DNA of 64,000 bases from Sipunculus nudus (Eukaryota > Annelida > Sipuncula > Golfingiida > Sipunculidae), in NCBI GenBank assembly GCA_026874595.1, contig CM049308.1, forward strand, positions 45,951,327-46,015,326, read 5' to 3'. Position numbers and translations under genes: made by a program. Shown in pieces: positions 1 to 64,000 of the stretch. Each line of letters opens with the position of its first letter. Position 1 is the first letter of the stretch. The notes under the pieces are model-generated. The model worked only from the letters and a program-made list of their open reading frames with translations. It made no database searches and was not told the DNA's origin.

Positions 1-1490
1 CCCTGCATGTCGAGACAGAAGGTTCTAAGTCCAGTCATTAAGATTTGTGCCCTGTTAACAGATGACCGCATCTTTTTAGGACTCGAAATAGAGAAAAAAA
101 TTGTAAAAAATCGAAAAGTACAGGTGGCACCATCAGACTGCAGAAACTGATGAAACACTCAATGATCAAAATATATGCAAAGAATCATGGTGATCAATGC
201 ATAAGTTGTTCAGATACTTGAGCTTTTGTATCAAATTTTCCATTATTTGGGGGGGGACTTCAGAGCCCCAAAGCTCAGGGTTTATTGGTAACAGAGACCT
301 ATTTTCAGGTTTCTATGGAGACTTTTCATGAGCCTCCCTGCATGTCAAGAGAGAAGATTCTAAGTCCAGTTGTTACAATTTGTGCCCTGTTAACAGATGA
401 CCGCATCTGAAGGTCTCAAAAATAAAGAAAAAATTCGTAAAAATAAAAAAAATACAGGTGGCGCCACCAGTCTGCAGAAACTGACAAAATATTCCATTAC
501 AAATATCTATGCAAATAATCATGGTTATCAATTAATTATTTGTTCAGATACTGGAGCTTTTGTATCAAATTTTCTCTTATTCTGGGGGGTACTTCAGAGC
601 CCCATAGCTTGGAATATATGGGTAACAGAGACCTAATTTTAGGTGTCCAAGGAGACTTTTCATGGACCTACCTGCATATTAAGAGAGAAAATTCTAGTTC
701 CAGTTGTCATGTTTTGTGCCCTGTTTAAACATGACCGCATCTTTAGGGTCTCAAAAATGGAGAAAAAAAATTGTAAAAAAATATAAAAAAAACAGATAGC
801 ACCACCAGTCTGTAGAAACTGATGAAACACTCCATGATCAATATCTATGCAAAGAATCATGGTGATTAATGCATTAGCTGTTCAGATACTTGAGCTTTTG
901 TCTTAAATTTTCTATTATATGGGGGGTACTTGAAAGCCCATAGCCCAGAGTTTATGGGTAACAGAGACCTAATTTCAGGTTTCCACAGTCAATTTTCATG
1001 AGCCTCCCTGCATGTCAAGAGAGAAGATTCTAAGTCCAGTTGTTACGATGTGTGTCCTGTTAACAGATGACCACATCTCAAGGTCTCAAAAATAAAGAAA
1101 AAAATTCATGAAAATAAAAAAAAATACAGGTGGCGCCACCAGTCTGCAGAAACTTATGAAACATTCCATTCCCAATATCCATGCAAATAATCATGGTTAT
1201 CAATTCATTATTTGTTCAGATACTGGAGCTTTTGTATCAAATTTTCTAGTATTCCGGGGGGGGGGGGGGGGGGGGGGGGGGAGGGGGGGGGGCTACTTCA
1301 GAGCCCCATAGCTCGGAGAATATGGGTAACAGAGACTTATTTAGGTTTCCAAGGAGACTTTTCATGGGCCTCTCTGCATATCAAGAGAGAAGATTCTAGT
1401 TCCAGTCGTTACAATTTGTGCCCTGTTTATAGATGATCGCATCTTTACGGTCTCAGAAATGGAGAAAAAAAATCATAACAAATAAAAAAA
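1..1490. repeat. Satellite of ~335-bp monomers in A-B dimers
   Basis: Successive monomers start at about 2, 337, 671, 1007 and 1373, each at a cctgcatgtc/cctgcatat motif followed by caagagagaagattctag. Monomers 1 and 3 share one variant (aaagaatcatggtgatcaat, then cagatacttgagc). Monomers 2 and 4 share another (aataatcatggttatcaat, then cagatactggagc). The array is therefore a higher-order repeat of about 670 bp. Most monomers contain the palindrome ggtggcgccacc or a variant of it. The 60-80 codon open frames inside it follow the repeat and look non-coding. The array begins outside the window. Confidence 0.9.
1256..1292 (+). repeat. Poly-G tract inside a satellite monomer
   Basis: Twenty-six G, one A, then ten G. 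It sits where the other monomers have five to eight G, so it is an expansion within monomer 4 and accounts for that monomer's extra length of about 30 bp. Such a run can form G-quadruplexes, and its exact length may be an assembly estimate. Confidence 0.9.
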
Positions 1491-3385
1491 CAAGGGACCC
1501 ATAGGTCACGGCGCTCAGCTGATCATGATTGGACTATAAATGTTTCTCCACTGTGATACTATATCAAGTCGATTTATCGATATCACTTATGAATATCATG
1601 GACATGTTGGGCTATTATAAAGGAATTTAATGTAATATGTGAGTAAATGATAAATGAAATTACCTGACTGATGGATTAATAGAGTCAAATATAGTGGTTT
1701 ATTTTTTATTTATTTAGGAGGGGTTGAAAATTGTGATATATTTGAGCAAATATGAATGCAATGACAGCAGTAATAAGCAGTAGTAGAATGATAATAAGGC
1801 TATATGTTGAAGGATCTAAAGTGTATGGTAGTCTGCAAGCTTTCAATTTGACAGATATGATGTTATGATTAACTATGCTGATGAAGTGATTCATGAATTT
1901 GTGACTGTATGATACAATATCTCTTTAGTCTTGACAAGGTACATTATTGTGATGCCCACTATGTCTACATATTACACAATACTGACATAATTTCTGGCAT
2001 GTACATAGGTACCTATGGACGAATAGTTATACAAAATATTAAAGTATGAATATATCTGATTCATCTTGTTCTTGCTTACTGAGGCTGACTTTGGGATGGG
2101 GTTCGGAGAAGGGAAAAGTGAGGGCAGCACGAAGGTGGATGTAGAAATATTCTATTGTAATGTTTTTCATTTATATAAGAATATGAAAAGCTCAGAGGAA
2201 AGGGGCCCTCCTACTTGGTTACAGTAAAGATCTAAATGTATGATTGCAATTAATACTCTGACAAGACTGTCATGAAGAAAAACAGTAAAAATTTTGAGAT
2301 ACTGTGATGCATATGAAAATTTACAGATGGACAGGCAAGTTGACAGAATGGACTAATACCTTTATTTCACTTTCAAGGGAATAATGCATTTAAGTTTATA
2401 TATAATCCTATTTTTTTTAAGCATATCCACTTTTTCCATTAAGAAGTTTATATCTGAATCATTCTTTTATTTACAGGTTTTATAAATTTTTAATAAAAAA
2501 ACTGAAAATATAAGTTAAAATATTAGAATTGTTGCAAAAGTTGCAATCATTATATATACAGAGTAAAAAACTGAAACTATAAGTTAAAATATTAGAATTG
2601 TTGCAAAAGTTGCAATCATCATATATCCAGAGTGTAGCTCATATTGGGTCATATTATGCATACACATATATTTTATTATTTTTAAATCATAAATGTTTAA
2701 ACTGAATTTAAAAGAAAATAATGCCACAACATGGCATCTACAAGAATATTCCTTTAATCACTATTAAAAAGTTTTGCACATTGGAGTTTTCAGTACATGC
2801 TTAATTTTATTCACCAAAATAAAATAAAAGATTCAGTAAATTTGATAAAATAAAACATCTTTTCAAATAAAGTAAACACACTGTTGGTTGAATGAGGGAC
2901 AAACAATATCATTGTGCTAATTACTATCCCAGTTTTAATTTATTACTGGAATTAATACTCAATTTCACACCTGGTGAAGTTTTTACTCCTCTGAAGTAAG
3001 AAATTACTTATCTCATGAACATCCACACTTTCATAGCAATACACCACTTTGTGGACACAATTAAATGTACACTTTAATCACTGTAACCCTGATGGTAAAA
3101 TACAAAATCTAAAATGTAGCATAGCCTAGAATAAGAATGAATCAAATACAGAAAATAATAACATTCATCTAGTTTATGCACCTGCTGGGGGGGGGGGGGG
3201 GGGGAGTGCAGAGCAGAGGGGAAGCCTGCTGGTAGTGGCCAAGCTGACCCAAGGCAAGCTGCCTGGGGTGGTTTACATAATGCAAGTGAAGGCTGTACTA
3301 CTAGGTGGGCTAGATGTAAACAACAATTGACATGGTGTATGAAAACATGAATAAAAGCTATTCTTTCCAATCAATTTCTTTGAAA
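1491..3385. other. AT-rich stretch without recognisable genes
   Basis: I see no coding region with family similarity. The contents are a 70-bp tandem duplication (annotated separately), an 18-base G run at 3187-3204 and scattered A/T tracts. The short open frames at 1706-1894 and 3074-3370 on the minus strand have no recognisable motifs. Confidence 0.6.
2495..2633. repeat. Two-copy tandem duplication, ~70 bp
   Basis: Positions 2495-2564 and 2565-2633 are near-identical. Both start aaaaaactgaaa, pass through agaattgttgcaaaagttgc and end cagagt, with only a few substitutions, so the duplication is fairly recent. Confidence 0.9.
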
Positions 3386-4740
3386 TTCCAGATTTTAAAA
3401 GATGAAATCCTTATGTATATATGCTGTGAAAATTAAATCAACAGTGCCAAAGTTGGACAAAAATTTAAGGTATTGATTTTTTATTTATGCTAATAACTTG
3501 GAATTTGCAAAATTCAGATCTAATTTAGGGTAAACACTTGAATCTTGATTAAATAAAGTTATATTCCTGAAAAAAAAAGTCTCTAGGTTCAGCAATTCTC
3601 ATGTTAGGTGAGTAAATATATTTCCTGATTTTTTTAAAAAATTGCATTATGTTTTGCCCCATAACTTCAAAATAATACCCAATACTGACCTAATTTTTGG
3701 TATGTTCGTAGAAAATGTATGAAAGAAAGTGAATACTAAATACAATCAAAAACAGATCAGTGGTTTTGATATTAGGCAGCCTTGAAGTATAACAATGGCT
3801 TTTTTTATGGAAAACGGAGTTTTTTTTCCTTAATATCTCGAAGGAACGAAGTCCTTATGACCAAATTTTTGGTATGGTAGGAGATTTTGGGGACATCTAA
3901 AATTATGCCAACAGCCTGGGGAGCATAGAGATGTGCACTGAATGACCTACAGTCATCAAAGTGGACTGCTTGACAATGTAAGGGAATACAACAAGAGCCT
4001 CCAAAAAAATTCAATAACTAGCCTAATTTTGCAGCTTTTATTTTCAAATTTCAGATTTTAACAGATTAAATCCTTATGTATACATGCTGTGAAAATTAAA
4101 TCAACAGTACTTACAGGAAAAAAACGTGCCGTGGCCAAAGTTGGGCAAAATTTAAGGTACCAATTTTATATTTTTGCCAATATTTAAAACAATTTACCAG
4201 ATTTTGATCTAATTTTTGGTATACAATTTAATTTTGATTAATTAAGGTGTATTACTCGAAAAAAGTCCCTACCTTTAACACTTTTGGTCTTAAGTGACCA
4301 AATATCTTCCTGATTTTTTTACAAAGTCCATTATGTTTGGGCCCATAACTTTTTTAAATTATATAATACTGACTTAATATCTGGCATGTACATAGAAACT
4401 ATATAGAGGAATATTTATGGTAAATATGAAGAAAACCAGATGAGTGGTTTTGATATAAGGCAGTCCTGAACTGTGTAAATAGATTTCTAATAAAAAATTG
4501 AGGTTTTTCCTTAATATCTTGAAGGAAGGAAGTCCTATTGACCTAATTTTCGGCATGGTAGGAGATTTTAGGGACATTTAACTGTATGCCCAATTTCAGA
4601 TTCGTAGGTCCAACGGTGTCGAAACGTGCCAGTCTTACGGACAGACATCCAGACGGACAGACGGACGGACAGACGGATGGACGACGGACAATGGACCACG
4701 ACTATAGCTCAGATGACTTATAGTCAGCTGAGCTAAAAAT
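3386..4740. repeat. Two diverged direct copies of a dispersed repeat
   Basis: A block beginning near 3386 is repeated from about 4043. Matching landmarks in the same order are a cagattttaa... start followed by atgctgtgaaaattaaatca (3419 and 4086), a gccaaagttgg block, and cttaatatct-gaagga with ggtaggagatttt (3830 and 4510). The offset grows from about 657 to 680 bp through indels. Only the second copy has the terminal GACGGACAGACGG minisatellite and the ctatagctcagatgactta...gagctaaaa end. This looks like a non-autonomous dispersed element; the type is unknown. Confidence 0.75.
4632..4700. repeat. GACGGACA minisatellite at repeat end
   Basis: Short tandem runs of gacagacatcc, gacggacagacggacgg and similar 4-8-bp units precede the ggaccacgactatagctcag terminus. 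A related, shorter run precedes the same terminus at 5015-5090. Confidence 0.8.
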
Positions 4741-5090
4741 CAAGGAAGTGCCACCAGTCTGTAGAAATTGATGAAACACTCCATGATCAATATCTATGCA
4801 AAGAATCATGGTGATCAATGCATTGGTTGTTCAGATACTTGAGCTTTTGTATCAAATTTTCCATTATTCTGGGGGTTAATTTGAGCCCCATAGCTTGAAG
4901 AATATGGGTAACACAGACCTAATGCCAAGTTTTCATGGAGATTTTTCATGGACCTCCCTGGATGTAAAGTAAGAAGATTCCAGGTCCAGGGTTCTGATTT
5001 GTGCCTTGTTAACAGACAGACAGCTGGAAGGACAACGGACAAAGGGTGATCGCTATAGCTCAGATGGCTCACAGTCAGGTGAGCTAAAAA
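4741..5090. repeat. Isolated A-type monomer of the 335-bp satellite family
   Basis: This copy follows satellite monomers 1 and 3 (gatgaaacactccatgatca, then cagatacttgagcttttgta). Here it does not continue into another monomer. It ends in a small GACGG-like run and the terminus gatcgctatagctcag...gtgagctaaaa at 5030-5090. The satellite and the dispersed repeat at 3386-4740 therefore share a terminus, which suggests the satellite grew from a dispersed element. The LINE coding frame starts immediately after it. Confidence 0.75.
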
Positions 5091-6098
5091 AGGAAGATGG
5101 AGAATTTACTGTAAATCCAAGTGAGATAATAAGTTTTGAAAAAGAATTCTATTGTAAGCTGTACTCATCAAATTAAAAAAAGTCACTTGAACAAATTGAA
5201 GAATATTTGTCAGATATTAAGACTCCACTGTTATTACAAGAAGATAATAATTTTCTGTGTAAACCATTAACATTAAATGAATTATATATTACAGTTAAAT
5301 CATTTCAAAATAATTAAAACACTGGAAATGATGGTTTGCCTATTGAATTCTATATGAAATTTTGGCCACAAGTAGGTCCTCTGTTAGCGAAATTTTTCAA
5401 GAAGTCATTCGAGGAGGGTATACTAACAGTATCCCAGAGGCACGCTGTTATAACTTTATTAGATAAAAATAAAGACCGTACCTTGTTAAAAAATTGGCGG
5501 CCAATATCATTCTTAAATACAGACTATAATATTTTAGCTTAAACACTTTCTATTAGACTTACCAAGCTTTTGCCAAATACATTCTAATCAGACTGGTTAT
5601 GTGAAAAATAGATTTATTGGTGAAAATGTCAGATTTGTTCAAGATTTACTGGATTACACAAAAGAAAAGAAAATTCCTGGTATGGTTATTGCATTAGATA
5701 TGGAAAAAGCCTTTGATTCTTTAGAATGGACCTCTATGCTGGAAACACTTAAAAAATTTAAAATTCGAGAAACTTTTTTATCTTGGATAAAGCTGTTATA
5801 CAATGATATAAGCAGTTGTATAATTAATAATGGTATAACATCTGGCTATTTTAAAGTTGAAAGGGGTGTCCGACGAGGAGACCCTTTGTCTCCCTACCTT
5901 TTTTTTTTAACTATAGAAATTCTAGCAATTAAAATAAGAAATGATACAACTATTATAGGAATTAGAATAGGGGATGAACAAGTTAAACTTCTACAATATG
6001 CAGATGATACAATTGCAATCCTTTCGGATAAAATATCAGGTAGTAACTTTTTAAAACATGTTAAATTATTTGGAGTATTTAGTGGACTGAAATGAAAT
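5090..6098 (+). pseudogene. LINE reverse transcriptase domain, frameshifted
   Basis: This is the RT core of the LINE, which would copy its RNA at the nicked target. The frame is open from 5090 as KEDGEFTVNP, with in-frame stops near 5174 and 5315. It continues through GNDGLPIEFY and NWRPISFLN to a TAA at 5540. After a frameshift the palm resumes around 5598-6095 with ALDMEKAFDS (first catalytic Asp), RGVRRGDPLSPYLF and YADDT at 5997-6011 (the catalytic Asp pair). A further frameshift at about 6092 moves the thumb into another frame. The catalytic residues are all still present, so decay came through indels and stops rather than loss of the active site. Confidence 0.9.
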
Positions 6099-6298
6099 TT
6101 AGAAAATCAGAAGGCATGTGGATAGGCAAGAATAAAAATAGTAAGTTGAAGCCATTTGGTATTCACTGGCCAGATAAACCAATCAAAATTCTTGGAGTAT
6201 TTATATCATATGATAAACATCAATGTGAAGAGCTATATTTAGAGGATAAATTAAAACAAACGGGAAAGACTTTGCAGCTCTGGAAACAAGAAATCTAA
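6092..6298 (+). pseudogene. LINE RT thumb fragment
   Basis: Continues the RT after a frame change. KSEGMWIGKNKN and KILGVFISYD match the post-palm block in L1/Tx1-type RTs, where a KSE-WIG motif precedes a LGV(F/Y) motif. It ends at a TAA at 6296-6298. Confidence 0.8.
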
Positions 6299-6402
6299 CA
6301 ATGCAAGGAAAAAATCAAATAATAAAAACATATAAATATCTAAATTTATGGTATATCAGAAAAATATGTAAATAAACTTAATAAAATTATATTTTCCTTT
6401 TT

Positions 6403-7637
6403 ATGGAGCGGTGGAGAGAGAGAATAAAAAGATCTGTCTTAGTGCAGGAAATAGAAAAAGGAGGTTTGAATGTTCCACACCTTCAGTCATTCTTTCTGGC
6501 ATCAAGGGTGGGCTGGATTAAAAGATTTTTTGAGTGTGAAAACAGACCCTGGAAAGCTTTATGGATTTATAATTTGGAGAAAATTTGTATTGATATGGAC
6601 TTGTTGTTTAAATGTAATTATAAACCTAGCTTATTAAACTTTGAAAATGTAAATAAATTTTACAGAGAGGTCGTACACAGCTGGTACCTCTTAAAGTTAG
6701 ACTTCTATGCAGAGGTGACCATAAATAAAAACAGTATGTGTGGCATAACAAGCATTTGATCTTAAATAAGAATACATTCTATTGGGAATCATTTTATAAA
6801 GTAGGAATACAAAAGGTACAGGATTTATTTGATGTACAGAATCATGTCCTATCTTTTGAGTACTGGTAATCTAGAGGGTTAAAAAGTGTATATTTTATTG
6901 ACTGGTACAATCTAATTTCATTAGCCATAAACAATGTAAAGTGACTCATGATCAGATTAGTACATCTGTGGAAGGAGATAACGTGGAGTCTGTAAATCAC
7001 ATATTAAATAGTTTAGAAATTAAATTCCAGAAATCTATTGTGCCATTGAGTAGGTTAAAAGTCACATCAGATCTACCAGGTATTAAGAGATAGGATATGT
7101 ACTGTACAACTGACTAAGCCGAAGATATCAAAATATATAACCAATACATCAGATGATGTTACAAGTATTTACACTTTACCACACAGAGTTTTGTATGACA
7201 CTAAATCTCAAATATTTCAGTATAAATTTCTTAATAATATTTTAGTGAACAACTACGGACTCATGAAATGGAAAATGCAAAATTTTGATTATTGTATTTT
7301 TTGTGAAGGAGAAGTGAAAACAATTAACCATTTGTTTTGGGATTGTAAGATAACTAGGAAATTTTGGATGGAGTTGAAGACTTGGTGTACCGATCAGTTA
7401 ATGGAATTTATACTTGATAAGGAATATGTCTTTTATGGTTCTGCTGAGGATAGTGATATGTATAATGTAATTGTGATACAGGCTAAAAGGTACATTGACC
7501 AGAGCAGAAGCAATAAACAGAAGCCGAATGTCCATGGATTTCGAAACTTTTTATGGGAATATGTAAGAATTGAATATAAAATAGCAGAAAAGAATAAGAA
7601 ATTAGAATGCTTTAAAAACGATGGTCATTGTATTTAA
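6403..7637 (+). pseudogene. LINE ORF2 C-terminal region with CCHC motif
   Basis: Three frame segments cover the connector and C-terminus. The first (6403-6759) contains EKGGLNVPHLQSFFLASRVG, the conserved block after the thumb; the middle (about 6760-7190) is heavily shifted. The last (7191-7637) contains FQYKFLNNIL followed by CIFCEGEVKTINHLFWDC at about 7293-7346, a C-x2-C-x8-H-x4-C zf-RVT-like motif. The apparent ATG at 7191 is internal to the ancestral frame, not a gene start. The ORF ends at TAA 7635. Confidence 0.85.
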
Positions 7638-7820
7638 TTAATCATGAAATGAAAAGTTAGAAAAAGGCAATTCGTTTAATTTTTTTATTGATTAGGTACT
7701 AGACAGTTTGGTGAATTTAGAATTGTTCATATGTTATAAATTTTGTCTGTTTCATTTTAATATTTGTATCATATTTGGTGTTTCTTTCATGTATAATCTG
7801 TGGAGTGAATAAAAAAACCA

Positions 7821-8130
7821 TCAAACTGGAACCATTTGAACAAATTTGAGAGAGATTGTTTCTGGGATTATTTCTGTGAAATATTGGACAATATGGCTGG
7901 ATGAGTTCGCAGAAGAAGATTTTTAAAGGTTTTTAAGCTTTTTCCCTATAAAATCTAAGGAAATGCAGATAGCCAAAAACAAACAAAATCCGAAAGAGTT
8001 TTTTTTATGACTGATTTTTTGCATAAAGTTAGGTGATGCTAGCTCCTGCGGTTTTCGAGATAGTATGAGTTAATGTAAAGATGACGCACAACACACGACG
8101 CCGCACCATCGCATAAGCTCCCAGGTTCAC
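7821..8130. repeat. Dispersed repeat, family shared with 23.0-23.5 kb
   Basis: The block with gaaatattggacaatatggc and aaatgcagatagcc matches 23312-23455 (gaaatattggacaatttggc, aaatgcagttagcc). A second block (gcataaagttaggtgatgctagctcctgc...gag) matches 23190-23235. The two blocks occur in the opposite order at the second locus, which fits a family that exists as tandem units cut at different phases. Confidence 0.8.
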
Positions 8131-9360
8131 TAATAATGGTCTGCATAGTTCAACTATATGGTTCTTGTTGAATCCTTATCAGTATTTGTATTTGAGTCTT
8201 ATTACGTGACCAGTATTCTTCATGAATAGCCTAGAAAGAAGAAACAAGCATAAAGTTTACTTAAAAGTTTACTGGTTAAACTTAATGACGATGTCTGTTT
8301 CACAATAATGAGATATATAAACAACAGACTATTCCATATTGATATAGTCAAGGTGTCAATTAAACTGACTGATTTTTCATTCAATTTGTAAATATGCCTG
8401 AAAATTTCAGTCATTTTATAAAGTGCCTATGTGAATCAGGCAATTTGTTAATTGACTAAAATTTTCAGGCAATTTACAAATTGACTGATTTTACACACTG
8501 AATGTAATATATATACTATACAAGAGCACAAGAATAGCGTTTTCAGTCCCATATTCTTTCCTGTGAACAAATTGGTAATTATCCATATGTTAATCAGTAT
8601 AGGTCAAAATATATTTTAATTAATACACACTTCTCTAAGCAGTTCATAGTTACCAGTGTTAGAGCTACAGGCCAATAATCATTATGCACATGTGAAAATT
8701 AAGCACTTTTAAGTTTTTAGGTGCTGTGTACAATTTCACCATTACACAGCCACAGTGTACAGGTCAGGGCCACAACTGTGAACAACTGTGAAACAAGGTT
8801 CTAACCAGAAATGACTTGTTGCTGTAAGGTCAAGGTCACAGGGAGCAGCCAGTTTTTAAAGTCCCTCTCCTGATTTGCTGTTAGGTTTCCAAGCATAAGA
8901 TTTACTGCCAGGTGGCTAAAATAGTGCCATCTAGTGACTAAAACAGAATAATAATGGCTCCAAGTGGAGCTTGTAGCCACCTGCCCATTTGTTGTTTTAA
9001 CTTATTAGAAATGGTTTACACACCAAGGTAAAGAGCCACGTTTATTTTAAACTAATTATATATGATTTATTAAAATCTGTGTCCTCACTTGCACACTGGC
9101 AATATTTTATACAGAGTGCTTGTAAGCCTCACTGGGAGGCTTACTGCATAGGCTAGAAATCAATGTGATTAATTCAGAAAGAAAAATGACTGAACAGATG
9201 TATGGTTTTGCAACATATCTGTGACAACCTAAGATGACGGACTAAAACTCAATCCACTTGACGATTCATATTGATGACATCACAGTGGTCCCTCCTGTAT
9301 CCCATGGATAAGTGGATAAGGCCACTTGAACTGTAGCCATCATTTTTGCACCTCTTTCTA
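8131..9360. other. Noncoding stretch with one imperfect palindrome
   Basis: No coding similarity seen. At 8368-8413 and 8453-8495 there are inverted arms of about 44 bases sharing tcaatttgtaaat and gcctgaaaattt, separated by about 40 bases. Within the right half, caggcaattt...attgact is also directly repeated (8438 and 8467). The rest is AT-rich unique-looking sequence. Confidence 0.6.
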
Positions 9361-9830
9361 GAAGGTCCTAATCTAAACATCCTAAACACCGGTGTTTTTG
9401 GTACCTATGACAAAACACTCTTTTAAATTCAAATTTGAAGCAAAAAACTGGCATCATTAGATAAATTATTATCTGCTGACTATGTCAATGCAGTATTGTG
9501 CCAATACTTTGTAAAATAAAAAGAGTGTTTTGTATACCAGACTAAGTGCTCAGCACGATTGCAACTTGTGCCACTAGGGGGCAGCGTCATAACCAACATG
9601 AATGGCTTCCATGTAAACTGTTGAACTGACTGCAACATGAAACACTCTCATTTATCTTTATGTCATAAATTTATGATACATTATTGCATTGATAAATTGA
9701 ACTGATGATTATTTATTGATTGGTGTTATTTTATTGCTTAAATTTGGTGTTACTTTATTGCTTAAATTTGGGCGTTTTGTCACAGGTACCCAAAACACAG
9801 TTATTTTGGGTTTTTTAGAGGGTCCCTCTC
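9361..9830. mobile_element. Putative MITE with ~60-bp imperfect inverted repeats
   Basis: The left arm 9361-9424 and the right arm 9770-9830 are imperfect inverted copies. Key paired segments are aggtcct/agggtccc, the gtgtttt run, ggtacctatgacaaaac (left) against gttttgtcacaggtacc (right), and an actctt-like end. The interior (about 345 bp) has no ORF. It contains a further inverted copy of acaaaacactctttt at 9517-9531 and a 25-bp tandem pair (ggtgtta-tttattgcttaaattt) at about 9722-9768. The superfamily is unassigned and no target duplication could be fixed. Confidence 0.55.
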
Positions 9831-11110
9831 TTTAGACAGATCAACACCTCAAATATTTTTGAAAGATATATATAGAAAAATTAGGTGGACTGGCGTGCCG
9901 GTGTTGAGACAGAGCATATACAATATAGAGTATTTTGATTCAGTAATTCAAGGAGCTGTGCAAAACATATTGACTATTGCATTTAAGTTGAGGCAAACCT
10001 TCCTGTGACTGGGGAGTGGCCCGAAGAGGGCTCTTTCCTGTGACCCCCCTCTCGTGACCTGGTTACTTGAGTGCACATTTACCCGGTTGCAGGAATCCGT
10101 GGTGGCTTCATGCAACATGTGTTAGCAAAGCGTGGTCGCACATGGTCGCATGAAGCCGTCTGGGGGCCTTACAGGCGGACACAGTACTCACCTAATAATG
10201 TAATATGTAGTAGATGGAAAGAAAATGTTAACCAAATCCGCCTTGCTATACATTGTGCACTTCATTCTTATTTAATAACAAATGATCTCTTTGTGATAAG
10301 ATTTTTTTTCATTACAGCACTCTAGCAAATTCATTCATTGCAACGGAACATAAAGTTATCATCAAAGACGCAATTAACCTCTGATTATGATTGACACAAC
10401 TCACAGGTGTTGGTGCTTAATTTACAGTAGCCTGGTTGCAAAAACAAATCGCTAAACAAACCTGTATGAACAAATTGTTATGTCTGTATAATGCTGCCAC
10501 CTGTTGTCAGATACGTACTAGCGCTCCCTAATAAAGAAGTCAGTCAACGCTCATATATGTGGTTGTTACATCTCACCTATGCCTGCCATGGATCCATAAC
10601 ACAAACAAAGGTTTCATAAGTGAAAGAATAGAAAAAAACGTCTGTGCTCCATTAAAGCTAAACAAACCTGCAAGTGATTACACGGTGGACTTAGTATTGG
10701 AAAGTCACGTAATACGGTAGGCTCCAGCCAGGGTCACACTAAGCCAAATAATCCAGGCAAGAAAATTCTGGGAAAATCACATTGTTACATCAGATGTTAT
10801 GTGGGGGGGGGGGGGGGGGCTAGCCATGACAACATGACACTCAGGCCTTCTGAAATAAACTGATAGGGCCTGGAGTCATGATGGCAGTCACAACAGAACG
10901 CCCATTCTAAGGGTCGGATCAAAATATTTCATGTCTGGTATTATTTGGCATCACAGGCTTATATAGTAGTATTATATGTGCTTAATATCGAAGAAAAAAT
11001 GTTGTTACACAAAAATAATTACATTTATTACCTTCTTTCATCACTGTGGCACCGATTCACGTGAAGCGGTACTTCGCATTCAAAAGTGAAGGTGTCATGG
11101 CGCGGTCGTA
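9831..11110. other. Noncoding stretch, no gene recognised
   Basis: I find no family-level coding signal; the open frame at 10071-10325 has no motifs. A 17-base G run lies at 10803-10819. Confidence 0.55.
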
Positions 11111-11436
11111 TATGTAAACTTGGAAGTCGGAAGCCGGACGCCGGAAACCAAGGAATCGTTTTATAAATAATGCAGTTTAAAGCATATACAAAATGCTAAC
11201 GCTTCAATACCGTTTTGTTTTTTCCCCCGATAGAATAAGATCTTTATTATCATTCTGTGAAGAATAATAGTTATCCATTCTTCAATCTGAACGTTATGGA
11301 CGATTTTGTGCTCGGAAGCAATCTCGGAAGTCAGTCAGAAGTGCTGGGATGTTATCCAATGTGTATAACTCGGAAGTCACAGAGACGCACTGGTTAACTT
11401 GTGGTCAGTTAAGAGCCACAGCCCAATGCAGTTTCA
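11111..11436 (+). repeat. Left arm of long inverted repeat
   Basis: Outer end tatgtaaacttggaagtcgg. It contains several CGGAAG words and aligns with the inverted right arm over nearly its full length, with indels of up to about 15 bp. Confidence 0.65.
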
Positions 11437-11562
11437 TTATAATTATCGTTGCATGCATATATTAAAATTGCTTATGCATGATTCTGCTTTAAATGCGTGA
11501 ATAACACAAAACATGATACATAATCGGAAAAACTATAAGTTCTTAATTTTTTTATTTGTAAA

Positions 11563-11567
<5 letters not shown>

Positions 11568-11607
<40 letters not shown>

Positions 11608-11632
11608 TATATATATATATAAACATATATGT
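11568..11632. repeat. (AT)n microsatellite
   Basis: Alternating AT with a single gaatat interruption, inside the 3.6-kb inverted-repeat segment. Confidence 0.95.
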
Positions 11633-13920
11633 GATGGTATTTTCACGTAATATATTTCACCCTATCTAGAGCTATGTTTTGTGAAAATTATTTATATTAA
11701 CATGGGGATGGTATGGGAAGGGGTAAATTTTTAAAATATGCAATGTAAAGAGGATATATTGAGGCATCTTAAACGAAAGATTATGAAGATTTTCTGTTCC
11801 ACAACTATACTCCTACATGTATTGGAACAATGTATTCAAACTTCAGGTTGTTGGGCTTTAATATTTATATTTCTATAACATTACGGTATAAATTGGAAAG
11901 TCCAAATATTCAAAAGTTCGTAACATGTTAATGTCAATGATGAAATGCGCGTCTATACATTTATAACTTGCAAATTGTCACTACTAGTATTTAAATGTAG
12001 TAATCGTTGTAAAATAATTGATATGTTAAAGTCTTATGACAATCTTTGCATTTCACCGAATTTTGTGATCTGAGAGCGCACATGCAGACTCGGACAGCAC
12101 AGTGCGTGAGTCTGAGTATCAGCCGAGGAGCCGTGAGATTTTTCACGGTCGATCCCACCCCGAGCTGAGCTCTGTGGGGAGACCGTGTATGACTCACACG
12201 GTACTGCGATGGGGGGGGGGGGGATGGGGATTCCTCGGTGTTATGCTTGCGCCCTCTATGGATGCACCACTGAATAATAAATATGGTATAATAAACCCTA
12301 ATACGGCATTAAAAATATAGTTATAAATTACCATGTCATTCAATAAAAACAGTAATATATTTTCCATACGTTGAACAAATATGAAAATTCAATATATCCC
12401 AGTAGGTCATCACTGGAAAAAACATACATGTATCAAATACAAAACGAAATGTCCTTCAATATGTTAGAGTTCTACGATATTTAAAAAAAAGGTAAAATAT
12501 ATCTTAGAAAAGGGATACAACAGTCCAGGTAATATATAACATACTAATACATGTGTGATTATAAAATCTTATCGATTTGTATATTTAAGCAAATCATTTT
12601 TTTTTAAACTAAAATCAATTCTTTTTCAAGTTTTAACTCTTTCTTTCAAACTTTTTCAATCTTGATATTTATATATTAAAATTCACTCCTGATGTTTCAA
12701 CATCAGATTTCAACTTCAAATAAATGGATATTTAATAATATTTTAAAGTATATTTGCAACTGATTTCACTCTCATACGTTATAATATGTGCATGATAAGG
12801 GCATGTAAACAGAATGTGCTCCCTTCAACTTCAGATTACTGTATACGATTACAAGGATCTCGATAAGAAATTACAATTTTGAATGTAAAATCTTTAATAA
12901 ATAACCATATAGAATCTTTATCGACACGTAAGACATCTGGGGCTTCAAGTAAAAGTCTGTCTAGAGGTGACCTGGTGTCTTAAAGATGCTACGGGATATA
13001 GGCATTTTTATTGAACCTGTTGCTCATCTTTATGATTCATTCCTTTAAATTCCACATAAAAATGATGACACCATGCAATAATGGAACCAAACCGGATTGA
13101 TGAATCAAGTTAGATATTTACCGCTAAGATAAATATTTCAATTACAAATATTAATTATTCCCATTCTACTTTTGCTGTATAGTAATTTTTTATCTTTATA
13201 TAAAAATATATGCATCTGAATATTCCGTGTATACTCACTATTTTTATTTGATTCTTATATTTTTATGCTCAGAAACAAAATTAACCGGACTATAATCGGA
13301 ATTCTCGATACAGAAGTACCGTGCGCTTTCGGACCCCCTTCTCTCCGGACTTAATAGTTGCTGGTATCAGGTTCTATAAATAAACAGAATTTTTTATATC
13401 TATAACATTTGCTCTGTAACAATTTATTTTTAAACATTTAATGAACTTTTTTTTGCTATGCAAAATGTTTTGTTTGATGTTTTATTGATTTTTTAGTTGA
13501 CGTATTTTACAAATATATATATATATAAAGTATATAAATGTTTGGGTCCTGTGGTTTTGCAAATTTTCAGAACATTAATTTGATGAATATTGTGCCTAAC
13601 TGCATAAAAAATATCGATTATATATTGAATCGTTCTGCAAAAACAGAAACTATTGTTTTTTATATGATTGTAAAATGTTACAATCGGGATCATATCTATT
13701 TACACATGCATTGTGTATTTTTTTCTGTCAAGGTTTTGTTAATGTTTGTGGTTATTTTTAATTTTGCAGGATACGTCTGATGAAATCAGTAGCAAACAAA
13801 TTTTTGTAAAGCATCATGTATATTATGCTATTTTGGCAAAATTTCAAAACATGAATTGAAACAGGTTCCATTTACAGCAGGTACATATATAGGGGAAAAT
13901 ATCACATTGCAATGTGATTA

Positions 13921-13924
<4 letters not shown>

Positions 13925-13965
<41 letters not shown>

Positions 13966-13984
13966 CATATATATATATATATAA
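13925..13984. repeat. (AT)n microsatellite
   Basis: A run of alternating AT with one acatacat interruption, again inside the 3.6-kb inverted-repeat segment. No function can be read from it. Confidence 0.95.
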
Positions 13985-14424
13985 ATGTGTGCAACCTGAC
14001 CATGAAATGTAAAATATAATTTGGCATAAAAAGTATTACATAATAGATAAGAGTTTAAGAGATTCATAATCATGATTAAATTGTTTGGTCAATGGAAGAG
14101 GAAAAGGTTTTTCAATTGATACATGATAAATAAAATATTTTGTTCGAAACACCCTTGTTAAAACATTTACTGGACGTTTTGTGGTTCTGTCAAATTATCT
14201 GTTTAAGTCTCTATGATATTATCAGGGTAATTTTTAAAATATTATCAAATTTTTATTTTTTTTTCATGTTTCCACAAACAAAAAATATGGTAATAGCGAA
14301 AATATTGATGAGTAATTATATAATCTTGTTTTACAAAATGAAATAAAATATCAATATAATATATTATAAAAACAGCATAATTAATGTTTCAAAACAGAGT
14401 TTATGATAAATATGTGTTATTTAA

Positions 14425-14720
14425 GAAACTGAAAATGCTTGACACGTTTGCTGACGACATGATGACCAGTGCATTAGCTATTACTGGCTAGTTTTACACA
14501 TGTTATTTGGACCATAACCGGGCATTACCGAGCAAGAAATAGTCTATAACTTCAGATGGATAACTTTGATTTTTTACATAATGATAGAAAAGACCTTATT
14601 CTATCAATAAAAATAAAATGGTACTTTCTATTGATGTAGTATCATTTTAATTATGCTTCGAACATTGCTTTAATTAAAAAAATCCTTGTTTCCGACTTCG
14701 GACTTCCGAGTTTTACACAT
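14425..14720 (-). repeat. Right arm of long inverted repeat
   Basis: Inverted partner of 11111-11436. Its outer end reads gacttccgagttttacacat on the plus strand. An ETS-like CGGAAGT word occurs again just outside it at about 14742. Confidence 0.65.
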
Positions 14721-14906
14721 AGCCGTTTGGAAATCCCCTACCGGAAGTTATGATTCTCCCGCTGACAGACGTGGAGACGAGTTTTTCGAGTAAAACATGC
14801 CTCGGTATTAAAAACTGCTGCACGAATACACGTAAGTAAACCGTGGATGTAATAATTATTATTTTCCCCAACATAATAACGTTACTTTTTGTCTTAACTC
14901 AGGAAA

Positions 14907-15050
14907 ATGGCAGTTCGAGAAGTAGATGAAAATGAAAAAGTAGTGTCAGAAATGGTGTGCACATCTGCACATACTAGAATTGATGCGAACCCAATAGCTT
15001 GTACTGTCACCCCATCGTCTCCGTTCATCCAAAATCGACGTTTGGGGTGA
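14907..15050 (+). CDS. Possible 47-codon coding exon, unidentified
   Basis: An ATG-initiated frame runs to TGA at 15048-15050, encoding a protein that begins MAVREVDENEKVV. Four bases upstream is a plausible splice acceptor (cttaactcag, ending at 14903). About 70 bases further upstream is a plausible donor (acacGTAAGT near 14831), so a small intron between a CpG-containing leader and this exon is possible. I recognise no family. Composition is less AT-rich than the flanks. It could be a chance ORF or part of a larger gene truncated by element insertion. Confidence 0.25.
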   Translation: MAVREVDENEKVVSEMVCTSAHTRIDANPIACTVTPSSPFIQNRRLG

Positions 15051-15262
15051 CAAGCTGTCGCTAGGGGGGGGGGCACATCCAAACCAAGAATAATATGATT
15101 TGTGCTAAACGTCTCAGGCGAACTGGTATCTGGATATTGCTACCTGGCTTCGGGATATTGCTTCCTCCAGTGTTGGAGTTTGAAGGACAGAATGTATCAT
15201 GTAATTTCGTTGACGGACGGGGGGGGGGAGACTCGTCAGTTCTTGAATATGGTTTACGTACC

Positions 15263-15569
15263 CTCCTATGGCTTCATGAAAGTCGTCTTCATCTTCACTG
15301 CTAGCTGCCGATAAGGAAATACCGCTCTTTCTTCTGCGAGGCCAATCATGCTCCTCAACCTTTTCCTCCAGACTCTGTCTCAGGAGATCCACATCTCTCT
15401 TCAGCGTCTCCAGTGTGACGGCCAAGTTAGCCAAATCAGTGTTAAAGTTGCGAAAAAGGCGCTGGTACATGATACAGGCACCGGATCCAATGAGAATACC
15501 AGTTCCCAATGCCGCTAAAAGTTTAACATGGTCTCGAATTATGGCGTTAAAATTCATCCCAACATTCAC
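15263..15569 (-). CDS. Possible first exon of an RMDN/FAM82-like protein
   Basis: The ATG at 15569 opens a frame starting MNVGMNFNAIIRDHVKLL. Residues about 17-39 are hydrophobic (LLAALGTGILIGSGACIMY), a single transmembrane anchor. Residues about 43-75 are heptad-like with Leu and charged residues (coiled coil). A basic then Ser/acidic stretch follows (RRRKSG, SEDEDDFHEA). Anchor, coiled coil and a RRRK-SS-EDE linker is the N-terminal layout of RMDN2/RMDN3 (regulator of microtubule dynamics; RMDN3 is a mitochondrial outer-membrane, ER-contact protein). A donor-like AGG|GTACGT lies at 15262-15257, so I end the exon at 15263 although the frame stays open to 15114. The TPR-like C-terminal domain would be in exons to the left and I do not see it. 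The family call is from layout only. Confidence 0.4.
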
Positions 15570-16493
15570 GAAGTGGTATCAAGGCAACCCACCCCGCACT
15601 CCCGAAATGTTTATCAACAACGGGAGGGCAGCGATCTGCAGTATAAAACGCTGATCAGCGCGCTGATCAACGCATAGGTTTAGTACACACAAATACGCTG
15701 ATCAGCTCCGTTTGGGCCAGACAGAAACATGGATGGGGTAAAATTACGGAGGGGCATAGGGAAATTGAACAAGTTGTTGAAAGCTCTCATAACTTTAAAT
15801 AGTACAGCTTCTAGAAATAAACCGAATATCATAACTTGATGTCAGTATATAATTAATATTAAATGATGGAAAATTGTAAAAAAAAAAAAAAAAAAAAAAA
15901 TTAGGAAGTGCTTATTTCCAACTCCCCCAGGGAGATAAAGATAAAGTTTACTTATTTGATTCCACAGTCATACCTTTGAAATTGTTTTGGATAAAATCAG
16001 CTAGTGTAGGGATAAATTAATAAAGTTGTGAAACAGAGTGTATCGTCCTGTGCAACTGTCTAGGCTTTACCTGTACACTTAGCCAAGACCTGACACCACT
16101 AGTCTGGGCAAATGGAGACACAGACTCTACTGTGACTGGCCCTACTGATGAGATGCTAACAATCAACTGATGAGGATGGAGCCAGGAAACAAGTGTTGTC
16201 AAAACATTCTTGCCCTATTTGGGCTACTTAAAGCTTGTACCCATGCCTAATATATAAACCTATACAATTATGAAACAAACTAATAGACAAAATGTGACTA
16301 TTTGCAGAAAAATATACAGTTATATGTCTTTAAAAATCTGGCCAGAACTTTGAATGTAAGTAAACTGCAAGTTTTACTCAAGTGAATCATATATGTCTAA
16401 AATTATGTTTAACAATTATATTTACAGTAACAATTTCACTTTGAAATGCATTTCAATGTGAAAACTTCAACCTTTTTAAGTGCACACACGTAA

Positions 16494-16535
<42 letters not shown>

Positions 16536-16673
16536 TATAATGCACACTTGCTGAAAATCTTTGAACAAGAACTAATATATAACTGAAATAGACTGAAAAA
16601 CATTTTGGTGACTTTTTTTCCAGAACACCAACTGCAGGGAGTGGAAATAAGCATCCCTTATTACCATCGGAAT
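15570..16673. other. Noncoding interval with inverted terminal motif
   Basis: It contains the palindrome cluster, a 23-base A run (15878-15900), an (AT)n run with GA repeats (16494-16534), and an inverted pair: gtgcttatttccaactccc at 15907-15925 against gggagtggaaataagcatcc at 16637-16656. The pair brackets about 750 bp without ORFs and may be the ends of a small non-autonomous element. The open frames at 16017-16202 and 16436-16654 on the minus strand show no motif. Confidence 0.45.
15641..15709. promoter_or_regulatory. Repeated GCTGATCA palindromes upstream of the RMDN-like exon
   Basis: CGCTGATCAGCG (15649-15660) is a perfect 12-bp palindrome. It is followed directly by CGCTGATCAACG (15661-15672) and again by CGCTGATCAGCT (15697-15708). 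The cluster lies 80-140 bp upstream of the minus-strand ATG and next to a plus-strand gtataaaac. It may be a promoter element cluster; no factor is assigned. Confidence 0.3.
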
Positions 16674-16802
16674 TGTTGTATTAGTTGTATTAATTGTAGG
16701 ACACACAGACTTGACGATAACATGAAGATAACAACGCACTGTCAGCTACACATGGTTTTTACTACCCTATATGGCTTATATGAATACTACGGTAATAGAA
16801 CA
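16674..16802 (-). repeat. 3' LTR of the Mag-like element (129 bp)
   Basis: On the minus strand it starts TGTTCTATTACC right after the purine tract aatgaggggga and ends TACAACA, giving TG...CA termini. The last ~45 bp (from the gttatcg region through gtgtgtcctacaattaatac to tacaaca) match the remnant at 21359-21402. Confidence 0.75.
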
Positions 16803-16813
16803 TCCCCCTCATT
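16803..16813 (-). other. Polypurine tract of the Mag-like element
   Basis: The minus strand reads aatgaggggga immediately before the LTR's TG, the position where plus-strand DNA synthesis is primed in LTR retroelements. Confidence 0.65.
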
Positions 16814-16942
16814 AAAAAAATGAAGTAATGTGGGTACTATTCTTGTCAGCAGTTACAAATATCTAATAAAATATTGCCATGCACTAATGGGACTATAAAT
16901 GATAACATATAATACCAAAAAATGATAAATAAATAATGCATG

Positions 16943-16944
<2 letters not shown>

Positions 16945-16990
<46 letters not shown>
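16945..16990. repeat. (AT)n microsatellite
   Basis: Alternating AT lying between the 3' LTR and the pol stop codon of the Mag-like element, so it expanded inside the 3' untranslated part of the element. Confidence 0.9.
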
Positions 16991-17043
16991 TGTTAAGATC
17001 GATACACGAGTCCATGATTAAAGTTCTAGGTATATATATATAT

Positions 17044-19038
17044 CTATTCTTGGGTATCAAGTAATATGTATTTATAACTGAACATTACTGTTAACATTTG
17101 TTCAATCAGGCGTTCAGGTGGTTTGATTACTTGGCCAAAACGAGTAGTGTTACTTGGTTTCTCTCGTGTTTGGGGAGAATCAGGTCTCGAGATGGTGCCG
17201 GTGCCTGATGGAATAATTGAGGTATTCATTGGTTTGAAAGGCTCTTGGAAAGTTGGCGTCAAGTTAGAAACAGTCGCTGGCGTTGAACGTGTTGTAAAGT
17301 TTAGTTTCTGTGTTCTCTCTTCAGAGAACGTAACTGATCTCGGTCTAATTAGTACTCTGTTTCGTCTCAAGTGCCTTCCTGTTGTACTACACTTTATTGT
17401 GTATGAACGAGGTTCAGGCCCAATGCCTATGACCTCTCCTGGTGACCATGTTCGTTTGGCGACGTCCTGATAGAAAACTGGTTGGTTCATACTAAGGTCT
17501 GATAAATCAGAGCTGGTTTGGTTGTATCTGTTGGCAGATTTGCCTTGCATGTCTGCCATATTTACTTTGTATTCGTCGGTCACGGATGCTTTCGTGTGTA
17601 TGGGCATGTTGCACTGGATTTGTCGTTTGAACAGGATTTCTGCAGGTGATGGCATCTGCGGACCTAGTGGAGTAGTGCGATAAACAAAGATTGCATAATC
17701 TGTATTTTGAGGCGTTTTCGTAATCAATGATTTGATGGTTCTGATCATTCTTTCTATGAAGCCGTGCGACTTTGGATGTAATGGCGAACTGGTGATGTGA
17801 CTGATGCCATATTTCTGAACCATTGTTTTATACTGCTTTCCAATGAACTGAGGTCCGTTATCCGATATGATGGTGTTGGGGATTCCGAAGAGTGAGAAAG
17901 CTTTATTTATCAACTCGGTGATTGTTTTACTGATTGTATCTTTGTCCAACCTTTCCACAAGGGAGAATCTTGAATGGTAATCGGCGATTATGAGGTAATC
18001 TCTACCGTTTAGCGTGAACAGGTCCGTCCCCAGCGTATGCGAGGGTATGTTTGGCACATCTGGAATAATTTGCTCTGGTGGCTGTTTTGATTGAGATGCC
18101 TGGTGCTCTTGGCAAGGCGCACATAGTGATGTGATTTGTTCGATATCTTTGTTGATCCCAGGCCAGTAAATGCTGGACTTTTCTCTTTGCTGGCACCTGG
18201 TGATGCCCTGATAACCTTCATGTATGTTTTCTAGGTATTGTTGCCTGAGTGCCTTTGGTATTATGATTTGTGTGCCTTTGAGGATCAGGCCTTCCTCTAT
18301 GCTAAGTTCGTCTCGAAAAGGCCAAAAATCTCTAACAAGCTGTGAAGCGTCTTTGCGTTTCTCCGGGAAACCATTTATAATGTACTTCATTAGTACATTC
18401 AGTTGTTCATCATTTCTTGTGACCTCTCGAAGCTCAATCAATCTTGGTTGGCTGAACTGCACAAAACACACTTGAAGATTCAGATTTATTTCCGTATCCT
18501 TTGGAAATCTTGACAAACTGTCAGGTAGTAACATTTGTTTTCCAGGTATGTATTTTATGTCAAAGTCGTACTTCTGCAAGCGAAGTAGCATTCTTTGCAG
18601 TCGAGCTTGAGCAGCAGTTAGATTTTTCTTTGATATCATCTCTAGAGGACGGTGGTCAGATTGTATTACAAATGGCTTTCCGTAGACGTATGTGTGGAAT
18701 CTTTCTGCACCAAATACACACGCTAGGAGTACGCGCTCAGTGTTAGCATATCTTTTCTCTATCTCAGAGAGTCTCTTTGACGCGTACGCTATTGGGCGTC
18801 CATCTTGGGTAAGAGCTGCGCCCAAATCTTCTTGACTAGCATCCACTTGTAATACTGTTGGTTTGTTTGGGTCAAAATAGGCAAGGGTGCCTGCGCTGCA
18901 AATCAGGTTTTTGATTCGATCAAAAGCTGTCTCATGTTCTGGGTGCCATTTATATTCAATTTCCTTCTGCAGGAGTTGGCGAAGTTGTGCAGTGTGCTTG
19001 CTCAAGTGTGGCACATAAGGAGCCAGGTATGTTACCAT
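17044..19038 (-). pseudogene. Mag-like pol: RT end, RNase H and integrase (664 codons)
   Basis: A long uninterrupted frame continuing the RT after a TAG at 19053-19051, so the apparent start is internal. RNase H catalytic residues are present: D66 (QVDAS), E101, D128 (SDHRPL) and D173 (PDSLSR). Integrase follows: the N-terminal zinc-binding site has H273 and C306/C309, but the second His of H-x3-H is Tyr (HEGYQG). The catalytic triad is intact at D339, D393 and E429, with D-x35-E spacing. The C-terminus has RRNRVLIRP and a Pro/Ser/Thr-rich tail. The role would be removing RNA from the RNA/DNA hybrid and inserting the cDNA. Confidence 0.9.
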
Positions 19039-19053
19039 ACCAAGAAAAGACTA

Positions 19054-19674
19054 CAGCTCAGTGACATTATCTGGTGCTTTCAGGTCTTTAATTGCTTACA
19101 CTTTAGCTGGATCCGGGCGTACACCATCTTTGCTAAATATGTTGCCAAAGAAAGGAATTTCGTCTGCTTTGGTGATACATTTGTTTGGATTGAAGACGAG
19201 TCCTCTCTCTCTTGCACGTTTCATTAGACCGTGTATGTTGCGGTCGTGCTCCTTTTCATCAGCATCGAATACTGTAATGTCGTCTGCTATCGAGACGACC
19301 CCGGGTAGTCCTTCAAGGATTTGATCCATCGCCTTCTGGAACACGTCTTGTCTAGTCTTTAAGCCAAAAGGTAGCCGTTTGAAGCAAAATCTGCCAAACG
19401 GGCTGTTAAAGGGAGTCAACAGTTGACTAGCTGGATCGAGCTGTACACACCAGTATCCTGACTCAGCGTCGAGTTTGCTGAAGACTTTTGCGTTGGAGAA
19501 ACGATGAGTCAGCTCTTCTAGTGTTGTTGTGTGATGCTGAGCTCTTTTTAGGGCTTCGTTTATGTGTTTGGGGTCGAGGCAGATGTGCAAGTTGGGAGCC
19601 CAAAGATAACTGGGCCTGTGGTTTCTGCCACATAGAAGATAGTATCCTGCCATGTCGTTCTTTGGTACTGACAT
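19054..19674 (-). pseudogene. Mag-like reverse transcriptase, N-terminally deleted
   Basis: Same frame as the downstream RNase H-integrase, broken by TAA at 19098-19096 and TAG at 19053-19051. It shows HICLDPKHINEAL, FSKLDAESGYW (first catalytic Asp, residue 69), LPFGLK, and IADDI in place of the usual Y/F-x-DD, followed by a GNIFSKDGVRPDP block. The usual ~130-150 residues between protease and the ICLDP motif are absent: the protease C-terminal motif IFGLPTC (another frame) is directly followed by ICLDPK, so an internal deletion fused them. Confidence 0.85.
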
Positions 19675-19843
19675 GGAATATTGATCGTTCCATACTGCCG
19701 AATAGCAGTGCCATTATATGCTATCAGTTCGACATCAGAAGGTTGCGTGTTTGTAGGCAAGCCTTGTTTGTTTATAAAAGTGGGGTATATGGCTTTAAAG
19801 GTCCTCAGGGGTATAATGTTCCTTGTGCCCCTGTATCCGCTTA
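19560..19843 (-). pseudogene. Mag-like aspartic protease, frameshifted
   Basis: ADTGA (the aspartic protease active site) lies directly after the TAA at 19843-19841 in the gag frame. One shift later the rest follows in another frame as RNIIPLRTF, VELIAYNG and GPVIFGLPTC, the usual retropepsin landmarks. The domain would cleave Gag-Pol. Confidence 0.8.
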
Positions 19844-20938
19844 ACCCTGAAGGTTAGTTTGCCTGCCTGGGTATGGCTGTATCTGAATTGTTGCATATGC
19901 CTCTGTTTCTTGTATGTCTGTGTAACTACTGTCGATTTTCACAGAGACAGTGTTGAATGTGAGGCTTTCAAAGTGTGCAGGAAGCTGATTGTAAGGTTCT
20001 GTGACGTCAACACTGTTGACTGTTCGGTCCCCGTTTCTGCTGTTATGCCGGATTCTGCGTTTTGGTGACCTAGAGCGTCTGTCTTGGCCGCTTGGTTTCT
20101 CATTCATATCGTTCCTGTTCCTGGACTGTCCCCGCCGTGAATTGCGGCAAACTTTGCCCCAGTGGCCAATTTTGCCACACCGGTTACATTTTTGGTCTTT
20201 GGCAGGACAGTCGTCTCTCCTGTGTCTGGGACCACCACAGAAGTAACAAGCATTGAACTGCGATTGTACTCGCCGCCAGGTAGTGTGTTTTTGGATAGCT
20301 CCAACTGTTGCAGTGTTTTCAAACTGCCGTAAATGTGTCTGGGTGGCTTCATATGTCCTGGTTATGTCAAGTGCCTTATCCAGTGTGAGTTAGTTCGCAT
20401 CATGACCAAGAAGTTGTTTACGGACGGGGCCATGGGCGAGCCCTTGGATGATCTGATCTATTAGATTGCCCTCCATGGCTGCCTGTGTATCAAATTTGCA
20501 TCTTTGTGCTTGCATTTTTAATCTGGTAATGAAGCTGTCAATTGGTTCATTCGGTTGTTGTTTCATGTCCCTTAACTGGAACCGTGATAGGCGGAAGTTT
20601 GATTTCGGCTCAAAATAAGTTTGAAAAGCAGCCCAAACGTCACTGGGTGTTTCCTTCTGTGTCTCAGACAAATAAGTCCAGTTGTCAAATATTTCTACTG
20701 CCTGTGGGCCCATCCACAGCAGGATGTAATTAACGATCTCACGACCGTTTTTTGAGGCAAAGGTTGGTGTTGAGAGCATTAACTCACAATACCGACGGAA
20801 TCCTTTGAACTGCTGTGGTAGCTCATTGGCCTCCCAGTTGAAACTTGGAGGTTTAATACCAGCCAGATCATTAACACACACACATAAGTAGCACTTGTTG
20901 AATCTCTGGATGCCATATTTCAGGCCTTGATTGTCCAT
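19841..20938 (-). pseudogene. Mag-like gag with two zinc knuckles, one in-frame stop
   Basis: A single frame from the ATG at 20938 to TAA at 19843-19841, interrupted by TAG at 20392-20390. The N-terminal part carries a capsid-like region (FDNWTYLSE, VWAAFQTYFEPKSN, FRLSRFQLRDMKQ, DSFITRLK). Beyond the stop come two CCHC knuckles, CYFCGGPRHRRDDC and CNRCGKIGHWGKVC, both C-x2-C-x4-H-x4-C, then a basic tail. Gag would assemble particles and bind the element RNA. Confidence 0.9.
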
Positions 20939-21340
20939 ACAGGCTGTAGCAAAGAAAGTATATTCACAGTGATGCTAAACGATTCACTTTGTCTGGCCCG
21001 AAATACAGCGTTCGTTATGGCGGGGTTTTATTGTATCAGTATAAGACATTGAGAACAAAGAAAGTTAATACTCGCCAGTTTCCGCCGTTCTTGCGTTTGT
21101 ATCACCTGTGTTTGTAATGTTAAATGCTTCCTTACGTTGGTAGCAAACATTCCTGGCTAGCATAACGGGCGGCAATGCTGGTGACTGTCCTGTAAGCGGC
21201 AGTCTGTTTTGGCCTTGTAAAAAGACAAAAGTTCAGCGTGCGGCCTCCTGCGTGGCTGTCTGCTCGTTTTTTACAGCGAAAAAACAACCGTGTTTGGTCC
21301 ACCAGTCCCGCAATTAAAGTACAGGAGGTTCGTTAGATCA

Positions 21341-21358
21341 CGCACTGCGCTGCCACCA
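21341..21358 (-). other. Primer-binding site of the Mag-like element
   Basis: The minus strand reads TGGTGGCAGCGCAGTGCG immediately after the LTR end ...TACAACA. The leading TGG complements a tRNA CCA end. I do not assign the tRNA. Confidence 0.65.
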
Positions 21359-21402
21359 TGTTGTATTTGTTGTATTAATTGTAGGACACACAGACGATAA
21401 CG
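21359..21402 (-). repeat. Remnant of the 5' LTR of the Mag-like element
   Basis: Matches the final ~45 bp of the 3' LTR, with one short deletion (cgtcaagtctg in the 3' copy, cgtctg here). Homology stops at 21402; the remaining ~80 bp of LTR are absent. Confidence 0.75.
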
Positions 21403-21411
21403 ATAAGCATT

Positions 21412-21448
21412 CCTTATTTCCACACCCCCCGGGGGAGTGGAAATAAGG
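21412..21448. repeat. Strong hairpin abutting the retroelement
   Basis: CCTTATTTCCAC (21412-21423) pairs perfectly with GTGGAAATAAGG (21437-21448). Between them CCCCC and GGGGG can also pair. The same ccttatttcca-cyccc motif occurs at 15907 and inverted at 16637, flanking the other side of the retroelement. Confidence 0.75.
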
Positions 21449-22182
21449 CCTGCCAAAAAATTAACAGGCTTTACACAATCGGTCCATTTTCTATTGTTAG
21501 TATATGGACAATTGATTTAAACATGACACAAACGTTCAAATGAATCGTCCTTTACTAGAGAAGGAAGATTTTTTATTAATGAAAATAAACACTAAATTAA
21601 GTAAAATATTAATATTTTTGTATTTCAAAACAATATCATAGTTTATATTAACCAATTCCGACGAACAAATAATAGGAAACATACGACGAGATACTAAATA
21701 TTAAAATGCTAAACATGATTATAAAAGTATACATGGCCTACAGGCTTAATGCGAACCTGTGCAATAGAATATACGTCAGGTATAATCCTTCCATGCTGGA
21801 CCGTTACTTTCAAATACATGTGTGACATGTAAATGTGCAATTCAATCACTGAACATTCTGAACCCGAGTGTCTGCACCAATTACACAAACGTCACTGCTG
21901 ATATATGAAATGGATGCACACAGCACAAAAATGATTTTAAGTGGCACCACCAATCTTGTGTACAAGAAAGCCATCGAAGTTGTATGGACATGAAAGATTT
22001 CAAGCTGATACTTCAAATCACTGTTAGGCCATGTGCACAGATGCAGGGTTACAACTAGAACACCAGTAGTTAACAAGCGACAACTTGTCTCCACTGAAAT
22101 CAGAGTGGTACGGGTGAAGTGACGGATGGACTGAGTGGTCTGTCACACCACTGCTGAATATAGTCAAGTAAAACTCTAAGTA
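21449..22182. other. Noncoding stretch
   Basis: No coding similarity recognised. A ggcaccaccaatcttgtgtac block at about 21942 resembles the ggcgcc-containing dispersed repeats at 22360 and 23135. Confidence 0.5.
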
Positions 22183-22570
22183 AAGGGCATTAATTTATTT
22201 TACAAAAAAGGGAAGGCAAGTAGCTCAACCTATCTTGTTTAGGTTACAAATTTCGAAGATGGATGAACATGCCAAATTTCAGACCAAAACCTTAACCCAC
22301 TCCAGAGATAATTTTCACCCAAAGCACATTTATGGATGGATGCCATGGGAAAAAAATTGCAGATGGCGCCAACTGTCTTGGGTACATGATGAAGTCCAAG
22401 ATTTATGTATATGCACCATTTTATGCCAATACTTGGAATCACTCCTGAGAAAAGGGAATTAATTTATTCTATGAAAACGGAAAGTTAAGTGGCGCGACTT
22501 GTCTTGTTTATGAGAAAACTTTTCAAGATGGATGAACATGCCAAATTTCAGACCAATACCTAACCCCCAG
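22183..22570. repeat. Two direct copies of a ~269-bp-spaced repeat
   Basis: aagggcattaatttattttac (22183) recurs as aagggaattaatttattctat (22452), and gatggatgaacatgccaaat with ttcagacca recurs after each. The second copy is cut short near 22570. A ggcgcc-type element (gatggcgccaactgtcttgg) lies between the copies. Confidence 0.8.
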
Positions 22571-22635
22571 CAAGGTGAAACTAAACTGAACTTAAGAGCC
22601 CTGACAGTTTCCAGGGCTACAGGCATCCATCAGGT

Positions 22636-22790
22636 GTCAACATGCAGCCTTGGGGGCATGGCACCCATGAAGTGATCACATGCAGCCTTAAGGAACATGG
22701 CACCAATGAGGTGTCCTCATGCAGCCTTGAGAGGCATGGCATCCATGAGGTGATCACATGCAGCCTTGAGAAAAAGGGAGCTGAACTGAT
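22636..22790. repeat. Minisatellite, ~38-39-bp unit, about four copies
   Basis: Units start at 22636, 22674, 22712 and 22751 with tgatcacatgcagcctt or variants and end ggcatggcacccatgagg or variants. The last copy decays into gagaaaaaggg. Confidence 0.9.
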
Positions 22791-22799
22791 CTTATGACC

Positions 22800-22910
22800 C
22801 CTAGGAAACTCTGTGCACTCATTAAACTCTTGACCTGTAAAAGGCTGCACTGAGTGAACTCTTGACCTATATCTATAGCTGCACTGAGTGAACTCTTGAC
22901 CTGTTGTGAA
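22800..22910. repeat. Short tandem repeat, ~35-44 bp
   Basis: gctgcactgagtgaactcttgacct occurs twice in full and once in a degenerate form (tgtgcactcattaaactcttgacctg). Confidence 0.8.
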
Positions 22911-22999
22911 ATCTGATACAGTTTTATAGATACAGACAGAATTTTGGCCTGTTGGTAAATCTGTTTACACATACTGAAAAACTTTAGCTGAAATAATTT

Positions 23000-23470
23000 T
23001 TTTTTTCAAACTGACATATAAGACTTTTTATCAAAATGTTTAGAATAATGTAAGATGCAGCTCCTACTGTTCCTGAGAAATTATGGGTTAATGTACTGAT
23101 AACCGATGACCTCCGCACAAGAAAGATTGATGCAGGTGGCGCCACCAATACCTAAATTTCATATATGACTCATGTGACAAACATTGGCATAAAATTTGGT
23201 GATGATAGCTCCAGCCGTTTCTGAGATGGTAATTTTAGTATGCTTTTATGACAGATGACAAAGTTCAACTTCCTGTAATTAACCCAGCCAAAAATCACCG
23301 AACAAGGGCCATTCGAACGAAATTGAGAGGGACTGTTCTGGGAATAATTTCTGTGAAATATTGGACAATTTGGCTCAACAGTTTCGGAGAAAAAAAATTT
23401 AAAATATTTTTTAGCTTTTCTACTATAAAAACTAAGAAAATGCAGTTAGCCAATTTTAATGTACTGTTAC
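23000..23470. repeat. Dispersed repeat family shared with 7.8-8.1 kb
   Basis: Two copies of a tgatg-agctcc-gc-gtt-ctgaga block (about 23050 and 23200), a ggtggcgccaccaatacc word at 23136, and the cattcgaacgaaattgagag...atgcagttagcc block (23312-23455). The last aligns with 7835-7975 over about 140 bp. The open frame at 23248-23541 is an artefact of this repeat. Confidence 0.75.
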
Positions 23471-23535
23471 GGAACCTAATATCAACAGATCACGCAGTCG
23501 ATTACAAATTCTGTTATGGAGATAAAAAAATGATT

Positions 23536-24302
23536 CTGTAACACTAGGCAGCGTGAAATGTCTAGGGGAATGAATAAAGAATTCAGTGGTTTTTTCTTAA
23601 AAATCATTTATTTTTTTATTCTTAAAATAATTTATTCTTAAAAAAACCTAACATTACAATTCACTAAATCAATACAATTTTACAGTATAACAACAGTACA
23701 ACAGCAAATCAATACAATTACACAGTATTATAAATAAAGTGTACAGTACCTGGATACCACCACTTTCATAGCGACAACAAGTCCTTTAAAATGTATAATC
23801 CAGATGAACAGTTCACATAAATCTTCTCAGAGAATAAAAGTCCAGTTCAATCACAAAATCAATTTGTTGTAATCCAAAAGTGAAGTTCTGATAGTGATTC
23901 CAAAGGCAAACTGAAGACTAATTAAAATCCGATACATGTTATCGGAAAGACCCACAAACTGACTCGCACTCTTCCGTGTACGCTGGAATATTTCTCTCTC
24001 CTCTCTCCTCTAAAACACAGCCCCCTATTTATAACTTTTCATACGAAAATTCTAGAAAATTCTATTTCACCAACAATCCAAAAGAACCTAACATAAAACA
24101 CACGCCCAAAGAACATCACAAGACACGCGCCCAAAGAGCGCGACCAGCCAAGAAAGTTCCAGATTAGTGTGATCGCTGTATTTCTACATTCCGCGAGAGT
24201 TCAGCAGGTGCGGTTATTTATAGCAGCGCACAGGTTTTGGGACTGACACGAAACTGAATGCCTACAGACACATGTACCACTGTAAAAGAGAAATCTGTAA
24301 AA
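23536..24302 (-). repeat. Probable 3' LTR of the Gmr1-like element
   Basis: It lies directly after the polypurine tract and has promoter-like content: minus-strand TATAAATA at 24033-24026 within ataaatagggggc, and a second TATAAATAA at 24222-24214. AATAAA words lie near 23580-23640. The inner edge is set by the purine tract. The outer edge is uncertain, because TG/CA ends are not clear and I see no second LTR in the window. Confidence 0.45.
24026..24033 (-). promoter_or_regulatory. TATA box in the Gmr1-like LTR
   Basis: TATAAATA followed by GGGGGC on the minus strand, placed within the putative LTR, where a retroelement promoter is expected. Confidence 0.4.
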
Positions 24303-24313
24303 CTTCCCCTCCT
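24303..24313 (-). other. Polypurine tract of the Gmr1-like element
   Basis: The minus strand reads aggaggggaag about 95 bp after the RNase H stop, just ahead of the LTR-like block. Confidence 0.6.
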
Positions 24314-24405
24314 GTAAGAATTGCGATCACAATCACTTAATTGTTACAATATTTAATAAATCATCCTATTTACAACATTTATAACATCTCGCTTACAACA
24401 TTTCA

Positions 24406-25030
24406 TTAACATCTCGATAAGCAGTCAGCAAGTACATTGTCTTTTCCTTTAATGTGTCTGATTTCAAGATTGTAATCCTGCAAAAACAAACTCCATCTCA
24501 ACAATCTTTGATTTTTACACTTCAACTTGTTCATGAACGTGAGGGGATTGTGATCACTGAAGACATTGATAGGCTTGACTGATGAAGTAACATGAATTTC
24601 AAAATGTTGCAATGCCAAAATCAAAGCCAAACATTCTTTTTCAATAGTGAAGTAGTTTTACTGGTTTGCATTAAACTTTCTTTAAAAAATAACAAATTGG
24701 ATGATCTATGCCATCACTGCCTTCTTGTAACAACACAGCCCCAGCAGCAGTATCACTAGCATCTACAGCTAACCTAAAAGGTACAGAAAAGTCTGGAGCT
24801 ACCTAAACTGGTAAACTTTGCAGAATTGCTTTCAAATTTTGAAATGCATTTTCACACTGAACATTCGATACAAACTCTTGTTTCTTCTTTAACATATTAG
24901 TCAAAGGTTCAGCTACAGCAGAAAAATTTGGACGAAACAACCTGTAGTACCCAACCATACCAAGAAAACGCATTATTTGCTTTTTTCCGGTCTAGGAAAT
25001 GCAGAAAAGGACTTACTATAGCAACAACAG
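24406..25030 (-). pseudogene. Gmr1-like RT connection and RNase H
   Basis: In order: IMRFLGMVGYYRLF (connection), LAVDASDTAAGAVLLQEG (first catalytic Asp), FTIEKECLALILALQHFEIH (Glu), VFSDHNPLTF (Asp), LRWSLFLQDYNLEIRHIKG and DNVLADCLSRC before the stop. All four catalytic acids remain. Decay shows as a TAG after LQSLPV (near 24810), a frameshift after CYFLKK (near 24675) and shifts around 24985-25030. This region exists once in the window; the array units lack it. Confidence 0.85.
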
Positions 25031-25031
25031 G

Positions 25032-25850
25032 TTATACTTGACCCTGCCCTACAATATGACCCAAAAATGTTACTTGTGCATGACAAAACTCAGATTTTAC
25101 TAATTTGATGGTCAGACGTGCTTCGCTGAGTCTTTCGAAGAGGTCGCGAAGAATTTGCAGATGTTTCTCCCAGGTGTCGCTGTACACGTTAAGGTCATCA
25201 ATATATGTGTCGCAGCCCTGAATATCCTTGACAACCATACGGATGAGGTGTTGGAACGTGGCTGGCGAGTTCTTCATGCCAAACGGCATAACTTTATACT
25301 GGTAAAGTCCTCGCGGCGGACACTTCTTCCACTCGTTCTGTCAGCGGAACTTGCCAGAATCCTTTTAGCAAGTCAGACTTGGAGACATATCTGGAGCTAC
25401 CGACTCTATCAATACAATCATCGATCTGCCGAATCAGGAACGTGTCAGTCTTGGTGACAGAGTTCAGTTTTTGATAATCTGTGCACATATGGTAACTTCC
25501 ATCTCGTTTTGGCAAAAGAATACATGGTGAACTCCAGTTACTGTTACTAGGTTCAATAAAATCATTGCCCAGCAAATATTGAAGTTCATCTTGTAGATAC
25601 TTTTGCTTTTCTGGATTCAGTCTATAAGGATGTTGCATGACTGCGCTTGCCTCGCCAACATCGACGTCATGGTACAATATGTTAGTTCGCGTTGGAATGT
25701 CACTAAACAAATGTTCATAATTCTGCAGCAGGTTCTTGAGGTCTTTTAGTTGTTGTACAGTAAGGTGTGACAGTTTGGCATCCAGGTTGTTAAGCAGGTC
25801 TGAGTTTTAAAGTGGTACTGTCCACACTGAATGTCTACATCACACAATCA
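25032..25850 (-). pseudogene. Gmr1-like reverse transcriptase
   Basis: It starts in the INT-RT linker (LSHLTVQQLKDLKNLL), then LFSDIPTRTN, GNDFIEPSNSNWSSPCILL, KRDGSYHMCTDYQKLNSVT, VSKSDLLKGFWQVPLTE (first catalytic Asp), a frameshift near 25290, then VMPFGMKNSPATFQ, YIDDLNVYSDTWEKHL (catalytic pair) and FLGHIVGQGQV before a TAG near 25034. Apart from indels the active site is intact. It is unrelated in detail to the plus-strand RT of the array units, so two different Ty3 lineages meet here. Confidence 0.88.
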
Positions 25851-25881
25851 GTATCTAATTTAACTGGGGCCGGGTCAGTTT

Positions 25882-27003
25882 TTAAACAATTAACAGCAGT
25901 AACATTATGTACGACATCTGATGTTCTATATTAACATGGCACAGTTGTTTTTTCTGTTGCCTAAATGGTGTTAACAGTATGTAATTTAAATCACTGACTT
26001 TCTTGTCAACAATGTTAGGAACAAAATACCTAGCTTGCAGAGGTCTGCCAGGGATAGGTAGTAAGGCAAGGACCTTTTCACCAGGTTCAAACGTCCTGCT
26101 TACAGTGTGCTTGTCATACCTTGCCCTCATTTTACTTTGTGCAGATTTTAGATTAGACCTTGCAATCTCACAAGCATTGTGTAGTTTAGTGCGAAAGTCT
26201 GAGACATATTGCAAAAAAAATAGGGGAATCAGGATTTTCACACAAAAGTTTTTCGTAAAGCAGTTTCAATGGACCGTGAACTCCGTGTCCGAAAAGTAGT
26301 TCAAAGGGAACGAAACCCAAGGACTCTTGAAAGGATTCTTTGACAGCAAACAGCAATAGGTTGGATTCCTTCATCCCAGTCTTTCTATGGTCATAACAAT
26401 AAGTCCTAATCATGTTTTTAATGTTTGGTGAAAAACGCTCGAGGGCATCCTGACTTTCAGGATGGTATGGCGAAGAGCTGTACTGTTTTATACCAAGCTC
26501 AAGCATAACTCGCTTGAATATGCCAGACATAAAATAAGACCCTTGGTCAGACTGGACAGATTTCGGTAATCCAAAAGTTGTAAAAAAAACTTGGTCAGAG
26601 CCTTGACAACACTTTTGACATTAATTTTGCGCAATGGTATTGCCTCAGGGAACCTGGTAGATGCGCACATAATTGTCAGCAAGTATTAATGTCCAGATTT
26701 TGTTTTGGGCAGTGGTCCAACACAATCAACAATAAGCCTACTAAATGATTTCTCGAATGCAGGAATAGGATTATGTGGGGCTTCAGGAGGATTCTGATTG
26801 CCTGAGGTTAGGCCAATAGAAGTGTGTACTAACTTTCTGAGAAGTTTTATTTATACCAAAATGGCCAGACAAAGGAGCCTCATGTGTCATGCTTAGAACT
26901 TCTTTGCGAAAGGTTATGGGCATTACTATTTGATGTTTGATGGCCAACTCATGATCAGCGCATACATCAGGTGGTCACCATTTACGCATAAGCACTCAAT
27001 TTT
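25882..27003 (-). pseudogene. Unit 1, Gmr1-like integrase, reading into its native RT
   Basis: N-terminal HEAPLSGHFG gives the two His of the zinc site, but the Cys pair is missing: HFYWP is followed at once by the QNPPKAPLKP-type linker. The core includes LTIMCASTRFPEAIPL, QSDQG (second Asp) and HPESQDALERF (Glu). The C-terminus YVSDFRTKLHNACEIA, FEPGEKVLALLPIPGRPLQARYF ends NIEHQMSYIM. Unlike units 2-6, the codon after SD is TTA rather than a stop, so the C-terminus stays open into the RT linker. Private damage includes a stop in the KW-PPDV block near 26973 and a frameshift near 26590. Confidence 0.85.
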
Positions 27004-27303
27004 TGACATCGAAACAAACTGGGTTCTGTGACAGTTCATCTTTAAAAACTGCCTTGGGGACATTCATGAAATATCAGGGTCCTTATGCTGTCTGCGATAA
27101 GTTCTGACCTTGAAAATGCTGCATCCTGTACGTGCGAGTCGTTAGATGAGCCACTAGTGACTCCCTGAGTGTTATTTTCTGGACCATTTTCCTCATGTGT
27201 GTTTTCTTGGCCATAGATCTTGTTACAGCACATGAAGGATACAAACCAGGAATTTCCTGACTTTCAGGATCACTTTCCTGATTAAGTGACGGCTTTTCTG
27301 TCA

Positions 27304-27715
27304 CTATTGGAACAGGCTGTACTTTGTCACCTGCAACATCATGCCTAGCAGCAACTGAATTCCCTTAAAAGGTAAAGTAGTTCGTATGCCCACAGTAAAA
27401 TTTCTAGAAATCAAATCTGAATTTAAATGTGTACTGTGAAGCAGAACTGAAGTGTGCTTGACTGAAAACACACCATTAACAAGTGCATGTACACCAGTAA
27501 AAGACCTATTAGAAAATGGCATGTTTGCTAAAATAAGAGATTGGCCTGAACCATTGTCCCTCAAAATTCTAATAGGGGTAGAATCTGAAAAATCACTTGA
27601 AAGTGACAAAAAACCATCATGTATGAATGGCTCAAATAACTCCATTTCAGAGTCAGGAGAGGAATCTGCTACCTCAGTTTCATCCAAAAAAGAATTGACA
27701 CTGACAGTGTCAGGA
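27304..27715 (-). pseudogene. Unit 1, Gmr1-like protease region
   Basis: An acidic linker (ETEVADSSPDSEMELFEPF) leads to a retropepsin active site reading RDNGSGQSLIL, where family members have D-T/S-G. It continues to LNSDLISRNFTVGIRTTLPF and GIQLLLGMML, the block that follows the protease core in this family. Downstream toward integrase, PSCAVTRSMAKK is recognisable at about 27210-27240. DTG to DNG would probably disable the enzyme. Other units read DNGLS, DNGSS or DNSLS here. Confidence 0.75.
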
Positions 27716-27734
27716 TAAACTTTTTTTCAGAGCC

Positions 27735-28279
27735 ATTAAAGGAATCTACATACTTATTACAATCAAATTCTTCATGAGTGTCAACTTCTGTTTGTCATAA
27801 GAGGACCTGGCCTCATTTAAGATACTCTCGCAAAAGTCATAAAAGGACTTAGCTTTATTTAGAGGATACTCCTCGCAGGAGTCTTGAAAGGACCGAGCCT
27901 TATTACGTTCCTCGCAGGAATCAAATGAGGTTTTACCCCGCAAGCTACGAATTCTTCTTTGGATTCAGACGGCACGTTGGCCTCCGTAGCATAAAACTCT
28001 TTTTTTCAGAGTCAATAAAGGAGTTGTACCCCTTATTTAGATGAAAGAGACTGGCTCTTGTATTATGCTATGCATAGATTTTGAGACAAAACCAGAAGGT
28101 TTACGCCATGGTTTATTTGCAAGTTTCCAGCAGTCAGATATTAGATGACCTTTTTGCAGTAATTATAGATTTACTTTGAAAATGACTGGCCTTGGTTGGA
28201 TTCAGACGCAGTGGACGTGGACTCAGGTGTAGCAATGGACTTTGCTGAACTATCAGGACTACCCCAAGTTCCCCTACAG
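27735..28279 (-). pseudogene. Unit 1, Gmr1-like gag C-terminus with decayed zinc knuckle
   Basis: The minus strand encodes a Ser/Thr-rich stretch (SIATPESTSTASESNQ), then YNYCKK, a one-base gap, then GHLISDCWKL. This is a C-x2-C-x4-H-x4-C knuckle in which the first Cys is Tyr. Further on, three to four imperfect peptide repeats of the form KA(R/K)SF-DSCEE (about 27930-27800) are encoded by a ~45-bp DNA repeat before the acidic protease leader. Recognisable gag ends at about 28279, next to a pyrimidine-ag acceptor-like sequence. Confidence 0.65.
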
Positions 28280-29512
28280 ATAAAGATATAAATATTATAT
28301 GATGTGCTAATGCCTAGGCTGTTTTATCCTAGAGAGCCGCCTATTCTTAGTATATTTTCTACCTCATTTAACATTTCATAAAACGTATAGATAATTACAA
28401 GCATAAATAAATCCTTACAATAATAAAACAATGCAGATATTTAAAGCCCAACTTTTAAGAATACTGAAAAGCCCGCTCATCTTTTTGCAGCCCTAAAAAG
28501 TTCTTACCGAATTCTCAGGAAATTCTACATAGAATTACAGTAACTTCAGGTTGTATATCTCAGTTTATGAGACAAACTAATATATTCTAATAACTAATAT
28601 TTTTATATAATATAACTGCATAAATATTATCATAAACATATTTCAAATCTTACAAATAATACATACAGCTCGAATAACCATTCTAGTCACTATAAGTAAA
28701 ATAAAGGAACACTGCTGTACATAGGCACTGTACCCTACATACACCCCAAATCCCTCCTTTGTCTTATTTGAATTCAAATCATATATGTACCTAAATTGTT
28801 TTTGCACAACCTTGCCCTGTGACTCTTTGAACTGTACCCCTATGTGATACCGCTTCTCTCTGTCAGCCAAGCAGGCTTACATAATCCCACTACATAACAC
28901 CAGACCCTACAGCCTCCTGGGCTTATCCAAATATCACAGCCACATGCACCTGCCCGAGATTAATCCCTCAAGCATATACATTTACCTCCGTGAGATAAGC
29001 AATTTCTAAATCCCTCAACACTGTGGGTCGTTAGTAATTAATCACAGCCTGACTGATCTTACCAACAGACACACCTCACACCCTTTGCCTTTGGTATAAT
29101 TTAGCACACACACTATTTCAATTAAGACAGTTGTGCACTTACTCATAAACCATTTTCTCCAGCTGTTTTACTTGGCAGCCAATAGCCCCACACTATATAC
29201 ATATCCTTGACTGTAATGATTAATTGATCTAATAATCTGTTCCTAGGTAAGCGTTACACTATATCTTATTTCAATACACAGTCCTTGTCCATACTGATTA
29301 TACACCCCTCCCCTTCCCTCCTAGACCAACTGCCCTGTCGTGGCACATTCTTTATTTATTTCTTTCTTTTCTTCTGCGACTAGAAATCTTTACCAAGTCT
29401 CCCCCTCCCCCCACCCAAACTTACCTACAAACATCAAACAAAGTCACCACATCTGACAACACATTTTAACACCTACAGGTAATTAAATAATTAATTACCC
29501 TTGCCACATTTC
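28280..29512. other. Central spacer of unit 1, between divergent halves
   Basis: About 1.2 kb without a convincing gene, AT-rich on the left and pyrimidine-rich on the right (cccctccccttccctcc near 29309; ccccctcccccc near 29400). It recurs in every unit (35162-36399, 42048-43282, 48931-50166, 55810-57043, 62695-63929). By position it should hold the leader and possibly the LTR of the plus-strand element and the upstream part of the minus-strand element. I could not identify LTR ends or a primer-binding site. Confidence 0.6.
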
Positions 29513-30613
29513 ATGAGTGACTCTGATCACCATATACCTACTGACAGGGACGACTCTGATTCATACACTACTAGACTAGACGAGACTACGGCGTTAAATC
29601 TCTCTCGAGAATTTAACTGCCTACATATAACAGAACACAACATGACAAGCACAACTGAACAACTCACTCTAGCATTACAAGGGTCCACTAACACAAACAA
29701 ACTTGTCTCTCTCCAATCTAACCTTGAGAGAACAATTAGCAGAGTAGGCCAGTGTGCCTGCAGTAACCCAGGACAGATCAGGCATTATGCAGATCAGATC
29801 AAACAGGCGGCTATCGACCTGGGAAATGACGATAATCTTGTGAAGTCAGTGAATCTGTCCACTCTAGTGGGTATAGTCTCCAGATCTGTGGAATGTTTCT
29901 TGGCCAGAAAAACAACAACAGACAGTGAGGGCAAGTTTGCCCAAAATATCACTTGGCAGGAAATCATTCAACATATAAAATTTACCTTCCTGCCACCTGA
30001 TGACAATGGCTATCTAAAACAAAGACTGACCAAATTCCGACAGAGGCCAAATGTGACACTGGAGGAGCACAATGACACATTTATACAAATGGTTGTCGAC
30101 CTGTATGGCTCTAGCCCTCCTGCAGACAAAACTAAAGAAATTGTTGAGCATTACGCTCGCAGTCTAAGCAGTGCTGTTACTGCAAGGGCAGTCATAAAAT
30201 GTCAAGACATAGACCAGGCAATGCAAACAGCTAGAAACATGCTGCATGATGATCTTGCTTTCCAAAAATTGGGGAGAGACACTGACACAAGAGAAGAAAT
30301 CCCCATGGAAATAGATCTGATAAACAAACGCTTCCAAAATTTTGGCATCAGGAAGACACAAAATAGACAATACACTATCGTTAGACAGTCACAGAATAAA
30401 AGACCAGACTGCAGCTTTTGCTCCAAACTGGGTCACATACGGAGCCAGTGCTATGCCCTCAAGAGAATAAATTCACAGGGCCAACAAGCCCCACGGGCCC
30501 CTCAGAACCCCACTTGGGCTAAGACCCGCCACACCATATGCACAGACACAACCACAGCACAATACACAATAACCATCACGACAAACAAATGGACCCAGAC
30601 GGGGCTACACTGA
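29513..30613 (+). CDS. Unit 1, Ty3 gag, open frame (366 codons)
   Basis: The ATG at 29513 starts MSDSDHHIPT; the reading open from TTG at 29501 is not needed. The capsid-like region spans residues about 50-260 (ITWQEIIQHIKFTFLPPDD, LEEHNDTFIQMVVDLYG). One CCHC knuckle is C300-C303-H308-C313 (CSFCSKLGHIRSQC). This is the only unit in which gag is uninterrupted: codon 33 is GAA (stop elsewhere), the A-run after ARK is in frame, and codons 170-171 read CAA-AGA where the others have a stop. The 3' end differs from unit 4, whose frame reaches the protease overlap, so the last ~20 residues are probably shifted here. Confidence 0.7.
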   Translation: MSDSDHHIPTDRDDSDSYTTRLDETTALNLSREFNCLHITEHNMTSTTEQLTLALQGSTNTNKLVSLQSNLERTISRVGQCACSNPGQIRHYADQIKQAAIDLGNDDNLVKSVNLSTLVGIVSRSVECFLARKTTTDSEGKFAQNITWQEIIQHIKFTFLPPDDNGYLKQRLTKFRQRPNVTLEEHNDTFIQMVVDLYGSSPPADKTKEIVEHYARSLSSAVTARAVIKCQDIDQAMQTARNMLHDDLAFQKLGRDTDTREEIPMEIDLINKRFQNFGIRKTQNRQYTIVRQSQNKRPDCSFCSKLGHIRSQCYALKRINSQGQQAPRAPQNPTWAKTRHTICTDTTTAQYTITITTNKWTQTGLH

Positions 30614-30751
30614 TCAGTATGGGCGGCTGATTGAACCCATGGTCAGTCAGGTACAGCAGTCTAATGTACAAATTCACGCTGTGCAACCCAAGGAGCAGAA
30701 ATACCCTGACCCTCCTCAAGATATTCTGCATGAGGGATAAACATACAGCCT

Positions 30752-31183
30752 TAATCGATCAGGCGAACAGTCCCAAAATCATTTATACTTGTGAAAGCCG
30801 CATCACAGTATAAACACGGACGCCCCTTCATTAGACTACAATATGCCCAAGCAAGCCTAGAAGCTCTCATTGATACTGGGGCGGCTGTTTCGTTGATGCG
30901 GCATGACACCTTTATGGAATTAAATAAAATAAATAAAAACTTCACCCTCAATGTCCCTCCCCATGGCCTGCAGTCAGTCACAGGTAACAAACTCGTCTTT
31001 ACTGGCGTAACCTACATGCAATTCCTGCATCCTGACACTGCACTACGCCTCTGTGTGGTACCAGATTTTCCACATGACATTATTTTAGGGTGTGATGTCC
31101 TGAATAGGGGACATGCTACACTTGACCTTAAACAAAATATATTAACATGGTACAAACGCATGTTCAAGGTAAAACACGAATAA
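30752..31183 (+). CDS. Unit 1, Ty3 aspartic protease, -1 frame relative to gag
   Basis: The frame is open from just after a TAA near 30749 and contains LVKAASQYKHGRPF, then EALIDTGAAVSLM, with the retropepsin DTGA intact, and DFPHDIILGCDVL, the ILG motif of the C-terminal half. In units 2-4, gag runs to a TGA that overlaps this frame by about 40 bases in the -1 register, as expected if protease was made by -1 ribosomal frameshifting. It ends at TAA 31181-31183. This is one of the best preserved domains of the unit. Confidence 0.75.
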
Positions 31184-32797
31184 ATGGGAACACTATCAAA
31201 AATCTTCATCACACGGCCATGTTATGCTGATGCAGACCTGGATCATCACTTAGACAGTTCAGTGACGTATTCGCCTCATCTGAGGAAAAAATGTCTATTT
31301 CAAGTCTGCCGCCTCTAAAAGTCAGATCAAATGGAATGATCACATCCCTTCCCCCCATTTAGGGTTACCCTGGCAAAGAAAACGGTGCGCGAACAAGAAG
31401 TACAAAGACTACTTAAAGAAGGAATATTTAGGCCCAGTAGGTCACCCTATAGTAGTCCTGTGTCCCTTGTAAACAAACCGGATGATTCGGTGCGACTGGT
31501 AGTCGACTACCGGAAGGACATTCTGATAATTCAGGCAGACAAGTTCCCTCTTCCACGCTTGGCTGACACTTTTGATGACTTACGGGGAGCCAAGGTTTTT
31601 CCACCCTCGATTTGAAGTCAGGGTACCATCAATTAGCTATGCACCCGGACAGCATACCCTTACAGCAATGGCGACACTTAGTGGACTATATGAGTTTGTC
31701 CGATGCCCATTCGGGCTCTCAGTAGCGCCCCTCTTCAAAAGAGCCATAAGCTGGGCCCTTAAAGAGGCTCTGCTAGACAATTGTGCCCGTGTCTATATAG
31801 ATGACATTGTTGTTTTTAGTAAAAGCAGAGAGGAACATGTCCGACACTTGCAAAAGGTATTTCGTTGCCTTAAACAATACAACCTTAAACTCAAGGCCTC
31901 AAAATGCAATTTTGCAAAACCAGCTGTGAAACTGCTAGGCCACATCATATAAGCAAAAGGGAAGCTGCCTGACCCCGAAAAGACTGAAGCCATAAGAAAC
32001 ATGGGTGTACCCAAAAATGTTAGGGGTGTCCGCAGTCTGTTAAGCAGCTGTGGGTTTTACAGGCAATTTGTAAAAAACTATGCCGAAATTGCAGCCCCGC
32101 TGGTGGCACTGACAAAGAAACATGCTAAGTTTCACTTGGGACCAAAGCATGAAGCTGCTTTCCAAAAACTGGAAGACCTGCTAGTTTTACCTCAGCTAAT
32201 GGCCTACCCAAACCCTGTAAAGCCATATCACCTATACACCGAGGCTTCAAATGTAGCAGTAGGTGCTGCCCTAGTCCAACTAGACGAGAATAACACAAAG
32301 ATAGTTATTGAGTATGTGTCACACACACTTAACCCAGCCCAGAGTAATTACTCAACCATAGAGCGTGAAGGTCTAGCTGTCATGGTGGCACTGACAAAGC
32401 TTAGGCATTACCTGCTTGGTAGCGAGTTCACATTCTATACTGACCACAGACCTTTACAATGTTTGTTTACCTCCAAAATAAACAACACAAGGATACAGCG
32501 CTGGGCACTTACACTGCAGAGTTCAACCCGAAAATTGTGTATAAGAAAGGCTCCTTGAACATAAAGGCAGATATGTTATCAAGATTGCAAAATTCCATGC
32601 AGATACCACCAGTGCCGGAGCCACCAGTCATCGCTTGTGTCTTCCCAGGAGCAGTAGATTTGGTAGACCTGGAGGAGGATAGTGAAGCTGAGGATTTTAT
32701 TCCAGTTACAGCACGTCATGTATATGATGACATAGACCTTGAAGCCATTATTGAAGCCCAAACACTACATTCCCCACTCATAATGTACGACATCTGA
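31184..32797 (+). pseudogene. Unit 1, Ty3 RT-RNase H, integrase missing
   Basis: RT landmarks: FSDVFASSEE near 31258, RVTLAKKTVREQEV, GIFRPSRSPYSSPVSL, then a T5 run causing a frameshift inside VFSTLDLKSGYHQ, a second frameshift before MATLSGLYEFVRCPFGL, a one-codon deletion (APLFKR) and YIDDIVVFS. A TAA follows LLGHII (31950-31952). RNase H has YTEASNVAVGAAL (Glu where Asp is usual), TIEREGLAV, YTDHRPL and, after a frameshift, IKADMLSRL. It ends IMYDI-stop across the junction, so no integrase is left. Confidence 0.85.
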
Positions 32798-35161
32798 TGT
32801 TCTATGTTAACATGGCACAGTTGTTTTTTCTTGTGCCTATCTGGTGTTAACAGTATGTAATTTTAATCACTGGCTTTCTTGTCAACAATGTTAGGACCAA
32901 AATACCTAGCTTGCAGAGGTCTGCCAGGGATAGGTAGTAAGGCAAGGACCTTTTCACCAGGCTCAAACGTCCTGCTTACAGTGTGCTTGTCATACTTTGC
33001 CCTCATTTTACTTTGTGCAGATTTTAGATTAGACCTTGCAATCTCACAAGCATTGTGTAGTTTAGTGCGAAAGTCTGAGACATATTGCAAAAAACTAAGA
33101 GAATCAGGATTTTCACACAAAAGTTTTTCGTAAAGCAGTTTCAATGGACCGTGAACTCCGTGTCCGAAAACTAGTTCAAAGGGACTGAAACCCAAGGACT
33201 CTTGAAAGGATTCTTTGACAGCAAACAGCAATAGGTTGGATTCCTTCATCCCAGTCTTTCTATGGTCATAACAATAAGTCCTAATCATGTTTTTAATGTT
33301 TGGTGAAAAACGCTCGAGGGCTTCCTGACTTTCAGGATGGTATGGCGAAGAGCTGTACTGTTTTATACCAAGCTCAAGCATAACTTGCTGGAATATGCCA
33401 GACATAAAATAAAACCCTTGGTCAGACTGGACAGATTTCGGTAATCCAAAAGTTGTTAAAAAACTTGGTCAGAGCCTTGACAACTTTTTTTATATTAATT
33501 TTGCGCAATGGTATTGCCTCAGGGAACCTGGTAGATGCGCACATAATTGTCAGCAAGTATTCATGTCCAGATTTTGTTTTGGGCAGTGGTCCAACACAAT
33601 CAACAATAAGCCTACTAAATGGTTTCTTGAATGCAGGAATAGGCTTAAGTGGGGCTTTAGGAGGATTCTGACTGCCTGAGGCTAGGCCAATAGAAGTGTG
33701 TACTAACTTTCTGAGAAGTTTTATTTATACCTAAATGGCCAGACAAAGGAGCCTCATGTGCCATGCTTAGAACTTCTTTGCGAAAGATTATGGGCATTAC
33801 TATTTGATGTTTGATGGCCCACTCATCATCAGCGCATACATCAGGTGGTCGCCATTTACGCATAAGCACTCAATTTTTGACATCGAAACAAACTGGGTTC
33901 TGTGACAGTTCATCTTTAAAAACTGCCTTGGGAAACATACATGAAATATCAGGGTCCTTATGCTGTCTGCGATAAGTTCTGACCTTGAAAATGCTGCATC
34001 CTGTACGGGCGAGTCGTTAGATGAGCCACTAGTGACTCCCAGAGTGTTATTGTCTGGACCATTTTCCTCATGCGTGTTTTCTTGGCCATAGATCTTGTTA
34101 CAGCACATGAAGGATACAAACCAGGAATTTCCTGACTTTCAGGATCACTTTCCTGATTAAGTGACGGCTTTTCTGTCACTATTGGTACAGGCTGTACTTT
34201 GTCACCTGCAACATCATGCCTAGCAGCAACTGAATTCCCTTAAAAGGTAAAGTAGTTCTTATGCCCACAGTAAAATTCCCAGAAATCAAATCTGAATTTA
34301 AATGTGTACTGTGAAGCAGAACTGAAGTGTGCTTGTCTGAAAACACACCATTAACAAGTGCATGTGCACCTGTAAAAGACCTATTAGAAAATGGCAAAGT
34401 GTTTGCTAAAATGAGAGTTTGGCTTAAACCATTGTCTCTCAAAATTCTAATAGGGATAGAATCTGAAAAATCACTTGAAAGTGACAAAAAAACATCATGT
34501 ATGAATGGCTCAAATAACTCCATTTCAGAGTCAGGAGAGGAATCTGCTACCTCAGTTTCATCCAAAAAAGAACTGACACTGACAGTGTCAGGCATAAACT
34601 CTTTTTCAGAGCCATTAAAGGAATCTATATCCTTATTAGAATCAAATTCTTCATGGGAGTCATCTTCTGTTTGTCATAAGAGGACCTGGCCTCATTTAAG
34701 ATACTCTCGCAAGAGTCATAAAAGGACTTAGCTTTATTAAGAGGTGCTCCTCGCAGGAGTCTTGAAAGGACCGAGCCTTATTACGTTCCTCGCAGGAATC
34801 AAATGAGGTTTTTACCCCGCAAGCTACGAATTCTTCTTTGGATTGAGACGGCACGTTAGCCTCCGTAGCATAAAACTCTTTTTTTTTCAGAGTCAATAAA
34901 GGAGTGGTACCCCTTATTTACATGAAAGAGACTGGCTCTTTTACTATGCTATACATAGATTTTGAGACAAAAACCAGAAGGTTTACGCTATGGTTTATTT
35001 GCAAGTTTCCAGCAGTCAGATATTAGATGACCTTTTTGCAGTAATTATAGATTTACTTTGAAAATGACTGGCCTTGGTTGGATTCAGACGCAGTGGACGT
35101 GGACTGAGGTGTAGCAATGGACTTTGCTGAACTATCAGGACTACCCCAAGTTCCCCTACAG
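32784..35161 (-). pseudogene. Unit 2, Gmr1-like gag end, protease and integrase
   Basis: The integrase core-to-C-terminus is one open frame of 180 codons (33405-32863), the longest in the array, including HPESQEALERF (catalytic Glu), SPFELVFGHGVHGP and KVLALLPIPG. It stops at TAA right after KKASD, where unit 1 has TTA. The second catalytic Asp is readable just upstream as QSDQG, and the first as IVDCVGPLP near 33600; a frameshift in the KFF region (near 33470) and loss of the Cys pair of the zinc site are shared with other units. The protease active site reads RDNGLSQTL (34595-34179). Confidence 0.85.
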
Positions 35162-36399
35162 ATAAAGATATAAATATTATATGATGTGCTAATGCCTAAG
35201 CTGTTTTATCCTAGAGAGCCGCCTATTCTTAGTATATTTTGTACCTCATTTAACATTTCATAAAACGTATAGATAATTACAAGCATAAATAAATCCTTAC
35301 AATAATAAAACAATGCAGGTATTTAAAGCCCAACTTTTAAGAATACTGAAAAGCCCGCTCATCTTTTGCAGCCCTAAAAAGTTCTATCTGAATTCTCAGG
35401 AAATTCTTCATAGAATTACAGTAACTTCAGGTTGTATATCTCAGTTTATGAGACAAACTAATATATTCTAATAATTAATATTTTTATATAATATAACTGC
35501 ATATATTTTATCATAAACATATTTCAAATCTTACAAATAATACATACAGCTCGTATAACCATTCTAGTCACTATAAGTAAAATAAAGGAACACTGGTGTA
35601 CATAGGCACTGTACCCTACATACACCCCAAATCCTTCCCTTTGTCTTATTTGAATTCAAATCATATATGTACCTAAATTGTTTTTGCACAACCTTGCCCT
35701 GTGACTCTTTGAACTGTACCCCTATGTGATACCGCTTCTCTCTGTCAGCCAAGCAGGCTTACATAATCCCACTACATAACACCAGGCCCTACAGCCTCCT
35801 GGGCTTATCCAAATATCACAGCCACATGCACCTGCCCGAGATTAATCCCTCAAGCATATACATTTACCTCCGTGAGATAAGCAATTTCTAAATCCCTCAA
35901 CACTGTGGGTCGTTAGTAATTAATCACAGCCTGACTGATCTTACCAACAGACACACCTCACACCCTTTGCCTTTGGTATAATTTAGCACACACACTATTT
36001 CAATTAAGACAGTTGTGCACTTACTCATAAACCATTTTCTCTAGCTGTTTTACTTGGCAGCCAATAGCCCCACACTACATACATATCCTTGACTGTAATG
36101 ATTAATTGATCTAATAATCTGTTCCTAGGTAAGCGTTACACTATATCTTATTTCAATACACAGTCCTTGTCCATACTGATTATACACCCCTCCCCTTCCC
36201 TCCTAGACCAACTGCCCATGTCGTGGCACATTCTTTATTTCTTTCTTTCTTTTCTTCTGCGAATAGAAATCTTTACCAAGTCCCCCCCCCCCTCCCCCCA
36301 CCCAAACTTACCTACAAACATCAAACAAAGTCACCACATCTGACAACACATTTTAACACCTACAGGTAATTAAATAATTAATTACCCTTGCCACATTTC

Positions 36400-37678
36400 A
36401 TGAGTGACTCTGATCACCATATACCTACTGACAGTGACGACTCTGATTCATACACTACTAGACTAGACGAGACTACGGCGTTAAATCTCTCTCGATAATT
36501 TAACTGCCTACATATAACAGAACACAACATGACGAGCACAACTGAACAACTCACTCTAGCATTACAAGGGTCCACTAACACAAACAAACTTGTCTCTCTC
36601 CAATCTAACCTTGAGAGAACAATTAGCAGAGTAGGCCAGTGTGCCTGCAGTAACCCAGGACAGATCAGGCATTATGCAGATCAGATCAAACAGGCGGCTA
36701 TCGACCTGGGAAATGACGATAATCTTGTGAAGTCAGTGATTCTGTCCACTCTAGTGGGTATAGTCTCCAGATCTGTGGAATGTTTCTTGGCCAGAAAAAA
36801 ACAACAACAGACAGTGAGGGCAAGTTTGCCCAAAATATCACTTGGCAGGAAATCATTCAACATATAAAATTTACCTTCCTGCCACCTGATGACAATGACT
36901 ATCTAAAACATTGACTGACCAAATTCCGACAGAGGCCAAATGTGACACTGGAGGAGCACAATGACACATTTATACAAATGGTTGTCGACCTGTATGGCTC
37001 TAGCCCTCCTGCAGACAAAACTAAAGAAATTGTTGAGCATTACGCTCGCAGTCTAAGCAGTGCTGTTACTGCAAGGGCAGTCATAAATGTCAAGACATAG
37101 ACCAGGCAATGCAAACAGCTAGAAACATGCTGCATGATGATCTTGCTTTCCAAAAATTGGGGAGAGACACTGACACAAGAGAAGAAATCCCCATGGAAAT
37201 AGATCTGATAAACAAACGCTTCCAAAATGTTGGCATCAGGAAGACACAAAATAGACAATACACTAACACTAGACAGTCACAGAATAAAAGACCAGACTGC
37301 AGCTTTTGCTCCAAACTGGGTCACATACGGAGCCAGTGCTATGCCCTCATGAGAATAAATTCACAGGGCCAACAAGCCCCACGGGCCGCTCAGAACTCCA
37401 CTTGGGCTAGAAACCCGCCACACCATATGCACAGACACAACCACAGCACAATACACAATTACCATCACGACAAACAAATGGACCCAGACGGGGCAACACT
37501 GATCAGTATGGGCGGCAGATTGAACCCATGGTCAGTCAGGTACAGCAATGTACAAATTCACGCTGTGCAACCCAAGGAGCAGAAATACCCTGACCCTCCT
37601 CAAGATATTCTGCATGAGGGATACACATACAGCCTTAATCGATCAGGCGAACAGTCCCAAAATCATTTATACTTGTGA
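36400..37678 (+). pseudogene. Unit 2, Ty3 gag with stop and frameshifts
   Basis: Starts MSDSDH at 36400, but codon 33 is TAA. A longer A-run after ARK shifts the frame (ARKKQQQ), the LK-H codon is followed by TGA, and one A is lost in gtcataaatgtc. From 37109 the C-terminal frame is open through the CCHC knuckle to TGA at 37676-37678, overlapping protease in the -1 register. Confidence 0.85.
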
Positions 37679-39684
37679 AAGCCGCATCACAGTATAAACA
37701 CGGACGCCCCTTCATTAGACTACAATATGCCCAAGCAAGCCTAGAAGCTCTCATTGATACTGGGGCGGCTGTTTCGTTGATGCGGCATGACACCTTTATG
37801 GAATTAAATAAAATAAATAAAAACTTCACCCTCAATGTCCCTCCCCATGGCCTGCAGTCAGTCACAGGTAACAAACTCCTCGTTACTGGCGTAACATACA
37901 TGCAATACCTGCATCCTGACACTGCACTACGCCTCTGTGTGGTACCAGATTTTCCACATGACATGATTTTAGGGTGTGATGTCCTGAATAGGGGACATGC
38001 TACACTTGACCTTAAACAAAATATATTAACATGGTACAAACGCATGTTCAAGGTAAAACACGAATAAATGGGAACACTATCAAAAATCTTCATCACACGG
38101 CCATGTTATGCTGATGCAGACCTGGATCATCACTTAGACAGTTCAGTGACGTATTCGCCTCATCTGAGGAAAAAATGTCTATTTCAAGTCTGCCGCCTCT
38201 AAAAGTCAGATCAAATGGAATGATCACATCCCTTCCCCCCATTTAGGGTTACCCTGGCAAAGAAAACGGTGCGCGAACAAGAAGTACAAAGACTACTTAA
38301 AGAAGGAATATTTAGGCCCAGTAGGTCACCCTATAGTAGTCCTGTGTCCCTTGTAAACAAACCGGATGATTCGGTGCGACTGGTAGTCGACTACCGGAAG
38401 GACATTCTGATAATTCAGGCAGACAAGTTCCCTCTCCCACGCTTGGCTGACACTTTTGATGACTTACGGGGAGCCAAGGTTTTTCCACCCTCGATTTGAA
38501 GTCAGGGTACCATCAATTAGCTATGCACCCGGACAGCATACCCTTACAGCAATGGCGACACCTAGTGGACTATATGAGTTTGTCCGATGCCCATTCGGGC
38601 TCTCAGTAGCGCCCTCTGCATTCAAAAGAGCCATAAGCTGGGCCCTTAAAGAGGCTCTGCTAGACAATTGTGCCCGTGTCTATATAGATGACATTGTTGT
38701 TTTTAGTAAAAGCAGAGAGGAACATGTCCAACACTTGCAAAAGGTATTTCGTTGCCTTAAACAATACAACCTTAAACTCAAGGCCTCAAAATGCAATTTT
38801 GCAAAACCAGCTGTGAAACTGCTAGGCCACATCATATAAGCAAAAGGGAAGCTGCCTGACCCCGAAAAGACTGAAGCCATAAGAAACATGGGTGTACCCA
38901 AAAATTTTAGGGGTGTCCGCAGTCTGTTAAGCAGCTGTGGGTTTTACAGGCAATTTGTAAAAAACTATGCCGAAATTGCAGCCCCGCTGGTGGCACTGAC
39001 AAAGAAACATGCTAAGTTTCACTTGGGACCAAAGCATGAAGTTGCTTTCCAATAACTGGAAGACCTGCTAGTTTTACCTCAGCTAATGGCCTACCCAGAC
39101 CCTGTAAAGCCATATCACCTATACACCGAGGCTTCAAATGTAGCAGTAGGTGCTGCCCTAGTCCAACTAGACGAGAATAACACAAAGATAGTTATTGAGT
39201 ATGTGTCACACACACTTAACCCAGCCCAGAGTAATTACTCAACCATAGAGCGTGAAGGTCTAGCTGTCATGGTGGCACTGACAAAGCTTAGGCATTACCT
39301 GCTTGGTAACGAGTTCACATTCTATACTGACCACAGACCTTTACAATATTTGTTTACCTCCAAAATAAACAACACAAGGGTACAGCGCTGGGCACTTACA
39401 CTGCAGAGTTCAACCCGAAAATTGTGTATAAGAAAGGCTCCTTTAACATAAAGGCAGATATGTTATCAAGATTGCAAAATTCCAAGCAGATACCACCAGT
39501 GCCGGAGCCACCAGTCATCGCTTGTGTCTTCCCAGGAGCAGTAGATTTGGTAGACCTGGAGGAGGATAGTGAAGCTGAGGATTTAATTCCAGTTACAGCA
39601 CGTCATGTATATGATGACATAGACCTTGAAGCCATTATTGAAGCCCAAACACTACATTTCCCACTCATAATGTACGACATCTGA
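37636..39684 (+). pseudogene. Unit 2, Ty3 protease-RT-RNase H
   Basis: Protease is open to 38067 with DTGA intact. RT carries the shared T5 frameshift near 38480, the shared shift before MATPSGL, YIDDI intact, and TAA after LLGHII (38837-38839). An extra TAA at 39053-39055 (AFQ-stop) is private to this unit. RNase H from 39086 has YTEASN, TIEREGLAV and YTDHRPLQ. The frame ends MYDI-stop at 39684 across the unit junction. Confidence 0.85.
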
Positions 39685-42047
39685 TGTTCTATGTTAACAT
39701 GGCACAGTTGTTTTTTCTTGTGCCTATCTGGTGTTAACAGTATGTAATTTTAATCACTGGCTTTCTTGTCAACAATGTTAGGACCAAAATACCTAGCTTG
39801 CAGAGGTCTGCCAGGGATAGGTAGTAAGGCAAGGACCTTTTCACCAGGCTCAAACGTCCTGCTTACAGTGTGCTTGTCATACTTTGCCCTCATTTTACTT
39901 TGTGCAGATTTTAGATTAGACCTTGCAATCTCACAAGCATTGTGTAGTTTAGTGCGAAAGTTTGAGACATATTGCAAAAAACTAAGAGAATCAGGATTTT
40001 CACACAAAAGTTTTTCGTAAAGCAGTTTCAATGGACCGTGAACTCAGTGTCCGAAAACTAGTTCAAAGGGACTGAAACCCAAGGACTCTTGAAGGGATTC
40101 TTTGACAGCAAACAGCAATAGGTTGGATTCCTTCATCCCAGTCTTTCTATGGTCATAACAATAAGTCCTAATCATGTTTTTAATGTTTGGTGAAAAACGC
40201 TCGAGGGCTTCCTGACTTTCAGGATGGTATGGCGAAGAGCTGTACTGTTTTATACCAAGCTCAAGCATAACTTGCTGGAATATGCCAGACATAAAATAAA
40301 ACCCTTGGTCAGACTGGACAGATTTCGGTAATCCAAAAGTTGTAAAAAAACTTGGTCAGAGCCTTGACAACTTTTTTTATATTAATTTTGCGCAATGGTA
40401 TTGCCTCAGGGAACCTGGTAGATGCGCACATAATTGTCAGCAAGTATTCATGTCCAGATTTTGTTTTGGGCAGTGGTCCAACACAATCAACAATAAGCCT
40501 ACTAAATGGTTTCTTGAATGCAGGAATAGGCTTAAGTGGGGCTTAAGGAGGATTCTGACTGCCTGAGGCTAGGCCAATAGAAGTGTGTACTAACTTTCTG
40601 AGAAGTTTTATTTATACCTAAATGGCCAGACAAAGGAGCCTCATGTGCCATGCTTAGAACTTCTTTGCGAAAGATTATGGGCATTACTATTTGATGTTTG
40701 ATGGCCCACTCATCATCAGCGCATACATCAGGTGGTCGCCATTTACGCATAAGCACTCAATTTTTGACATCGAAACAAACTGGGTTCTGTGACAGTTCAT
40801 CTTTAAAAACTGCCTTGGGAAACATACATGAAATATCAGGGTCCTTATGCTGTCTGCGATAAGTTCTGACCTTGAAAATGCTGCATCCTGTACGGGCGAG
40901 TCGTTAGATGAGCCACTAGTGACTCCCAGAGTGTTATTGTCTGGACCATTTTCCTCATGCGTGTTTTCTTGGCCATAGATCTTGTTACAGCACATGAAGG
41001 ATACAAACCAGGAATTTCCTGACTTTCAGGATCACTTTCCTGATTAAGTGACGGCTTTTCTGTCACTATTGGTACAGGCTGTACTTTGTCACCTGCAACA
41101 TCATGCCTAGCAGCAACTGAATTCCCTTAAAAGGTAAAGTATTTCTTATGCCCACAGTAAAATTCCCAGAAATCAAATCTGAATTTAAATGTGTACTGTG
41201 AAGCAGAACTGAAGTGTGCTTGTCTGAAAACACACCATTAACAAGTGCATGTGCACCAGTAAAAGACCTATTAGAAAATGGCAAAGTGTTTGCTAAAATG
41301 AGAGTTTGGCTTAAACCATTGTCTCTCAAAATTCTAATAGGGGTAGAATCTGAAAAATCACTTGAAAGTGACAAAAAACCATAATGTATGAATGGCTCAA
41401 ATAACTCCATTTCAGAGTCAGGAGAGGAATCTGCTACCTCAGTTTCATCCAAAAAAGAACTGACACTGACAGTGTCAGGCATAAACTCTTTTTCAGAGCC
41501 ATTAAAGGAATCTATATCCTTATTAGAATCAAATTCTTCATGGGAGTCATCTTCTGTTTGTCATAAGAGGACCTGGCCTCATTTAAGATACTCTCGCAAG
41601 AGTCATAAAAGGACTTAGCTTTATTAAGAGGTGCTCCTCGCAGGAGTCTTGAAAGGACCGAGCCTTATTACGTTCCTCGCAGGAATCAAATGAGGTTTTT
41701 ACCCCGCAAGCTACGAATTCTTCTTTGGATTGAGACGGCACGTTAGCCTCCGTAGCATAAAACTCTTTTTTTTCAGAGTCAATAAAGGAGTGGTACCCCT
41801 TATTTACATGAAAGAGACTGGCTCTTTTACTATGCTATACATAGATTTTGAGACAAAAACCAGAAGGTTTACGCTATGGTTTATTTGCAAGTTTCCAGCA
41901 GTCAGATATTAGATGACCTTTTTGCAGTAATTATAGATTTACTTTGAAAATGACTGGCCTTGGTTGGATTCAGACGCAGTGGACGTGGACTGAGGTGTAG
42001 CAATGGACTTTGCTGAACTATCAGGACTACCCCAAGTTCCCCTACAG
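39671..42047 (-). pseudogene. Unit 3, Gmr1-like gag end, protease and integrase
   Basis: As unit 2, but a TGA interrupts ELVFGH-VHGP (near 40042), splitting the integrase into 40292-40044 and 40031-39750. The same TGA is present in unit 4. Catalytic Glu is in SQEALERF. The protease frame (41482-41066) reads RDNGLSQTL and has FIHYGF where the others have FIHDGF or FIHDVF. Confidence 0.85.
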
Positions 42048-43282
42048 ATAAAGATATAAATATTATATGATGTGCTAATGCCTAAGCTGTTTTATCCTAG
42101 AGAGCCGCCTATTCTTAGTATATTTTGTACCTCATTTAACATTTCATAAAACGTATAGATAATTACAAGCATAAATAAATCCTTACAATAATAAAACAAT
42201 GCAGGTATTTAAAGCCCAACTTTTAAGAATACTGAAAAGCCCGCTCATCTTTTGCAGCCCTAAAAAGTTCTATCCGAATTCTCAGGAAATTCTTCATAGA
42301 ATTACAGTAACTTCAGGTTGTATATCTCAGTTTATGAGACAAACTAATTTATTCTAATAATTAATATTTTTATATAATATAACTGCATATATTTTATCAT
42401 AAACATATTTCAAATCTTACAAATAATACATACAGCTCGTATAACCATTCTAGTCACTATAAGTAAAATAAAGGAACACTGGTGTACATAGGCACTGTAC
42501 CCTACATACACCCCAAATCCTTCCCTTTGTCTTATTTGAATTCAAATCATATATGTACCTAAATTGTTTTTGCACAACCTTGCCCTGTGACTCTTTGAAC
42601 TGTACCCCTATGTGATACCGCTTCTCTCTGTCAGCCAAGCAGGCTTACATAATCCCACTACATAACACCAGACCCTACAGCCTCCTGGGCTTATCCAAAT
42701 ATCACAGCCACATGCACCTGCCCGAGATTAATCCCTCAAGCATATACATTTACCTCCGTGAGATAAGCAATTTCTAAATCCCTCAACACTGTGGGTCGTT
42801 AGTAATTAATCACAGCCTGACTGATCTTACCAACAGACACACCTCACACCCTTTGCCTTTGGTATAATTTAGCACACACACTATTTCAATTAAGACAGTT
42901 GTGCACTTGCTCATAAACCATTTTCTCTAGCTGTTTTACTTGGCAGCCAATAGCCCCACACTACATACATATCCTTGACTGTAATGATTAATTGATCTAA
43001 TAATCTGTTCCTAGGTAAGCGTTACACTATATCTTATTTCAATACACAGTCCTTGTCCATACTGATTATACACCCCTCCCCTTCCCTCCTAGACCAACTG
43101 CCCATGTCGTGGCACATTCTTTATTTATTTCTTTCTTTTCTTCTGCGACTAGAAATCTTTACCAAGTCCCCCCCCTCCCCCCACCCAAACTTACCTACAA
43201 ACATCAAACAAAGTCACCACATCTGACAACACATTTTAACACCTACAGGTAATTAAATAATTAATTACCCTTGCCACATTTC

Positions 43283-44561
43283 ATGAGTGACTCTGATCAC
43301 CATATACCTACTGACAGTGACGACTCTGATTCATACACTACTAGACTAGACGAGACTACGGCGTTAAATCTCTCTCGATAATTTAACTGCCTACATATAA
43401 CAGAACACAACATGACGAGCACAACTGAACAACTCACTCTAGCATTACAAGGGTCCACTAACACAAACAAACTTGTCTCTCTCCAATCTAACCTTGAGAG
43501 AACAATTAGCAGAGTAGGCCAGTGTGCCTGCAGTAACCCAGGACAGATCAGGCATTATGCAGATCAGATCAAACAGGCGGCTATCGACCTGGGAAATGAC
43601 GATAATCTTGTGAAGTCAGTGATTCTGTCCACTCTAGTGGGTATAGTCTCCAGATCTGTGGAATGTTTCTTGGCCAGAAAAAAACAACAACAGACAGTGA
43701 GGGCAAGTTTGCCCAAAATATCACTTGGCAGGAAATCATTCAACATATAAAATTTACCTTCCTGCCACCTGATGACAATGACTATCTAAAATATTGACTG
43801 ACCAAATTTCGACAGAGGCCAAATGTGACACTGGAGGAGCACAATGACACATTTATACAAATGGTTGTCGACCTGTATGGCTCTAGCCCTCCTGCAGACA
43901 AAACTAAAGAAATTGTTGAGCATTACGCTCGCAGTCTAAGCAGTGCTGTTACTGCAAGGGCAGTCATAAATGTCAAGACATAGACCAGGCAATGCAAACA
44001 GCTAGAAACATGCTGCATGATGATCTTGCTTTCCAAAAATTGGGGAGAGACACTGACACAAGAGAAGAAATCCCCATGGAAATAGATCTGATAAACAAAC
44101 GCTTCCAAAATGTTGGCATCAGGAAGACACAAAATAGACAATACACTAACACTAGACAGTCACAGAATAAAAGACCAGACTGCAGCTTTTGCTCCAAACT
44201 GGGTCACATACGGAGCCAGTGCTATGCCCTCAAGAGAATAAATTCACAGGGCCAACAAGCCCCACGGGCCCCTCAGAACCCCACTTGGGCTAGAAACCCG
44301 CCACACCATATGCACAGACACAACCACAGCACAATACACAATTACCATCACGACAAACAAATGGACCCAGACGGGGCAACACTGATCAGTATGGGCGGCA
44401 GATTGAACCCATGGTCAGTCAGGTACAGCAATGTACAAATTCACGCTGTGCAACCCAAGGAGCAGAAATACCCTGACCCTCCTCAAGATATTCTGCATGA
44501 GGGATACACATACAGCCTTAATCGATCAGGCGAACAGTCCCAAAATCATTTATACTTGTGA
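43283..44561 (+). pseudogene. Unit 3, Ty3 gag with stop and frameshifts
   Basis: Carries the same codon-33 TAA, A-run frameshift and lost A as unit 2. The stop after LK follows TAT rather than CAT. The C-terminal frame (43992-44561) holds the knuckle CSFCSKLGHIRSQC and overlaps protease in the -1 register. Confidence 0.85.
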
Positions 44562-46566
44562 AAGCCGCATCACAGTATAAACACGGACGCCCCTTCATTA
44601 GACTACAATATGCTCAAGCAAGCCTAGAAGCTCTCATTGATACTGGGGCGGCTGTTTCGTTGATGCGGCATGACACCTTTATGGAATTAAATAAAATAAA
44701 TAAAAACTTCACCCTCAATGTCCCTCCCCATGGCCTGCAGTCAGTCACAGGTAACAAACTCGTCGTTACTGGCGTAACCTACATGCAATACCTGCATCCT
44801 GACACTGCACTACGCCTCTGTGTGGTACCAGATTTTCCACATGACATGATTTTAGGGTGTGATGTCCTGAATAGGGGACATGCTACACTTGACCTTAAAC
44901 AAAATATATTAACATGGTACAAACGCATGTTCAAGGTAAAACACGAATAAATGGGAACACTATCAAAAATCTTCATCACACGGCCATGTTATGCTGATGC
45001 AGACCTGGATCATCACTTAGACAGTTCAGTGACGTATTCGCCTCATCTGAGGAAAAAATGTCTATTTCAAGTCTGCCGCCTCTAAAAGTCAGATCAAATG
45101 GAATGATCACATCCCTTCCCCCCATTTAGGGTTACCCTGGCAAAGAAAACGGTGCGCGAACAAGAAGTACAAAGACTACTTAAAGAAGGAATATTTAGGC
45201 CCAGTAGGTCACCCTATAGTAGTCCTGTGTCCCTTGTAAACAAACCGGATGATTCGGTGCGACTGGTAGTCGACTACCGGAAGGACATTCTGATAATTCA
45301 GGCAGACAAGTTCCCTCTCCCACGCTTGGCTGACACTTTTGATGACTTACGGGGAGCCAAGGTTTTTCCACCCTCGATTTGAAGTCAGGGTACCATCAAT
45401 TAGCTATGCACCCGGACAGCATACCCTTACAGCAATGGCGACACCTAGTGGACTATATGAGTTTGTCCGATGCCCATTCGGGCTCTCAGTAGCGCCCTCT
45501 GCATTCAAAAGAGCCATAAGCTGGGCCCTTAAAGAGGCTCTGCTAGACAATTGTGCCCGTGTCTATATAGATGACATTGTTGTTTTTAGTAAAAGCAGAG
45601 AGGAACATGTCCAACACTTGCAAAAGGTATTTCGTTGCCTTAAACAATACAACCTTAAACTCAAGGCCTCAAAATGCAATTTTGCAAAACCAGCAGTAAA
45701 ACTGCTAGGCCACATCATATAACGAAAGGGAAGCTGCCTGACCCCGAAAAGACTGAAGCCATAAGAAACATGGGTGCACCCAAAAATGTTAGGGGTGTCC
45801 GCAGTCTGCTAAGCAGCTGTGGGTTTTACAGGCAATTTGTAAAAAACTATGCCGAAATTGCAGCCCCGCTGGTGGCACTGACAAAGAAACATGCTAAGTT
45901 TTACTGGGGACCAAAGCATGAAGATGCTTTCCAAAAACTGAAAGACCTGCTGGTCTCACCTCAGCTAATGGCCTACCAAGACCCTGCAAAGCCATATCAC
46001 CTATACACCGAGGCTTCAAATGTAGCAGTAGGTGCTGCCCTAGTCCAACTAGACGAGAATAACACAAAGATAGTTATTGAGTATGTGTCACACACACTTA
46101 ACCCAGCCCAGAGTAATTATTCAACCATAGAGCGTGAAGGTCTAGCTGTCATGGTGGCACTGACAAAGCTTAGGCATTACCTGCTTGGTAACGAGTTCAC
46201 ACTCTATACTGGCCACAGACCTTTGCAATGTTTGTTTACCTCCAAAATAAACAACACAAGGGTACAGCGCTGGGCACTTACACTGCAGAGTTCAACCCGA
46301 AAATTGTGTATAAGAAAGGCTCCTTTAACATAAAGGCAGATATGTTATCAAGATTGCAAAATTCCAAGCAGATACCACCAGTGCCGGAGCCACCAGTCAT
46401 CGCTTGTGTCTTCCCAGGAGCAGTAGATTTGGTAGACCTGGAGTAGGATAGTGAAGTTGAGGATTTTATTCCAGTTACAGCACGTCATGTATATGATGAC
46501 ATAGACCTTGAAGCCATTATTGAAGCCCAAACACTACATTTCCCACTCATAATGTACGACATCTGA
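44519..46566 (+). pseudogene. Unit 3, Ty3 protease-RT-RNase H with altered RNase H active site
   Basis: Protease is open (44558-44950, DTGA). RT has the shared frameshifts and YIDDI. After GHII the stop persists and a two-base loss shifts the next part. From 45770 it has FYWGPKHEDAFQKLKDLLVS like units 4-5, then YTEASNVAVGAAL like units 1-2. The RNase H motif reads YTGHRPL, so a catalytic Asp is Gly. A private TAG follows DLVDLE near 46444. Confidence 0.85.
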
Positions 46567-48930
46567 TGTTCTATGTTAACATGGCACAGTTGTTTTTTCT
46601 TGTGCCTATCTGGTGTTAACAGTATGTAATTTTAATCACTGGCTTTCTTGTCAACAATGTTAGGACCAAAATACCTAGCTTGCAGAGGTCTGCCAGGGAT
46701 AGGTAGTAAGGCAAGGACCTTTTCACCAGGCTCAAACGTCCTGCTTACAGTGTGCTTGTCATACTTTGCCCTCATTTTACTTTGTGCAGATTTTAGATTA
46801 GACCTTGCAATCTCACAAGCATTGTGTAGTTTAGTGCGAAAGTCTGAGACATATTGCAAAAAACTAAGAGAATCAGGATTTTCACACAAAAGTTTTTCGT
46901 AAAGCAGTTTCAATGGACCGTGAACTCAGTGTCCGAAAACTAGTTCAAAGGGACTGAAACCCAAGGACTCTTGAAAGGATTCTTTGACAGCAAACAGCAA
47001 TAGGTTGGATTCCTTCATCCCAGTCTTTCTATGGTCATAACAATAAGTCCTAATCATGTTTTTAATGTTTGGTGAAAAACGCTCGAGGGCTTCCTGACTT
47101 TCAGGATGGTATGGCAAAGAGCTGTACTGTTTTATACCAAGCTCAAGCATAACTTGCTGGAATATGCCAGACATAAAATAAGACCCTTGGTCAGACTGGA
47201 CAGATTTCGGTAATCCAAAAGTTGTAAAAAAACTTGGTCAGAGCCTTGACAACTTTTTTTACATTAATTTTGCGCAATGGTATTGCCTCAGGGAACCTGA
47301 TAGATGCGCACATAATTGTCAGCAAGTATTCATGTCCAGATTTTGTTTTGGGCAGTGGTCCAACACAATCAACAATAAGCCTACTAAATGGTTTCTCGAA
47401 TGCTGGAATAGGCTTAAGTGGGGCTTAAGGAGGATTCTGACTGCCTGATGTTAGGCCAATAGAAGTGTGTACTAACTTTCTGAGAAGTTTTATTTATACC
47501 TAAATGGCCAGACAAAGGAGCCTCATGTGCCATGCTTAGAACTTCTTTGCGAAAGATTATGGGCATTACTATTTGATGTTTGATGGTCCACTCATCATCA
47601 GCGCATACATCAGGTGGTCGCCATTTACGCATAAGCACTCAATTTTTGACATCGAAACAAACTGGGTTCTGTGACAGTTCATCTTTAAAAACTGCCTTGG
47701 GAAACATACATGAAATATCAGGGTCCTTATGCTGTCTGCGATAAGTTCTGACCTTGAAAATGCTGCTACCTGTACGGGCGAGTCGTTAGATGAGCCACTA
47801 GTGACTCCCAGAGTGTTATTGTCTGGACCATTTTCCTCATGCGTGTTTTCTTGGCCATAGATCTTGTTACAGCACATGAAGGATACAAACCAGGAATTTC
47901 CTGACTTTCAGGATCACTTTCCTGATTAAGTGACGACTTTTCTGTCACTATTGGTACAGGCTGTACTTTGTCACCTGCAACATCATGCCTAGCAGCAACT
48001 GAATTCCCTTAAAAGGTAAAGTAGTTCTTATGCCCACAGTAAAATTCCCAGAAATCAAATCTGAATTTAAATGTGTACTGTGAAGCAGAACTGAAGTGTG
48101 CTTGTCTGAAAACACACCATTAACAAGTGCATGTGCACCAGTAAAAGACCTATTAGAAAATGGCAAAGTGTTTGCTAAAATGAGAGTTTGGCTTGAACCA
48201 TTGTCTCTCAAAATTCTAATAGGGGTAGAATCTGAAAAATCACTTGAAAGTGACAAAAAACCATCATGTATGAATGGCTCAAATAACTCCATTTCAGAGT
48301 CAGGAGAGGAATCTGCTACCTCAGTTTCATCCAAAAAAGAACTGACACTGACAGTGTCAGGCATAAACTCTTTTTCAGAGCCATTAAAGGAATCTATATC
48401 CTTATTACAATCAAATTCTTCATGGGAGTCATCTTCTGTTTGTCATAAGAGGACCTGGCCTCATTTAAGATACTCTCGCAAGAGTCATAAAAGGACTTAG
48501 CTTTATTTAGAGGTGCTCCTCGCAGGAGTCTTGAAAGGACCCAGCCTTATTACGTTCCTCGCAGGAATCAAATGAGGTTTTTATCCCGCAAGCTACGAAT
48601 TCTTCTTTGGATTGAGACGGCACGTTAGCCTCCGTAGCATAAAACTCTTTTTTTTTCAGAGTCAATAAAGGAGTGGTACCCCTTATTTACATGAAAGAGA
48701 CTGGCTCTTTTACTATGCTATACATAGATTTTGAGACAAAAACCAGAAGGTTTACGCTATGGTTTATTTGCAAGTTTCCAGCAGTCAGATATTAGATGAC
48801 CTTTTTGCAGTAATTATAGATTTAATTTGAAAATGACTGGCCTTGGTTGGATTCAGACGCAGTGGACGTGGACTGAGGTGTAGCAATGGACTTTGCTGAA
48901 CTATCAGGACTACCCCAAGTTCCCCTACAG
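46553..48930 (-). pseudogene. Unit 4, Gmr1-like gag end, protease and integrase
   Basis: The integrase is split by the same TGA as in unit 3 (47174-46926 and 46913-46632). The target-binding segment reads QYSSLPYHPESQEALERF, with Leu where other units have Ser. The protease frame (48364-47948) has RDNGSSQTL, nearest to the usual D-x-G-x-S spacing. Zinc-site His are present at HEAPLSGHLG; the Cys pair is missing. Confidence 0.85.
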
Positions 48931-50166
48931 ATAAAGATATAAATATTATATGATGTGCTAATGCCTAAGCTGTTTTATCCTAGAGAGCCGCCTATTCTTA
49001 GTATATTTTGTACCTCATTTAACATTTCATAAAACGTATAGATAATTACAAGCATAAATAAATTCTTACAATAATAAAACAATGCAGATATTTAAAGCCC
49101 AACTTCTAAGAATACTGAAAAGCCCGCTCATCTTTTGCAGCCCTAAAAAGTTCTATCCGAATTCTCAGGAAATTCTTCATAGAATTACAGTAACTTCAGG
49201 TTGTATATCTCAGTTTATGAGACAAACTAATATATTCTAATAATTAATATTTTTATATAATATAACTGCATATATTTTATCATAAACATATTTCAAATCT
49301 TACAAATAATATATACAGCTCGTATAACCATTCTAGTCACTATAAGTAAAATAAAGGAACACTGGTGTACATAGGCACTGTACCCTACATACACCCCAAA
49401 TCCCTCCCTTTGTCTTATTTGAATTCAAATCATATATGTACCTAAATTGTTTTTGCACAACCTTGCCCTGTGACTCTTTGAACTGTACCCCTATGTGATA
49501 CCGCTTCTCTCTGTCAGCCAAGCAGGCTTACATAATCCCACTACATAACACCAGACCCTACAGCCTCCTGGGCTTATCCAAATATCACAGCCACATGCAC
49601 CTGCCCGAGATTAATCCCTCAAGCATATACATTTACCTCCGTGAGATAAGCAATTTCTAAATCCCTCAACACTGTGGGTCGTTAGTAATTAATCACAGCC
49701 TGACTGATCTTACCAACAGACACACCTCACACCCTTTGCCTTTGGTATAATTTAGCACACACACTATTTCAATTAAGACAGTTGTGCACTTACTCATAAA
49801 CCATTTTCTCCAGCTGTTTTACTTGGCAGCCAATAGCCCCACACTACATACATATCCTTGACTGTAATGATTAATTGATCTAATAATCTGTTCCTAGGTA
49901 AGCGTTACACTATATCTTATTTCAATACACAGTCCTTGTCCATACTGATTATACACCCCTCCCCTTCCCTCCTAGACCAACTGCCCATGTCGTGGCACAT
50001 TCTTTATTTATTTCTTTCTTTTCTTCTGCGACTAGAAATCTTTACCAAGTCCCCCCCCTCCCCTCCACCCAAACTTACCTACAAACATCAAACAAAGTCA
50101 CCACATCTGACAACACATTTTAACACCTACAGGTAATTAAATAATTAATTACCCTTGCCACATTTC

Positions 50167-51444
50167 ATGAGTGACTCTGATCACCATATACCTACTGACA
50201 GTGACGACTCTGATTCATACACTACTAGACTAGACGAGACTACGGCGTTAAATCTCTCTCGATAATTAAACTGCCTACATATAACAGAACACAACATGAC
50301 GAGCACAACTGAACAACTCACTCTAGCATTACAAGGGTCCACTAACACAAACAAACTTGTCTCTCTCCAATCTAACCTTGAGAGAACAATTAGCAGAGTA
50401 GGCCAGTGTGCCTGCAGTAACCCAGGACAGATCAGGCATTATGCAGATCAGATCAAACAGGCGGCTATCGACCTGGGAAATGACGATAATCTTGTGAAGT
50501 CAGTGATTCTGTCCACTCTAGTGGGTAGAGTCTCCAGATCTGTGGAATGTTTCTTGGCCAGAAAAAAAACAACAACAGACAGTGAGGGCAAGTTTGCCCA
50601 AAATATCACTTGGCAGGAAATCATTCAACATATAAAATTTACCTTCCTGCCACCTGATGACAATGACTATCTAAAACATTGACTGACCAAATTCCGACAG
50701 AGGCCAAATGTGACACTGGAGGAGCACAATGACACATTTATACAAATGGTTGTCGACCTGTATGGCTCTAGCCCTCCTGCAGACAAAACTAAAGAAATTG
50801 TTGAGCATTACGCTCGCAGTCTAAGCAGTGCTGTTACTGCAAGGGCAGTCATAAAATGTCAAGACATAGACCAGGCAATGCAAACAGCTAGAAACATGCT
50901 GCATGATGATCTTGCTTTCCAAAAATTGGGGAGAGACACTGACACAAGAGAAGAAATCCCCATGGAAATAGATCTGATAAACAAACGCTTCCAAAATTTT
51001 GGCATCAGGAAGACACAAAATAGACAATACACTATCGTTAGACAGTCACAGAATAAAAGCCCAGACTGCAGCTTTTGCTCCAAACTGGGTCACATACGGA
51101 GCCAGTGCTATGCCCTCAAGAGAATAAATTCACAGGGCCAACAAGCCCCACGGGCCCCTCAGAACCCCACTTGGGCTAAGACCCGCCACACCATATGCAC
51201 AGACACAACCACAGCACAATTACCATCACGGCAAACAAATGGACCCAGACGGGGCAACACTGATCAGTATGGGCGGCAGATTGAACCCATGGTCAGTCAG
51301 GTACAGCAGTCTAATGTACAAATTCACGCTGTGCAACCCAAGGAGCAGAAATACCCTGACCCTCCTCAAGATATTCTGCATGAGGGATACACATACAGCC
51401 TTAATCGATCAGGCGAACAGTCCCAAAATCATTTATACTTGTGA
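50167..51444 (+). pseudogene. Unit 4, Ty3 gag with two stops
   Basis: Codon 33 is TAA and a TGA follows DYLKH (50682). The A-run after ARK has regained frame (ARKKTTTDSEG), so the frame 50296-50682 continues as 50710-51444 with only the TGA between. The C-terminus reads RRGNTDQYGRQIEP and runs to TGA at 51442-51444, overlapping the protease frame. It is probably the closest to the original gag C-terminus. Confidence 0.85.
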
Positions 51445-53452
51445 AAGCCGCATCACGGTATAAACACGGACGCCCCTTCATTAGACTACAATATGCCCAA
51501 GCAAGCCTAGAAGCTCTCATTGATACTGGGGCGGCTGTTTCGTTGATGCGGCATGACACCTTTATGGAATTAAATAAAATAAATAAAAACTTCACCCTCA
51601 ATGTCCCTCCCCATGGCCTGCAGTCAGTCACAGGTAACAAACTCGTCGTTACTGGCGTAACCTACATGCAATACCTGCATCCTGACACTGCACTACGCCT
51701 CTGTGTGGTACCAGATTTTCCACATGACATTATTTTAGGGTGTGATGTCCTGAATAGGGGACATGCTACACTTGACCTTAAACAAAATATATTAACATGG
51801 TACAAACGCATGTTCAAGGTAAAACACGAATAAATGGGAACACTATCAAAAATCTTCATCACACGACCATGTTATGCTGATGCAGACCTGGATCATCACT
51901 TAGACAGTTCAGTGACGTATTCGCCTCAACTGAGGAAAAAAATGTCTATTTCAAGTCTGCCGCCTCTAAAAGTCAGATCAAATGGAATGATCACATCCCT
52001 TCCCCCCATTTAGGGTTACCCTGGCAAAGAAAACGGTGCGCGAACAAGAAGTACAAAGACTACTTAAAGAAGGAATATTTAGGCCCAGTAGGTCACCCTA
52101 TAGTAGTCCTGTGTCCCTTGTAAACAAACCGGATGATTCGGTGCGACTGGTAGTCGACTACCGGAAGGACATTCTGATAATTCAGGCAGACAAGTTCCCT
52201 CTCCCACGCTTGGCTGACACTTTTGATGACTTACGGGGAGCCAAGGTTTTTTCCACCCTCGATTTGAAGTCAGGGTACCATCAATTAGCTATGCACCCGG
52301 ACAGCATACCCTTACAGCAATGGCGACACCTAGTGGACTATATGAGTTTGTCCGATGCCCATTCGGGCTCTCAGTAGCGCCCTCTGCATTCAAAAGAGCC
52401 ATAAGCTGGGCCCTTAAAGAGGCTCTGCTAGACAATTGTGCCCGTGTCTATATAGATGACATTGTTGTTTTTAGTAAAAGCAGAGAGGAACATGTCCAAC
52501 ACTTGCAAAAGGTATTTCGTTGCCTTAAACAATACAACCTTAAACTCAAGGCCTCAAAATGCAATTTTGCAAAACCAGCAGTAAAACTGCTAGGCCACAT
52601 CATAGAAGCAGAAGGGAAGCTGCCTGACCCCGAAAAGACTGAAGCCATAAGAAACATGGGTGCACCCAAAAATGTTAGGGGTGTCCGCAGTCTGCTAAGC
52701 AGCTGTGGGTTTTACAGGCAATTTGTAAAAAACTATGCCGAAATTGCAGCCCCGCTGGTGGCACTGACAAAGAAACATGCTAAGTTTTACTGGGGACCAA
52801 AGCATGAAGATGCTTTCCAAAAACTGAAAGACCTGCTAGTCTCACCTCAGCTAATGGCCTACCCAGACCCTGCAAAGCCAAATCACCTATACACCGCGGC
52901 TTCGAATGTAGCAGTAGGTGCTGTCCTAGTCCAACTAGACGAGAATAACACAAAGATAGTTATTGAGTATGTGTCACACACACTTAACCCAGCCCAGAGT
53001 AATTACTCAACCATAGAGCTTGAAGGTCTAGCTGTCATGCTGGCACTGACAAAGCTTAGGTATTACCTGCTTGGTAGCGAGTTCACACTCTATACTGACC
53101 ACAGACCTTTGCAATGTGTGTTTACCTCCAAAATAAACAACACAAGGGTACAGCGCTGGGCACTTACACTGCAGAGTTCAACCCGAAAATTGTGTATAAG
53201 AAAGACTCCTTGAACATAAAGGCAGATATGTTATCAAGATTGTAAAATTCCAAGCAGTTACTACCAGTGCCGGAGCCACCAGTCATCGCTTGTGTCTTCC
53301 CAGGAGCAGTAGATTTGGTAGACCTGGAGGAGGATAGTGAAGCTGAGGATTTAATTCCAGTTACAGCACGTCATGTATATGATGACATAGACCTTGAAGC
53401 CATTATTGAAGCCCAAACACTACATTTCCCACTCATAATGTACGACATCTGA
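51402..53452 (+). pseudogene. Unit 4, Ty3 protease-RT-RNase H, best preserved pol
   Basis: Protease is open with DTGA. Uniquely, a T6 run keeps the frame through VFSTLDLKSGYHQLAMHPD (52036-52377). The shared frameshift follows, then one frame of 297 codons (52320-53213) covers CPFGLSVAPSAF, YIDDI (residues 44-47), LLGHIIEAEGKL without the stop seen in other units, the connection and most of RNase H. The first RNase H acid is Ala (YTAASN, residue 193); YTDHRPL is intact. A TAA in DMLSRL-stop (near 53243) is shared with unit 5. Confidence 0.87.
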
Positions 53453-55809
53453 TGTTCTATGTTAACATGGCACAGTTGTTTTTTCTTGTGCTTATCTGGT
53501 GTTAACAGTATGTAATTTTAATCACTGGCTTTTTTGTCAACAATGTTAGGACCAAAATACCTAGCTTGCAGAGGTCTGCCAGGGATAGGTAGTAAGGCAA
53601 GGACCTTTTCACCAGGCTCAAACGTCCTGATAACAGTGTGCTTGTCATACTTTGCCCTCATTTTACTTTGTGCAGATTTTAGATTAGACCTTGCAATCTC
53701 ACAAGCATTGTGTAGTTTAGTGCGAAAGTCTGAGACATATTGCAAAAAACTAAGAGAATCAGGATTTTCACACAAAAGTTTTTCGTAAAGCAGTTTCAAT
53801 GGACCATGAAATCAGCTTCCGAAAAGTAGTTCAAAGGGACTGAAACCCAAGGACTCTTGAAAGGATTCTTTGACAGCAAACAGCAATAGGTTGGATTCCT
53901 TCATCCCAGTCTTTCTATGGTCATAACAATAAGTCCTAATCATGTTTTTAATGTTTGGTGAAAAACGCTCGAGGGCTTCCTGACTTTCAGGATGGTATGG
54001 CGAAGAGTATTGTTTTATACCAAGCTCAAGCATAACTTGCTGGAATATGCCAGACATAAAATAAAACCCTTGGTCAGACTGGACAGATTTCGGTAATCCA
54101 AAAGTTGTAAAAAAAACTTGGTCAGAGCCTTGACAACTTTTTTTACATTAATTTTGCGCAATGGTATTGCCTCAGGGAACCTGGTAGATGCGCACATAAT
54201 TGTCAGCAAGTATTCATGTCCAGATTTTGCTTTGGGCAGTGGTCCAACACAATCAACAATAAGCCTACTAAATGGTTTCTCGAATGCAAGAATAGGCTGA
54301 AGTGGGGCTTTAGGAGGATTCTGATTGCCTGAGGTTAGGCCAATAGAAGTGTGTACTAACTTTCTGAGAAGTTTTATTTATACCTAAATGGCCAGACAAA
54401 GGAGCCTCATGTGCCATGCTTAGAACTTCTTTGCGAAAGATTATGGGCATTACTATTTGATGTTTGATGGCCCACTCATCATCAGCGCATACATCAGGTG
54501 GTCGCCATTTACGCATAAGCACTCATTTTTTGACATCGAAACAAACTGGGGTCTGTGACAGTTCATCTTTAAAAACTGCCTTGGGAAACATACATGAAAT
54601 ATCAGGGTCCTTATGCTGTCTGCGATAAGTTCTGACCTTGAAAATGCTGCATCCTGTACGGGCGAGTCGTTAGATGAGCCACTAGTGACTCCCAGAGTGT
54701 TATTGTCTGGACCATTTTCCTCATGTGTGTTTTCTTGGCCATAGATCTTGTTACAGCACATGAAGGATACAAACAGGAATTTCCTGACTTTCAGGATCAC
54801 TTTCCTGATTAAGTGACGGCTTTTCTGTCACTATTGGTACAGGCTGTACTTTGTCACCAGCAACATCATGCCTAGCAGCAACTGAATTCCCTTAAAAGGT
54901 AAAGTAGTTCTTATGCCCACAGTAAAATTCCCAGAAATCAAATCTGAATTTAAATGTGTACTGTGAAGCAGAACTGTAGTGTGCTTGTCTGAAAACACAC
55001 CATTAACAAGTGCATGTGCACCAGTAAAAGACCTATTAGAAAATGGCAAAGTGTTTGCTAAAATGAGAGTTTGGCTTAAACTATTGTCTCTCAAAATTCT
55101 AATAAGGGTAGAATCTGAAAAATCACTTGAAAGTGACAAAAAACCATCATGTATGAATGGCTCAAATAACTCCATTTCAGAGTCAGGAGAGGAATCTGCT
55201 ACCTCAGTTTCATCCAAAAAAGAACTGACACTGACAGTGTCAGGCATAAACTCTTTTCAGAGCCATTAAAGGAATCTATATCCTTATTACAATCAAATTC
55301 TTCATGGGAGTCAACTTCTGTTTGTCATAAGAGGACCTGGCCTCATTTAAGATATTCTCGCAAGAGTCATAAAAGGACTTAGTTTTATTCAGAGGTGCTC
55401 CTCGCAGGAGTCTTGAAAGGACCGAGCCTTATTACGTTCCTCGCAGGAATCAAATGAGGTTTTTACCCCGCAAGCTACGAATTCTTCTTTGGATTCAGAC
55501 GGCACGTTAGCCTTCGTAGCATAAAACTCTTTTTTTCAGAGTCAATAAAGGAGTGGTACCCCTTATTTACATGAAAGAGACTGGCTCTTTTACTATGCTA
55601 TACATAGATTTTGAGACAAAACCAGAAGGTTTACGCTATGGTTTATTTGCAAGTTTCCAGCAGTCAGATATTAGATGACCTTTTTGCAGTAATTATAGAT
55701 TTACTTTGAAAATGACTGGCCTTGGTTGGATTCAGACGCAGTGGACGTGGACTGAGGTGTAGCAATGGACTTTGCTGAACTATCAGGACTACCCCAAGTT
55801 CCCCTACAG
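53439..55809 (-). pseudogene. Unit 5, Gmr1-like gag end, protease and integrase
   Basis: Integrase is split into 54057-53812 and 53799-53518. A three-base deletion removes one Ser of KQYSSSPYHPE, and the FGH-VHGP region is altered by private changes near 53806-53820. The protease active site reads RDNSLSQTL, so the Gly of D-x-G is also lost, shared with unit 6. One base is missing near 54774 (aaacaggaat), shifting the linker frame. Confidence 0.85.
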
Positions 55810-57043
55810 ATAAAGATATAAATAGTATATGATGTGCTAATGCCTAAGCTGTTTTATCCTAGAGAGCCGCCTATTCTTAGTATATTTTCTACCTCATTTA
55901 ACATTTCATAAAACGTATAGATAATTACAAGCATAAATAAATCCTTACAATAATAAAACAATGCAGGTATTTAAAGCCCAACTTTTAAGAATACTGAAAA
56001 GCCCGCTCATCTTTTGCAGCCCTAAAAAGTTCTAACCGAATTCTCAGGAAATTCTTCATAGAATTACAGTAACTTCAGGTTGTATATCTCAGTTTATGAG
56101 ACAAACTAATATATTCTAATAACTAATATTTTTATATAATATAACTGCATATATATTATCATAAACATATTTCAAATCTTACAAATAATACATACAGCTC
56201 GTATAACCATTCTAGTCACTATAAGTAAAATAAAGGAACACTGGTGTACATAGGCACTGTACCCTACATACACCCCAAATCCCTCCCTTTGTCTTATTTG
56301 AATTCAAATCATATGTGTACCTAAATTGTTTTTGCACAAACCTTGCCCTGTGACTCTTTGAACTGTACCCCTATGTGATACCGCTTCTCTCTGTCAGCCA
56401 AGCAGGCTTGCATAATCCCACTACATAACACCAGACCCTACAGCCTCTTGGGCTTATCCAAATATCACAGCCACATGCACCTGCCCGAGATTAATCCCTC
56501 AAGCATATACATTTACCTCAGTGAGATAAGCAATTTCTACATCCCTCAACACTGTGGGTCGTTAGTAATTAATCACAGCCTGACTGATCTTACCAACAGA
56601 CACACCTCACACCCTTTGCCTTTGGTATTATTTAGCACACACACTATTTCAATTAAGACAGTTGTGCACTTACTCATAAACCATTTTCTCCAGCTGTTTT
56701 ACTTGGCAGCCAATAGCCCCACACTACATACATATCCTTGACTGTAATGATTAATTGATCTAATAATCTGTTCCTAGGTAAGCGTTACACTATATCTTAT
56801 TTCAATACACAGTCCTTGTCCATACTGATTATACACCCCTCCCCTTCCCTCCTAGACCAACTGCCCTGTCGTGGCACATTCTTTATTTATTTCTTTCTTT
56901 TCTTCTGCGACTATAAATCTTTACCAAGTCCCCCCCCCCCTCCACCCAAACTTACCTACAAACATCAAACAAAGTCACCACATCTGACAACACATTTTAA
57001 CACCTACAGGTAATTAAATAATTAATTACCCTTGCCACATTTC

Positions 57044-58147
57044 ATGAGTGACTCTGATCACCATATACCTACTGACAGTGACGACTCTGATTCATACACT
57101 ACTAGACTAGACGAGACTACGGCGTTAAATCTCTCTCGATAATTTAACTGCCTACATATAACAGAACACAACATGACGAGCACAACTGAACAACTCACTC
57201 TAGCATTACAAGGGTCCACTAACACAAACAAACTTGTCTCTCTCCAATCTAACCTTGAGAGAACAATTAGCAGAGTAGGCCAGTGTGCCTGCAGTAACCC
57301 AGGACAGATCAGGCATTATGCAGATCAGATCAAACAGGCGGCTATCGACCTGGGAAATGACGATAATCTTGTGAAGTCAGTGATTCTGTCCACTCTAGTG
57401 GGTAGAGTCTCCAGATCTGTGGAATGTTTCTTGGCCAGAAAAAAAACAACAACAGACAGTGAGGGCAAGTTTGCCCAAAATATCACTTGGCAGGAAATCA
57501 TTCAACATATAAAATTTACCTTCCTGCCACCTGATGACAATGACTATCTAAAACATTGACTGACCAAATTCCGACAGAGGCCAAATGTGACACTGGAGGA
57601 GCACAATGACACATTTATACAAATGGTTGTCGACCTGTATGGCTCTAGCCCTCCTGCAGACAAAACTAAAGAAATTGTTGAGCATTACGCTCGCAGTCTA
57701 AGCAGTGCTGTTACTGCAAGGGCAGTCATAAAATGTCAAGACATAGACCAGGCAATGCAAACAGCTAGAAACATGCTGCATGATGATCTTGCTTTCCAAA
57801 AATTGGGGAGAGACACTGACACAAGAGAAGAAACCCCCATGGAAATAGATCTGATAAACAAACGCTTCCAAAATTTTGGCATCAGGAAGACACAAAATAG
57901 ACAATACACTAACACTAGACAGTCACAGAATAAAAGACCAGACTGCAGCTTTTGTTCCAAACTGGGTCACATACGGAGCCAGTGCTATGCCCTCAAGAGA
58001 ATAAATTCACAGGGCCAACAAGCCCCACGGGCCCCTCAGAACCCCACTTGGGCTAAGACCCGCCACACCATATGCACAGACACAACCACAGCACAATACA
58101 CAATTACCATCACGACAAACAAATGGACCCAGACGGGGCTACACTGA
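57044..58147 (+). pseudogene. Unit 5, Ty3 gag with two stops
   Basis: Same codon-33 TAA and TGA after DYLKH as unit 4, with the A-run in frame. The second part (57587-58147) has the CCHC knuckle and ends at the same shifted C-terminus as unit 1 (KWTQTGLH). Confidence 0.85.
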
Positions 58148-58285
58148 TCAGTATGGGCGGCAGATTGAACCCATGGTCAGTCAGGTACAGCAGTCTAATG
58201 TACAAATTCACGCTGTGCAACCCAAGGAGCAGAAATACCCTGACCCTCCTCAAGATATTCTGCATGAGGGATACACATACAGCCT

Positions 58286-60334
58286 TAATCGATCAGGCGA
58301 ACAGTCCCAAAATCATTTATACTTGTGAAAGCCGCATCACAGTATAAACACGGACGCCCCTTCATTAGACTACAATATGCCCAAGCAAGCCTAGAAGCTC
58401 TCATTGATACTGGGGCGGCTGTTTCGTTGATGCGGCATGACACCTTTATGGAATTAAATAAAATAAATAAAAACTTCACCCTCAATGTCCCTCCCCATGG
58501 CCTGCAGTCAGTCACAGGTAACAAACTCGTCGTTACTGGCGTAACCTACATGCAATTCCTGCATCCTGACACTGCACTACGCCTCTGTGTGGTACCAGAT
58601 TTTCCACATGACATTATTTTAGGGTGTGATGTCCTGAATAGGGGACATGTTACACTTGACCTTAAACAAAATATATTAACATGGTACAAACGCATGTTCA
58701 AGGTAAAACACGAATAAATGGGAACACTATCAAAAATCTTCATCACACGGCCATGTTATGCTGATGCAGACCTGGATCATCACTTAGACAGTTCAGTGAC
58801 GTATTCGCCTCATCTGAGGAAAAAATGTCTATTTCAAGTCTGCCGCCTCTAAAAGTCAGATCAAATGGAATGATCACATCCCTTCCCCACATTTAGGGTT
58901 ACCCTGGCAAAGAAAACGGTGCGCGAACAAGAAGTACAAAGACTACTTAAAGAAGGAATATTTAGGCCCAGTAGGTCACCCTATAGTAGTCCTGTGTCCC
59001 TTGTAAACAAACCGGATGATTCGGTGCGACTGGTAGTCGACTACCGGAAGGACATTCTGATAATTCAGGCAGACAAGTTCCCTCTCCCACGCTTGGCTGA
59101 CACTTCTGATGACTTACAGGGAGCCAAGGTTTTTCCACCCTCGATTTGAAGTCAGGGTACCATCAATTAGCTATGCACCCGGACAGCATACCCTTACAGC
59201 AATGGCGACACCTAGTGGACTATATGAGTTTGTCCGATGCCCATTCGGGTTCTCAGTAGCGCCCTCTGCATTCAAAAGAGCCATAAGCTGGGCCCTTAAA
59301 GAGGCTCTGCTAGACAATTGTGCCCGTGTCTATATAGATGACATTGTTGTTTTTAGTAAAAGCAGAGAGGAACATGTCCAACACTTGCAAAAGGTATTTC
59401 GTTGCCTTAAACAATACAACCTTAAACTCAAGGCCTCAAAATGCAATTTTGCAAAACCAGCAGTAAAACTGCTAGGCCACATCATATAAGCAGAAGGGAA
59501 GCTGCCTGACCCCGAAAAGACTGAAGCCATAAGAAACATGGGTGCACCCAAAAATGTTAGGGGTGTCCGCAGTCTGCTAAGCAGCTGTGGGTTTTACAGG
59601 CAATTTGTAAAAAACTATGCCGAAATTGCAGCCCCGCTGGTGGCACTGACAAAGAAACATGCTAAGTTTTACTGGGGACCAAAGCATGAAGATGCTTTCC
59701 AAAAACTGAAAGACCTGCTAGTCTCACCTCAGCTAATGGCCTACCCAGACCCTGCAAAGCCATATCACCTATACACCGCGGCTTCGAATGTAGCAGTAGG
59801 TGCTGTCCTAGTCCAACTAGACGAGAATAACACAAAGATAGTTATTGAGTATGTGTCACACACACTTAACCCAGCCCAGAGTAATTACTCAACCATAGAG
59901 CTTGAAGGTCTAGCTGTCATGCTGGCACTGACAAAGCTTAGGCATTACCTGCTTGGTAGCGAGTTCACACTCTATACTGACCACAGACCTTTGCAATGTG
60001 TGTTTACCTCCAAAATAAACAACACAAGGGTACAGCGCTGGGCACTTACACTGCAGAGTTCAACCCGAAAATTGTGTATAAGAAAGACTCCTTGAACATA
60101 AAGGCAGATATGTTATCAAGATTGTAAAATTCCAAGCAGTTACTACCAGTGCCGGAGCCACCAGTCATCGCTTGTGTCTTCCCAGGAGCAGTAGATTTGG
60201 TAGACCTGGAGGAGGATAGTGAAGCTGAGGATTTAATTCCAGTTACAGCACGTCATGTATATGATGACATAGACCTTGAAGCCATTATTGAAGCCCAAAC
60301 ACTACATTTCCCACTCATAATGTACGACATCTGA
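58286..60334 (+). pseudogene. Unit 5, Ty3 protease-RT-RNase H
   Basis: Protease is open to 58717. RT has the T5 frameshift near 59130, CPFGFSVAPSAF, YIDDI, and TAA after LLGHII (59487-59489). RNase H (59538-60095) has YTAASNVAVGAVL (Asp to Ala, as unit 4), TIELEGLAVMLAL and YTDHRPLQCV. The frame ends MYDI-stop at the junction. Confidence 0.85.
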
Positions 60335-62694
60335 TGTTCTATGTTAACATGGCACAGTTGTTTTTTCTTGTGCTTATCTGGTGTTAACAGTATGTAATTT
60401 TAATCACTGGCTTTTTTGTCAACAATGTTAGGACCAAAATACCTAGCTTGCAGAGGTCTGCCAGGGATAGGTAGTAAGGCAAGGACCTTTTCACCAGGCT
60501 CAAACGTCCTGCTTACAGTGTGCTTGTCATACTTTGCCCTCATTTTACTTTGTGCAGATTTTAGATTAGACCTTGCAATCTCACAAGCATTGTGTAGTTT
60601 AGTGCGAAAGTCTGAGACATATTGCAAAAAACTAAGAGAATCAGGATTTTCACACAAAAGTTTTTCGTAAAGCAGTTTCAATGGACCATGAACTCAGCGT
60701 CCGAAAAGTAGTTCAAAGGGACTGAAACCCAAGGACTCTTGAAAGGATTCTTTGACAGCAAACAGCAATAGGTTGGATTCCTTCATCCCAGTCTTTCTAT
60801 GGTCATAACAATAAGTCCTAATCATGTTTTTAATGTTTGGTGAAAAACGCTCGAGGGCTTCCTGACTTTCAGGATGGTATGGCGAAGAGCTGTACTGTTT
60901 TATACCAAGCTCAAGCATAACTTGCTGGAATATGCCAGACATAAAATAAAACCCTTGGTCAGACTGGACAGATTTCGGTAATCCAAAAGTTGTAAAAAAA
61001 ACTTGGTCAGAGCCTTGACAACTTTTTTTACATTAATTTTGCGCAATGGTATTGCCTCAGGGAACCTGGTAGATGCGCACATAATTGTCAGCAAGTATTC
61101 ATGTCCAGATTTTGTTTTGGGCAGTGGTCCAACACAATCAACAATAAGCCTACTAAATGGTTTTCGAATGCAAGAATAGGCTGAAGTGGGGCTTTAGGAG
61201 GATTCTGATTGCCTGAGGTTAGGCCAATAGAAGTGTGTACTAACTTTCTGAGAAGTTTTATTTATACCTAAATGGCCAGACAAAGGAGCCTCATGTGCCA
61301 TGCTTAGAACTTCTTTGCGAAAGATTATGGGCATTACTATTTGATGTTTGATGGCCCACTCATCATCAGCGCATACATCAGGTGGTCGCCATTTACGCAT
61401 AAGCACTCATTTTTTGACATCGAAACAAACTGGGTTCTGTGACAGTTCATCTTTAAAAACTGCCTTGGGAAACATACATGAAATATCAGGGTCCTTATGC
61501 TGTCTGCGATAAGTTCTGACCTTGAAAATGCTGCATCCTGTACGGGCGAGTCGTTAGATGAGCCACTAGTGACTCCCAGAGTGTTATTGTCTGGACCATT
61601 TTCCTCATGTGTGTTTTCTTGGCCATAGATCTTGTTACAGCACATGAAGGATACAAACCAGGAATTTCCTGACTTTCAGGATCACTTTCCTGATTAAGTG
61701 ACGGCTTTTCTGTCACTATTGGTACAGGCTGTACTTTGTCACCAGCAACATCATGCCTAGCAGCAACTGAATTCCCTTAAAAGGTAAAGTAGTTCTTATG
61801 CCCACAGTAAAATTCCCAGAAATCAAATCTGAATTTAAATGTGTACTGTGAAGCAGAACTGTAGTGTGCTTGTCTGAAAACACACCATTAACAAGTGCAT
61901 GTGCACCAGTAAAAGACCTATTAGAAAATGGCAAAGTGTTTGCTAAAATGAGAGTTTGGCTTAAACTATTGTCTCTCAAAATTCTAATAAGGGTAGAATC
62001 TGAAAAATCACTTGAAAGTGACAAAAAACCATCATGTATGAATGGCTCAAATAACTCCATTTCAGAGTCAGGAGAGGAATCTGCTACCTCAGTTTCATCC
62101 AAAAAAGAACTGACACTGACAGTGTCAGGCATAAACTCTTTTCAGAGCCATTAAAGGAATCTATATCCTTATTACAATCAAATTCTTCATGGGAGTCAAC
62201 TTCTGTTTGTCATAAGAGGACCTGGCCTCATTTAAGATATTCTCGCAAGAGTCATAAAAGGACTTAGTTTTATTCAGAGGTGCTCCTCGCAGGAGTCTTG
62301 AAAGGACCCAGCCTTATTACGTTCCTCGCAGGAATCAAATGAGGTTTTTACCCCGCAAGCTACGAATTCTTCTTTGGATTCAGACGGCACGTTAGCCTTC
62401 GTAGCATAAAACTCTTTTTTTCAGAGTCAATAAAGGAGTGGTACCCCTTATTTACATGAAAGAGACTGGCTCTTTTACTATGCTATACATAGATTTTGAG
62501 ACAAAACCAGAAGGTTTACGCTATGGTTTATTTGCAAGTTTCCAGCAGTCAGATATTAGATGACCTTTTTGCAGTAATTATAGATTTACTTTGAAAATGA
62601 CTGGCCTTGGTTGGATTCAGACGCAGTGGACGTGGACTGAGGTGTAGCAATGGACTTTGCTGAACTATCAGGACTACCCCAAGTTCCCCTACAG
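60321..62694 (-). pseudogene. Unit 6, Gmr1-like gag end, protease and integrase
   Basis: Integrase pieces 60942-60694 and 60681-60400 flank a stop in the FGR-VHGP region. The catalytic Glu segment SSSPYHPESQEALERF is complete here, so the Ser deletion in unit 5 is private to that unit. The protease (62132-61716) reads RDNSLSQTL as in unit 5. Confidence 0.85.
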
Positions 62695-63929
62695 ATAAAG
62701 ATATAAATATTATATGATGTGCTAATGCCTAAGCTGTTTTATCCTAGAGAGCCGCCTATTCTTAGTATATTTTGTACCTCATTTAACATTTCATAAAACG
62801 TATAGATAATTACAAGCATAAATAAATCCTTACAATAATAAAACAATGCAGGTATTTAAAGCCCAACTTTTAAGAATACTGAAAAGCCCGCTCATCTTTT
62901 GCAGCCCTAAAAAGTTCTAACCGAATTCTCAGGAAATTCTTCATAGAATTACAGTAACTTCAGGTTGTATATCTCAGTTTATGAGACAAACTAATATATT
63001 CTAATAACTAATATTTTTATATAATATAACTGCATATATATTATCATAAACATATTTCAAATCTTACAAATAATACATACAGCTCGTATAACCATTCTAG
63101 TCACTATAAGTAAAATAAAGGAACACTGGTGTACATAGGCACTGTACCCTACATACACCCCAAATCCCTCCCTTTGTCTTATTTGAATTCAAATCATATG
63201 TGTACCTAAATTGTTTTTGCACAACCTTGCCCTGTGACTCTTTGAACTGTACCCCTATGTGATACCGCTTCTCTCTGTCAGCCAAGCAGGCTTACATAAT
63301 CCCACTACATAACACCAGACCCTACAGCCTCCTGGGCTTATCCAAATATCACAGCCACATGCACCTGCCCGAGATTAATCCCTCAAGCATATACATTTAC
63401 CTCCGTGAGATAAGCAATTTCTACATCCCTAAACACTGTGGGTCGTTAGTAATTAATCACAGCCTGACTGATCTTACCAACAGACACACCTCACACCCTT
63501 TGCCTTTGGTATAATTTAGCACACACACTATTTCAATTAAGACAGTTGTGCACTTACTCATAAACCATTTTCTCCAGCTGTTTTACTTGGCAGCCAATAG
63601 CCCCACACTACATACATATCCTTGACTGTAATGATTAATTGATCTAATAATCTGTTCCTAGGTAAGCGTTACACTATATCTTATTTCAATACACAGTCCT
63701 TGTCCATACTGATTATACACCCCTCCCCTTCCCTCCTAGACCAACTGCCCTGTCGTGGCACATTCTTTATTTATTTCTTTCTTTTCTTCTGCGACTATAA
63801 ATCTTTACCAAGTCCTCCCCCCCCCCTCCACCCAAACTTACCTACAAACATCAAACAAAGTCACCACATCTGACAACACATTTTAACACCTACAGGTAAT
63901 TAAATAATTAATTACCCTTGCCACATTTC

Positions 63930-64000
63930 ATGAGTGACTCTGATCACCATATACCTACTGACAGTGACGACTCTGATTCATACACTACTAGACTAGACGA
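63930..64000 (+). pseudogene. Unit 6, start of Ty3 gag
   Basis: ATG at 63930 opening MSDSDHHIPTDSDDSD; the window ends before codon 33, so the diagnostic stop cannot be scored. Confidence 0.7.

Follow-up and report, generated by a model that had tools for sequence, protein, structure and literature searches.

The genome of Sipunculus nudus contains a tandem array, probably real, in which a unit of about 6.88 kb, built from parts of two Ty3-type retroelements on opposite strands, is present in seven head-to-tail copies. A dead retroelement locus very probably gave rise to it in four steps, by passive tandem duplication at the site itself and without element-encoded activity. The window, that is the whole stretch of 64,000 nucleotides analysed, corresponds to C3:45951327-46015326 of a 1.43-Gb genome, and the next 200 kb rightward were also examined. 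Positions without a prefix are counted from the window start.

The array and its unit

A landmark sequence recurs on the plus strand of the window at 25908, 32784, 39671, 46553, 53439 and 60321, the six positions listed by the sequence-only reading, and has no occurrence on the minus strand of the window. The array leaves the window, as had been proposed; its extent is corrected from six landmarks to seven units. Comparison with single-copy paralogs moves the left edge to 25904, 4 bases ahead of the landmark. The array ends at C3:46024189, 8,863 bases (8.86 kb) beyond the window, for a total of 46.96 kb. On the plus strand, unit 1 (25904-32779), which forms the left edge and is diverged, is followed by unit 2 (32780-39666), unit 3 (39667-46548), unit 4 (46549-53434), unit 5 (53435-60316) and unit 6 (60317-64000), the last being cut by the window end and extending to about C3:46018527. 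Unit 7 follows outside the window, up to the array end, and has two internal deletions, at unit positions ~2637-3530 and ~4370-4684. Against window positions 39671-46553, full-length identity is 97.4-99.2% for units 1, 2, 4 and 5; for unit 6 it is 98.6% over the in-window part. This likeness is far above chance.

As seen in unit 3, the unit consists of a minus-strand segment of one element, termed B (39671-42030), and a plus-strand segment of another, termed A (42029-46548). Segment A comprises a gag region, protease, reverse transcriptase (RT) and RNase H. In the domain scan, RVP, RVT_1 and RT_RNaseH all exceeded their cut-offs, and the gag region weakly matched a C2H2 zinc finger. On the minus strand, one of the five frames scanned gave a weak match to rve, an integrase core fragment, at 40044-40355 (22.7 bits, under the cut-off of 32.6), and the remaining four gave no domain match. 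The same weak minus-strand match is found in unit 1 (25.3 bits) and unit 2 (20.5 bits), under the cut-off in both cases. The reading of two Ty3-type elements on opposite strands, of which one has Gmr1-type gene order, is retained; the minus-strand gag and protease that went with it were not confirmed, as four of the five frames are blank. Gag-pol appears broken within the in-window array, because its longest stop-to-stop frame is only 372 amino acids (among frames of at least 180 amino acids). Longer frames than this are present in relatives of A. No LTR of A or B was found inside the unit or at either array edge.

Elsewhere in the window, a 334-bp tandem repeat occupies 1-1490 and 4735-5090 (3.8 copies at 1-1261, with diverged copies nearby) and reaches the window's left end. 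A third Ty3-type element lies on the minus strand at 17044-20974; its gene order runs from gag through RT and RNase H to integrase, and it has one stop-to-stop frame of 668 amino acids.

Elements A and B past the array edges and at their fusion

Both elements run on outside the array into single-copy flanks, since RT and RNase H (left, minus strand) and integrase (right, plus strand) flank the array. The continuation of B at 24406-25806 holds RT pieces at 25032-25806 and RNase H at 24406-24657, and an LTR-like region, also on the minus strand, is located on B's 3' side at 23451-24102 (limits approximate). On the right, Integrase_H2C2 and rve were both matched above cut-off on the plus strand. 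In an env-bearing Ty3 element, an envelope frame would be expected downstream of integrase; one frame in this flank (L010:463-1068) resembles Baculo_F weakly (E 1.2e-4; 21.3 bits against a cut-off of 24.1), and the two frames that follow it (L010:1069-2118 and 2096-2374) have no domain match.

With a 1700-base query over the left edge in B, 40 of 43 rows from the best 40 of 2060 candidates run through the edge; 37 of them are outside the array locus, one passing the edge by only ~20 bases. At the right edge in A, 32 of 42 rows from the best 40 of 74 candidates run through, including 28 outside the array locus (8 at 92-95%, 20 at 76-84%). Units 1-6 end at this edge, and the remaining 4 rows fall on one side of it. 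As many B relatives are longer over the left query by some tens of bases, and relatives in another comparison start 21 bases in, this copy of B probably carries a small indel near the left edge, common to the single-copy paralogs S1 and S3 described below.

The order of genes in B places integrase upstream of RT: the weak rve match of units 1-3 is followed by RVT_1 and RT_RNaseH, which lie in the left flank and likewise on the minus strand. This boundary is continuous in the 37 rows elsewhere (best 40 of 2060 candidates). Integrase upstream of RT is the Gmr1 order, according to an excerpt of PMC6238403. By gene order, B would belong to the Gmr1-type Ty3 elements, and A is classed as Ty3-type. 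Troyka, as described in an excerpt of PMC12440569, was set aside for A, as A's LTR reads TG..CA.

B and A are joined 5'-to-5' at 42029-42030 with an overlap of 2 bp (AC). When 2000 bases with the fusion at 459/460 were used as query, the fusion was spanned by 10 of the 42 rows from the best 40 of 1627 candidates, all at C3:45.98-46.18 Mb. B relatives stop at 459-460 in 23 rows, A relatives start at 459 in 7, and 2 rows lie wholly on one side. Past the fusion point, four B relatives (L036-L039) and five A copies (L031-L035, two from one dimer) diverge, with AC in common. The A family begins 680-685 bases beyond this point with an LTR of 437 bases (TGTAGC..CTACA), which recurs on the right at 77843-78279. 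Three of the four B relatives have LTR-like homology to 23451-24102, ~0.8-1.2 kb upstream of the fusion point, and the fourth has none within the 2.6 kb examined. Because relatives extend further out, with LTR or LTR-like sequence, both elements lost their 5' ends, including the 5' LTRs, at the fusion. The unit had been taken for a fused element; it is instead a slice through a rearranged locus, both elements extending past its edges and relatives crossing both.

The A-family dimer consists of tandem copies at C3:58843500-58857499 (L031, L032), with a period of ~9.88 kb; the 3.2 kb seen twice is 99.9% identical. Such a dimer (9.88-kb period, C3:58.84-58.857 Mb) would be in line with unequal LTR-to-LTR recombination between neighbouring elements, as in the tandem elements sharing an LTR that are described in an excerpt of PMC12628747. 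For the array this route has next to no likelihood, as no LTR of A or B was found in the unit, and the array edges lie at integrase/RT and RNase H/integrase boundaries with an overlap of 1 bp.

Single-copy paralogs and the tandem joint

Three nearby paralogs hold one copy each: S1 (C3:46077910-46084807, minus strand), S2 (C3:46125301-46132105, left end cut) and S3 (C3:46172860-46179760). Counted from the array end, single-copy paralogs within the array's flanks lie 54 and 149 kb further on. The left flank of the array (..GCAGTAACATTA) is present in S1 and S3 and the right flank (CTGAAA..) in S1, S2 and S3. Judged by these shared flanks, S1-S3 are taken to be segmental duplicates. They are carried by segmental duplications, direct and inverted, of 7-23 kb and 97-99% identity at C3:46064-46191 kb. 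S1-S3 might partly represent haplotypes that ended up in a single contig; S1, however, is inverted. The B/A fusion is also present in all three. The fusion preceded the array, which is a later tandem duplication in place.

The tandem joint between units 1 and 2 (32775-32787, plus strand) is composed of CACTC, ATAA and TGTA, and recurs ahead of each of units 3 to 6. It reads CCCACTC-ATAA-TGTACG at five places and CCCACTC-ATTA-TGTACG, like the left flank, at the sixth, which is outside the window. The overlap is a single C (1 bp), and no longer homology was found in the 600-base surroundings of the S3 breakpoints (local score of 17, versus a mean of 13.2 and a maximum of 21 in 200 shuffles). Six of the 41 rows from the best 40 of 1498 candidates span the joint, all in the array. 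A genome search for the junction had been suggested by the sequence-only reading; among the best 40 of 1498 candidates for the tandem joint and of 1627 for the fusion, neither was found elsewhere, a scope that does not prove absence elsewhere.

That the three single copies share the right limit, and two of them the left limit, could be expected if the unit were a chimeric mobile element, or if a concatemer produced by rolling circle or as an extrachromosomal circle had been inserted. However, the single copies sit in the array's own flanks, there is no LTR at either edge, and the edges are inside elements that are continuous elsewhere. The fusion, moreover, was seen only at C3:45.98-46.18 Mb (best 40 of 1627 candidates), and no LTR-bounded unit dispersed with new flanks was found at the locus or among the best-scored candidates. 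A mobile unit or an inserted concatemer is considered extremely unlikely.

Two other tandem repeats were noted in the region. A satellite with a period of ~77 bp and a GGGTTAGGGTAACCC-like motif is located at C3:46035515-46039268 and at five more places up to C3:46190738. A BLAST comparison also showed a tandem pair of ~2.97 kb with 100% identity at C3:46157016-46162952, which is either very recent or an assembly fault.

History of the array and comparison with known arrays

From U1-U2 to U6-U7, neighbouring units are 2.02, 0.70, 1.06, 1.15, 0.55 and 1.63% apart. Differences between any two units amount to 0.55-2.92%, with 38-165 substitutions and 3-23 indel events per pair; the closest unit is always a neighbour, and no higher-order repeat pattern was found in the unit distances. 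The units differ from the S copies by 2.77-3.26%, and the S copies among themselves by 0.60-0.63%. Over alignment columns 0-5700, the fewest differences are seen for U5-U6 (18) and U2-U3 (24), with 73 for U4-U5. Over columns 6200-6949, U4-U5 (2) and U1-U2 (10) are closest, with 16 differences for U5-U6 and 19 for U2-U3. Columns 5700-6200, the transition, were omitted from this contrast. The closest partners switch register by one unit, as unequal crossing-over that copied a block over a unit border would give; the second switch (U1-U2 10 versus U2-U3 19) is weaker than the first.

The array would be an artefact if a single real copy, or fewer copies than seven, had been inflated by the assembler. 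The copy number is taken from one assembly, the S copies, being 0.6% apart, could be haplotypes, and the same region contains the exact 2.97-kb tandem pair. Against this, every pair of units is separated by the substitutions and indels given above, the identity of the closest partner shifts along the unit, unit 7 carries deletions of its own, and no flank lies between adjoining units. Inflation by the assembler is thus very unlikely, and tandem duplication at the locus is the preferred explanation.

The timing of this duplication was examined in the A part with an A-relative outgroup, at sites fixed within groups. Derived states were counted at 25 sites in U1-U6 and 37 in the S copies, with 3 three-state sites; when U7 was added, the counts were 12, 25 and 2, respectively. 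When polarised S-derived sites were sorted by sharing, 25 of 35 were in no unit and 10 in some unit. As 25 of the 35 are absent from all units, a duplication after the split from the S copies, with some exchange or recurrent change, is favoured by these sites. In the A-part tree, the units group together (99/98), as do the S copies (100/100), and the forks among units 1-6 are not separated.

The proposed course of events would begin with the joining of B (minus strand) and A (plus strand), 5'-to-5', with loss of both 5' LTRs; the joint observed may have resulted from breakage and end-joining. The fused locus would then have been copied by segmental duplication within ~160 kb of chromosome C3, where the copies are found. 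In a third step, one of the copies would have undergone head-to-tail duplication of a 6.88-kb slice stretching between B's integrase/RT boundary and A's RNase H/integrase boundary; the joint of this duplication, with 1 bp of overlap, may stem from end-joining or replication-based repair. Finally, unequal crossing-over would have produced seven units and homogenised the inner ones, as suggested by the register switch and the diverged edge units. Most likely, the array has no function. There is a slender chance that it is kept as a transcribed source of small RNA, in which case readthrough of the opposite-direction pieces would yield antisense RNA against A-family or B-family copies.

The sequence-only reading held the unit to be unusual and not a standard structure. 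Arrays of mixed elements are nevertheless already known. According to an excerpt of PMC2588610, human megasatellites of transposable elements are kb-scale and include above all MaLR 'LTR arrays', which combine MSTA and THE-1 fragments in both orientations (4-25 units listed), are embedded in segmental duplications and are altered by unequal crossing-over. The MaLR unit is 3.5 kb, with 25 arrays on 9 chromosomes and higher-order repeats, and other human megasatellites, of 5.4 and ~6 kb, mix several kinds of elements (PMC2588610). The present array likewise has a kb-scale tandem unit made of LTR element fragments in both orientations, lies among segmental duplications and bears marks of unequal crossing-over. 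It differs from the MaLR arrays in its elements, in the single-copy state preserved nearby, and in that one array was found (joint search, best 40 of 1498 candidates), showing no higher-order repeat. On this comparison it is of the same kind as the human megasatellites, combining known things.

In yeast CUP1 arrays, an excerpt of PMC4232551 reports that a single-copy slice was duplicated by nonhomologous joining with at most 3 bp of homology, the copy number then being open to unequal crossing-over and the single-copy state being known. The near-homology-free joint and the known single-copy state are common to both systems; CUP1 is a host gene, whereas retroelement remains with broken frames are involved here. 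In retrotransposon-derived satellites, a piece of an element becomes the tandem unit, by way of internal short arrays, shared LTRs or pieces of one element (excerpts of PMC6947457, PMC12628747 and PMC7004042). Here, in contrast, a 6.9-kb slice runs across two elements. The literature searched yielded no array derived from an env-bearing Ty3 element together with a Gmr1-type one, which is weak evidence only.

The array leaves the known picture unchanged but illustrates clearly, step by step, how a satellite is born. Within ~200 kb, the internal exchange tracts, both joints and the unduplicated state are all preserved, so that the steps by which element remains became a young tandem repeat of kb scale can be placed in order.
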